The position numbers and the translations under genes were made by a program. From assembly GCA_019914995.1 (NCBI GenBank), contig CM034130.1, positions 10,106,001 to 10,170,000 on the forward strand: DNA of 64,000 nucleotides. Reading direction: 5' to 3'. Source of the DNA: Acanthochlamys bracteata (lineage: Eukaryota; Streptophyta; Magnoliopsida; Pandanales; Velloziaceae). The notes beneath the pieces were generated by a model. It did no database searches and had not been told where the DNA came from. It worked only from the letters and a program-made list of their open reading frames with translations. Shown piece after piece: positions 1 to 64,000 of this stretch (position 1 is the stretch's first letter; every line of letters begins with the position of its first letter).

Positions 1-413
1 TGAAGGGTTCAGAACATGGAAAAGGTGGAAGTTGGAGGCTTGAATCAGTAGTAACGTCCCAAAGGCAACAGCTTTCTGAGTTTTTGTCGCGAATCAGTAT
101 CCATCCTTGTGCTGACGGGTAATAATTTGAGGACCGCAATATCTTGTCTTCTTTCATTGCATATAACTTGTCATCGCGGAGGCTAAGGAAAGCATAGAAA
201 TCTCCGGAGCGACAAAAACCATAATAAAGAAGCCCCGGCGCGTTATACAGGATTAACGGTGGACTCGTGGTGTTAATGTGAAGGCACTTTGCTCCATAAC
301 ATATCTGTAACGTCGAAAAAAACTTTAAAAGTCGAACCTATTTAGTTAAACCGCATGTACAAAGAGATGCAAACCTTTTGCTTATCATGGCATTCATCGT
401 TGTCTGACGACAT
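1..413 (-). CDS. DUF295 protein, copy A (partial, runs off window start)
   Basis: This is the 5' part of a minus-strand DUF295 gene, almost identical to the complete copy at 18617-19700. Exon 1 (413-375) encodes MSSDNDECHDKQK and ends at a GT donor. Exon 2 starts at 337, after a TTTAACTAAATAG acceptor, and continues in frame with VRLLKF to the window edge. One visible difference from copy B is Phe for Leu just after VRLLKF. No F-box is encoded at the N-terminus, so it would be a DUF295-only protein. The function of such proteins is not established. It is head-to-head with the F-box gene at 1032, with about 0.6 kb between the start codons. Whether this copy is intact cannot be judged because its C-terminal part lies outside the window. 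Confidence 0.7.
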
Positions 414-1031
414 TGCTCCTCTTAGATTGGTGGTCTATATGAAAAATCTCTTCATGCGTGCAATTACTAGTTATTAATATATACAGCTCAAGTTCTGCTA
501 ATTCGAAGTTTGAAAGAATTTGGATTCTCTTTATCGACTTCAACAAAAAGAAAACTTTCTGTTTTCCTTATGAATTTTTAAAATTCTTCCCTTTTTCTAA
601 CTTTCTCTCTATAAACTATTTGATCTCTTAGTAAACACTGTATAGAAAGAAATACTACCGGGTGTACAATGGGGATTCACTTACTAGACTAATTGGTGCT
701 GGTGTATAATTAATGATATTTTGGAAAGACTCTGATCAATGAGAAATTCTAATTGATCCGAGAATGTTTATCATAAGAAGTTTGAGCTTTAATAAGTTTT
801 AATGTTTTAGTTGAATTAAAATTACTTAAATAATATTCTAACTAGGAAAGTCTCTTTTTAATAAGATTCTTAAAATTTTATGAGTCTATTCAAATAATTC
901 TATGTTCTATTCATATAATAAATCAAGAAAGATCAACTTTAAAAAGTTGGAGCTTTTTTTTACTCTGTTTTCTTTATTTTCATTACTGTTTTTCCTCTCA
1001 ATTCTCGTAGTCTAACAGCACTACTCTGTCA
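414..1031. promoter_or_regulatory. Shared intergenic/promoter region between divergent DUF295 and F-box genes, copy A
   Basis: This is an AT-rich 618-bp spacer between two divergent start codons. It is nearly base-for-base repeated at 19701-20320 in unit B, and part of it is found inverted in copy C (about 54041-54290). It must hold the promoters and 5' leaders of both genes. No single core element can be assigned with certainty. The pyrimidine-rich stretch just before the F-box ATG (about 955-1005) looks like a leader. Confidence 0.5.
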
Positions 1032-2282
1032 ATGGCAGCAAGTTCTTGGGCAGATCTGCCGCCGGAGATGATCGAACAGATAGCATCACGCGTCCCGTTA
1101 TCTGACATCCCCCGTTTTTCTGCTGTGTGCAGGGCATGGCGATCGGAATCCCCGGTTGCTTTTCCAGCAGACTACGGCCCTTTGCTCCTCCACTATGCAC
1201 GCCGAAAAGCCAATCCTTGCCGGTTCTACTACCCTTCTCTCAACAAGATCTTGGTCATCAGCTCCTTCAACCCCATATGCGATTTATCCGATACGGTGTT
1301 CCACTGTGCCATTGACGGATGGCTACTGGCTTCCCGAAGGAATTCCGAGTTCATCCTCGTCGACCCTCTGTCCAACGTACTGCACAAGATTCCTGACTTC
1401 AAGCCTCTTGAAACACCAATAATTTCCATGGGATTCGCAGACCCATCCCATTCGAAGGAGATCATTGTGATCGGCATGGCCTTTGGTATTGAGAATCACC
1501 AAGTTTATATATTCGCGTTCCACAACGGAGTCTGGTCAGATGGGTATTACAGTGACATCGACAGCGAGGAAGATTTCGCTGTTTCCCACTGTAGTCCTCT
1601 ATGGTATCGCAACCTCTTCTACGTCTTATCAGTTCAAGGAGATGTTGGAGTGTTTGATCCAGTGCTAAGAGTTTGGTCAATCCTTAAAATTCCTAACAAT
1701 CTACATTTGAGCATATTATCCCGAACCATTGCGCAACTTGTAGTTAAGGAGGAGGAACTCCTTTTGGTCCGCATGAGACTAGATGACGGTACCAAGATTG
1801 AAGTTATGAAGCTTGAAGAGCCAAACATGGAGTGGGTTAGGATCACCAGCATCGATGACTACACCATATACGCCGCAACTCCGACGGCTATAGTGGCGGC
1901 GATGCCCATTGCGTCCGCCATGAGGAACAAACTATGCGTTCCTAGGTTCTACGGAGACCCTGAGATGATCCAAGTAGAAGCAAAGTGGTCAGAAGGGCGG
2001 CTCTTTTTCGTCACAAGTGATCGGACGGTCAAAATGATCGTGAATGAAGATGGCATGCCGTACTACTCATTCAAAGACGATGAAGATGGCAGCCAGTACT
2101 GCTCATCAGAAGGCACCCAGTACCACTCATCAGAAGACGATGAAGATGGCAGCCAGTACCACTCATCAGAAGACGATGAAAACAATAGTTTTCAAAGGAA
2201 ATGGGATCCTAAATTCAGTGGCTCCAAAGCCTTGAGAAACCAACACATATGGTTTAGTGTTAGGAGAAACTGCAACTCCTAG
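1032..2282 (+). CDS. F-box/DUF295 protein, copy A
   Basis: This is a single-exon gene of 416 residues. Residues 6-40 form an F-box (WADLPPEMIEQIASRVPLSD, then a CRAWRS end), which binds SKP1 in SCF ubiquitin ligases. The rest is the DUF295/KIB-type beta-propeller-like domain, ending with EAKWSEGRLFFVTSDR and VNEDGMPYYSF. A tail of acidic-serine repeats (EDDEDGSQYHSS type) follows, then a basic C-terminus. By eye about 24 of 416 residues differ from copy B at 20321. The start is supported by all three copies sharing the MAASSWADLP start with a conserved leader upstream. Family role (known): substrate receptor of SCF complexes. The target is unknown. It shares a divergent promoter with the DUF295 gene to its left. 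Confidence 0.9.
   Translation: MAASSWADLPPEMIEQIASRVPLSDIPRFSAVCRAWRSESPVAFPADYGPLLLHYARRKANPCRFYYPSLNKILVISSFNPICDLSDTVFHCAIDGWLLASRRNSEFILVDPLSNVLHKIPDFKPLETPIISMGFADPSHSKEIIVIGMAFGIENHQVYIFAFHNGVWSDGYYSDIDSEEDFAVSHCSPLWYRNLFYVLSVQGDVGVFDPVLRVWSILKIPNNLHLSILSRTIAQLVVKEEELLLVRMRLDDGTKIEVMKLEEPNMEWVRITSIDDYTIYAATPTAIVAAMPIASAMRNKLCVPRFYGDPEMIQVEAKWSEGRLFFVTSDRTVKMIVNEDGMPYYSFKDDEDGSQYCSSEGTQYHSSEDDEDGSQYHSSEDDENNSFQRKWDPKFSGSKALRNQHIWFSVRRNCNS
2045..2190 (+). repeat. 36-bp coding minisatellite (acidic-Ser repeat) in F-box copy A
   Basis: Tandem units encode EDDEDGSQYHSS-like 12-mers near the protein C-terminus. Copy A and copy B each have two clear units plus a degenerate one. The inverted copy C has one more perfect unit, so the array has changed length since duplication. 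Confidence 0.75.
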
Positions 2283-4125
2283 ATTATGATGATTGATAGA
2301 GTTTAGACAATCATCCGTCTAATGTACCGACTAATAACAGAGATTTAATCCACTTCAATTCCGGGAGCTTGAAAGATACAGGGCAAACTACTGAGTAGGA
2401 TGAGCAACCAATTTTTCCAAACATGAATGTTCTTGATTAAGTTAGCCTTGACGTCATTGAATATGCAACATCATACTTTGCAAAACTAACTTCCACAATC
2501 ATTTGCAAACTTCTAGCTGTCTCAAAGTTTGCAATAACTACGTAACTGAGCAAAACAACACTTTTGCAACAGCAGATTATATACAAGTGAGTGAAAGTGG
2601 AACCTCTTGTTCAAACTTCGGTATGTTGTTCCTTTAATTGATAAGCATGAAACAAATGTTTTGGCCATTTATGTAGAGACATGCCTCGCAATCAATTCTT
2701 CCAACCCTAAATTTGAACCTTGAAAAGATTGAAAAGTTAGGCCTAAATATAGACCAGTAGTTGTAAGAAGACAAATTTTCACTGCTCGATTGATCATCAC
2801 CTATTCAGTGATGTTTCTACACAGCAGGCCTGAACTGAAAGTTCTTCGGATTGAATACATTACAATTTTCAAATTCATTTCAAACGAAATATAAAGAAAA
2901 CAATCTTCATAGTTTCCGTTTTGAAAACCTGATTGGAACATAACATAGTGGAAAATTTTGGCAACTGAAGCTAATAAGATCATCATCAGAAAGGAATACA
3001 TTCTTCTCATCCACAGCAACCGCAATGGATAACTGTGTAGGAAGGTGTCCTAAGATTATTATCCCAAACGCATCACCTGATGATCAAATCCATAATATTA
3101 GTACTAGATTATTAAAAGAACAAGAAAACAAAATACAGATGAGATTCAGTAGCAAATTGAATAGATTCGTCACTGCAGCACATAAAAATGTGCATCAGTC
3201 CTAAGTGTTGGAATACTATTGCAATCACCTCATCATCATCGCTCCAATAAAATTGATATATAATAAAACAAAACAGAAATTGAAAAATCTATGTAGTTTA
3301 ATCGAATTTAGTAATTGAATGAGCTGAAGAACAAAGAGCAAGAGTTGGCGATTTTGTGAAATCTGCATGTTTTCCTCAACTTGAAGAATCAGAAGATGGA
3401 GCGCCTAGTCCTCGTCACATTTCTTTGTAACTTCACAAAACAAACCATCAATACCAAAAAAAAAAAAACAGCGAACCTGTTCTTGTCAGGAAATCTCGAT
3501 CTCAAAACAGAAGAACGACAAAGTGAATAGAAATTACTGAATATCCATCTCAGAGGAAAAAAATGGAAAAACTTATAATAAATTGAAAAGAAAAAACAAA
3601 AAAGGTAGGAAGAGATTAAGGCTCAGGTTAAAGGGGGCTGTCGATACGGGATCCCTGAAATCCGATCTGTTGAGATTGAAATTTCAAATTCATCACAGCT
3701 ACAAGCAGAAAGAGAACCGGAGATATGGGTGTGAGGCTTTCTCTTTTCAAAGCTCCGTAACCACTACCGGAACTGGTACTGGTGCCTATTCGTCATTGGT
3801 GACAGCGTAGGAATTGCAGTGGTAGAGTAGTAGGACTGGCGACGGCGGTTGTAGTACTGACAACGGCGGTTGTAGGACAGTCCAATATAATCAGTAATTA
3901 ATAATCATTATAAATCACTAAATAATTTATTATATATAATTATAATTTATATAATATTAAACTAATTGTGATTATTAAAAAAGGGCCGTGGCCCAAAATA
4001 AAACTCGAGCCCATATGAAAAACCAACCGTATAAATTTTTTTCCCATTCATCTTCTTCTAAAATTTTTCTAAAGTTTTTCATCTTCTGCTGCTGTTGCTA
4101 TAGCTCAATCCAATACTTACAAAAA
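2283..4125. other. 3' flank of F-box copy A with a decayed minus-strand gene copy
   Basis: This is non-coding in its present form. The minus strand at about 2,800-3,430 carries blocks matching the more intact minus-strand reading frames of unit B (22288-23340). Here the block starting near 3,430 has an in-frame TAG soon after its acceptor. The downstream block loses the B frame after SCQ and stops early, so this copy looks dead. The rest (3,430-4,125) is the AT-rich leader region of the tiny gene at 4126. The same segment is present inverted at about 51,230-52,750. Confidence 0.5.
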
Positions 4126-7100
4126 ATGACAACTAAAATGGAAAGGAAAGCAATTCTTCGGATGAAAGAAAAATCAAAAGGCTACTGTAGCAGATATAAG
4201 AAATTTCTTCCGACATTCGGCGATGTGCTCAGGCATGGCGATTACTGTCCTTGCGGAGGAAAACTTTCCCAAGCCAACCAAGGTATGTTTATAGGTATTT
4301 CATTCCAAAACATTTCATAGATATTTTTTTTATCTAGCTACATTGTACATCTGTCTGTGCTGCAGTGAAGGAGAAAAATGCTTCCGGAAAGAAGAACGTC
4401 TCAGGGAAGAACAAAGCTGGTACGTAGCGACCCAAACAATAGATGGATTTTAATCTTCAAAACAATTTTGGTATTAGTGTTCATTTGCACAAACCCACAA
4501 AAATTAAACCCAGAAAGTTAAACCTAGGATCTTCAAAATGATATAAGAAATTTAATCCTCATTAACTTGAGATTAAGAATACCAGTCTCTTGATTTTAGT
4601 CGTTGGGCTTGAATTTCCTTTTCTTATTTGCAGCCTTTCTTTCCTATGCCAACTTTCATCAACCCACTTGCTTTAATATCCTTCTGGACATGCTTAGTAT
4701 CTCCATTTGAGATGTTCTCTTTAGCACCCTGACCATCAGTCATATCAGACGATGCTTGTTTCTGTTGTGAAAGTTTAGATGTTCCAGGTGTTGGTTTCGT
4801 ATTGCTTATCACGCAATAGAAAAAAAACTTATAAGTTTGCGAAATTCCAGGCAATCAAATATGAGTACTACACCCATTGATCTGCAACCTTGAATCTTGA
4901 AGAACATAGGAATTTGCAACTATTTCTAACATGATGACAAGGCATCAATCATATGAAGAGGGGCTTTAAGCTTTTTACTCATAAGACAATCTGTGAAAAA
5001 ATAGCTATCCATTTTAATGCCTTCTCAAAACGCCTAAGTATTTGCAGACGCGCACGCATTAGTTTACCTTTGCAACAAAGTAACCATCCATGTTATTCAC
5101 ATGGGGATAAAAGCGTCTAGTCTTCTCCAGTGATGTATGAAAACGGTGCTCCCTGAAACGTATAAAACTGTAAACAACGAGTCAGTATTGGTACAGAAAT
5201 GTCTGTGAAAGTCTACATGAAATTCACAATCTTAAACCCTGGCCTTCCAAAGTCCAATCCACAGGGGACAAGCTGGACATCTCTCTTTTTCAGTGCATAA
5301 TCTACGATAGCCTCATTCTGCAAACCGAAAAAACAGTACTGAGAAGACTGAAACATGGACCACTAAATAATTTGATTATCCACAAACCTCGTCAACCATC
5401 AATGAGCAAGTTGAGTAGACTATGTAGCCCCCCGTCTTTGAATTAGCATCCACCAAGTCGTTCGCAGCCAAAATTAGTTGCTGAAAGACAGTAAATTCAG
5501 ACTGCTTCTTGTCAAGTACAAAACATTAGGTGGAATTAGCTTGGGTCCTCTATGACCCAAAACCCTATAGAAATTCCCTAACTATATCAAATATTGCATT
5601 AGATCCATCTGTTAAATTTCACCTTTACTTGTCCCTATAAATACTCAAAAGATTGCTTGAATACATCTCATCCCTTGATTAGATTACTAATCGATTTCTA
5701 CCCAAAGTGCTACATAACTTGTATCTCATAACTTGTTCATAACCACCTCTATCTCAACATAAGGTCCTTGTTACATCTTTGATTCTTACGACTTCTAAAC
5801 TTTTAGGAGTACTTATCATCAAATATACTAAAATGCAGAAGAAAACCATCTGCTGTTTGGTTTAGTTAGAGAGCTTTCAGAAACAGAATAGAAATTGTCT
5901 AACAATTAAATTTGACTTAACATTTAGATAATCTTCTTTTGAAAATAATTAAATCTTCGATGAATAAACAAATCCATGTGATGTTCAATAGAAGTACATA
6001 TGTAACAAAGTTGGACCTTCTGCAGGAAAACACAGTTCTTGATATCTTCGGCATTCTTGGAAGTTTTGATCATTTTGTCACCAGATATAACCTTAGGAGC
6101 AAGAAAATGAGCAAGTTTAGCATCAAAAGTGGCGGTAATATGCATTGTAAGAAGACAGGAACATCTAGCTAACCCCTGTCCCACTGCATGGGGCATCCAA
6201 AAGCACTCGATCCATGGTGTTGAGGCCCAGAATCTTTGGTAGCTGCATTGCACAAAACAATGCTCACATACAATGCATCAGCAGCTTGTTCTACTTTGAT
6301 AATAAAAAACCATCATGGGGAAATCAAGGCGTTTTTATATTCCATAGCAACCAAAAAATATTGCGGGTATTTATACAGGGAACAATGTCATAAGAAAATA
6401 CACATGTACATATAACAACTTGGAGAAAAGAACAGCACAGTGTCACAATTGTATAATAGAAGGTCTCACAAATACTAACTTCTGTTTACCGAAAGTTTCT
6501 TCTTAATTAACTTGAAACATATTGGACCAAGACTCAGTAGTTTGCCAAATTATGAATTGTGCTAAGATAAGTTTAGTGTTAATTTCAATTATGCAGTGGC
6601 AAGAAAAAAACTATGTTGCTGACCCGACGTGATGGTCTAATGCTTTGTTATTTGCAGCCTTTTGTTGATTTAATTATAAGAGAAATCAGTTGTAGTTTTC
6701 CTAAAACCACATTTTGCTTGCCACTACGTATGTGAAGCTCTAAACTCCATTCGCTTGCCCCTCCTCCTCCCACTAGAGAGAGCTTCCTACCACAACATCA
6801 AATTTCCATATCCTAACAATAGTGGTAGCCTTGATGTCCAGCTATTTTTTCTGTATGTGAAGCCAGACGTGCTCGTCCTTCATCATCCAGACCTAGTAGC
6901 TGATATGGCAAGCAAACTGGCTGCTGACAGCTAGGAACCTGTGTGAGCAAGATAGCTTTACCATGGCAGTCAAGTTTGTAGGCAGTGAGAAATAATCAGA
7001 TATCAGATTCTTAGATCAAACTAGACTAAGAGGCCGCCATGTTACAATTGCAGCTGCCTGTCCAAGCATTTGCCGCCAAACCAAAAAATGGTTAGTAAGG

Positions 7101-10100
7101 GTTAACAATGCTCTTCAGAGGTTCTTGCCATCTTCACTGGTGAGGCGGGATGACAACGTAACAGCAGTTCATGAAAAAGATGGAGCTAAATGACGTCTCC
7201 GTAAATTCACTTGAGATGTGGCCTGAATTGGAAGCGCCATGACATTCTTCAACATAGTGACATGGTCGTGCAAGAACCAATTATAAAGCATATCTTTTTG
7301 AGTCTTTGGGACGCATAAAGATCACATTTCACTAATAGTAGTGGTGGGGGAACAATTAGTTGGAAGAGACTGGTAAAATGTCAAGAAAGTAAAAGTTATC
7401 ATTTTAATACAACAGATGCACAAGGATTCACTCCATAACTGTCACAACACTTCTTTGATTAAGGAGATGAAAGACAAGATAACCATATATTGAGTCGGTT
7501 TGCGTCCAATATATTCATAGCTAAAAGATCTAAGGAACCTTTTGCTTCAAGGTTTTTATGCCTACGAACTGGAATGAGAATGATTTGTTTTGTTACTTGT
7601 TACGACTGGCAACTAACCCCACTACTTATTTGTCCTTCGATTCATCGTATAATAATACATTTACTTGAAAGTTTAAAAGATTCCCACTAGTGTCTTGGCA
7701 TACCAAACCTTCAATGGGTATTCACATCACCATTATGATTCCATCGTTAATGCTTTCGATACTGATACAACTCTATAAGTAAGCACTACCTATAATGTGG
7801 CATTACCATCCTTCTTCTCAATGTTCATACGAAAATAATTGGAAGACCAAAATTATTTTTAAAAATGTATTTGTCCACTTATTTGAGATCGTCTAACTTT
7901 TTCCCTGCAAAGCTAAGAAAATCATAAGGAATTAGAGGACCATCATACAACTCTACTCATAGGTCAAACTACACCTTGTACTCTCATTTGAACCGAAGTA
8001 AAATGAAAAGTTTCAAGGAAAGAAAGCAAATAGTTTTAATAAGGCCACAAGATACAAAAGCACTAAAAGAAGTCATAAATGAACAACAAAAGACATGCTA
8101 TTCAGAGAGTCTTGAGAATTAACCTCCTTGCCATCATAGTTGCAGACAATGGCATTCGTGACTCCTAGCCTATTTATATTGGATGATAGTGCCTTGAGCC
8201 GTTTTTCTTTAAAATCGTTAGCATAAATTATTCCTGCACATCATGAAGAAAATCTCATGTCAACAACAAAGAAACGTATGAGAACAGGTAAGTCAAATAA
8301 TATAAATGAATTCCTCAAAAAGGGTCCTTGTCGCCAATCAAACCTAGTGTGATGAGATAAGCATTGGTTGAAGAGAAAAATGAAGAAAAATTAAAGCGGC
8401 CCCTTCAATTCTACAAGCAAGATGCATGAATTGGACAACTAAGTATTAAGTTAAATGATAAAGACCATCCATTAGCATTACTAAGGATATGTTGCTTCAT
8501 GCAAAGTGGCAGGCCCATACAGTGGGTTTGAGCAAAGTCTCAACGTAACGTTGTTTTGATATCTCAAAAGGCTAATAAAAGTTACACACACTCTAGGTCT
8601 TCATCTAAAACCTAAACTCAGTGCTACCAACTAATAATCCCTTTTGGATCTTCCTAGTATTCTAACTTATACAACATCACTTTTTAATTTCAACTAGGAT
8701 TTGTCAACCCCTACGTAGCCTAGTGGTTTGACACCTCCTTCCCTCATAAGAGGTTGTGGGTTTCAACTTCTCAGCATTGCAATGTCGGTTGTTATTGACA
8801 CCAAAAAGTAATAGAAGCTATAATAATAAATTAAAATTAAATATAAAAAAATTAATTATAAAACTAGGATTTTGTTTAGCTTTTGACAGAGTTTCAAGTG
8901 TCTCCACTGACTGAAGCATAAAGTCAATTTCTTTCCATGTTCAATTGTTGGGTGCTAGTTCACATATTTAGGACAGTTCAGTTATCAAAAAGCTGGTTTT
9001 GTTTATATTAATTTTGGAATACAGCCCCTTCGGACCCAGTACTCAAACCTTACAGTGACCCATTTAGATCCCTACCAATGATGGTAGCACCGCTCTACAA
9101 CAATTGACTAGCCCCTAATTGTTCCTCACACTTCTCAGCAGGCCTTGCAATCAAGTAAAGAATGTATCTGAATCGTGACTGCAGGTTGGCCAAACTAGTC
9201 ACGTGTGCATCAATACTTGAACTGTTTAAGCAACCACTCTTCTCTTTTCTCTCTATTTTGTTATCCACTTATCCTTATTTTACCCTTCTCTTCTCATAAT
9301 TAATGTCCACATTCATTGGTGGTAGCGGATTACAAGTAATTAACTACATAGTAGTAATCATCAGTAAACGATTGCATCAGATCAGTTACACTGATTCATG
9401 CTATATAAAAACTACATCAGATCCTAGAATAGGAAAAAAATATCAGAGAAACAACTTATGGACAAGAAATTTCAACATGGTCCAGGCATTAGATATTTTA
9501 GACTAATACTGTTGTGAAGAATGAAGAAGACACAGTACTGAAGAACTCTTACCAGTATTTCTCATAAGAGCTGCAATATATGTCGTCTTACCACCAGGAG
9601 CAGCTCTGCAATTAATACATTAACTTCAGATAAACAAGATGTATAGCCACTAAATATTGCTAGACAAAGTCACCACAAACATTTAATGATAAAATAGCTG
9701 TGTACCTATTTAGGAAAATAGCTTGCCTAGTTCCTATAGCAGTTCAATAAAAGGAATGCCATTCACAGTCTTGAAAATCCACGGAAAACCATTTTTATTG
9801 CTAAGTACTTTATAAATCATAAAGAGCCTCTACACAACATCCTCCAGATCATAATCCTCTGCACACTGAACCATATGAAACGAAAAAGACATGATAGTGC
9901 CAATTAATATTAACATTCAATTGTTTTCTTTAAAGATGAGTAACATCTGCTAATATTCATATTTTCTATTATTTTAAGGCACTGAAAAGTTTGTAATTGA
10001 TGAATTAGTTTGTCATAAACTTCAAGGTTCATTAATCTTTCTAGTTTAAACTACACAAGCAAAAATATGTTATTATCTAATATTCCAAATTGCTAGACAT

Positions 10101-10913
10101 GCAGCACAAAGAACGAACCTAGCAAACTGAACTAGCCTACAATATGCTTTTCCAATAAAAAAAGGACCTATTAATATTATCCACTACTCCCAAAACTTGC
10201 ACACCAAATAAAGGCAGTCCAACCAGGCTAAAAATTATTTCCTTGTTAAAGGATGAGACTAAATATAGTTATGCCTCATTGCATTAACAAGGGGCATGCA
10301 CCTAACTGCCACCGAAATTTCTTGTCCTTAAATTGCCAAAGTTCTGAATTTTAAGTATTACATGTACAAATAATACTAGTAGTTAGTAAACAAGAAACGA
10401 AAATTCTTGGACCCCTTCTCGGTCTAAGATTGAGAAAACAAAGCAAAAACTTCTTTTTAGATATACATAATAAAATAACTTACGCCATATCCACAACCCG
10501 CTCCTTTTCTTGAGGTGCAAGAGCCATGACAGGTAGGAAAGAGCTTGCACCTTGGAGCTGCATATAAAAAAAAGCATTACATATAAAATCCTCAAGCAGC
10601 ATATTGAAGACGAAATATTGAGAGGACTAGATTTGGAAAAGTATGCATACCATGTAGTGTCCAGCCAGGTATTCAGGTGTTGCACCAACAGGAACTCGTG
10701 ATTCATACACTACAAGTCCAACCTACCAGTTGTAACATTTTCAGTTAAACCCCTGAAGGTATATAGGAAAAAAATACGCAGTCAAAACAAAAAGGTTACC
10801 TTCGACCACTTGCCAACAGGATCTAGGTTGACTCCTCTATTTATCAAAGTACCAGCTAGGTCCCACCTACGTGTCTAAACAATGGAAATAAAAAAGCAGA
10901 AGATAGATTATAA

Positions 10914-10949
<36 letters not shown>

Positions 10950-13660
10950 AGCAAATCTTTCCCATGCTAAGAATACTATTATAAGTTTTCAACACCGACA
11001 ATGGAAACAAAGAGATGGAACCTTTAATGTATTTGTCCTTAGTGTTATAGGTCGCGGCTTCTCCACAGCCTCAAGAAATTCAATCAGGTCTGCTGCTGGA
11101 AACATCTGCAAATCAAAAAGCTCAAAACAGTTAAACAAGCAGCTATAAGAAAAGGTTCCTGGACGATGATATTCAAGCATACCTCAATGAAAGCATTAAT
11201 AAGGAATTCACTGTAGCCATAATATGAGCAGAGATCTGATTTCAGTTGCTCAACATAGTCCTTACGTTTTGCACCTTCTTGCCTCAGCACATTAAAATTT
11301 GATAGGACCCGGACAACTGAAAAGAATTTGGAATCAGCAAGCAGTGACGCCAATGCAAAATTTTTCGCCTTACAAATAAAAAAATATATAGAAATACATA
11401 GATCGTCCTAATAATAAGATATAATGGGCTGTGATATGACTCTTCTTACTCTCATTAATTCTACGAAGAAGATTTTGGAGATTGGGTGGCCGGTGAGCCT
11501 CTTCTTCAAGCTCCTACAATGTCAAACTTCTATCAAAGTTGAGAACCAAAGAAATTGAACAGAATCTGCTCCAAACAGAAAATAGGGATTAGGACATTCA
11601 TGCACCTCTGTAGTTGGGAGTCGAAACTATCAGATTCCTCCTTTATATTGAGGGCAAGCTCAGCCTCAGCATCCTCCTGCTCCCTTTTCCTCGCATCATC
11701 AAGTGCCCTCGACTTCTCCTCAAGGTCAGACTCATCAGAATCATCTCCCTCCTCATCATCCTGCTCCTCTGCATCAAAAAAAGAAATAATGATAAATAAA
11801 GCACTCACAGGAAAAAACCAGGGAAAAAAAAGGTTACATGCTTGAAAGTTTCTGGCATGATAATGGATAAGAAATACTGTACGATATTACAAAATTACTT
11901 CCAATTTCGCCTGAAACAAGCGAATTACTTCCATATATTTTGTTTATTTTATTTAAAGCCTCTTTTTTATCTTCCAAAATAGACTGATAACGGCAAATAC
12001 TATTCAAGCCACTCTATTTTCCAACAAAAGGGCCTGAAGAACTTCTTACACATATTACTGATATAAAACTCAAACTCAACTCCTAAACTAATAAATCCTA
12101 TAACAAGAAATCTCTTTTATAAATTAAATGGTCCAGAACATGTCCCAATTCCTATTGTCACCAGAAAATCAGCTCCTAAACACAAAAACTGCTTCAGTAG
12201 ATGCTGTTGCATTTCCAGTCATACAATTATAACAAAACGTTCCAAATTCAGCTTATAAACTTACACTTTTCATCAGCAAAGTTCTTGTTTTTCCTTGCAG
12301 GTAAGCCTAAATAAAATTGTGAAAATGTATCCTTACGGTTTCACCAAAATCTTGAACTTATAATTTCAAATGCCTCAGTAATCATAAAGCAACATCTTCT
12401 TCCGAAGTTATTACTAAACTCAAAAATGATCAGAAATTTCTTCAATTAGCATTTAAATGATCAGAAATTTGATTAAATTGTTCCTTTCATTATAAAGCCG
12501 CATTATATTCTAAAATCAAACCAGAAATTTTCTATACTATTAATAAAGATTGTTCTTTTCTGGTAAGAATGCACAACAAAACTAATTTTCCCCCTAATCA
12601 AAGTGAAAGAAGCTCAACAAAATGGATACCTTCTTCTCCACTCCCTCCGAGGAAATCATCCCCGATGGGCTCATCGTCATCGTCCAACATCTTCTTTCGA
12701 AGTTATTACTAAACTCAAAATGATCGAGGATCTATATAGCTACCCAATACAACAGTATTTACTAAAGAAAAATTAAGCTAAAAGCAATAATTATTTGTAC
12801 GACAACATAAAGAGCTATCAAGCGTACGGTGTACAAGAACTTGGGACTCCTTATGAGCAGGAAATAGTGTTCCCATGAAACAAGACAAAAACAACACTTC
12901 AGCTCAAATACCACTTCAAACTTTTTATGCCCATTTGAAGCTGGAAGTTCATCAATAGCTTATAACTTCAAAGAGAAACTTGTAGGTATGTTACATGGAG
13001 GGCATAATAAGTGGAACATGCATGTACTGGTAGCAAAGGCATATAAGATTCTACACATATATGAAAAAATGTCCTTGATTCTACACAGATATGTTACATG
13101 GAGGGCATATACGTTTATCACATTTCAATAATTCCCTAAAATAAATTTCAACTTTAGAGTCAACCAGGATCATGATTCAATGCTATATGACCAGCTAAAC
13201 AAATTGCATCTGTATGGCACCTCAAATTTTCATTATTTAGCATAAACTATTGGAAAGTTAGAGTATACCTGTTTCCTCATCAAACTCACATTAGACAGCA
13301 CAATATGAACGGGGGATTCATAGAAACTAAAAAAGGTGCATTGTTTAGGGTTAGTTCCACATAAAAAACAAATGTAAGTCAGAGTCAGATGGGAGGAAGA
13401 GATTGGCCTAAACTGAGCGACTTTTATCAAAAGCTGAGTGGTTTTACTAAAGCCATATGATGATGCTAGTTCTTCTTTCGAATTATTGTATTGTTGTGTG
13501 TTCTTTACTAACATCGTTGTTTAGTAGTAGCAGTAAATACAAAAGGCAATTTCCTGAATTGTTGGTAGGAGAAGTAGAGCAACCTAAATATTTCTAACAA
13601 CTGTCTTCTATTTCTTTTGTTTTTCTCTACTTTGCAGCTGCTGTTTGAAGACGGGAATGA
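4126..13660 (+). CDS. Tiny Cys-motif gene, copy A (split by the NOP2-like gene)
   Basis: Not a recognised family. Exon 1 (4126-4282) encodes [13 protein letters not shown] and a conserved YCSRYKKFL...[18 protein letters not shown] segment with a C-x(n)-C-x-C pattern that could bind metal (inference). Exon 2 (4366-4419) is Lys/Ser-rich, with good acceptor (CTGCAG) and donor (GTACGT) signals. The next conserved block, after a strong pyrimidine tract and TTTGCAG, begins at about 13,637, because the 8-kb NOP2-like gene lies antisense in between. In this copy the splice would give a stop after two or three residues. Unit B has the same three blocks within 0.8 kb. Expression is unproven. Confidence 0.35.
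4624..12690 (-). CDS. NOP2: NOP2/NSUN1-like 25S rRNA (cytosine-5) methyltransferase, 16 exons, frameshifted and 5'-truncated
   Basis: Exons (minus): 12690-12630, 11768-11606, 11513-11450, 11316-11183, 11105-11022, 10874-10800, 10722-10651, 10557-10484, 9605-9553, 8233-8124, 6242-6174, 6091-6017, 5480-5388, 5317-5238, 5167-5068, and a last exon near 4,820-4,624. Family hallmarks are all present: [23 protein letters not shown] (SAM-binding motif I), [12 protein letters not shown] (motif IV Cys), YIVYSTCS (motif VI catalytic Cys) and [18 protein letters not shown]. The known role of the family is nucleolar m5C modification of large-subunit rRNA and 60S assembly. Defects: the protein starts at an internal MLDDDDEP, without the usual basic N-terminus. 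Exon 2 lacks one base near 11,644, so FRLPTTE is out of frame. The last exon also reads out of frame at its end. It is probably a pseudogene, unless the lost base is an assembly error. Confidence 0.8.
8705..8870 (+). mobile_element. tRNA-derived SINE-like element in a NOP2-like intron
   Basis: An RNA polymerase III A-box-like TAGCCTAGTGG (8716-8726) is followed about 30 bp later by a B-box-like GTGGGTTTCAACTTC (8756-8770), then an AT-rich tail. This layout is typical of plant tRNA-derived SINEs. Its ends and target-site duplications were not resolved. Confidence 0.45.
10916..10946. repeat. (AT)n microsatellite
   Basis: An uninterrupted AT dinucleotide run lies in an intron of the NOP2-like gene. 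Confidence 0.9.
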
Positions 13661-15936
13661 CTGGGCAAGCTTAGGTTATGCTAGTTACGATTTGTTGTTA
13701 CTTGTTATGTTGAGACTTCTAGTACTAGCTAGTAAGTGGCCATACTTTTGTTTACATAGCATGCTAGTACTTGTTATGCTATGTTACTTCTGAAGTTTAC
13801 AAAAAGTACTAGATATAAATAAATTTGAGCAAGAACTTTCTATTGCAAGAAAACCCATAGAAATTGAGACAGTTAATATTACGGACATGATAAATTTTTT
13901 TAAGGTAAATCTTTTTGTAAGCTGAGTTATTAAGTAGTTATGAGTAAATTATTCAAAATCATTGGAAAGTAATTTTTTTAAGAAAAAATTTATTTTGAAG
14001 TTACTTTCTGTAAACTAAATAAGCACTAATTGGGATGAAATTGTTGAAAGAAAACTATTCAATTTTAAGTTAATGCCTTTCATATCCACCTAGATAATTG
14101 TATGATGGTTCAGTTGGCTGCCTACTTGATTTTTCAAATATACACAAAACTGGCTGTAAAACTAACAGATGATGAACAGCAGCTTTCTACTCAATAAAAA
14201 CTTTAACAAACAATCATCACAGTTGCAAATAAATAATCACATAAATAAATTGTATGTCATAAAATATTTATATATATTAATTTGTTACTATTTTTTAAAG
14301 TAACAAAATAAATTCGTCATTCAGAAAGCTTTCAAATATATATATTTTTTAAAACTCTTTATTTTAAATCCCAAACGAACCAAAATCCTGGTAAGTGTGT
14401 GTGATTTATTTCGGTTTTGTTAAAATGACTACTACATACGCTATGAGAGCTTGAAAGACCATTAGAAGGCTATAGAATAGAAGGCTTAAAAACACATCCA
14501 GGGAACAGAGCACACATAAAAAGAAAAATGTTTTGCCCCCATCCTCCCCTCCCCGCCCCACAAAACCCAAAGAAAAAAAAAAACTAAAGCCTCTAGGAAA
14601 AAAAATTGAAAAAATCCTAAGATTTATACTGCAGAAAATTATGATGTTATACATAGAAAATCAAATCTATAACAATGAACTTCATCATGAAAAAAAAATC
14701 TCAAAATAAGTCTTTGAAATAAAACATCAGACAAAATTATTTACACACATCAATGAATGAACCTACCTGTCCTGTTGAAATAGAAAAAAACATTGACATG
14801 TAGCAAGGATCATGATCTTATATGATTTGAAACCTTCTCCAAATGAACATGTATAGAAACATAACACAGCTTTCTTCCTTTGATCTTCTCTTGTATTTGC
14901 AACATAGATAAATTTTTTTCAATTTATTCTAATTTTTTTTCCCCTCTGAAGGGTTGGAGATAAGGAGTAGATGAGGCGCCGAGAAGGAAGAAGATGAGAA
15001 GATCAAATGAAAAGAAAAGCTTTGACTTGGTAAAAGCCGTTCCATCAGAGCCGTTCAAATTAGAATTCCGGATCTACAACTTTACAAAAAAATCCTCGCG
15101 CTCACGTTAATTTGCGTAAAATCCGGTGATTATAATAAAATAAATGAGTGAGTAATTTAATAAACAATTAATTAATTAATTACTCTCGATGTCTTGCCTA
15201 ACGCACTAGAGCTATTAATTATGGAAATAAATTCACAAGGGTGGTTCACAGTTCATCTTTAAAATCAGTGGATGGGTCCAACTTTATAAAACTATTATTT
15301 CAAGACAGGCCTTCGAACTTCGTTTATGGCTAGTATAAACCCTTTTAAAAGTAAATGTAGCGTACGTATCATATTATAAGGTGTTTCTCTTTTAGGCACG
15401 CTCGAATCAAAAATAATTTTTTGCACTCCCTACGTGAGCGAGGCGTGAGGCCGTCTTGTGTTTTTATACAAAGTTCAAAACAAAACTATTTTTAATAATT
15501 TAAAAGGAATTGTAAATTTCACGAATGTGGAATCACTTCAAATGCATTAGCACACCAAATGAATGAATAAAGCATGTACGATACATATGATATATTAAGC
15601 GTGCGTTTAACCACCACCTAAAGTTTACTTTTTTTAATTTCATTTTTAATATAAAATAAATATATAATTTAGAAAAAAAAATTTATCAATAATTTATTTT
15701 TAAATTTTAATTTAAAACTTTCTATTAATATAAAATTAAGGTATAACTTATTTTTTATAAAATATTTTTAATTTAATATTATTAACTCATTTTTGAAAAA
15801 ATGAATTTATCTTAAGATAAACACACTCTAATCTAAATTTTTAAATCACATACAATTATTTAAATTTAATTAGACAAATTATATATTATTTATAAATTAC
15901 AAAATTTACTCTAAATATTTGCAACTACAACAGTAT

Positions 15937-16190
15937 GAGTGTTTGGAATTGCTTATAAAATAAAACTTTTCTAAAATAAAAGATATTTTTATTTTTTTTG
16001 AAAATGAGCTTTATTTTTTTTACTTCTAAAAAAATAATAAAAATATACAATAAAAAGATCTCACTCTGTAGAATTTTTTATATTTTATAAATTTTTAAAT
16101 AAATTATTTATATACTTATAAAATATGTATTAAAAAATATAAAATAGAGAATTGAAAAATTTTGTTAAAAAAAAGTAATCCCAAACACCC
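15937..16190. mobile_element. MITE family 1 copy (unit A only)
   Basis: An AT-rich 254-bp element with imperfect terminal inverted repeats: GAGTGTTTGGAATTGCTTA at the left, and the right end reads GGGTGTTTGGGATTACTTT in reverse complement. Unit B has the empty site at about 26,955 (CAGCAGAATG), so the insertion came after the tandem duplication. Flanks TAT/TAG suggest a 3-bp target duplication, now imperfect. Confidence 0.65.
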
Positions 16191-16524
16191 TAGAATGAAG
16201 TCACTAATATATCAACGGCGACTTTTGGTGCATGAGGTTAGAGGAACCAGCGTAGAAGTGTTTTTTAGGGTTTTCAATTATATCTATTGCTCATAACCAA
16301 AACGCTTCAAACTACAAGTTTCATACCTTCAAAATAAATTCCGAATTAATAAAAGCACACCGATTTAGAATTTTAGCTGATTTAGAATTTGTAGCCCGAC
16401 GCATCGGCATGTGGGATTTTATTAAATTGGGGCCGATAAATTGAACGATAGCAAACGAAGAATGCCAAAAAGAAATGATAGGATCGATACTAGAATAGAG
16501 CACAATAACAAAAACAAGAGTAGT

Positions 16525-16750
16525 AAAGAAGGCATTTGAGAATTTTTATGAAATAAAATTTTTTTAAAATAAAAAATATTTTTATTTTTTTAAAAAATAA
16601 ATTTTATTTTTTAATTTTTAAAATAATAATAATAATATACAATAAATTTCATAAAATTTTTTAATATTTTTTAAATTTTTAAATAAATTTTATATATATT
16701 TATAAATTAAAAAAATTAAAATAATTTTTTGAACGCTCAAACAAACGCGC
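16525..16750. mobile_element. Probable MITE family 1 relative (unit A only)
   Basis: An AT-rich segment beginning GGCATTTGAGAATTTTTATG and ending GCTCAAACAAACGCGC. It is missing from the matching place in unit B (about 27,290). The ends are only roughly inverted, so the boundaries are approximate. Confidence 0.4.
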
Positions 16751-17196
16751 TCGAAATCAGAGAAAGAGAGTAAGAACGGAGCGAAGCGGTGGGAGATCAA
16801 ATGAAATAAGAACTTAAAAAATGAGTACATTAGAGAATTTATATATTATTATAATTTTGCTAATTTATTGAAGACAATATTAGCATTTTATAACCTCGGC
16901 GAGAAAAGCTCTGTATAGTTTTTTTTAAAAAGCACAGTATAAAAGTTTTTTTCAACTATGAAACTTGAAAGCAACCATAAGTTGCTTTTAATGAACTGTT
17001 TGAAAGTATTTATAAAAATAAAATTTTGTAAAATAAAAAATAATTTTATCTTATTTTGATAAACATAGTTTATTATTTTAATATAAAATATTAAAAATAA
17101 ATAATAAAATTTTTTATTTAATAGAATATTTTGATATTTTAGTTTTTAAATAAATTCTATAAACTATTATAAAAAATTTAAAAATTTTTTAATAAA

Positions 17197-17272
17197 TTAT
17201 GAAGCTGCGGGATTCTTTCCTCCATACTTCGTCAAAACACCAGTTACAGAAGCCCTCTCCCTTACCTTCAAC
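17197..17272 (-). pseudogene. Orphan terminal exon, copy A (truncated at duplication breakpoint)
   Basis: After a CATTCAG acceptor the minus strand reads LKVRERASVTGVLTKYGGKN, then PAAS and stop. Unit B has the same exon with four base changes in the shared part, three of them synonymous in this frame, which supports a real coding exon. The parent gene was not recognised. Similarity between units ends about 220 bp upstream (17,495), so the other exons were left behind at the breakpoint. Confidence 0.5.
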
Positions 17273-17494
17273 CTGAATGACAAGAGTGCAAATATGAGAA
17301 ACAAAATTTTTAAGCAGCTGCTATTATTTTAGAATTCGATTCCTGATTGTGATTAGACACGTTATACCTGCTCATTGAAGCAGGTAAAATTTTCTTTTAC
17401 TTCGACTTTATTCTGTATATTTCTTTCCTTACTTTGACCTTATATATATTAAATTGACAAATAAAATCAACAGTAACTGCTGCATTATTATAAG

Positions 17495-18616
17495 CAGAAT
17501 CCAATTGTTGTTGTACAATAATTTTTAATATAAATGCATGTATTTTCTGAAATAAATACCAAATTGGTTTTAGCGTATATTAATTTCTTGTGCTAAAGCT
17601 ACGTGCACATGATCCAATTATTATCCAAGTTGCTAACGCCATCTTCTCCGGTATTTCATGTATGGAACCAATATTGTTCCAATAGATGAAACACTACTTT
17701 ACATAACGAATTAAAAAAATTTTTTAAAATCAATTCATTATGGGACTAAAAATTTTTTAATACCTCGCAATAATGACAAAATATAGGCTTCGTCCATCTA
17801 GCAACAGTAGGGCACACCAATCACAATAGTCAATGGCAAGGATTGATTCTGATTGGCATGAAGCCAGAGATCCTGTGCAGCGCATTAATTGGACAGAGGG
17901 TTTAGGAATTCCTTCAAGAAGCCAGCAGATCTGTCTTTGCTTGGCACCGAGGAAAACCATATAGGAAGATCGCACGTGGCGTTAAAAGAGTTGCACCGGC
18001 GTTACGTTTTCGGATAGTATATTGCATGAGCAAGGGGCAGTAGTCTGCAGGAAATTAACACGACCGGTTGATTCCGATATACATGCGTATAGTCTGCATA
18101 ACTATAAACTCATGATATACATGTTTATTGTTTACTAAATTAGACATATATGAAGAAAGAAACTTTGGAATAAGTTGAGAATCCAAGTTCTCTTCAAATT
18201 TTAATCAAGGTAGAACATTAATGAAGTATGGCGTTGCAATAGGGGTTTCTACCTGAAAAGAAACTACCATCATATTTTATTCAAGCAACTACAGATGCAG
18301 GTTTGATTGATAAAATCATAACAAATAATTAAGAGCTCCACTTTAAACATAAGCTAAATTCATTCTGAAGCACTTTGCACATGAACTATTGCGGAACTTG
18401 CATAATCATTTGTAACTTCAAACTGTTTCAAAGTATATATCTAGCATTGCCTGAAACTTGCAGTAGATTATAACAGGCATATATATAGCTGAAATTCAAA
18501 AAAATTAAAAAGCAATCCTTAATTTAAAGATAAGCAACTTCAATTCCACCTCTGAACAGATGTGCCCATGCAGGAGAAGGTAATAAACTAGTAGGTTCAG
18601 TGAACAGAAAAACTCC
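17495..18616. other. Spacer between units A and B with an F-box relic
   Basis: Contains the junction of the tandem duplication near 17,495 and an F-box/DUF295 relic (listed separately). Otherwise AT-rich and without an open gene. The part 18,230-18,616 (3' flank of the DUF295 gene) recurs inverted at 54,443-54,830. Confidence 0.5.
17757..18100 (-). pseudogene. F-box/DUF295 relic
   Basis: The minus strand keeps fragments resembling the F-box genes: CGGAATC...CCGGT...GCAGACTACTGCCCCTTGCTC near 18,010-18,060 (compare CGGAATCCCCGGTTGCTTTTCCAGCAG in the intact genes), then GAAGGAATTCC and a CTCTGTCCA-like segment. It also resembles the relic at 54995-55375 (SxxGSLAS... and QxSILA- like stretches). 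Scrambled by deletions, with no function expected. Confidence 0.55.
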
Positions 18617-19700
18617 TTAACATTTGGGAATAAACCAACACTGCGGCACCACTGGTGGAATACAAGGGCAAGAATCACGACGGAGAATAGTATCCTTCTC
18701 TAAGTCTAACACATACAATCCAAAGTCGAATCTCTCTTTATAGTAGATGCAATTGCCCTTCACACCCAACTCTTCGTTTGCTCGCCATGACGCAGAGACA
18801 AAGCAATCCAGAAAGAATGCTCTATCTCCGATAGTGTCCACCTCGTTCCATACTTTGCTCGGCAAATCCAGCTTGTAAATTCCAATATCAGACACAATCT
18901 TCGTCGCGCCAAGATAACTAGTAAAAACGAGAAATATATCACCGCAAGATTCCACCATTCTTTTCCTTGTTCCGAATTCGCTTTCTGATGGCCTTTCCAC
19001 ATGAAGGTTTGTCAGAGTCAATTTTTTCGACCTACCATCATCATTATCATGAAATTGCGCGAGGTATAAGTCTTTCTTCGTAGAAAGTGCATAAAGATTT
19101 CCGTCGCAAACAACTAAATCTTGTAGACTATCACCCCCATCGAGAGCGATCCTTCGATCTTCGAAGGTCCAAGAAGAGTCGTTCGGATGACAGTAAAACA
19201 AATAGCCGCGTCTTAAATCCGCGCAAACGACCAACCAGTGCTCAGATGTACTTGAAGTAGATGGATTGAACATTAAGAGCAGCTTGGTGAAGGGTTCAGA
19301 ACATGGAAAAGGAGGAAGTTGGAGGCTTGAATCAGTAGTAACGTCCCAAAGGCAACAGCTTTCTGAGTTTTTGTCGCGAATCAGTATCCATCCTTGTGCT
19401 GACGGGTAATAATTTGAGGACCGCAATATCTTGTCTTCTTTCATTGCATATAACTTGTCATCGCGGAGGCTAAGGAAAGCATAGAAATCTCCGGAGCGAC
19501 AAAAACCATAATAAAGAAGCCCCGGCGCGTTATACAGGATTAACGGTGGACTCGTGGTGTTAATGTGAAGGCACTTTGCTCCATAACATATCTGTAACGT
19601 CGACAAAAACTTTAAAAGTCGAACCTATTTAGTTAAACCGCATGTACAAAGAGATGCAAACCTTTTGCTTATCATGGCATTCATCGTTGTCTGACGACAT
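18617..19700 (-). CDS. DUF295 protein, copy B (complete)
   Basis: Two exons on the minus strand. Exon 1 (19700-19662) encodes MSSDNDECHDKQK and ends at GT. Exon 2 (19624-18617) opens after TTTAACTAAATAG and reads VRLLKFLSTLQICYGAK and on, for 348 residues in all. The body is a DUF295/KIB-type beta-propeller-like domain (GWILIRDKNSESCCLWDV, WLVVCADLRRGYLFYC, DLVVCDGNLYALS, IYKLDLPSKVWNEVD, ending CWFIPKC). No N-terminal F-box is encoded, unlike its neighbour. It would therefore not act as an SCF adaptor by itself. The start is chosen because exon 1 splices in frame; an ORF scan alone would begin at a TTG inside exon 2. It is head-to-head with the F-box gene at 20321. Its biochemical role is unknown. 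Confidence 0.85.
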
Positions 19701-20320
19701 TGCTCCTCTTAGATTGGTGGTCTATATGAAAAATCTCTTCATGCGTGCAATTACTAGTTATTAATATATACAGCTCAAGTTCTGCTAATTCGAAGTTTGA
19801 AAGAATTTGGATTCTCTGTATCGACTTCAACAAAAAGAAAACTTTCTGTTTTCCTTATGAATTTTTAAAATTCTTCCCTTTTTCTAACTTTCTCTCTATA
19901 AACTATTTGATCTCTTAGTAAACACTGTATAGAAAGAAATACTACCGGGTGTACAATGGGGATTCACTTACTGGACTAATTGGTGCTGGTGTATAGTTAA
20001 TGATATTTTGGAAAGACTCTGATCAATGAGAAATTCTAATTGATCCGAGAATGTTTATCATAAGAAGTTTGAGCTTTAATAAGTTTTAATGTTTTATTTG
20101 AATTAAAATTACTTAAATAATATTCTAACTAGGAAAGTCTCTTTTTAATAAGATTCTTAAAAATTTTATGAGTCTATTCAAATAATTCTATGTTCTATTC
20201 TTATTATAAATCAAGAAAGAACAACTTTAAAAAGTTGGAGCTTTTTTTACTCTGTTTTCTTTATTTTCATTACTGTTTTTCCTCTCAATTCTGTCGTAGT
20301 CTAACAGCACTACTCTGTCA
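19701..20320. promoter_or_regulatory. Shared intergenic/promoter region, copy B
   Basis: A 620-bp AT-rich spacer between divergent start codons, the direct repeat of 414-1031. Conservation of the whole block in A and B, and partly in C, is consistent with the two genes having been duplicated as a pair with their regulatory DNA. Confidence 0.5.
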
Positions 20321-21571
20321 ATGGCAGCAAGTTCTTGGGCAGATCTGCCGCCGGAGATGATCGAACAGATAGCATCACGCGTCCCGTTATCTGACATCCC
20401 CCGTTTTTCTGCTGTGTGCAGGGCATGGCGATCGGAATCCCCGGTTGCTTTTCCAGCAGACTACGGCCCTTTGCTCCTCCACTATGCACGCCGAAAAGCC
20501 AATCCTTGCTGGTTCTACTACCCTTTTCTCAACAAGATCTTGGTAATCTGCTCCTTCAACCCCATATGCGATTTATCCGATACGGTTTTCCACTGTGCCA
20601 TTGACGGATGGCTACTGGCTTCCCGAGGGAATTCCGAGTTCATCCTCGTCGACCCTCTGTCCAACGTACTGAACAAGATCCCTGACTTCAAGCCTCTTGA
20701 AACACCAATAATTGCCATGGGATTCGCAGACCCATCCCATTCGAAGGAGATCATTGTGATCGGCATGGCCTTTGGTATTGAGAATCACCAAGTTTATATA
20801 TTCGCGTTCCACAACGGAGTCTGGTCAGATGGGTATTACAGTGACATCGACAGCGAGGAAGATTTCGCTGTTTCCCACTGTAGTCCTCTATGGTATCGCA
20901 ACCTCTTCTACATCTTATCAGTTCAAGGAGATGTTGGAGTGTTTGATCCAGTGCTAAGAGTTTTGTCAATCCTTAAAATTCCTAACAATCTACGCTTGCG
21001 CATATTATCCCGAACCACTGCGCAACTTGTAGTTAAGGAGGAGGAACTCCTTTTGATCCGCATGAGACTAGATGACGGTACCAAGATTGAGATTATGAAG
21101 CTTGATGAGCCAAACATGGAGTGGGTTAGGATCACCAGCATCAATGACTACACCATATACGCCGCAACTCCGACGGCTATAGTGGCGGCGATGCCCATTG
21201 CATCCGCCGTGAGGAATAAACTATGCGTTCCTAGGTTCTACGGAGACCCTGAGATGATCCAAGTAGAAGCAAAGTGGTCAGAAGGGCGGCTCTTTTTCGT
21301 CACAAGTGATCGGTCTGTCAAAATGATCGTGAATGAAGATGGCATGCCGTACTACTCATTCAAAGACGATGAAGATGGCAGCCAGTGTTGCTCATCAGAC
21401 GGCACCCAGTTCTACTCATCAGAAGACGATGAAGATGGCAGCCAGTACCACTCATCAGAAGACGATGAAGGCAATAGTTTTCAAAGGAAATGGGATCCTA
21501 AATTCAGTGGCTCCAAAGCCTTGAGAAACCAACACATATGGTTTAGTGTTAGGAAAAACTGCAACTCTTAG
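20321..21571 (+). CDS. F-box/DUF295 protein, copy B
   Basis: An intact single-exon paralogue of the gene at 1032, also 416 residues. It has the same N-terminal F-box (residues 6-40), DUF295 region and acidic-serine C-terminal repeats. Differences from copy A include Arg-to-Trp (NPCWFYYP), several conservative Ile/Val exchanges, and Cys and Phe within the repeat tail. No frameshift or premature stop is visible, so both A and B could be functional SCF substrate receptors. The target is unknown. Confidence 0.9.
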   Translation: MAASSWADLPPEMIEQIASRVPLSDIPRFSAVCRAWRSESPVAFPADYGPLLLHYARRKANPCWFYYPFLNKILVICSFNPICDLSDTVFHCAIDGWLLASRGNSEFILVDPLSNVLNKIPDFKPLETPIIAMGFADPSHSKEIIVIGMAFGIENHQVYIFAFHNGVWSDGYYSDIDSEEDFAVSHCSPLWYRNLFYILSVQGDVGVFDPVLRVLSILKIPNNLRLRILSRTTAQLVVKEEELLLIRMRLDDGTKIEIMKLDEPNMEWVRITSINDYTIYAATPTAIVAAMPIASAVRNKLCVPRFYGDPEMIQVEAKWSEGRLFFVTSDRSVKMIVNEDGMPYYSFKDDEDGSQCCSSDGTQFYSSEDDEDGSQYHSSEDDEGNSFQRKWDPKFSGSKALRNQHIWFSVRKNCNS

Positions 21572-22287
21572 ATTATGATGATTGATATAGTTTAGACAAT
21601 CATCCGTCTAATGTATCGTAACAACAGAGATTTAATCCTCTTCAATTCCGTGAGCTTGAAAGATGCAGGGCAAACTACTGAGTAGGATGAGCAATCAATA
21701 TTTCCAGAACATGAAAGTCCTTGATTAACTTATCTTTGACGTCCTTGAATATGCAACATCATACTTTGCAGAACTAACTTCCACAATCATTTGCAAACGT
21801 CTAGCTCTCTCAAAGTTTGCAATAACTATAATTTTCGGTATGTTCTACGACATAACATCCTATTGATCGGATGTAGTAATGTGGATGTGCCATGTAACCG
21901 TGATATAACTCAGTAACTGAGCAAAACAACATTTTTGCAACAGCAGATTATTTACAAGTGAGTGAAAGTGGAATATCCTGTTCAAACTTCAGTATGTTGT
22001 TTCTTTAATTGAAAAACATGAGACAAATGTTTTGGCCATTTATGTAGAGACATGCCTCGCAATCAATTCAACCCTAAATTTCAACCCTTGAAAAGTTTTA
22101 AAAGTTGGGCCTAAATAGAGACCAGTAGTTGTAAGAAGACAACATTTCACTGCTCAATTGATCATCACCTATTCAGTGAAGTTTTCACACGGCAGGCCTG
22201 AAGTGAAAGTTCTTTGGACTGAATACATTACAATTTTCAAAACTATACAGTAAAGTTTCTAGACAGCAGGCCTGAACTGAAAGTTCT
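21572..22287. other. 3' flank of F-box copy B
   Basis: No gene seen. It aligns with 2283-2,850 of unit A but has about 70 bp extra near 21,835-21,905 that copy A lacks and copy C keeps (inverted, about 52,435-52,515). A GCAGGCCTGAA segment is duplicated near 22,195 and 22,267. Confidence 0.5.
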
Positions 22288-23340
22288 TCAGATTGAATAC
22301 ACTACAATACTCAAATTCATTTCAAACGGAATATAAAGAGAACAATCTTCATAGTTTCCGTTTTGAAAAATCCTGATTGGAACATAACGAAGTGGAAATA
22401 AAATTTGGCAACTGAAACTAATAAGATCATCATCAGCAAGGAATACATTCTTCTCATCCATAGCAACCGCAATGGAACACTGTGTAGGAAGGTGTCCTAA
22501 GATTATTATCCCAAACTCATCACCTGATGATATAAAACCATAATATTAGTATTAGATTATTAAAAAAACAAAAAAAGAGAACACAGATGAGATTCAGTAA
22601 AAAACATAAAAATATGCATCACTCCAAGTGTTGGAATACTATTGCAATCACCTCATCATCATCGTTCCAATAAAATTGATATATAATAAAATTGAACAGA
22701 AACTGAAAAATGTATCTAATTTAATCGAATTCAGTAATTGAATGAGCTGAAGAACAAAGTGCAGAGTTGGCGATATTGTGAAATCTGCCAGCTAATTTTT
22801 CCTCAACTTGAATCAGAAGAATGAGCGCCTGATCCTCGTCCCATTTCTTTGTAACTTCACAAAACACACACCATCCACAAAGGAAAAAAAAAAAAAAAAA
22901 AAAAAAAAGCGAATCTGTTCTTGTAGCGAAATCTCGATCTCAAACAAAAGAACAACAAAGTGAATAGAAATTACAGAATATCCATCTCAGAGGAAAAAAA
23001 TGAAAAAACTTATAAATTGAAAAGAAAAAATAAGAAAGGTAGGGAGAGATTAAGGCTCAGGTCATAAGGGGACTGTCGACACAGCTACATCTCACCAAAT
23101 CAAGACGACGAAATCAACTGCAAATTTCAAGCGAACGATTAATGACATTAAACTCTCAACATCAATTCTAAAATCTGAAAGCGTCTTGCAAAATTGAACA
23201 GTAAATAAGAAGAGATCGGACGAAGAAGAGAGAAAACGAACGAAAACAGAGTTGTTGAAAAGAACCAAAAAAAGCTATTGAAAGAGAGAGAAAGAGAACT
23301 GTGTTACCTCATAATGCTCCGCGCAGCCGTCATTCTTCAT
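22288..23340 (-). CDS. Unrecognised multi-exon gene, copy B
   Basis: The minus strand holds separate open blocks with splice-like borders. The first is exon 1 (23340-23308) MKNDGCAEHYE, ending GAG/GTAACA. Another starts at 22846 after ACAAAG and reads KWDEDQALILLIQVEEKLAG. A possible block near 22,690-22,640 reads YWNDDDEVIAIVFQHL. The terminal exon (22523-22288) reads DEFGIIILGHLPTQ, then CSIAVAMDEKNVFLADDD and ...NLSIVVYSI before the stop. The first two blocks join in phase. The join to the last exon is not resolved. In copies A and C the KWDEDQ block has an in-frame TAG and the last exon is truncated, so only B looks intact. No family was recognised. It is convergent with the F-box gene. 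Confidence 0.4.
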
Positions 23341-23560
23341 TGGCGACGGCGGCGCTAGGAATTGCAGCGTTAGAGTTACAGTAGTAGGACTGACGACGAT
23401 AACATCGTATAACAATCCCACTGCTTAATGTATTAATTTAATAATTAAATAATCATAATAAATTACGAGCTTATATATATGTGTGTGAGAAAACAATTTC
23501 TGCTCATCCATCTTAGTTTAAAATTTTTCACCTTCCGCTCAATTCAATACTTACAAAAAA

Positions 23561-24330
23561 ATGACAACTAAAATGGAAAGAAAAGCAATTCTTCGGATGG
23601 AAGAAAATTCAGATGGTTACTGTAGCAGAGATAAGAAATTCCTTAAGACATTCGGCGATGTGCTTAGGCATGGCAATTACTGTGCTTGCGGAGGACAACT
23701 TTCCCAAGCCAGCCAAGGTATGTGTATAATGTACTTCATTCAAAAAAAATTCATAGACATTTTTTGTTAATCTAGCTATATTGGACATCATTCTGTGCTG
23801 CAGAGAAGAACAAAAATACTTCAGAAAAAAAAATGTCTCCGGGAAGAATAAAACTGGTACGTAGCTTAACGGGATATTCTATTGTTAACATAAATTAGAG
23901 CAAGCCAAACAATAGATGGCTTTTTAATCTTCAAGACATTTTGGTATTTGTGTCCATTTGCACAAATCCACAAAAATTAATCTCAGAAAGTTAAATCTAA
24001 AATTCATCACCTTCACTTTTATCACATTTCAAAAGTTCTCTAAAATAAATTTCAACTTTACAGTCAACCATGGTCGTGATTCACTGCTATATCACCAGCT
24101 AAACAAATTGCATCCGTAAGGCTGAGTGGTTTTACTAACGCCATATAATGATGCTGGTTCTTTTTTCTAATCCTTGTATTGATGCGTGTTCTTTACTAAC
24201 ACCGTTATTTAGTGGTAGTACTAGTAAATACAAAAGGCATTTTTCTGATATTTCTAACAACTGTCGTCTATTTCTTTTGTTTTTCTCTCCTTTGCAGCTG
24301 CTGTTTGAAGACAGGACTTGCCAAGCTTAG
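23561..24330 (+). CDS. Tiny Cys-motif gene, copy B
   Basis: Three blocks with clean splice signals: 23561-23717, 23804-23856 and 24298-24330. Together they give an 80-residue protein that starts [15 protein letters not shown], has the [20 protein letters not shown] segment followed by YCACGGQLSQ, and ends LLFEDRTCQA. Not a recognised family. The paired Cys residues could bind metal (inference). Relative to copy A, exon 2 differs by one base in length, so the two copies end in different frames and at least one is probably broken. Expression is unproven. Confidence 0.4.
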
Positions 24331-27300
24331 GTTATGCTAGTTATGATTTGCTCTTACTTGTTATGTTAAGACTTCTACTAGCTAGTAGGTGACCATACTT
24401 TTATTTAAATAGCATGCTAGTACTTGTTATGCTACGTAATTTTTGAAGTTTACAAGAAGTATTAGATATAAACAAATTTGAGAAGAACTTTCTATTGCAG
24501 GAAAACCCATAGAAATTAAGACAGTTAATATTAAGGACATGATAAATGTTTTGAAGGTAAATCTTTTTTTAAGCTGAGTTATTAAGTAGTTATGAGTAAA
24601 TTATTCGAAATCATTGGAAAGTAATTTTTTAAAGAAAAATTTATTTTGAAGTTACTTTCTGTAAACTAAATAAGCACTAATTGGGATGAAATTGTTGAAA
24701 GAAAACATTTCAATTTTAACTTAATTCCTTTCATATTATTGTATGATGATTCAGGGTGCATTTGGAATTGCTTATGAAATGAAGTTTTTGTGAAATGGAA
24801 GGTATTTTTGTCTTTTTTAGAAAACGAGCTATATTTTTTTTATTTCAAAAAAAATAATAAAAATATGTAATAAAAAGATCTCACTTCGTAGAATTTTTTT
24901 ACATTTTTTAAATTTTTAAATAAATTTTTTATATACTTATAAAATATGTATTAAAAAATATAAAATAGAGAAAAGTTAAGAAAAGTTGATAAGTAGCTTA
25001 TAAAACGCACCGACTAACGGATCCTCAGTCGGCTTCCTACTTGACTTTTCAAATATACACAAAACTGGCTGTAAAACTAACAGATGATGAACAGCAGCTT
25101 TCTACTAAATAAAAAATTTATCAAACAGTCATCACATTTGCAAATAGCAAATAAATAATCACATAAAAGAAATTGTATGTTATAATATATATATATATAT
25201 TACTATTTTTAAAGTAAAAATATAAATTCATCATTCAGAAAGCTTCCAAATAATATTTTTTTTTAAAAACTCTTTATTTAAATCCCAAACGAACCAAAAT
25301 TCTGGTAAGTGTATGTGATTTATTTCGGTTTTGTTAAAATAACTACTACATACGCTATGGGAGCTTCAAAGACCATTAGAAGGCTACAAAAGGAAATGCC
25401 TTCTATAGGTTTCATTGCAGGAAAACCTATTGAAGGCTTAAAAACACATCCAGAAACAGAGCACACATAAAAAGAAAAATCTTTTGCCCCCATCCTCCCG
25501 TCCAAGGAAAAAAAAACTAAAGCCTTTAGGAACAAAATTTGAATAGATCCTAAGATTTAGACTGCAGGAAAATATGATGTTATACATAGAAAACACTAAT
25601 CAAATCTTATAACAATGAACTTCATCATGAAAAGAATAATGAAAAAAAATCTCAAAATAAGTCTTTAAAATAAAACATCAAACAAAATTACTTAAACACA
25701 TCAATGAATGAACCTACCTGTCCTGTTTGAAATAGAAAAATACATTGACATGTAGCAAGGATCATGATCTCATATGACCTTCTCCAAATAAACATGTCTA
25801 GAAACATAACACAGCTTTCTTCCTTTGATCTTCTCATGCATTTGCAACATAGACAAAATTTTTTTCAATTTATTCTAATTTCTCTTTTTTTTCCCTCGGG
25901 TTGGAGATACGGAGCAGATGATGAGGCGCCGAGAAGGAAAGAAGAAGATGAGAAGATCAAAGTACAAAAAAAAAAAAAACCTTTCACTCGGTGCCGCCGT
26001 TCAAACATTACTGAGTAATTCAACCGGATCGGTTCCATCAGAGCCGTTAATTTGTAATCTAACATGACTTGGTAAAAGCCGTTCCATCAGAGCCGTTCAA
26101 ATTAGAATTCCGGATCTACAACTTTACAAAAAAAGCCTCGCGCTCACGTTAATTTGCGTAAAATCCGGTGATTATAATAAAATAAATGAGTGAGTAATTT
26201 AATAAACAATTAATTAATTAATTACTCTCGATGTCTTGCCTAACGCACTAGAGCTATTAATTATGGAAATAAATTCACAAGGGTGGTTCACAGTTCATCT
26301 TTAAAACTATTATTTCCAGACAGGCCTTCAAACTTCGTTTATGGCTAGTATAAACCCTGTTAGAAGTAAATGTAGCGTACGGATCATATATTCATATATA
26401 AGATGTTTCTCTTTTAGGGACGCTCTAATCAAAAATAATTTTTTGCACTCCAATCAAAAAGTAAATGAGCGAGGCGTGTGGCCGTCTTGTGTTTTATACA
26501 AAATTCAAAACAAAACCAGTTTTAATATTTTAAAAAGAATTTTAAATTTCACGGATGTGGAATCACTTCAAATGCATTAGCACACCAAATAAATGAATAC
26601 CACATGTACGATACATACATATTATATATTAAGCGTGCGTTTAATCATCACCTAAATTTTACTTTTTTTCAATTTCATTTTTAATATAAAATAATAAATA
26701 ATTTAGAATAAATTTTTTTATCAAAACCTTATTTTCAAATTTTAATTTTAAAACTTACTATTAATACAAAATAAAATATAAATTTATTTTTTTATTAAAT
26801 ATTTTTAATTTTTATAACTCATTTAAAAAAAGAGTTTATCTTAAAATAAATACATCCTAAATCTAAATCTTTAAATCACATTCAATTATTTAAATTTAAT
26901 TGGACAAATTTTATATTATTTATAAATCACAAAATTTACTCTAAATATTTACGGTACAGCAGAATGAAGTCATTGAATATATCAACCGCGACTTTTGGTG
27001 CATGAGGTTAGAGGAACCAGCGTAGACGTGTTTTTAGTGTTTTCAATTATATATATTGCTCATAACCAAAAGTATTCAAACTAGAAGTGATTCATACCTT
27101 CAAAATAAATTCCGAACTAATAAAAGCACGCCGATTGTTAAAATTTTGGCCGATTTAAAATTTACAGCCCGACTCGTCGGCGTGCTGGCCTTTACCAAAT
27201 TGACGCTGATAGAATAAACTGTAGCGAACGAAGAATGCTAAAAAGAAATGATAGGATCGATGCTAGGATAGAGAACAATCGCAAAAGGATGAGGAGCGAA

Positions 27301-28401
27301 ATCATGAAAACGAGAGAGAGAGAGAGAGAAACGCGAAATGATGGGAGATGGAATGAAATGAAAAATAAAAAAATAAGTACATTAGAGAATATATATATAA
27401 TATTATAATTTTACTAATTACTGTAGATAATATGAGTATTTTATAATTCCGGAGAGAAAAGCTCTATACGGTTTTTTAAAAAAAGCACCGTATAAAAATA
27501 TTTTTTCACTATTGAAACTTGAAAACAACTGTGAGTGGCTTTTAAAGAACTATTTGAAAGTGCTTATAAAAAAAAATTTATTGCATAAAATTTTTTTATA
27601 TTTTTAAATAAATTTGGTAAACTATGTAAAAATTTGTTAAAAAATATAAAATAAAAAAATTGATAAGTAATGTTTCTGAAATGAAAATCCAAACGGTTCC
27701 TAATCAAGATCATCCAAATAGTTTAGTCACTGTTATTTATTTTTTTTCACTTAAAAAGTTCAAAAAAAGTACTAGCAAACGGGCCTTCAAATGTCTTGTT
27801 TATATGTGATGATGGGCCTTAGCTAGCCGACTTCAAATCTTCTGGTGCCCGATCAAGTAGACCGAATTGAATATTCACATCATTTATTCATAAAACTTAT
27901 TTTATATTAACCAACTAATTTTATTTAAAACTTATTTTTTATATTAACCAGCATATAAACAAGACAATATTCTCTACGAGAGCTTTTCGGTTTGCAGATC
28001 TAAGATTTATTTCTTATAAATTGCTTTTACATTTATTGCATGGATGATGGTGATCTGTTAGAAAGCTGCTTGCCATCCATTCTTCACAATTTGGTGCAAA
28101 ACCTATGTAAATGGATGCATTTGAAGCTCAGAAGGAAGCACAGAGCGAAAGTTATGGCACTCAAAATATAAACTTATACATGTCAGTATTTTAAAATGCA
28201 ATACCTTGAATCCATTAGGTACTCTATGATATTATCTTAGTGATTGCTTATTGGTTAACCAGTGTAACACTCACTTGCATAGGATATAAAACAGCATACA
28301 AATCATGTTTCAAATATCTCTACGGTAAAACATCCGGACACAAGATAATATCATGCGTAGACTTGTACCATGTACACCACAGAACGAATACGTTTCAAAT
28401 A
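24331..28401. other. Long AT-rich spacer of unit B
   Basis: No convincing gene. It aligns with about 13,660-17,200 of unit A. It contains a MITE at 24754-25011 that unit A lacks, a (GA)n run near 27,306-27,328, and A/T homopolymer tracts. The segment 27,705-28,400 has no counterpart in unit A. Confidence 0.5.
24754..25011. mobile_element. MITE family 1 copy (unit B only)
   Basis: A 258-bp AT-rich element running from GGGTGCATTTGGAATTGC to AAAACGCACC, closely similar to 15937-16190 and to 50313-50584 in reverse. Unit A has the uninterrupted site (GGTTCAGTTGGCTGCC near 14,115). A TCA flanks both sides (before the left end and just after a short GACTAACGGATCC tail). Confidence 0.65.
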
Positions 28402-28549
28402 TCAAAGTCCCACCAAGACAAAGAAAAAATCATCTGAACATTGATGAAATGTGGACATGCATCGGCCATAGTTAGAAGAAGCTGCAGGATTCTTTCCTCC
28501 ATACTTTGTCAAAACGCCAGTTACAGCAGCCCTCTCCCTTACCTTCAAC
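28402..28549 (-). pseudogene. Orphan terminal exon, copy B
   Basis: After a CATTCAG acceptor the minus strand reads LKVRERAAVTGVLTKYGGKN, then PAASSNYGRCMSTF and on to a stop. Copy A ends earlier because of a deletion. The parent gene was not recognised and its upstream exons are missing on both units beyond the breakpoint (about 28,773), so it is listed as a gene fragment. Confidence 0.5.
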
Positions 28550-28773
28550 CTGAATGACAGAGTGCAAATATGAGAAACAAAATTTTTAAGTAGCTGCTAT
28601 TATTTTAGAATTCGATTCCTGATTGTGATTAGACACGTTATAGCTGCCCATTGAAGCAGGTAAACTTTGCTTTTACTTCGACTTTATTCTGTATATTTCT
28701 TTCCTTACTTTGACCTTATATATATTAAATTGACAAATAAAATCAACAGTAACTGCTGCATTATTATAAGCAC

Positions 28774-29370
28774 GTACATTATAGTTGGCAATTATTGACT
28801 GCATTTATCTTTGAAACTGATCTAACTCAAAATTACATACATATTATCTGTGACATCTACGCGATTCTTCTTCGCGCCGAGCATTGGGCCTTAATTTTAA
28901 AAGGCCCAATACCAGAATCTCTGGTGAGCGTGAGAAATATTATATATAATCCTTTGTCAATTAACACCATGCTTAGAAAAAGACGAAGATATAATACTTC
29001 CCTCGTTGAAAGAAAGCAACTAATAACCAAACACATCACTAGTTTCATGCTTATCTCGATCACAACCACAAAATTACTTTTAAAAAAAACTCACTATATT
29101 TAAACAAAATACTTAAAATCCCTCTAGTGAAATCTCACCATCAACTTTAATTAAAAGTTCTTATTTCAGAAACCTCGCTGTCAAGATGATTCTATGACCA
29201 AATCTAGAAAACACTCCTTAATTACTCACTACTACCTCTAATTAATAAGTTATTTCCATATTTGAACATCACAAGCTTAACTAATGATCACCATAACAAA
29301 AATTCCTCACCAAAAAAGTATATACACATTTTTGCCTCATACACCAACAGCATGATTAATTAATAAATAA
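28774..29370. other. Intergenic, 3' side of HIPP gene
   Basis: AT-rich. Nothing beyond the likely 3' UTR of the HIPP gene is supported. Short overlapping ORFs on both strands have no coding character. Confidence 0.4.
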
Positions 29371-30345
29371 TCAAGAAATAACACAAGAATTAGGGTCTTC
29401 TTCATAACTATGAAATCTGTTCTGGTACTGAGGCTGAGGCTGAGGCTGAGGCTGAGGCTGAGGCTGAGCAGGGTAGTGTGGCTGGAGCTGGTACTGCTGA
29501 GGATAGATATTATGATAAGGATTGTAATTATAAGGATTATTATTGTAATAGCCCATATTCATCATATAAGGGTTATTATTGTACTGCTGCTGAGGATCCT
29601 TCTTCGCAGGCCCACCGCCGGCGCCACCTTCTTGTTTATTGTTGTTGCTGTTAGATTGCTGATCATCCTTTTTCTTCTCCGGCTCCTTTGCAGGGCCTAC
29701 CGCTACAATCTTGCCCGACCATTGTTTGCGTACTTTTGCGACAACGTCGACTGGGTCCACAGCTCCGATTACCGTCAGCTTCTGCTCTTTCATGTCGATT
29801 GTGATTGCGTCGATACCTATAGGTTGAAATAATAATTTTTTTAATTTTCTTTTTAATAATAGAGATAAGCGTAGATATATGATAAGTAATCTTGAACTTG
29901 TAAATAATTAATTATTTAAGTACCAGAGAGAGTGGAGACAGCTTTCATGGCCTTCTGCTTGGCTTTGTCATCATGGAGGTCTAATTGCAGCACAATTTTC
30001 TGTAATTAATCAAAGAATATATTGGGATTAGTCAATAATTAATCTTTAACTCAAGGAGCTAGTTAAACTAAAACACAACAAACAGTATACGTTCAAATAT
30101 TAATTCATAAGCGAGGAATGAATCCTTGATTCCAAAAGAACCAACCGTTTTCACTTTAGATTATGAATATAGGTTTAATATCAAATATGAACAGAAGTCG
30201 TAGAAGAAAATTAATTAACAAGTAAACCTTATCAGTAATAATCTTGACTCAAAGCAGAAGTGTTTATATGCATGCTTATGGCAAACTTCAATAAAAGAAA
30301 CAACGAAAGCTGAAAATCAATAATGAATAACATACTAACCTTCAT
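29371..30345 (-). CDS. Heavy metal-associated isoprenylated plant protein (HIPP), CxxC-less type
   Basis: Three exons on the minus strand: 30345-30340 (Met-Lys only), 29999-29924 and 29816-29371. The N-terminus [20 protein letters not shown] and the following ...[18 protein letters not shown] form an HMA (ferredoxin-like) fold. The usual MxCxxC metal site is replaced by LDLHDDKAK, so copper/zinc binding by that motif is unlikely. A Lys/Glu linker follows, then an Asn/Tyr-rich segment, a (Pro-Gln)n run encoded by a GAGGCT repeat, and a C-terminal CVIS CaaX box for prenylation, which usually anchors HIPPs to membranes. The tiny first exon is typical of this HIPP subgroup. The protein would be about 167 residues. 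Confidence 0.9.
29429..29467. repeat. (CTGAGG)n coding microsatellite in HIPP
   Basis: A hexanucleotide run encodes the Pro-Gln repeat just before the CaaX tail. Its length is probably variable between alleles. Confidence 0.85.
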
Positions 30346-33300
30346 TCTTGAAGCTGATTAACTTTTCTGAGAATCAGAAATCTTCTACAATCTCAAGTAT
30401 TGAAAACAGAAACGGAAGGAAACAGAGAATTCAAATAAGAATAAGAATGAAGCAGAGGGCCAGCTAGAAAACTAACAAGGTTTCTCTATCACACAACTAC
30501 CATCAAGTTTGAAAATTGTGGAAGACAAGATAGCGAGCTAGCTAGTGTGCTGAAACTAATCAAGCAAGCCAGCCAAGAATTATGATTTGTGGAAGAATGG
30601 AGAAGAACCAAGTTAATATAAGCATAAAATGTCTGAACACACTTGAGAGAGAAGTCATAGTGCTGCAATATAAATAATAAAGATTGAAATGGACATTTGT
30701 TGTTTGTGTTGTGGAAATCAAAAACAGAAAACGAAAGAACAAGATAAGAAAGAGCCAAGGAAGGAAGGGGAGCGGATGGCGGGCTTCTCGTCCTTCTTTT
30801 CTCTGTTTGGCGAATGATATGAAACGAATGATTTCTTCTTGTTGTTGTTCGAAAGAAGGAAAGACTTGCTGTAGCCGCCAGTCAAGAAGCACGCGTTTTG
30901 TATTTGAATTGTTTGATTGAATTAGTAAGCAATGGGTTACTAATCTACACTGTGTGTCGTTTGAAATTTTCAAACGTAGTAGATGATGCAATTTGCCAAA
31001 AACCGTTACCTCATCATCCACTAATAAAGTTGAAAGTGTGTTCATGAATCATGAGATATATTATTAATTAGCTAACTAACTAAAATCTACTGCCAACTTC
31101 CGTATATTAGAAATAGCAAAATTCTTTATTTTCAGTGATGAATTAGCAAGATATTAATTTAATTTCTATCAATTAAGGCGCTCCCTCTGCTATTATATAA
31201 TACTGTGTTTTGATAAAAAAGCAAGCCTTGAGATGGTCTGCATTTAGCGTCTCGTCAAAGTGTTTGTTCTTTTTTCTAGAGAAATGTTTACTATTTAATT
31301 TGAAATGTCAAACACGTTTAGTAAAACGCTTTAAAACCACTTTTTAGCTTATGCTACTTTGAAAAAGGAAATGCCGTTTGAAATACTGAATTTAAACATG
31401 GTTCTAATAAGCTAGATTAAGCTGCGGATTTGTCATTAGATGGAGATACAGTACTACTTAATTAAGTGGCATAACAAACTAAAACCATGCATAGTAGAGA
31501 CATGTCTTTATTATCACTATAAATACTACTTGCATCGAATTTTAATTCTTACAAAATATTTATTTTTATGAAACTCACTTTTATATAATTAAAATACATC
31601 TTAATTGGTCCAGCATATATAATAATGAAGTAATGGACTTTGTGGTGTTTTTGGTTATGTAGTGTTTTGTGATGTGAGACAGTGCTCGCTCATCCATCAT
31701 TAGAGATGCAAAAACGACCAAAGTAGGCCAAATAGCAAATCGAGTGGGACCGATTCGAGTCAAGCCGTTCGCTAAAAAATATTTTGATTTGATTTTATCT
31801 GTTTGTTTATTTTAAATTTTTTATTTTAAAATTTTTTTATTATATTTGAACAAAGAAAAAAATTAAATTTTAAAATGACATAAATAATGATATTAGCATA
31901 ACTATTATATTTTTAAAATCAAAATTCTTTAGAAAGCTTTTATACCATACTGATCGAATCAATTGTCAACTTTGAATTAACAATAAATATTAATATGTAC
32001 AGTAACTAAACAAATATGTCATCTAGTTAGCCCTATACTATTTGTTTGACCAATCGGAGCTGAATCGGTCTGATCTTATTATTGTTCACAAATGCAGATT
32101 GGCACTCGGAAGAGCTCATTTAGTTCGGTTTATATTTTCATGTTTGTCGATCATATAATTTGTGGGTGACATATTCATGATCAAAACTCGGAAAGTTGAA
32201 ACAGCTGGTTTTGGTAGGCATATTGCTTGCAAAACAATACGTAGAAAATATTATGGATGCTGGTGCAGTGCACGACCAAACAAAACAAACGTATAGTAGA
32301 ATTGCAAAAATACTGCAATAAAATAAAGAACAAGATCTGGAAAATCAAAGTATGGGCCCTGATTGTTGTGGAAGAAACTAGCACATGTGGTGTACTTCGT
32401 TGGCCTGACCACTTTGACTCGAAGATTCTAAGTTTTTGGTGCAACATTTTGACTTACATAGACCTTGCGATGTATAGACACGTAGCTAATTACTCCACCT
32501 TGAATATGTACACATTTTTAGAGATGTTTTAAAAGAATGTAAATAATGCAGAAATAAAAATTAAAAATAATATAAAATATTCAAATTTATATTTTAATTA
32601 TTTTTTAAAATAAATTAAAAAATAGAGCTTAAGTATCATATTTTAATTATTATTAAAAGTGAATTAGAAGTAAAAATCTAATTTTTATATTTTAAATGAA
32701 TTAAAATTATAGTTTTAATTATTTTTGAATTCGCACGAAAATAAATTTTAAATTTCTCATAGCACTAAAATTCGTGAAGTGTCTAAAAGTTTTTAATTTT
32801 GACCAAAAAATTGAAAATTCTGAAAGTTAAAACGCGCCATTAATTTTTAGCTTAGCAGGTAGAATTTCCAAAAGTTACAAAAAAGCAACAAAATTTCTAC
32901 GCTGGTCTATTTTAGAATAAACTTTGAATTTTAAATATAAGTTACAAAATTAAATTAAATTATTAAATTATTTAATAAAAACATTTTTTGTATTAATTTT
33001 TAATTATAGAATAATAGTATATTTTAAAATTAAAATAAAAAATTTATTAAAATTTTTTTATTTAGTAAGTTTAAAAAAATAAAATTTATGGTGTAGAAAA
33101 TACGTCCTAAGTAAAAGCCTAAATTTAGTAAATATTTAGAACGAATGTATTTATGTACGGAACTACAAAGAGAACGTTTATACTCCGTACCGTTACTTGT
33201 TGCTTAGAAGCCAAAAAGTCATTTATAAGTTTATCTAAACTAATTTTCAATTATACACAATTTGGCTTTACTTTTTTTATTTCTTTTTATTTAAATTTTT

Positions 33301-34146
33301 ATTTACATTTCATAATAAATTTTATAATATTTTACATAATTATTAAAATTTTAAAAATATAAATAAATTATACATCATAAACTTTGAATTTTTATAAAAT
33401 ACAAAAATGGTGCTCTTTTTTTTAAAAAGTACTCTTATAGTCTTATTTTGAATTTTTTTATTTTCAAAAACTTTCAAATTGTCCAATTTAATAAGATTTT
33501 AAGCTTCTTATTAGAGGCAACACTGATTTTGGGCTTCGCCTCTGAGCCCAACCCTTCCTCAATATGTAACTATTGTCGCCTTACGGAGCCCAAATAAAGA
33601 GTTAGGCTTTGGACTTTATGCTAAGAACGTATTTTAAATATTCGTAATTAAATTTTATAAAAATAAAAATATAAAATTTTTGAAATATAAAATAAAAATA
33701 GAGTTTAGTATTTGTATTTTAATAATTTTTCGAAGTATGTTAAAAATTAAAAAATATAATTATATTAAAAAATGTGCAAATAAAAAAAGTAGAACTGAAA
33801 TTTCGTATGTAAAAATAGAGTTCCGAATTTCTTATGTAATCAAAATATATGAACTGTTCAGAATTTAAAATCTGACGAAAAAAATAAAATTATGAGCGTT
33901 TGAAATACGTTTTAAGTCTCCCAGGCTCTTCAAATTATTCAAAGGCTAGGGACCGTTTTTAAGCAGGTCACAAATTGCTACAAATATTTCGGTGCATCAT
34001 TTCATGTAGCAACTCACTAAAGATACATATTTTCATAAAGATATACAGAAACTGCCGTTATTTAGTTATTATGCTAAAAAATACACAGCCAGAGTAAAAG
34101 AACGGAAAAAAAAAAAAAAAAAAGAAAAGCTCCGACAAATCATTTT
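30346..34146. other. HIPP 5' flank and long AT-rich intergenic region
   Basis: The first ~0.5 kb is likely HIPP leader and promoter. Beyond about 31,050 no gene is supported. A Tourist-like MITE is at 33625-33912. The segment 32,530-32,850 resembles it loosely (it ends in AAAACGCGCCATTAA). A poly-A run lies at about 34,109-34,128. Confidence 0.5.
33625..33912. mobile_element. Tourist-like MITE with TAA target duplication
   Basis: A 288-bp AT-rich element flanked by TAA on both sides (33622-33624 and 33913-33915). The ends are inverted: GAACGTATTTTAAATATTCG at the left, and AAACGTATTTCAAACGCTC read on the other strand at the right. Sequence and size match the element at 46885-47178. A 3-bp TAA duplication is typical of PIF/Harbinger-related MITEs. 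Confidence 0.7.
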
Positions 34147-34526
34147 TTACAAGTTAAAGAAAAAGCACTGCCCCTTCCCTAGCGCACGCGTGCAAGAAGC
34201 CAAGAACCCAATGCTAGCGACACTGCTACTGTTGTCATTAGGCGGAGGCTGTGAAGATGCTGCAGGTCCACCACCACTAGGCAGAGTCCGAGGAGATGGT
34301 GATTGAGCTTGGGCAGGAGAAGACTGATCGGAGTATGGTAATTGGTCAGCTGGAATAGGAACTGGAGCAGAAGCTTCGGTAGAGTCGGAGACGGTGACTG
34401 GTAACTTCATTCCTAAATTGCAGTGACCAGGGACGGTGCAGAAGAAGAAACGCTAACCGCTACTGTTCAATTTGATTGAGATGTTGCCGCCTTTATATTT
34501 TCTGCTGACGCGGTTGCTGCTGCAAG
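34147..34526 (-). pseudogene. Phytocyanin (blue copper) pseudogene fragment
   Basis: The minus strand reads CSSNRVSRKYKGGNISIKLN, then SSG, an in-frame TAG (453-455 of the 34,000 block), then RFFFCTVPGHCNLGMKLPVT. This is the second half of a cupredoxin domain with the Cys-His-Met copper ligands. A Pro/Ser-rich segment and GGGPAASSQPPPNDNSSS follow, nearly the same as in the intact gene at 36204-36877. No matching first exon with the signal peptide was found upstream on the same strand, and the C-terminal anchor region is altered. Likely a dead inverted duplicate of its neighbour. Confidence 0.7.
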
Positions 34527-36203
34527 ACATATAAATAATGAACCTGCAATATGCGAATAATTAATTCTTATAAAAGATGAAAGACCAATTCATGCATGCA
34601 TGAAAAATAATTGCATTAAGTTAACTTTGTCCCTATGAATTTTGCTTTCAAATAATTACTTAGTTATCATCATCGCCAAGTCTACCACAATTGATGCGCT
34701 TTATGATTACGATATTTTTATTACCTATAAATTTTAAGACGTTTACCAACTTTATGAAATTTTCTGAATATAACTTGCACTCGAAGACTTGGTCTTAAAA
34801 GTTGACTCGGTTAACCTTCATGGGCCTAACACCTACTTGTCTCGTCCACATAAATATAAATTATCGTAAACGTTCGAAAGTAATTATAATAAAAAGAAAT
34901 TAGATGAAATATATTTTAAAAAGTTTTTTAAAAATATTTTTTATCTAAAATAATAATAATTATATATATGTAATTGTACTACATATAATTTTCTATATGT
35001 TAAATTTTTTAAATAAAATATTATATAAAATTTATTAAAAATTATGAAATAATTTTTTTAAAAAAAGTATTTAAGTGAATCCAAACATCTCCATAATCTT
35101 AATGGAAAATTAATGCCAAACATCTAGGCCCAACTTAGAGTGTCATTTAATTTAATTGGTAAGAGGTAGAATTAATTTCGATAATAATGAATTAAAAATA
35201 AATTGGGAGTAAATTAAAATACAGAAGATGATTTTGAACTCAAAAATTGACGGGAGAGAAATGAGTTTAGTATAATTAAACCACAATATTAATCTCACAA
35301 TGGTCTGCACGCTTCAAAATGTTTGATTTGGTCCTGGAAGAAGTAAGCAATCCACCCTTTGTTATTTAACATTCAAAACCTAATACGCGCTCTTGACAAT
35401 TCGTCTCTAACGTTATGCGGAAGATTTTGACCATGACTCGAAGATTTTTGCCTGATCCGAACTGACTTGATCTCGATCAGAACCTATTTACAAAGTCAAG
35501 CCTTCTAAAATTAAAGATACTTACGTGAAGATGTGGGACCAAGAAAAATATTAGGGCGGTGATAATCTACTAATCAATCAATGACCAAAAAGTGCTTCTT
35601 GTTATTAAGCAACATATAAACACATGACATGTATGTACGTTTGCCAATAATCTGAGAAGCGTTTGAAATTACAATTCAAACGTTATTTTTTAATTTTTAT
35701 TTTATATTTTTAATATATATTTTATAATTATTTAAAAAATTATTTAAAAATTTGAAAATATAAAAAATTTTACGTAATAAAATTTTTTTATTACATATTT
35801 TTATTATTTTTAAAAATAAAATTTATTTTAAAAAAATAAAAATATTTTTTATTTCAAACAAACTTTATTTTATAATTACTTTTGAACGATACTGTCTGAT
35901 ATCCAAACCTTTCAGTTTCAGTTGTTAGGTGGCTTGTTACCTACCAAATGTTTGGAACCCTTTGGAACGTAGTTATGACTTTTCATCGCACGCATTGGGT
36001 AATAACTAAAGCCTCCATAAGCAAAACCCTCTTTGACTAATATACTTACTAAAATCTTATATATACAAGAGCGTTGCCTTCCTATTATTGCATCGCATTG
36101 CTGTTCATCTTCTCTTCTCTCATTTCTGATATATAGTTTGAAGTTTTTTTTTGTCTTCGAATTCTTTTGTGGAATTTTTGTGAGTTTTGTTATCGATCAA
36201 TCC
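34527..36203. other. Intergenic, phytocyanin promoter side
   Basis: AT-rich, with two MITE family 1-like segments (about 34,865-35,090 and 35,655-35,895). Their ends resemble GTTTGAAATTAC or its complement, but boundaries are not clear. No gene seen. The last 150 bp holds the phytocyanin promoter. Confidence 0.4.
36058..36065 (+). promoter_or_regulatory. Probable TATA box of phytocyanin gene
   Basis: TATATATA lies about 140 bp before the ATG, followed by a pyrimidine-rich leader. Confidence 0.4.
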
Positions 36204-36877
36204 ATGGCAAGCGCTGCAACTTTTCTTGTGCTCTTCCTTGCAGCAACTCTTCCTGCAGCTCTCGCGCTTAATTATAATGTAGGGGATAACAACAATTGGA
36301 GCACCGGGTTCAACTACATCAATTGGGCTCAAGGCAAGACCTTTAGAGTTGGCGATACTCTGAGTAAGTTCCTCGATTTTTCATACATATTCATTTTGCT
36401 AAACATCAATATGTAGTTACCAAACAAACTACAAGATCGCAACGATTTCGATCTTATGTATTTATGGATTTAACAGCTTTCCGGTACACGTCGTCGCAAC
36501 ATGATGTTACTGAAGTGAATCAATCAGACTACGATTCCTGCAGAGGAACTAGCCCAATACGAATGTACCCACTAAACGGCAATACCGTGGTCGCACTGAA
36601 CAGCACTGGCACTCGGTATCTCATTTGCACCTTCCCTGGTCACTGCTCCCAAGGGCAAATGAAGTTGGCCGTAACCGTCTCAGCCGGCGGTAGCTCTCAG
36701 CCTTCTCCTACCCCAACTCAATCACCATCCTCTCAGTCTGTGCCTGGTGGTGGTGGTGGACCTTCAGCATCTTCACAGCCTCCGCCTAATGACAACAGTA
36801 GTGTCGTAAGGATTGGGTACAGCATGAGTGCAATTGGTATCAGTGCATTGGTTATGGTTCTTGCACTTGTGCACTAG
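36204..36877 (+). CDS. Phytocyanin-like GPI-anchored blue copper protein
   Basis: Two exons, 36204-36363 and 36477-36877, encode 186 residues. A signal peptide (MASAATFLVLFLAATLPAAL) precedes a phytocyanin domain starting LNYNVGDNNNWSTGFNY. Copper ligands are visible: His in SSQHDV, then Cys, His and a likely axial Met in YLICTFPGHCSQGQMKL, with paired Cys for the family disulphide. A Ser/Pro/Gly-rich arabinogalactan-like segment follows, then a hydrophobic tail (IGISALVMVLALVH) suited to GPI anchoring. Start: the upstream in-frame ATGs would bury the signal peptide, so 36204 is preferred. Known family role: extracellular electron transfer or cell-wall signalling. The exact substrate is unknown. 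A broken inverted copy lies about 1.7 kb upstream. Confidence 0.9.
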
Positions 36878-37715
36878 GGAAGAGGCAGTGCTCTGCTCTT
36901 AGCTAGCTATGTATGCCTTTTGGATTACGCGCATATACTTGATAGTTTTTAGGAGCTTTTGGATTCTATTGAGAGGAGTGTGATTCCATTGTATTGTATT
37001 TTTCGATATCATGATAATAATAATAATAATAATGGGGTGATCTGTATTCCCCTGTTTAGGATAAATAACTTTGGTCTTCAAAGCTAGTTATCTTTAGCGA
37101 CCTCAAATAAATTCGGAACCCATATGCTTATTAAACGCTTGGTAAAATAATATGAAAAAACTTCAATATACAACATGGTATGTGTGAATTTTAATTAAAA
37201 GAAAGGACGTGTATGAATTTTCAAGCCTTCCTTCAATTAAAAAAAAAATCAAATAAAAGGTAGGTCTTCTTTGAAGCTTTCTTGTGTCTTTGACAAATAA
37301 ATAACCAAAGAAAACAAAAATAGAAAAGACTAGCTGCGTTGTTTCCAAGTCTTGCAAAAATTGTAATCGAAGATCAAAGGAAAGTTATGTTTTCCATTTG
37401 TAAAGCTTCCAAGTCAACTCACAATTTGAAAATATGGATTTTTCAGGACTTTTTGGGTTTGATGATGTAACTGGTATGAAGAAAAATATAACTTGGAAAT
37501 TCTATTACAGAAGCTTTACGAAAACATCATTAATAAAAGACCCTAAGGTTATTTAAAGTGCAGACAACGCCATCAAGGGCTTATTTACAATTGAAGCAAA
37601 AGACAAGGATTTTGATTAGAAACATTCACCGCCTAACCTCAGCACGAAACAACAACCTCCAAATCTTTCTAAGGAAACAGCAACAGAAATCGAGAAATCG
37701 ATCGATCAGTGAGAG
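36878..37715. other. Intergenic between phytocyanin and MAGO genes
   Basis: Contains the phytocyanin 3' UTR, including an (ATA)n run near 37,014-37,034, and the MAGO promoter and leader. No extra gene seen. Confidence 0.5.
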
Positions 37716-40048
37716 ATGTCCGGTCGCGGTGGTAGAGGAGCAATGTCGGCGGCGGGGGAGGAAGAAGAGTTCTACCTGCGGTACTACGTTGGACACAAGG
37801 GCAAGTTCGGGCACGAATTTCTCGAGTTTGAGTTCCGGCCTGATGGGAAGCTTCGGTACGCCAACAATTCCAATTACAAGAACGATACCATTATCCGCAA
37901 AGAAGTTTACGTCACGCCTGCTGTGCTGCGCGAGTGCCGGAGAATCATTGCGGAGTCGGAGGTAATTTGGTTCTTGAGAAATTAGGGTTTTTGAATTTCT
38001 TTAATTAATTTTTTTTGAGTTGTAAAGATGCCGCAGGTAGGATAAGTACAATTTAAAGTATATTTCGAGTGCGGGGGAGTCATTACCTCACCATAGATTT
38101 TTTAAATTCTGAGAAGTTAAGGTTCCTATTTTGCTGGAATTTTTTTTTGTCTGTTTAGTTTTCGGATTTCTAAAGATTATTGTTTGAGGCTTCATACATT
38201 TGTGTGCCGGACTATCAGTAGCTTACAGCCTATCAATTGTTTAATTTTAAACTTTGCCTTTAATCTTCTACCTGAGCATTTAGGGCATGAAGAGTTTTGA
38301 TTGCCTTTGTGTTCTTTTGTGCAAAGTTCTTTACTTCGATTTTTTTTGTCAACGACGGTCCAGATCATGAAGGAAGATGACAACATGTGGCCAGAGCCAA
38401 ATATCGTCGGAAGGCAGGAGCTGGAAATTGTGATGGGGAATGAGCACATCTCCTTCACTACTTCAAAGATTGGATCCCTTGTTGATGTTCAGACTAGTCA
38501 AGATCCTGATGGATTGCGCATTTTCTATTACCTTGTTCAGGTTCGAGCATCTATATTTAATGTTTATATCAAAAGTAGGCCACTGCTTGATATTGATATG
38601 CTAGAATCGCCATGCTAGTTATTCGTTCAAGTGTGAGGAAATTTTTATTTATTCTGCTCTATTCACTAGATATATTGTGGAAGCTTAGTTTACTGTTTGT
38701 TATGAAGTTTCTAATTTATAGGTTCACACTTTATTTAACACGATATTTTGTGGAAGCTTAGTTTGCTATTTGTTGTGAAGTTCCTAATTTATAGATTTTG
38801 TGGAAGCTTAGTTTACTATTTGTTATGAAGTTTCTAATTTATAGGTTCACACTTTATTTAACATGAAACACATGAATGTGCCTTTTGAATTATCTTATTG
38901 GATGCTTTGTGTATTAGAGCTTTCTTTTGAAGCTTGCCAGCTATACCTTGACAATACTTGTGTGGTAGAAAGGACCATAATTTGTTTTATCAGAAACTTA
39001 AGTGCATAGGTACTAATTTTGTAAATATCAAATTTCTCAAATGATTTCTGAATTCTAATTATTGTTTACGTCTGTCCTTGAGTCTTTAATATCCCTGTTT
39101 TGCTTGTTTGACTTTGAGAGTTATGGCTTCAGTCAGTGATCAAACAGGCTATAATTTATTACCATTTTCTTAAGCTAAATGATTTCAGTATGTTTCTCGG
39201 AGTTTAAGCATAACAACTAAGTCTTATTCAATGAGATTATTCGATAATAGAAAATGGGTTTTCCAGCAATTTATATGAAGTCCATAGAAGAGGTTAACCA
39301 TCGATTGGATGGGTAACGTAAGTACGTTATTATTGATTTTCGAATTTGGATTGCCGTTATACCCAAATATCTGTGATGCATGTCAAGGCCATTTTATGTA
39401 CGGATCATGGAGGTGGCTGCCTCAGTTCTCAATGGCCTACGCTAAAGCGCACACTTACATTTGTTTGGCACTTCTATTCCTAATGCAGGCCCTGCTATAC
39501 TCTCTATATATGCTGTAGAACTGATCAGAACCTCAAAATTGTTAAAATCTGCACATTGTAGATGTAGATTTTTGTTGGTCTCAGAGAGGGGAGGTGTTTG
39601 TTCATTGATTGAAAAGGTGCATTGTGATTGTGATGTGTCCATGTGCATATCTACAAACGTCTGCAAGTTTTTGTTGCCACTGTGGATGTTGCAAACTAAA
39701 ACTATCTCTACTGCGAAAATATATTTTCAAATGATGGTTTATAGATTTATACTCTATATTTCTTAGCGGTCATAGGTTGATTGTCCATCTATTACTCAGG
39801 TTACACAAACTGTAACTCAAGACGATTAAGGTTACATTTTGGATTCATCCAGTTATAGCTAGTTGCTAACTATACATGTTGGGAAAATGTAACTGCAAGA
39901 ATCCTCCTTGCCTGTATGTATTTCGATTTATACTATTTTACTATAATGTGATCGTGCTAATCTGTGACTGTTGAATGTGCAGGATCTGAAGTGTTTTGTT
40001 TTCTCTCTTATCTCTCTGCACTTCAAGATCAAGCCTATTCAGTCTTAA
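37716..40048 (+). CDS. MAGO: MAGO NASHI, exon junction complex core subunit
   Basis: Three exons, 37716-37961, 38364-38540 and 39983-40048, give 162 residues. After a short Gly/Ala/Glu-rich N-terminus ([18 protein letters not shown]) the sequence is the highly conserved Mago fold: [57 protein letters not shown], and the terminal [18 protein letters not shown]. Mago binds Y14 and, with eIF4A3, marks spliced mRNAs for export, translation and NMD. The start at 37716 is the first ATG of the frame; a second Met in the N-terminal extension (MSAAGEEEE) is an alternative. Most plant Mago proteins are nearer 150 residues, so the extension is slightly long. Confidence 0.95.
38674..38845 (+). repeat. 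Three-fold repeat in MAGO intron 2
   Basis: The unit TGTGGAAGCTTAGTTT...TGAAGTTTCTAATTTATAG occurs at about 38,676, 38,750 and 38,798. The first and third are followed by the same GTTCACACTTTATTTAACA. Confidence 0.8.
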
Positions 40049-41614
40049 ATTCATGGTGGTTACACTTGAAGATCAGGCTTCGCAGAGATAGAAGTCAAAA
40101 GTCTTGCAATCTAAAACCTCATGTATGTTCATGTGTTCACAATATCCTCCATTTTCATGTAGGCGATTATTTGTGTCTGTACTCTGTTGGGATTTCTGGG
40201 CATTTATGTAACAAACGGTTATTAATTTGATGTATGAGCTCATTGTCAGATGTTCTCAAAAGGGTACTGATTTTGTGGAAGTTTGTGGTGTAGTCTTTTG
40301 CTTATGAAGTGAATCATAGTGGTTTGGAGTTTTATGTATTTCCAAACTAAATGCTTTATCAAAAACATATATTATGTTGACATTTTGAGTGTTTGCTAAT
40401 TTTCCTTCATGTTGTCTCCACACCGTAACGTCTACAGTGTCTTGTCAAGTTGTCTTCATTTTTATCCCGCTCTTTTTTATAAAGTTATATGGTTGCAGCA
40501 TGCTAATTCGATAAAGGTGCACTTTGTTTAACCTTAGCATCACAATCCGTATTGTCAAAATTAAATCTCAAATTTGCAACGAAGAGTTTCCTGGAGGGCA
40601 AAACCTGGAAACATTGCACAAAATCTTGAATCTGTCCGTGTTACAAAACAGCATGGAGTATGTGCAGGTCGCCGAAATTGCTCAGCAATCTGAGATGGTT
40701 TGAACATGAGGAGTACGAAACTTTATTGGGCATATTTCCGATAAGTGTCGTCCTTGGTAGATGATCTGCAAACAAGACGAGAACAAATACAGTTGCTTGT
40801 GCTAGACTTCAGCATATACAATGGAACTATTCGACCATGAGACCACGCCCCTCAACTTTTAACAATCTTCAGTTGGTTTGGAAGGCAAGATAGTGGCATG
40901 CGAAAGTTTTGGATTTTTAAGCCTGAAAACAAGCAGGAAAAATATCAGAGAATCCGTCTACCATCAAGAGTTTCCTTGTGCTATCCGTAATTAGTTCCCC
41001 CATTGACATGTTCATGATTATGAGGAAATGGTTCATGTTTCATGAAGGCCTTCTTGTCATGTGCGATGATACCCCATCGAAGCAATTCTGTTAAATCCAA
41101 GTATGTGTCCTTATAAGCTGGGTCATTCAACATGTTCTACGCAAAATTTTATATTAACTCAGCTAATTAAAGTCGGTGTTTCCTTGCTGTTTACAAGAAA
41201 TGGTGCTTTTCTGTGTTGTTTTCTTATAGGTTTGAAGTTGTGGTGCCAACTCAGATGCACTGTCTTGAGAGGAACTGCGAACCAAAACCTTTCCTCATTA
41301 TTGTTTGTTTATTTATCTCTACCTAATTCTAGCTACATGGATTCCCTAGAAATTAATGTAGATACTAATATTAAGAATAAATTTGCTACGAGTATTAAAG
41401 TTTGTTCTTTAAAACCAAAAGAAGAAGAAAGTTTGAGATGAAAACATTCTTTATACTAATGAGTGCATTATGTTGAATTCTATATTTTTAATATCTTAAT
41501 ACTACAAATATATTTTTTAAGTACCTTAGATGAATTGGTGTAGCTATAAGTTAACTCACATACATCATTATCATTATAATTTTCAACAATTCTTTATTTC
41601 TCTATTTAAAAATA
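40049..41614. other. MAGO 3' flank / intergenic
   Basis: The first part is likely 3' UTR. A 112-codon plus ORF at 41103-41441 has no recognised similarity and no coding signature. No other gene seen. Confidence 0.4.
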
Positions 41615-42225
41615 TAGTTGTAAAATCCAGACCGGTCCGTTAGAGTCGACCCGAAAATCGTCGATTCGGAGCATAAACCGTTTATGCAATCGACCCGCGC
41701 CGATCTGTTTTGACCCGTTCTGACCTGTTTCGATCCGGTCGACCTGCTCGTCCGAGTCAAATCGAATTAAATTAAATTTTAAAAATTTAAATTTGTAATA
41801 TATTGATGCAAAATAATTATTAGTAGTCTTATATTTAAATATAATATATAGTTTAAATTTTACATTTGGATGTGATAATACGAAAAAATAAATTTGTTAT
41901 ATTTTATTTATAAATATTTATTATTAGTGATTTTTAAGTTTTTATATTACTAATTCTATTAAATTGTAAGAAAAAAATAACAAAATTATTTTAAAATAAA
42001 AAATTTCTTTTAAAATTTATTATTTAAAATATTTTTTTATTTTTCTATATATTTTTTGTTAATTTATTCTTTTTATGCTTTTTAACCAAAAAAAATAATA
42101 AGTCGTTCGTGCTACGGAATATTTTGATATTTTTAACGTAACGAATCAATCTATAGATCCGACGGGTCAACCCGTGATTCGGATAATTTTTTGATTCAAT
42201 GCACGATCCAATTTTTATAACTATG
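41615..42225. mobile_element. Mutator-like MITE with perfect 10-bp target duplication
   Basis: A 611-bp element flanked by exact TTTAAAAATA repeats (41605-41614 and 42226-42235). The ends are inverted: TAGTTGTAAAATCC at the left, and CATAGTTATAAAAATTGG read on the other strand at the right. Inner ends are rich in CGACCCG/GACCGG motifs, also partly inverted (ACGGGTCAACCCG near 42,160), around an AT-rich core. Target size and end sequence fit non-autonomous Mutator-like elements. Confidence 0.75.
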
Positions 42226-42801
42226 TTTAAAAATAGATGCTGCATAGAATGAGACCAATCCTACACTGCACATCGTAATAATCTTCTTGTTAAAAAAACA
42301 GAATAAAATGCTGCAAGAGATTAATAATGATATAGTTTGAGTAAGCATGTGAGCCAGCTATCAAAGCAAAAGCTTTCTTCTTCTTCTTCTCTTTTTCATT
42401 GCACCAGCTGGCATTTCGATCTCTTTCCCCACAAATATTTATTTAGTTTCCTATCATTGAAAGAAAGAAATCAAAATGCAAAACCATTAGCTTTTTGTTT
42501 CTTATAGTTTCTTCCACCGACAGCTCTGTGAGAGATCTACAAAGAGTAGCGCAGATCTTTTGAGTTTGTAGTACCAGCAGCAGTTGCACTGTTTGCAGAA
42601 GGAAATATCGACTCTTTCTGGCAAGCACCAGCAGGTCAATTTCTTCATGTGAGAAGAACACACCCTTATTTTGCAGAAAATTGAATCTCTTTTTCTTTTT
42701 GCATACACGGAAGCAGCAGTAGTTCTACAAGTTCAATTTCTTCATTTCTCCACTGTTTGTTTGCATGAAGATTGAATTGAATCTTTCTGCAAACAAACAC
42801 C
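42226..42801. promoter_or_regulatory. Leader and promoter region of the cyclin gene
   Basis: Contains a TTCTTCTTC-rich tract near 42,376-42,395 and a leader with several repeats of GATTGAAT/TTTGCA-type words. No gene other than the cyclin 5' region. Confidence 0.4.
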
Positions 42802-45232
42802 ATGAGCACAAACACAACAAGCTTCGACATAGATGTGAAGAAGGTAATCCACGCACTCTCCAACATTCTCCAACGAATATCCACCCGTAACGACACCACC
42901 GCATCAGCACCGCCGCCGCCGCCGGTGCTTCCACCTCCACGTCAGCGCCAGGGAGGAGGAACAGTTTCTCCGTTCCAAGGCGTAGCGAAGCCGGCGATCA
43001 GTGTGAAGGCTTACTTGGAAAGAATCGCGAAGTACGCCGATTGTAGTCCGGCGTGCTTTGTAGCAGCTTACGTTTACCTTGATAGATTGTTGGATGGGAA
43101 ATCCAGTTCTTCTTGCAATGTTGTTCTGCACTCTCTTACTGTTCATAGACTGCTCATCACCAGCGTTCTCCTCGCCGTCAAGTTCTTCGACGATATGTGA
43201 GTACATTAACTGGATTAAATTCTCTTAGTTTAACTGAATTAACTACTTGTCGTTCATAGAAATGGATGATTTTCATCAGACCACCAATGAAGTGTTCTGT
43301 GAGGCGTTTTCTCAAACACGTTGCGTGCATTCTTTTCTTCTTGGCCTTTTTCATAATCTCAGTTCTTCTCTTTCAGTTGATTGATTTATTGAGATCTTGT
43401 TTCATTTCTTTTGTTGATTTCTTGATTGATGAATTAAAGGAAATGGTTTGATTTCAGCTTTTTGATGTAAGTTGTTTATTAGTTATCAATAATTGTTTGG
43501 CTTGCATTCGTAAACTTATTGGAAATTAGAACGTTTTTGTTGAATGTCATGGTTTTCTTCTTGGCATCTACAAACTAAAGAATAACTGAATTGAGATCAG
43601 ATTGGATTAAATCCATAGACATAAGGCCTTAAACGTAAACAGAGTACCAAAATTAGTGAAATCTCAGTTGGAATGTTTTAGTAGTATAGAAGTTATTACA
43701 ATTTACGTTGCAAGAAAGTTGTATAGCTGAGGACAATGTCAAGTGATTTTTGGGGGAATTGGAGTGTTTCTTTTAGTTTTCTACTGTTCGTTTCCTAGTT
43801 TCTTAACTCTGTTCCTTTTGGTCTTTTTATCTGAGATAAATTTCCTACACTTGATGGACACTTCAAGGATGTAAAATTTGGCATCTTGAATCATTGATTG
43901 GTTACATGACTGGCATTACTTTCCTTGTGGTGTCCCTATACCTTGAATTGGTTGGTGCATCTTGAAAGAGATTTTTCAACCATCCAGACATACACGGACT
44001 GCTCGTTCATGCATTCTATGTAATGACAACTAGAATGACTTTCAGAATTTTTTTGGGGGATTACTGGTTAGTGAAGCATTGGTAAAATTTATCAACTCCT
44101 CTTTCTTAAACCTTGCCGATAATTAATTTTATTTACCAATTGTGGTTAAATATGTAGTGGCAGTAATGAAATGGAAAATTAAAAATGACTTTCAGAAATT
44201 TGACTTCGGGGTTAAATGAGTAATCGAGCATTGACAAAAGTTTATTAATGACTTCTTTCTGGAACCTTGTCTATATTTAGTGTATACTTCTGAAAACGTA
44301 TGTAGGTCTGAAACTTTTCTATCATGTTGATGTTATATTTTAGTCCAGTTCAGAGCTTGATGTAAAGAAGCTCACCTGTCAAGTAACCGACTGCACCAGA
44401 AATTAGTATTATTCTTTGTTCTGTTATGATTTCTCTATCAAAGCCTTGCATGATTAAGGTTTGTAAAAAATACTGAAACCATGTGGAATGCATAGTCAGG
44501 GTGGTGAGGTTCATGACAGGAAATTAAAATTAAGCGTATGTTAGTTGGTTCTTTACTTACTTCAGTGCATTGAGTAATTATACTGCATTCAACAAAGTAT
44601 GCGACTATCTTTTGAAGAGGGCAGGATGCTTTGTAGGAAGGAGAATGTATATGCTAAATTACTGGCTTACACCAATACTCTTCAACTACATCTGAAAATT
44701 TTATATTGTATATATGTATTTGTTGTGGCGAATGGCAGTAGATGAAATGTATTTCACTTAACCTGCTGATAGCGTTATTGCTTGTATCATTTAAGCTCTA
44801 TAAAGTTTTTAGTGATACTGCTGCATATGCTTAGTGATACTGCTGCATATGCTTCTTCTCTAAGGATAGATGTATTCTGAGATTATATCCACTCCTTTGT
44901 TCCCGTGCCCTCCTTTGATTTCTTACTGCTGCGTTCTTCTTAATGTATATATCGCTTTCTTACTTTGACTTCTGTTTTGCAGATACTACAACAATGCATA
45001 CTACGCCAAGGTAGGAGGCATCAGCACTGCTGAGATGAACTTTCTAGAAATTGAGTTCTTGTTCGGTTTGCGGTTCGAGCTCAACATAACCCCGCAAATC
45101 TTCCACTCCTACTGCTCAATTCTTTACAGTGACATTTCCTTAGAAACTCCCGCTGCTGCACCAAGACAGTACTGCTTGTTTTTGGAAGAAGAATCCAAGA
45201 ACAATCACCAGCAAACTCAACTTGCAGTTTGA
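42802..45232 (+). CDS. U-type (P-type) cyclin
   Basis: Two exons, 42802-43196 and 44983-45232, encode 214 residues. After FDIDVKKVIHALSNILQRIS and a Pro-rich insert, the cyclin box reads ISVKAYLERIAKYADCSPAC, YVYLDRLLDG, VHRLLITSVLLAVKFFDD, then across the intron IYYNNAYYAKVGGISTAEMN and LEIEFLFGLRFELNI. This single-cyclin-box layout with one intron after KFFDD is typical of plant CYCP/CYCU proteins, which pair with A-type CDKs and respond to phosphate, sugar or hormone state (known for the family). The first exon lies within the usual length. The intron is about 1.8 kb and contains a 22-bp tandem repeat near 44,810-44,852. Confidence 0.93.
44809..44853 (+). repeat. Two-copy 22-bp tandem repeat in cyclin intron
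   Basis: TTAGTGATACTGCTGCATATGC-like unit occurs twice head to tail. Confidence 0.85.
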
Positions 45233-46120
45233 GTAATCTTAGAAAATTAGAACCCCCATTTTATGTTCAATTTTATCATATTTATTTTTCTTTTTACTTT
45301 CTTTGGGTGGATTTTGAGCTTCATGTTTGATTCCTGACTCAGGAATCTACCAACGATTGTACCAAATTCTTTTTATTTTTCCCTCTCTACTCTGTGTGTA
45401 AAACTGTAAATTATTCTTTTTCTATTACTACTTGAATATTGAATGTGTAATCATTTTTGCCAATCATCTTTATAATTGATGATTGCGAAATTGTGGAATT
45501 ATTTATGTTTAAAATATCAAAATAAACAGGCAAGATTTACATATATTAACAACGTGAAAGGCGTAAAAAGTTTGAATTGTTATAAATAGTATGAAACTGT
45601 GAAAATCCATGAAAGCTCGACAAAAACACTCTAGCAGAAGCAAATTTGCTCACTCTATCAACACCATTTTATATCAAACATAAACTCAGTCCTGGTCTAT
45701 CAACAAACAAAGTGAAAGCTTCTGATTTTAGCAAAAAAATGAATACAATAATAAGACTTCTCCAACAAACAAAGCTTCAAGGAACTGCGACAGAAATTTG
45801 ATGGAAGCCTTTCAAAGACTTGGCAAACAAACCGGCACCATATGTATCTCCAAGGATCTCAGTGCTTTGGAGATGACAAACTAATTGCGGTACTCAAATG
45901 TTACCGTTTACCGATTGTGCTTTTCCGGCAGAAAGGCTAATATTGCGAAACAAATGATATATTGGACTTATGCTGTAAATTCAGTTTACGTATCAAGAAT
46001 GTGTATGCTTCTTTCACAATCAGCACGTTAGTATAAGATTAAGCATTCCAGCGACGAGAGCCTATTTTTGAAAAAGTACACTAACCCTTATAATAATTTT
46101 TATTTTTTTTATAACTTTAA
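45233..46120. other. Cyclin 3' flank / intergenic
   Basis: The likely 3' UTR, then AT-rich DNA without a supported gene. Confidence 0.4.
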
Positions 46121-46881
46121 GGTTATGTTTGGATTCATAGATAAAAAATAAGAGTAAGATGACGGATAGGAAAAATAATAAGATGACGGATAGGAAAGAA
46201 TAGTTAATTAATCTTATGATGTTTGGATATATAGTGAGGGTAATAAATTAACTATGTTTGGATAGATGGATAAATGAATAAGTAATGAAAGTAAACTTTT
46301 TATAAAAGACTCAAATGTCCTTCTTATTTATATTAATCTAACTTTTTATTAATATAATTTTAAACTAATTTGATTAATATAATTTAAATTAACTTTATTA
46401 ATATAACTTTTAGATTAATTTTTTATATTAATTTAATTTTTTTATAAATTTTGATATAATTTAACAAAATTAAATGAAATTTAGATTAAAAAATTTGATC
46501 ATATAGTTTTATTATTTTCTCTATCAGCTAAAATTAATTAAATTTAAATAGATATAAAAATTATAAATTATTATAATAAAAAATAAGATATATTAATTTA
46601 AAATAAATATTAAGTAAAAAAATATTTAATTAAAATAAATATTAAATAATTTAAAAAATTAAAACATAAATAGACAAAAGGAGAAGCAAAATTTGCTTTT
46701 CTTTTTGTCACCATATGTACCCACTAATTTGGTGGGTACATATTTCACCATGAAATATAGTGAGGATGGGGAACAATTCCCTTTCCTTCCATTAATGAAA
46801 TCAAAACAAACATGATTAACATGGTGAAATGATTCACCATCACCGTAATTCACCGTAAACAACCACAATCCAAACATATCC
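46121..46881. mobile_element. Long Tourist/Harbinger-like MITE with TAA target duplication
   Basis: A 761-bp element bounded by TAA (46118-46120 and 46882-46884). Ends are inverted: GGTTATGTTTGGATTCATAG at the left, and GGATATGTTTGGATTGTGG read on the other strand at the right. It contains a perfect-armed hairpin, ATGTACCCAC...GTGGGTACAT, at 46715-46741, and repeated GATAGGAAAAATAA/GATGACGGATAGG words near the left end. No transposase is encoded. Confidence 0.7.
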
Positions 46882-46884
46882 TAA

Positions 46885-47178
46885 GCGTGTTTTAAATAAC
46901 TGTAATTAAATTTTATAAAAATGAAAATAAAAAAATATAATTTTTTTAAATAAAATAAAAATATAGTTTAGTATTTATATTTCATTAATTTTTTAAATTA
47001 TATTAAAAATTAAAAAAATATAATTATATTTAAAAATATGTAAATAAAAAAGTTGAAACTAAAATTCTATTTGTGAAAGTGAAATTATAAGTTCTTTATT
47101 TAATTGAAATATATGAACTATTCGGAACTTAAAATTTGGTCAAAAAAAATAAAGTTACGGGCATTTAAAACACGCCAT
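46885..47178. mobile_element. Tourist-like MITE sharing a TAA with the previous element
   Basis: A 294-bp AT-rich element. The left end is GCGTGTTTTAAATAACTG. The right end, on the other strand, is ATGGCGTGTTTTAAATGCCC. TAA flanks it at 46882-46884 and 47179-47181. It is the same family as 33625-33912. Confidence 0.7.
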
Positions 47179-47903
47179 TAACAACGCGTTAAAGAAAAAT
47201 AAATTTTTAATTCATTTACTAATAATTTTATTATAATTTTTATAAAATTTATTTAAAAATTAAAAATATAAAAGATTTTACATAGTAAAATTCTATTACT
47301 GTTTATTATTATAATAAAAATAAAAATACTTTTTAAAATAAAAATTTTTTAATTTAAAAAAAAAAAACACTTTTCAAAATACTCCGAACACCATACTCGT
47401 AGAGATTACTTTCTCTAAAATCCGATAAGTTAAGAAATTATTCAACTGAACCAGACTACAAACTAAACCGAACTAATCAAATCTTCGTGGTCTTTTGTTC
47501 GTGAACCGAGTAAAATTGACTATCGAATCCTACCTTCTTTCTCTCTATCCATCAGAGGCGATTTCTCCAGTGAAGAACTCTACCCTCTAGTTTTTCTCTT
47601 TCCATTTCAAGGTACGGCGATAGAAGTCGAACTTATTTTTTCCTTTCAATCATTGTAATTCTTTTCCGTCTGTTCATTTTCTTTCTTTGTTCTTTTCTTT
47701 TGGTTTTTTGTTGTGAAAGAAATTGGTTAATTGATTTGTTCGCAAAAGATTTGACCTTGTTGAGAATTGAAAGAGTTCAAAGCACGCAAAGCTGGATTGT
47801 TTTGCTTTTCATATACATTTTTTTTTGTTGAATTTGGTCTTATGTTGATTGTTATTTGTTGCTCTAGCAGAACAGTTGCCAATTAATTAGCTCCAGTAAC
47901 AAT
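47179..47903. promoter_or_regulatory. SUVH promoter and leader with a 5' UTR intron
   Basis: Starts with a further AT-rich MITE-like stretch (to about 47,390), followed by the leader. A probable 5' UTR intron runs 47612-47870 (CAAG/GTACGG donor, CTCTAGCAG acceptor). This lies 33 bp before the SUVH ATG. Confidence 0.45.
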
Positions 47904-49808
47904 TTGGGGCATATGGAAGCAGCGAATCCTGCCGCTGGGGAGCAAAGTTCATCTGTTGCAGATGTTGAAAGCAATATGGGTCAAATTCCTAGAAGGTATC
48001 CTCTGAGAAATAGAGTCTCTGCCGTGCAGAATTTAAACAGCGCTTGCGAGAGTAACAAGTCCCCAGTGAGTAAAATCAGACTTAGTGACAATGTTGGCAG
48101 TATTCCAGTTCAGCTGAATTTAAACAGCGGTTGCGAGAGTAACAAATCCCCAGTGAGTAAAATCAGAACTAGTGAAAATGTTGGTAATAGTCCAATTCAG
48201 AAACGAAGGGAGATTGAAGAAGGTGAAGAGGGGAATAAGCTGCTGAAGAAGGGAAATGGAGAAGTTGGGGAAGTTGTAACAAGTTTAGGTGAGGGGAAGG
48301 AGGTTGTAACTCGTAGAATGGTTAAGATTTCTCTTTCGATGTATCAAACTATATATAGGAAGTTATTGAAACAAGAGGAGTCCAAGCTCAATCAACCTGG
48401 CTATGGGTCGAAGATCGTACTGAGAGCCTATTCACTCTACTTAGAGAAAATTGTTGGCGTTCTTGATCAGAAGAAGTACTTTGCAAATGTGCCAGGAATC
48501 GAGGTTGGAGACGAGTTCCACTTCAGGACTGAGCTTTGTCTAACTAATCTACACTGCCCAATACGAGCTCCCATTGATTCCACCAGTGTTGATGGTACTG
48601 AGGTTGCAATTAGTATTGTTTCCTGCTCTTCTTATGCTAATTACTTGAAGAGTCCCAATTTGTTAGTCTACAATAGCACAAAGGTCCCCTCCAATCAACT
48701 CAGGCATGCAACTTTGCCACTTAAAAACAATATATATACTAGGAAGCCTGTGCGGGTTATTCGCGGTATTCAACTAGGACCTGACAAAGTTGTAACTTAT
48801 GTTTATGATGGGCTGTTTTCTGTTCAGAACTATAAAAGACAGAAAATGGATGATGGGTCTTATATTTTCTTATTTGAATTGAAAAGAGTACCAGGACAAC
48901 CTCAACTTTCCATCAAAAGAGTTGATTTGCGAAGTTCCAGAGGTCTGCCTGGCCTTCGCATAGAAGATATCTCTGGAGGAAAGGAGAAGATACCCATTCC
49001 TGTGGTGAACACTTTGGATGATGAGCTTCCAAAGCGCTTCAAATACACAACAAAGATTATACATCCTCGAAATTACGAGCCAACTCTTCCTAAGGGTTGT
49101 AATTGTGCTGACGGATGCTCCGACTCTGATAGATGTGCTTGTGCTGTGAAAAATGGAGGAGAAATCCCTTTCAATCATAATGGTGCCCTTGTAAAAGCAA
49201 AGCCACTTGTGTACGAATGTGGTCCTAGCTGCAAGTGCCCGCCATATTGCCATAGTAGAGTGAGCCAGAAAGGTGTCAATCTTCCTCTTGAGATTTTCAA
49301 GACTGAATCTATGGGGTGGGGTGTTAGATGTCTGACTTCTATTCCATCTGGAACTTTTGTGGTTCATTATACTGGTGAACTGCTGGAGGATGAAGAGGCT
49401 CAGAAAAGAAGCAGCGACCAGTATCTTTTTGCCATTGGCAATAATTATTATGATGAATCCCTTTGGAAGGGTCTTAAAACACTGATTCCAGACTTGCTGA
49501 AGAACAATGGTAGTGATTTTGTGGAGGATGGGGGCTACTTTACTGTCGATGCTTCACAATATGGTAATGTGTGCAGGTTTATCAACCACAGTTGTTCTCC
49601 AAATCTCTATGCTCAGAATCTCCTCTATGACCATGATGACAAGAGCAAGCCACATATTGTCCTATTTGCAACAGAAAATATCCCTCCCTTGACAGAGCTT
49701 TCTTATGATTACAACTATGCCATTGGCAGCGTCCACGATTGTAATGGAAACATAAGGAAGAAAGAGTGCTTGTGCGGTTCTGAAGATTGCACTGGTAGGC
49801 TATACTGA
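47904..49808 (+). CDS. SUVH5/6-like SRA-SET histone H3K9 methyltransferase
   Basis: An intronless CDS of 634 residues. The N-terminus has RRYPLRNR and an internal tandem repeat (SACESNKSPVSKIR and SGCESNKSPVSKIR). An SRA/YDG domain (about 190-340) reads VPGIEVGDEFHFRTEL ... VRVIRG ... YVYDGLFSV. Pre-SET cysteines follow (GCNCADGCSDSDRCACAV, YECGPSCKCPPYC), then SET with GWGVRCL, RFINHSCSPN and ELSYDYNY, and post-SET CLCGSEDCTGRLY. The EIPFNHNGALV and YECGPSCKCPP stretches point to the SUVH5/SUVH6 group, normally 790 residues or more, so this one is short at the N-terminus. The YTGQGG loop usual in plant SRA domains is replaced by VYNSTKVPS, so methyl-DNA reading may be weakened (inference). 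The SET catalytic motifs look intact. Confidence 0.9.
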   Translation: MGHMEAANPAAGEQSSSVADVESNMGQIPRRYPLRNRVSAVQNLNSACESNKSPVSKIRLSDNVGSIPVQLNLNSGCESNKSPVSKIRTSENVGNSPIQKRREIEEGEEGNKLLKKGNGEVGEVVTSLGEGKEVVTRRMVKISLSMYQTIYRKLLKQEESKLNQPGYGSKIVLRAYSLYLEKIVGVLDQKKYFANVPGIEVGDEFHFRTELCLTNLHCPIRAPIDSTSVDGTEVAISIVSCSSYANYLKSPNLLVYNSTKVPSNQLRHATLPLKNNIYTRKPVRVIRGIQLGPDKVVTYVYDGLFSVQNYKRQKMDDGSYIFLFELKRVPGQPQLSIKRVDLRSSRGLPGLRIEDISGGKEKIPIPVVNTLDDELPKRFKYTTKIIHPRNYEPTLPKGCNCADGCSDSDRCACAVKNGGEIPFNHNGALVKAKPLVYECGPSCKCPPYCHSRVSQKGVNLPLEIFKTESMGWGVRCLTSIPSGTFVVHYTGELLEDEEAQKRSSDQYLFAIGNNYYDESLWKGLKTLIPDLLKNNGSDFVEDGGYFTVDASQYGNVCRFINHSCSPNLYAQNLLYDHDDKSKPHIVLFATENIPPLTELSYDYNYAIGSVHDCNGNIRKKECLCGSEDCTGRLY

Positions 49809-50312
49809 AGTTTGCTCATACTTTGTATCACAGGGACGTCACAGTCAGAATCTTTTTTACTGGGAGTGCCTTCCCTTGCAAAAAAGTCGACTTATCAGGA
49901 GAACTATGCTATTGATGACATGAATATGGTGGCACCAAGACGATAAAATTACTATTATGGCTAGGGTAGTTCCTGTGGCGGGTTGTATTCATTGTTTCTT
50001 GTTTCCACTAACAACAATTTTGCTGGAATCTTTCTAAGATATCCATTAACATCTGACTCAACATTACAAGATTATTAATGAAGTTCGCCATTCTATCATT
50101 TAAGTTTCTCTTCGTGACTTTCCAGGGAAATTCTGCTACCTGGGTTCTACTCTCTAACTGAAACGTTCGTTGGTTCTTCAGATGGAACATTTGATTAGCT
50201 TCCAAAACATGCAATCTCTAAATTTTGATAAGAAGTAAGATTAGGATCATGGTTGTCTGAATTTTTTCAACCCATTGCGCTGTTTGGATGTGGTGCTTAC
50301 AAGCGCTTATTA
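49809..50312. other. SUVH 3' flank
   Basis: Probable 3' UTR and spacer. A short minus ORF at 50008-50214 has no recognised similarity. Confidence 0.4.
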
Positions 50313-50584
50313 GGGGGGCGTTTGATTTTCCGTTTTATAAGCAGCTTATCAGCTTTTCTCAATTTTTCTTCATTTCATGTTTTTCAATATATATTTTATA
50401 AGTATATAAAAAATTTATTTAAAAATTTAGAAAATATAAAAAAATTTTACGAAATGAGATCTTTTTATTACATATTTTTATTATTTTTTTTAAAGTAAAA
50501 AAAATAGAGCTCATTTTTCAAAAAGAATAAAAATATCTTTTATTTCACAAAAACTCTATTTCATAAGCAATTTCAAACATTCCC
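50313..50584. mobile_element. MITE family 1 copy (inverted)
   Basis: A 272-bp AT-rich element from GGGGGGCGTTTGATTTTCCG to CATAAGCAATTTCAAACATTCCC. Its reverse complement follows the element at 24754-25011 closely along the length. Flanks TTA/TAG suggest an imperfect 3-bp target duplication. Confidence 0.65.
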
Positions 50585-51229
50585 TAGGTCTTTTTTTTTT
50601 TTGGCAGAAAGTAACTTTCAATAGAGTGATTTATAAATGTATATTTTTATGAAAGAGGAACACTAGAAACACTCTGAAGTTTGTTTCGTTTTACGTGCTC
50701 TTCTCTTTGGATAATAAGTGGGCAATATTTTGATTCTAATTCCGACCAAATTAATTTGGAGTTGAAAGAAATACAAAATTGTCACATGTATTTCTCAGAT
50801 AATAGAGTACCAATTTTAAAATTTTCAAAACTATAAGTTGTTTGACACTTTTTTTTCCCTCTGATACAAGAGGCCGTTGAGTTTTGACTCACCAGCGTTT
50901 AAAATTTAATTAAAAAAAAAAAAAATGAAAATAGAGGTTTGAGTTCGGTTAATAATTGGGCTGGATTTCTTGGAACTTTGTTGGTAATGGGCCACGGGCC
51001 TTTAGATCAACTGAAACCCTAGCCGCAACATCTATGTATACGAAACCTAAAACAGCAGAACCCTCTCATATTGATTCCAATCTCAACTGCGGCATTTTTT
51101 GTGGATAATTTCTCAAAGTTTGTTCATTGATTTATAGAATATTTTTAGTTGTCCTTTTATGGATTGACTGAGAATTTGGTGTCAACAATCATCGTTTGAA
51201 TTTTTTGCGTTTGATTTCGTTTGTCTTGA
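50585..51229. other. Intergenic before inverted copy C
   Basis: No supported gene. The stretch GAAACCCTAGCCGC near 51,012 resembles a plant leader but no ORF follows. Confidence 0.35.
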
Positions 51230-52755
51230 ATGATTGAATTGAGGGGAGATTTAGCTGTGATGACTCTGAAAATTTCAAGCTCAACAGACCGGATGTCAGG
51301 GATCTCGGTGTCGAGAAGCCTTGCGTGTCGACAACCCCGCTGACCTGAGCCTTAATCTCTCCTTACTTTTTGTTTTTTTTTCTTCAATTTATTTTATTTT
51401 TCAATATTTTAAAAAAAATTTCCGCAGTGATAGATATTCAGTATTTTTAATTCAATTTTTTGGTTATTTTGTTTTGAGAACGAGATCTGTTTGTGACAAG
51501 AAAGATTCGCTAATTTTTTTGTTGAATTTTTTAAAGAAATTTGCGATGAGGATTAGGCGCTCCCTCTTCTGATTCAAGTTGAGGAAAAAAATAGCCGGCA
51601 GAATCGAACCAATTAACAAACTCGCCAACTCTGAGCAGAAAACTTTTTGTTTATCAGCCCATTCAATTACTAAGTTCGATTAAATTAGATACATTTTTCA
51701 GTTTCTGTTCAATTTTATTATATATCAATTTTATTGGAAGGATGATGATGAGGTGATTGCAATAGTATTCCAACACTTGGACTGATGCACATTTTTATGT
51801 GCTGCAGTGACGAATCTATTCAATTTGCTACTGAATCTCATCTGTGTTTTCTTTTGTTCTTTTTTTAATAATCTAAGGATTTGATCATCAAGTGATGAAT
51901 TTGGGATAATAATCTTAGGACACCTTCCTACACAGTGTTCCATTGCGGTTGCTGTGGATGAGAAGAATGTATTCCTTTCTGATGATGATCTTATTAGCTT
52001 CAGTTGCCAAATTTTCCACTTTGTTATGTTCCAATCAGGTTTTTCAGAACGGAAACTATGAATATTGTTTTCTTTATATTTCGTTTGAAATGAATTTGAA
52101 AATTGTAAAGTATTCAATCCGAAGAACTTTCATTTCGGGCCTGCTGTGTAAAAACTTGACTGAGTAGGTGATGATCAATCGAGCAGTGAAATTTTGTCCT
52201 CTTACAACTACTGGTCTCTATTTAGGCTCAACTTTTCAATCTTTTCAAGGGTTCAAATTTAGGGTTGGAAGAAATGTTGTGAATGCCTCTACACAAATGG
52301 CCAAAACATTTGTTTCATGTTTTTCAATTAAGGAAACAACATGCTGGAAGTTTGAACAGGATATCCACTCTCGCTCACTTGTAAATAATCTGCTGGTGCA
52401 AAAGTGCTGTTTTACTCGGTTACATTCCACTGAGTTATATCACGGTTGCATGGCACATCCACATTACTATATCCGTTCAATAGGATGTTATGTTGTAGAA
52501 CATACCGATAATTATAGTTATTGCAAACTTTGAGACAGCTAGAAGTTTGCAAATGATCGTGGAAGTTCGTTTTGCAAAGTATGATGTTGCATATTCAATG
52601 ACGTCAAGAACATTCATGTTTGGAAAAATTGGTTGCTCATCCTACTCAGTAGTTTGCCCTGCATCTTTTAAGCTCACGGAATTGAAGTGGATTAAATCTC
52701 TGTTATTACGGTACATTAGACGGATGATTGTCTAAACTCTATCAATCATCATAAT
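51230..52755 (-). pseudogene. Inverted copy C: flank and decayed unrecognised gene
   Basis: The reverse complement of about 2,290-3,690 in unit A and 21,580-23,100 in unit B. Anchors are GACCTGAGCCTTAATCTCTCC at about 51,340 and the KNVFLSDDDLISFSCQ block at about 51,963-52,010. Here the block lies on the plus strand, which is antisense to copy C's F-box gene, as in A and B. The KWDEDQ-type exon has an in-frame TAG, and the acceptor of the last exon is AAG rather than CAG in the segment matching CATCAGGTGATG. Not expected to code. Confidence 0.6.
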
Positions 52756-54040
52756 CTAGGAGTTGCAGTTTCTCCTAACACTAAACCATATGTGTTGGTT
52801 TCTCAAGGCTTTGGAGCCACTGAATTTAGGATCCCATTTCCTTTGAAAACTATTGTTTTCATCGTCTTCTGATGAGTGGTACTGGCTGCCATCTTCATCG
52901 TCTTCTGATGAGTGGTACTGGCTGCCATCTTCATCGTCTTCTGATGAGTAGAACTGGGTGCCGTCTGATGGGCAGTACTGGCTGCCATCTTCATCGTCTT
53001 TGAATGAGTAGTACGGCATGCCATCTTCATTCACGATCATTTTGACCGTCCGATCACTTGTGACGAAAAAGAGCCGCCCTTCTGACCACTTTGCTTCTAC
53101 TTGGATCATCTCAGGGTCTCCGTAGAACCTAGGAACGCATAGTTTGTTCCTCATGGCGGACGCAATGGGCATCGCCACCACTATAGCCGTCGGAGTTGCG
53201 GCGTATATGGTGTAGTCATCGATGCTGGTGATCCTAACCACTCCATGTTTGGCTCATCAAGCTTCATAATCTCAATCTTGGTACCGTCATCTAGTCTCAT
53301 GCGGATCAAAAGGAGTTCCTCCCCCTTAACTACAAGTTGCGCAAGGGTTCGGGATAATATGCTCAAATGTAGATTGTTAGGAATTTTAAGGATTGAGAAA
53401 ACTCTTAGCACTGGATCAAACACTCCAACATCTCCTTGAACTGATAAGACGTAGAAGAGGTTGCGATACCATAGAGGACTACAGTGGGAAACAGCGAAAT
53501 CTTCCTCGCTGTCGATGTCACTGTAATACCCATCTGACCAGACTCCGTTGTGGAACGCGAATATATAAACTTGGTGATTCTCAATACCAAAGGCCGTGCC
53601 GATCACAATGATCTCCTTCGAATGGGATGGGTCTGCGAATCCCATGGAAATTATTGGTGTTTCAAGAGGCTTGAAGTCAGGGATATTGTGCAGTACGTTG
53701 GACAGAGGGTCGACGAGGATGAACTCGGAATTCCATCGGGAAGCCAGTAGCCATCCGTCAATGGCACAGTGGAACACCGTATCGGATAAATCGCATATGG
53801 GGTTGAAGGATCTGATGACCAGGATCTTGTTGAGAAAGGGTAGTAGAACCGGCAAGGATTGGCTTTTCGGCGTGCATAGTGGAGGAGCAAAGGGCCGTAG
53901 TCTGCTGGAAAAGTAACCGGGGATTCAGATCGCCATGCCCTGCACACAGCAGAAAAACGGGGGATGTCAGATAACGGGACGCGTGATGCTATCTGTTCGA
54001 TCATCTCCGGCGGCAGATCTGCCCAAGAACTTGCTGCCAT
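52756..54040 (-). pseudogene. F-box/DUF295 pseudogene, copy C
   Basis: The inverted third copy of the F-box gene starts MAASSWADLP at 54040 and keeps most of the sequence, but has two single-base losses. One lies in the T run of CTACCCTTTCTCAAC (about 53,840), where A and B have one base more. The other is in GAGTGGTT (about 53,240), where A and B have GAGTGGGTT. Each shifts the frame, so no full-length protein can be made. The acidic tail has one extra EDDEDGSQYHSS unit compared with A and B. Its 5' leader is conserved to about 54,290. Confidence 0.9.
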
Positions 54041-54291
54041 GGACAGAGTAGTGCTGTTAGACTACGACAGAATTGAGAGGAAAAACAGTAATGAAAATAA
54101 AGAAAACAGAGTAAAAAAAGCTCCAACTTTTTAAAGTTGTTCTTTCTTGATTTGTAATAAGAATAGAACATAGAATTATTTGAATAGACTCATAAAATTT
54201 TAAGAATCTTATTAAAAAGAGACTTTCCTAGTTAGAATATTATTTAAGTAATTTTAATTCAAATAAAACATTAAAAGAGACTTTCCTAGTT
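54041..54291. other. Copy C promoter remnant with rearranged junction
   Basis: Matches the left part of the F-box promoter of A and B in reverse. The 19-mer AAAAGAGACTTTCCTAGTT appears twice (about 54,215 and 54,273). The second occurrence abuts DUF295 coding sequence, marking the deletion junction. Confidence 0.7.
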
Positions 54292-54442
54292 GGGTGTGAA
54301 GGGCGAGTGCATCTACTATAAAGAGAGATTCGACTTTGGATTGTATATGTCAGACTTAGAGAAGGATACTATTCTCCGACCAGATCCTTGCCCTTGTATC
54401 CCACCACTGGTGCCGCTGTGTTGGTTTATTCCCAAATGTTAA
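54289..54442 (+). pseudogene. DUF295 C-terminal remnant, copy C
   Basis: The plus strand reads GVKGECIYYKERFDFGLYMS, then DLEKDTILRPDPCPCIPP and CWFIPKC with a stop. This is the last ~50 residues of the DUF295 gene at 18617. The N-terminal ~85% of the gene and half of the shared promoter are missing. Confidence 0.85.
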
Positions 54443-54994
54443 GGAGTTTTTCTGTTCGGTGAACCTACTAGTTTATTACCTTCTCCTGCATGGGCACATC
54501 TGTCAGAGATGGGTTTGAAGTTGCTTATCTTTAAATTAAGCATTACTTTTTATTTTTTTGAATTTCAGCTATATATATGCCTGTTATAATCTACTGAAAG
54601 CTTCAGGCAATGCTAGATACTTTGAAACAGTTTGAAGTTACAAATGATTATGCAAGTTCCGCAATAGTTCATGTGCAAAGTGCTTCAGAATGAATTTAGC
54701 TTATGTTTAAAGTGGAGCTCTTAATTATTTGTTATGATTTCATCAATGAAACCTGCATCGGTAGTTGCTTGAATAAAATATGATGGTAGTTTCTTTTCAG
54801 GTAGAAATCCCTATTGCAACCCGTACTTCAACCTCTAGCTAGTGATTCATATTTAAACAGAACTTTGATTCTCTTGATCGGTGTTGGATACTTTAACTTA
54901 TTCTGAAATTTCTTTCTTTCCTTCTCATTTCAGTTGCCTTTTTCCTCTCCATGCATCTCTAACTTTGTAAAGAACGCATGCATGTCCAGCAACT
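54443..54994. other. 3' flank of the DUF295 remnant
   Basis: To about 54,830 this is the reverse complement of 18,230-18,616. The rest is unassigned AT-rich DNA with repeated GTTGGCAAC / ATGCATGCATG words near 54,975-55,070. Confidence 0.5.
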
Positions 54995-55375
54995 TTGTAT
55001 ATCATGAGTTTCCAATTGTTGGCAACTTTTTATGTAATGAGTTTCTACTTGTTGGCAATGCATGCATGTCTAGCAATGGAAGGAAGCTCTTGTGCTAGAC
55101 GAATAACAGTTGAAGAGATATCCTGGACAGATCTGCTGGATATCATCAAACAGATTGCCCCACGGGTGCCTTTATCCAACAACCCTCGCATTTCTGCTGT
55201 GTATAAGGTGTTCAACTGTGCCAAAGACGGATGCTTGCTGGCTTCTCGAAGGAATTCCGGATTCATCCTCGTCAACCTTCTATCTAGTGTGGCACAGGAT
55301 CCCTGGCTCATGCCAATTCAAAAATCAATCCTTGCCGTGGGCTTCTTCAACCCTCTCATCTCGTTGGCTTGATTT
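54995..55375 (+). pseudogene. F-box/DUF295 relic with internal deletion
   Basis: The open frame includes an F-box-like WTDLLDIIKQIAPRVPLSNN, then jumps from SAVYK straight to VFNCAKDGCLLASRRNSGFI, which in the intact genes lies over 50 residues later. The frame ends soon after, at LISLA. An N-terminal MYIMSFQLL segment has no counterpart in the family. It lacks the DUF295 C-terminal region and is probably non-functional. It is the inverted counterpart of the relic at 17757-18100. Confidence 0.65.
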
Positions 55376-56198
55376 TTAGGTCTCGACTCGGAGATTCCTG
55401 GTTGAATATGGATACACCTGAAAGCAAACAAGCTGGCCACAGCCCACAGGTGTTAGTTTCGGAAGTTTTCAGGTCCACCACTTTCATCAGGCGTTGAACA
55501 TCCACCGTTGGAGATAATTTTTGAAGTTGTACAGATAGATAATCAATGTATTTTGTTGGGTTTTCAAATTAGGTTGACGGATATGCATCAACGTGGATCA
55601 GGCACCCAAATATTTTAGCTAATATCATGTAAATTAAATGAGCCACAATTCTATTTCTCAATTAAATGTTAATTTGGACAAGAACCTAGATGGTCCAAAA
55701 CGTAGAAGAATCTTGCACTACGAAATGTTGCCTAATCTTGAGAAGTGACTCATTTTTGCGCATGCTCATCTCATTTTCATGGAGGAATATATGCTTAAGA
55801 TCACTTTTACTTGCGACAACTGCATGAAGACACTATTATGATATACACTGCTATTAAAGTCGTTGCTATAGCTGTGAAAATTCTCTAAGTAGATTTTTGC
55901 TCGGGTATAGATGATAGCAGTCAACGGTTCAAAATTCTCAAATTGAATCCTGAAAATATGGAAATCGATTGATGCATGCGTCTTCAATGCATGCATGCGA
56001 AGTGTGGGGCGGTGGTGGATTCGACAAAAAGAATGAAAAAAAAAAACCAAAATTCCCGGTTTCAACAAAAGCACTTTTTCCTACCACGAAAAAAACATCC
56101 TCCACGTAAACGAACACGATCGTCCTTTATTTCCGCACTATAAGTAAACCCTTCCTAAACAAACAGGTTCGAAACATTTCAGTTTTCACTCTACAGCA
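55376..56198. other. Intergenic before glycine-rich protein gene
   Basis: No gene is supported except the promoter and leader at its right end. ATGCATGC words occur near 55,970-55,996. Confidence 0.4.
56139..56146 (+). promoter_or_regulatory. Probable TATA box of glycine-rich protein gene
   Basis: TATAAGTA lies about 53 bp before the ATG, a normal plant spacing for a short leader. Confidence 0.45.
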
Positions 56199-56621
56199 AT
56201 GAAGCTGGCTACCTTAATCTCTTGCTTTGCAATTTTCATCTTCGTCCTTCTCTGCTCTACAGCAACAGCGGCAGCAGCTGAAGAACAAGCGAAGCCAAAC
56301 ACAGGCGCAGCAGAGCCGGACTATAAAGGTGAGTCGGGCTCAGGCAGTGGGCCGGGCTGGGAATACAGATGGGGTTGGGGAGCTGGGCCGGGCCGCGGTT
56401 GGGGTTACGGGGCAGGATCTGGTGACTCTCATGACGGCTCCGGTAGCGGTAGAGGTTCCGGATTCGGATTTGGTTCCGGTTCCGGTTCGGGTTCTGGATC
56501 CGGTTGCGGAGCCGGAGGCAGTAGTGGTGGCGGAGCTTATGGGTATGGAGCTGGTTATGGTAGTTCTTCGGGGTCTGAAGGTGGTGGCGGAAGCGGCGGC
56601 GGCGGCGGCGGGAAGAACTAA
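56199..56621 (+). CDS. Secreted glycine/serine-rich protein
   Basis: A single exon of 140 residues. A clear signal peptide (MKLATLISCFAIFIFVLLCS, then TATAAAA) is followed by a short EEQAKPN linker and a Gly-rich body: WEYRWGWGAGPGRGWGYGAG, then GSGSGSGSG runs and a Gly-only tail before KN. The composition resembles plant glycine-rich cell-wall proteins. Length, signal peptide and a TATA box at good distance make it a believable gene. A single Cys near GSGSGCGAGG is unusual for this type. The exact role is unknown (structural wall protein or secreted stress protein). Confidence 0.75.
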   Translation: MKLATLISCFAIFIFVLLCSTATAAAAEEQAKPNTGAAEPDYKGESGSGSGPGWEYRWGWGAGPGRGWGYGAGSGDSHDGSGSGRGSGFGFGSGSGSGSGSGCGAGGSSGGGAYGYGAGYGSSSGSEGGGGSGGGGGGKN

Positions 56622-57446
56622 AGTAAAAGAAGCAAGCAAGCGTATATATGGGATGTGCAGTTGCAGCACAAGCTTAAGAAAATAAGCTTATAAGTTGCGT
56701 ATGTAACAATGTGCAAGGCTAGCTATATGAATAAATAAAGCTCATAGTATATTATATCTAACAAAGCTAATCTGATTGTGTTATTCGAGAGTTTAATTAG
56801 CGGTGACAATATAAATTTATGAGTTAATTTTTGATTGATTTTTATAATAATCGGATTAATTATTTAATTCTAATTCGATCTATTTAATAATTAAATTATT
56901 AAATAAAATTATAAATATTAATTTTTAATAATAATATATATAAATTATTATTTATGATATATTTAAAAAGAAAAATTATTAAAATTAAAATTATTTAATA
57001 AAACATAAATATTATATTTATTTTTAAAATAAATTTTATTTTTAATTTTTAATAAAATAATTTATTTATATTTATTTTATATTAAAAATGAGTAAAATAA
57101 ATATAGTGAATTAATAAAATCAAACGCATATAAAACCGAGGAATCGGCATTACTCGGACAGATTATTAACTCGGAACGATTGAATATGAAGTGTTCAGAG
57201 AACAATTAGAAAGCAGATTTAAATTAAATACCTCTAATTCCAGTCGCCCGTTCTCGGTTTCCGACTCTCTCACTTTTTAATATATTTACAATATAAGTCC
57301 TCTATAAACATAATAATGAGTAAAATAAAACTCATTTTAATTTAAAAACTAAGTCTCCGTGTCTCTCAACCCCTTCGATACATTTATCTCTCTTTGTTTT
57401 CTTCAATTTTGCCAAAACCCTCGCTCTTGTTCTTACTCGCTTAACA
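56622..57446. other. Intergenic between GRP and KH genes
   Basis: Holds the GRP 3' UTR (AATAAATAAAG near 56,730), an AT-rich stretch at 56,800-57,120 that looks like old MITE debris, and the KH-gene leader. No gene seen. Confidence 0.4.
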
Positions 57447-60400
57447 ATGGCGGCGTCAATCGAAGAGAACGGTCCCAGCGCCGCCGCTGCGGCGGAGATC
57501 AAGCGGGATGTCGAAGAAGTTGAAGAGGAAGAAGAAGAAGTAGAAGAAGACGATCCTGAAGAGGAGGAAGAAGAAGAAGAAGAAGAAGAAGGCGAAGAAG
57601 ATGAATCAGTGGAGAAGGAGAAGAGCGAAGGAGATGAGGAGAAGAAGAAGTGGCCGGGCTGGCCGGGTTACACTGCCTATAGATTGATTGTTCCGTCGAC
57701 CAAAGTCGGGGGTTTGATTGGGAGAAAAGGCGAACTGATTAAGAAACTCACCGAAGAAACGAGGGCGAAAGTTAGGGTTCTTGATGGATTGAACGACATT
57801 ACGAGTGACCGCGTTGTAAGTCTCGATCAAATCCTTTCAATTATGAATTTCTTTCATGTGTTGTAGCGTTTGCTTAGGAATTGCGAATTTCTCCGTTTTG
57901 TCTATTTGAAGTTATTAAGTTGTCTGTGTTGTTTACCCACTAGATTTAGGGCTTTGTAGATGTTATAAATCGGTGATTTAGTTGTGTTATGGAGAAGTTA
58001 GACCTGCTAAGTTGTCTTTTTCTTTTGTTGTTGTTTTTGTTCTGGGAGTCTAAGTGCTCTACCCATTGTGCTTTTACACTGATTTTTTATATAAGTTGTT
58101 TGAGCTAGGATGAGGTAGTTTGATTTTGGAGCGTGCAGTGCTTGGAAGGATTTAAAGATGTTGGGATTTTAGCTAGGAAGTGGTTTTGCAGTGTATTAGT
58201 ATTATTAATTTGTAATAATACTAAACTGGTTTTATTAAATGAGGGGATGGGATTTAGGGTTTCCAGAAGAGGAATGATGTTCATCATGCACTCATGCGTA
58301 TACCAGTATGATACACGCACTCACCCAAGAGCAGCATGTGGAGCTTCACAGTTGGACATAACCTGTTGGAAATTTGGTACCGTTGAACCGGTAAAAATGT
58401 AGACAAAAAATGAATCAAGAAGAATAAAAGTAGAACTTTACCACTCTTCCCAACTCCAACTCTCATGTAAATCTTGGTCGAAAAAAAGCTTTCTGCTTCC
58501 CACCTTTTAGTCTACAGTTGATTCTTTCTATTACGGTTTTAAAACTCTCTTTCCAATTATCTCAACTTTGCAAACTTGATAGTGGTATGATTCAGTTTTT
58601 CCATCATATGAAGAAGTCTTTAACTAAGTAGACAAAAGGAAATCCTTTATTCCTTTTCATTCTTTCCTTTTATTTTCTAAGATGGAGACCGCATCTATCA
58701 ACAGGAAAGGAACTAAATTTCATAATGAACCATATAACCTTAGAGGAAAATACAAAATTTTCAAACAAATTCCAGAGGAAGTAGAGGTAATATCCGGATT
58801 CTTTATTTGAGTCTATTTCTTTTGCACAGCGTTGTTTATCTTTTTAATTCAAGTATCTTTGAATTTTAAGTTAAAATTCAATCAAGTTAAAGTTCAATCA
58901 AATTTTATTCCCTCTTATGGTTCAAATTTTCTTCTAAAGATCTCTTGTATAGAGATTTTTTAAAAAAGTAAGATGATCAAAATATTTTATTTTATTTATG
59001 GAAAGCGATGCGACTGCAGAGATGGATTGGAGTGCATGTAGAAAATAAACAAGACCTATTCTGTGAAGAAGAAGATGAACAGTTCTGGAGATTTTTTTGG
59101 TTCAGTTGAACCAATATGTTACCTTATTAAAATCAGAAACATGAGATCCACATTATGTAATTTGTATTAATCTGTTTTGCAAAACCAATTGGACGAGCTA
59201 ATATGTGTGTGTATCATGCTGGTATATGCATGCGTCACTGAGCATGCCTCTTCCAAAATTTACACAGAGAACTCCTTGGTTGAGTTTAAGCAATATATTA
59301 CCTCTGTTAAAATCTGAGGCATGAGTTTCCATGAGACCCACAATATTTAGTCAGTATTCACCTGTCTCTTAAAGCTAACCAATTCCGACGGGTCAATAAA
59401 TGTGAACATGTGTATCATGCTACACGCTTGCATTCAGCAAGCATTATTAGTTTTGGATGTAGTAAGATTCCCATTTTCTTTTTTATAGAAGAATTAAGTT
59501 TTTTTTTTTTGTTGACCTTCATGGAATTCATAGTTTTTTAGAATTAGTCTTCGTTTTGGTGGATTATAGAGAGCTGGAAAGATGAGCAGTTTCAGGATAT
59601 AAGGCATTGGGAGAGGTTCGGGAGATCTTGTACAGTTCGAATGGGGGGATAGTGACAGGGCATAGAGAGCTTCAAGTTAGGGGTATCGGATTATTGTTTT
59701 TGTTTCCCCTTTACGTGCAATACAAAAAACTGATGACATACTATTTGCTGAAGAAAGCGTTTTGACATATTGTTTAACTTTCTGTATCGATTCTCAGGTT
59801 CTTATATTTGGTAAAGAAGAGCCTGACTCCGATTTATCCCCTGCAATGAATGCAGTGCTGCAAGTATTCAAACGTGTCAATGGGATCACGGAAGGCGAAC
59901 ATGATACTGTGAATGGACCGCCTGTATGTTCAGTCCGCTTAGTGGTTCCATCAACCCAAGCTATTAGTTTGATTGGAAAGCAAGGTGCATTGATCAAGTC
60001 AATTCAGGAAAGCAGTAGCGCCCAAGTGAGAGTTCTTTCTGGAGGTAATTCAACCATCTACCATGAAGCTGCAAGTTGATATTTCCAGAAAGTTACCTAA
60101 TACTTAACTATGATCGAATGTCTTGTGGGCTGTTTCATTTTATTTTGGCTACTAATCAATTGCATGATCCGCAGATCGCATCAATATTTGCCATAGTATG
60201 ATATCATAGATTAGTCATACTAACTTCATGCTAGCATTAGAATTAGCGACATATATGGTAAGTGCACTCCTTTGACCTGAAGTTAGTAGATATGTGGATA
60301 TTTGTTCCGTTATGAGAGATGATATGTGTTAAAAGAAAATCACTGATTCATGCACGTGTTTTTAAAATTGAAGATGCTTTAGGCTGCTTAGGTTCTTGGT

Positions 60401-62540
60401 GAAGTTTTAGCATTCTGATATTCATTCTCCTTTATCTACAAGTACAATCATTCTCCAATGACTTTACTCGTCAAAATGATTACATTTTTATATTGCATGA
60501 ATTTATTGCTAATAGAAAAGTAAAATGCCTCTATCAACACAATAAAGAGCTTCTCTTTTTATATTTTTTCAGAATATAAATTTGAGTTAGATATTTGTTA
60601 ACCTTCTGTATCTTGTGATCCCTCATTTAGAAAAAATATTTGAATCTTTTTAAAGGAAAATATGAGATTTACATGATACTAAGCTTGAAGAAATTCAAGG
60701 AACCAATATTTTGTTATTGATAAATTTTCTGCATTGTTGTTCGTTTCCTCTTGTATGGTTTTTACCCTTAAAAGGATGTGATGTTTGCTTGTAACATATT
60801 GTTAGGCTGACAACTTGGCATGCTTCAGTCGTCATTTTTCATGATAAGAGTTTTGTGCTTTTATTTTATTCAATTGTGTTTATTTATTTATTTATCTCAG
60901 TGGTTACTTTTCTTGTGATTATGGCTGGAATTGTCCATGAGGTGTGCATGAGGAAGTTAATCGTGTACCTTTGGAACCATTCAAAAGATCTTCTGTGTAC
61001 TTAGTGTTGGTTAGTGGCTTTCCGCATCATATACAGCTTTCTTAATCTTGAGTATGCTTATTAGTTGGCAAATGTTCATTGGATTTTGCTTGTCGATGGT
61101 GGTTTCTCCGAGCTTTTTAGGCAGATGTTTTGAATTCCATTAGGAAAGATGAAAAATAGAGTGTCTAACCTCTTTGGCAAAGTGGGGTATTCATTTCCAA
61201 CACTCATCATAACATATTTCCTTTGCAGTTGACTTGCCAATCTATGTGACATCTGACGAGAGAGTTGTGGATATTCAGGGAGACCCTTCAAAGGTGTTGA
61301 AAGCTCTGATAGCGGTAGTTGGGTACCTGAGGAAATTTCTTGTTGACCAAAGTATATTCCCACTATTTCAGGAGCAAGTGAGTTATTTATTTGTTATTTG
61401 CTCTTGCAATAATACTGTTGGTGCCTTGAGTACCACTTTATTATCATTTTTTTTAGAATCCACCATCCATTTGTTACACCCATTTTGGTGTATCTCCTAT
61501 CATCCTTATGATATAATATAAAAAAGTACACAATAGGTTACACCTGTGGTATTACCATCATTGTCTGCTGATTGACAGTTGTAGTTTTATTTTTAATGGT
61601 TTTCCTCCAGTTAAATGAGACAGTTTCTCAAGAGCGGAACGCTGATTCTGCCCATTCAATAGCCTACAATACCAAACAGACCAGCATCGGCGATGACTAT
61701 CCTCATTCACTTGGAGTGAACCGGGATTCTGTATTTGACCGTGAAGAACCACTTGATTCCCGTCTTGCACGCAATGTATCTCTATATGGCCAAGATCCTG
61801 CTCTGTCTGTTCTGCGTTCGTCAGGACTTGGCCGTGGTATGGGTGCTTTAGTAACAAAGGTGTGTATCTCTGTGAGTGTTTACTTTAATGGGTAGCTCCA
61901 AGCCTATTCCATACATTTCTTGTAAAACTTTTGTCATTCACTTAATCAGTACCAATCAATCTTTTTGGAGCAAGACATTGATTCCATAAGTTACGAAGTG
62001 ATGGAGTTGAGTTAGTGACTCTAATTCTGATGATTGTTGTTGCATCCTTGTTTTGGACTTGCTTCAGATCACGCAGACGATGCAAATTCCTTTGTCATAT
62101 GCAGAGGACATAATTGGTGTTGCAGGGGCTACAATAGCACATATCCGCAGTGCCAGTGGTGCATTTCTATCTGTTCAGGAGACAGTAGGTGTTCCTGATG
62201 AGATAACAGTTGAGATTAAAGGTACATCAAGCCAGGTCCAGCTAGCACAGCAGCTTATTCAGGTATAATGCCTCTTTTGTAGCTACAGTAGTTGCATTGC
62301 TGTTAAGGTATGTATAAAAGACTGATATATCATACTCTTTGAAAACCAATACAGGATGCAATAGCAGGAGCGAAAGAAACTCCGGTTGGTCCTTATGGTG
62401 GTCTTGATAGTAGGTATAGGTCGTCTTACTCATCCCTCGCAAATTCTGGTTATCCGTCATCATCTTTCTCCTCACAATCTTATGGTGGTGGGTATGGCTC
62501 AAGTGGCTTGGGAGGAGGGTATCGGAGTTATAGATACTAA
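57447..62540 (+). CDS. PEPPER/FLK-like triple-KH RNA-binding protein
   Basis: Six exons: 57447-57815, 59798-60044, 61229-61377, 61611-61859, 62068-62262 and 62355-62540. Phases are consistent and the product is 464 residues. A long acidic (Glu/Asp) N-terminal tract leads to [20 protein letters not shown]. Three KH domains carry GxxG loops: [10 protein letters not shown] (KH1), [12 protein letters not shown] (KH2) and [12 protein letters not shown] (KH3). The tail is Ser/Gly/Tyr-rich ([18 protein letters not shown]). This matches the plant PCBP-like family containing PEPPER and FLK, nuclear RNA-binding proteins linked to flowering-time control and FLC regulation (known for Arabidopsis). Intron 1 is about 2 kb. 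The stop lies inside a tandemly duplicated 87-bp segment. Confidence 0.93.
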
Positions 62541-62696
62541 AAAAGGATAGATGTATGGGAATTCTCCTGACCTATGTAACCTCTGGAGTCCATTTAAGAA
62601 GCTTTTGGTCGGAGCTATAGATACTAAAACAGGATAGATGTATGGGAATTCTCCTGACCTATGTAACCTCTGGAGTCTCACTTAAGAAGCTTTTGG
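62522..62696 (+). repeat. Tandem 87-bp duplication spanning the KH-gene stop codon
   Basis: Two head-to-tail copies (62522-62608 and 62609-62696) start TCGGAG(T/C)TATAGATACTAA and run through GGATAGATGTATGGGAATTC to TTAAGAAGCTTTTGG. Only a handful of bases differ. The first copy contributes the last codons and stop. Confidence 0.9.
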
Positions 62697-64000
62697 GCGA
62701 GAGCAGTGTCAGATCTGCTGAGGTTAACCAGATGAGCCTTGAAATCTGAACATTGTATGTAGAAAGATACCTGCTGACGTTACCTGTTTTAAATTATTAT
62801 GAGCACGACGGTTCCTTTTAATATTAATATATTTGTTGTTTTGATATTATATGTATTTCTTTCTATACTTCCGTCACTTAAGCAGGATGCCAACTAAGTC
62901 ATAGTTAGTGTACAGATTAAATTGGAAGTGGTATTATGACTATTATCTGTACGAGAAGTGGTGGTAAACCTTCTCTTCTATGAAAAACTTTTTTGTGTGG
63001 AAACCAGGTGTTTCTTTTAAAAACAATTTCCTTAGCAAAGGTTCAACTGTGTAAATCAAAACTTCATAGCAAATAGTTCAAATGTGTGCATAAGCTATTA
63101 TTCATTAGCAATTATCAATGAGTTGGGAGTTTTTGAAGCTACGTTTCATAGGCTATTGTTCATGAATTATGTTTATGCAAGGGTTATAGTTCATGGATTA
63201 TTTCCTGTGAGATATGGGCTAAATGTTGTTGAGCTGATTATTCATGAATTATTGTCTTAAAGGTTTTTATTGAGGGGTTCTGGTTCATGAGCTGTTGTAC
63301 ATGAGCTTTGATCCATGACGATGAGCTACTACTGTTCATGAGTTATGAAGCTAAGCTATGGCATATAAGATTGATTAATTATTGTCCATCAACTATTTGT
63401 TGTTTCGTGACTTACCTATATGTGAGGGAGGTATTATGTACAAAACTACGGTTATTGGGCTATTGTAATGGGCTGTGAGTCATAAGCTTCCATTACACTA
63501 CACTATGGTTGTTGGGCTATTGTAATGGGCTATGATGCATGAGTAGAGGTGACAAACATAAAGCCCCGCTATAAGGGGCTGACATGTAGCCCGGTTATAT
63601 GGTTCGTGAGTTATAACTCATGAATTATCGTATGCGCTATTTATTGTTTGCGTACTATTATTCATGAGTTTATTCTATATATAGGTTTTGTTTCCTGATC
63701 CACTTACTATTCAAGGGTTATGATATGGTTCGTTAAGAATTGAGCGAACTTTGATTTGTAAGATATTCTATTATGGTTCATGAGATATTAATCCTACATG
63801 ATCTAATTTTTCATAAACTATTAAGCATGATGAGATTTGGTTCCTGAGTATTATTCTTAATTATGGTTTATTAGGAAGTTATAATTCATGAGCTATAAAT
63901 TTTGACATACTATGCATCAGCTATTTATTATTGAGTGAGTTATTATACATGAAGTATTATTGATGAACTATTGTAGATTCATGAGTTCTTGTTCGCAGGT
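62697..64000. other. 3' flank of KH gene and field of degenerate GTTCATGAG-type repeats
   Basis: To about 63,040 it is ordinary flank. From about 63,050 to the window end short words such as GTTCATGAGTTAT, TTCATGAATTATTG and TCATGAGCTATTG recur more than a dozen times at irregular spacing. A 25-bp unit (GTTRTTGGGCTATTGTAATGGGCTR) occurs twice (about 63,449 and 63,510). No ORF of note. Confidence 0.6.

Follow-up and report, generated by a model that had tools for sequence, protein, structure and literature searches.

A unit of a tandem F-box duplication in Acanthochlamys bracteata carries a truncated copy of a NOP2 gene that its neighboring unit lacks, and we consider it likely that two events lie behind this arrangement: a tandem duplication of the F-box stretch and a separate copying of NOP2 sequence from contig C20 into one unit, A, by break repair. 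The window, i.e. the whole stretch of DNA that was analyzed, is 64,000 nucleotides long (G000:C5:10106001-10170000), its frames read as flowering-plant genes, and the genome searched comprises 195.5 Mb in 557 contigs; positions without a contig name are those of the window, with negative numbers lying to its left. In the history that we propose, ~11.3 kb with F-box genes of the KIB1-4 type would have been duplicated in tandem at a 4-bp common word, AGCA, and the resulting units, A and B, would then have diverged unevenly, probably with gene conversion in which an inverted third copy, C, also took part. In a separate event, A would have received ~8.1 kb of the C20 NOP2 gene, introns included and reversed in orientation, as a copy most likely made during repair of a double-strand break from ectopic templates, with synthesis-dependent strand annealing or polymerase-theta-like end joining as candidate routes; the outcome would be filler at both edges and a dead NOP2 copy truncated at its 5' and 3' ends. 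The direction, from C20 to C5, is strongly indicated, and we place moderate confidence in break repair as the mechanism.

Gene movement by break repair is a known kind of event in plants, and we regard the case described here as one more instance of it, that is, as ordinary plant gene shuffling. What makes the case attractive is that one genome supplies the unfilled site (in the tandem pair), the donor (on C20), and the pre-duplication layout (on C3), such that "insertion or deletion" becomes a datable case.

Two abutting units and an inverted third copy

A tandem duplication with asymmetric content had been proposed in a preliminary description of this DNA, and self-comparison of the window, the check that was suggested there, bears it out. 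Collinear blocks pair A 1-3647 with B 19288-23082, 4103-4526 with 23537-23999, 13111-13218 with 24015-24122, 13430-14113 with 24118-24754, 14110-15938 with 25025-26967, and 17201-17523 with 28478-28796; the E-value is ≤5e-28 for every block, and the collinearity is thus far beyond chance. As in a tandem segmental duplication, the units are homologous, head to tail, and abutting. Unit A (1..17497, forward strand) has its first ~1.8 kb to the left of the window, from C5:10104206, and unit B (17493..28773, forward strand) directly abuts it. The start of B had been put at ~19,290 because the window edge hid the left part of A. It moves to ~17,493: in the genome search, C5:10104206-10106013 has 96% identity to window 17,493-19,300, position 1 pairs with 19,288, and -1794..-2 matches 17,493-19,285, so the units abut at ~17,493-17,497. 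The right ends given previously (~17,495 for A and 28,773 for B) agree with the alignment, in which A ~17,497 is equivalent to B ~28,773, and the duplicated unit is ~11.3 kb long (B: 17,497-28,773). When the aligned letters at the left flank of A (...AACTAGCAGAATCC), at the A/B junction (...TTATAAGCAGAATCC), and at the right end of B (...TTATAAGCACGTAC) are compared, AGCA is found to be common to both unit ends, and we infer that the units were joined through microhomology, not by recombination between long repeats.

Each unit has a gene with a 417-aa open frame (1029..2282 in A and 20318..21571 in B, both on the forward strand), and both proteins score above the cut-offs for PF00646 and PF03478, i.e. 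F-box plus KIB1-4 beta-propeller. Another frame of B (18617..19624, reverse strand) has a KIB1-4 beta-propeller with no F-box match; its A counterpart, from -670 to 337, spans the left edge of the window. This KIB1-4-only frame is nearly unchanged between the units (4 synonymous and 2 other differences), and the F-box gene has 10 synonymous and 24 other differences. Copy C (51252..54873, reverse strand) is inverted with respect to A and B; in it, the counterpart of A -1111..-516 runs straight into that of A 797-3701, ~1.3 kb being missing (an internal loss of -515..796 of A). Relative to A, the F-box frame of C is missing one base at each of two places and differs in length by 36 bp. Among A, B, and C, the F-box coding part differs by only 1.8-2.8% (2.2-3.1% at third positions), whereas upstream, C is 10-15% different from A and B in two of the three stretches compared, a contrast that suggests gene conversion. 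Local tandem copies, one pseudogenized copy, and signs of gene conversion are also what is known from tandem duplication of plant F-box (KIB1-4/DUF295) genes; the sole difference here is the asymmetric insertion.

Divergence between A and B is very uneven: 0.4-1.8% over -1375..1621, up to 3.8-8.5% over 1622-3445, and 8.0, 13.5, 11.1, 8.0, and 7.8% beside the NOP2 block (106/1326, 57/423, 12/108, 51/634, and 112/1428). Near the right end, the counts are 9/199 and 2/108; 16,754-17,104 gives 78/343, but this stretch is an AT-rich repeat. We attribute this unevenness, with moderate confidence, to gene conversion among A, B, and C; the alternative source would be a duplication between two diverged haplotypes. 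Additionally, ~450 bp are poorly alignable (A 3,648-4,102 vs B 23,083-23,536), and since A and C agree over the first ~50 bp of this stretch, B is probably the changed copy. AT-rich, MITE-like repeats of ~200-250 bp are scattered in the window (24755-25024, 50331-50577, 35662-35888, and others).

A truncated NOP2 copy and its relative on C20

The ~8.6-kb block that had been assigned to A alone spans 4527-13110, within a few bases of the limits first given. Most of it (4600..12725, reverse strand) is a truncated NOP2 copy with exons 2-15 and most of exon 16, matching C20:1759115-1750553 in two collinear pieces, introns included, at 95.1% and 96.2% identity (20 and 139 mismatches, gaps apart). 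The C20 gene (1750090-1759161) has 16 exons, GT-AG borders, and an unbroken 591-aa frame; its protein scores 322.9 bits against NCBIfam TIGR00446 (NOL1/NOP2/sun; cut-off 210.45) and has its best PDB matches in NOP2 chains, over query residues 30-518 (8fkt_SY), 6-520 (8esq_q), 12-568 (6elz_q), and 4-520 (8i9r_CP), which we take to be human-type, fission-yeast-type, budding-yeast-type, and fungal, respectively. This gene is a full-length relative of NOP2/NSUN1, the 25S rRNA cytosine-C5 methyltransferase. On C20, a tandem duplication of ~295 bp (1750290-1750680) has doubled the 3' part of NOP2 exon 1, and the window copy starts inside the second repeat.

The copy in the window differs from a full-length NOP2 in being truncated and frameshifted. 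It begins within intron 1, exon 1 and the start codon being absent, and ends 46 bases short of the coding end, the last ~14 codons and the stop being absent as well. Exon 2 has a frameshifting 1-bp loss and exon 16 a frameshifting 4-bp gain, intron 12 lacks 427 bp, the acceptor of exon 16 is gone with an 11-bp loss, and there is no complete open reading frame. In other words, the "whole NOP2-like gene" of the preliminary description is a fragment, and its truncation, frameshifts, and lost acceptor rule out a second functional NOP2 in A; gene prediction here could list this pseudogene as a second NOP2 gene. Between the block and C20, differences occupy 159 of 6599 positions in introns and other sequence (2.4%) and 20 of 1455 in exons, and the coding stretches compared have 10 synonymous and 10 amino-acid-changing differences.

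Is there another NOP2 in the genome? A 342-aa NOP2 query gives 24 matches among the best candidates scored, of which 11 are on C20, 11 on C5 (the block), and one each on C14 and C7, the last two being weak (27-28 bits). A Pfam search of the genome, again among the best candidates scored, gives 8 matches on C14, C9, C7, C19, C5, and C20; those on C14, C9, and C7 are 31-68% like the C20 NOP2, a figure for the tblastn-aligned pieces only, and the C19 candidate (L019) has no match to the C20 NOP2 by tblastn. Thus, among the best candidates scored in both searches, the only complete NOP2 found is that of C20. It is very unlikely, in our view, that the reverse-oriented copy is transcribed from the adjacent F-box promoters and tunes this C20 gene through antisense or small RNA; if true, a repair scar would have turned into a regulator of ribosome assembly.

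Filler DNA and the proposed route into A

Judged by sequence, the pattern at the block edges looks like that of break repair, perhaps with template switching. Between the NOP2 copy and the left flank lie 73 bp of filler (4527..4599) that match neither B nor C20 and for which the genome search finds only the filler itself, with no second match that could mark a donor. The filler at the right edge (12726..13110, 385 bp) is in neither B nor C20; part of it is 78% like C7:9213288-9213515, a second collinear piece is 74% like C7, and the genome search finds no exact donor, the 78% match being the nearest. Within the right filler, the 20-bp word TATGTTACATGGAGGGCATA forms a direct repeat whose second member lies at the right end, on the border with the target DNA; a repeat of at least this length arose in 0 of 1000 shuffles. 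The 10-mer TCAAAATGAT is common to the left filler and the right junction, which is modest evidence (10 of 2000 shuffles). In B, the sequences that flank the block in A are contiguous at 24000..24014 (forward strand). The donor is genomic and contains introns (C20:1750553-1759115), and the edge stretches compared, of ~50-126 bp, have neither a target-site duplication (longest common word 5) nor a terminal inverted repeat (longest 7).

Retained introns, as in DNA-level capture, non-NOP2 sequence at both edges, and a distant relative of the right filler on C7 would also suit a transposon (Helitron, Pack-MULE, or similar) that captured the NOP2 segment and inserted into A. We consider this route unlikely, and less likely than break repair, given that the stretches tested have no inverted repeat and no target-site duplication and that the genome search shows neither filler to be multicopy. 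That search, the edge comparison, and an inspection for Helitron ends by eye found no element termini and no other copies with the same ends.

For break repair, there is a precedent; Wicker et al. (2010, Genome Res 20:1229) reportedly described plant genes that move when double-strand breaks are repaired with ectopic filler. The likeness between such movement and the present case lies in an intron-containing segment at a non-collinear site, a truncated pseudogene, filler, and the absence of the transposon hallmarks tested; what differs here is the target, which is one of two tandemly duplicated F-box units, and that the searches return no exact filler donors. Passages in two papers name both transposons and break repair with filler DNA as movers of plant genes and gene fragments, the moved sequences often being pseudogenes (PMC3445842, PMC4274372), and passages in a third describe interchromosomal gene duplication as frequent in wheat (PMC4563886).

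Insertion, deletion, and the order of events

Could A and B be two haplotypes that the assembler set side by side, with the NOP2 insertion being allelic? A false duplication would give the same abutting structure, and the outer unit ends are nearly identical, as alleles might be; however, a divergence of 7.8-13.5% over ~4 kb, together with several repeat differences, is large for alleles, the inverted relative C shows that there are real paralogues here, and the units meet cleanly at a 4-bp microhomology. We therefore regard an assembly of this kind as quite improbable.

With A and B taken as true duplicates, the preliminary description offered two choices, an insertion into A after duplication or a deletion from B. 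An insertion in the A lineage fits, and a deletion from B does not, for three reasons. First, the C20 gene is complete, and the copy in A is cut within the gene at both ends. Second, a collinear segment on C3 is without NOP2 at this place: the collinearity of C3:719-769 kb extends over both flanks, from about -27 kb to +49.7 kb of the window region, NOP2 has no sequence match on that stretch, and no more than ~5.4 kb separate an F-box-like match that runs to 753,591 from 748,160-746,619 (= window 29,255-30,778). Third, the introns of the block and of C20 are 2.4% apart, as against 7.8-13.5% between A and B beside the block. A block that was ancestral to the duplication and was later deleted from B would leave A and B flanks that line up on either side of it, as they do, and a recent duplication is conceivable in that the outer parts of A and B (0.4-1.9%) are less different than the block and C20. 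Beyond the divergence, truncation, and C3 layout, on which we reject the deletion, neither block nor filler has left a remnant in B at 24000-24014, and we judge an ancestral block to be very improbable. The C3 segment (G000:C3:719001-769000) is paralogous to, and collinear with, the window region plus its left flank, and it probably stems from an old whole-genome duplication. Copy C gives no verdict between the two choices, since it stops at ~51,252, short of the block.

Of the first choice, the insertion thus stands, and the words "after duplication" can be held with moderate confidence; because the outer parts, at a divergence of only 0.4-1.9%, speak against a simple clock, the order of duplication and then insertion is one that we infer. 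If the age of the duplication is to be read from these low-divergence outer parts, the insertion could be the earlier event, e.g. as an allelic difference. Similarly, had the duplication taken place between two diverged haplotypes, the insertion would be older than the tandem duplication, yet it would lie in the A lineage, with no loss from B. Retroposition of NOP2 mRNA, which would account for the new location and nothing more, has next to no probability and is refuted by the introns, through which the copy is collinear with C20.

The units differ in a second place, ~0.8 kb that had been described as kept by B and lost from A. The sequence is indeed present in B alone, at 27659..28477 (forward strand), and holds dispersed-repeat sequence: B 27,600-28,520 has at least 46 genome matches, with the best 40 of 186 candidates scored, many of these matches falling on the initial ~100 bases, and among the matches listed its middle has relatives on C12 (81%) and C15 (76-85%). 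Overlapping its right border is a ~280-bp gene-fragment-like sequence (28425..28703) related to C16:5665450-5665735 (88.9%), the A counterpart of which, 17199-17427, is without the first ~50 bp. Since C16 matches B in one piece across the border and matches A only from 17,199, a loss of at least ~50 bp from A is probable there; for a loss of the whole ~0.8 kb the support is weak, and the rest may be an insertion into B. Viewed by eye, the frames of the C16 sequence resemble part of an RNA-binding-protein gene, and 28425-28703 and 17199-17427 look like another captured gene fragment, one that both units possess.
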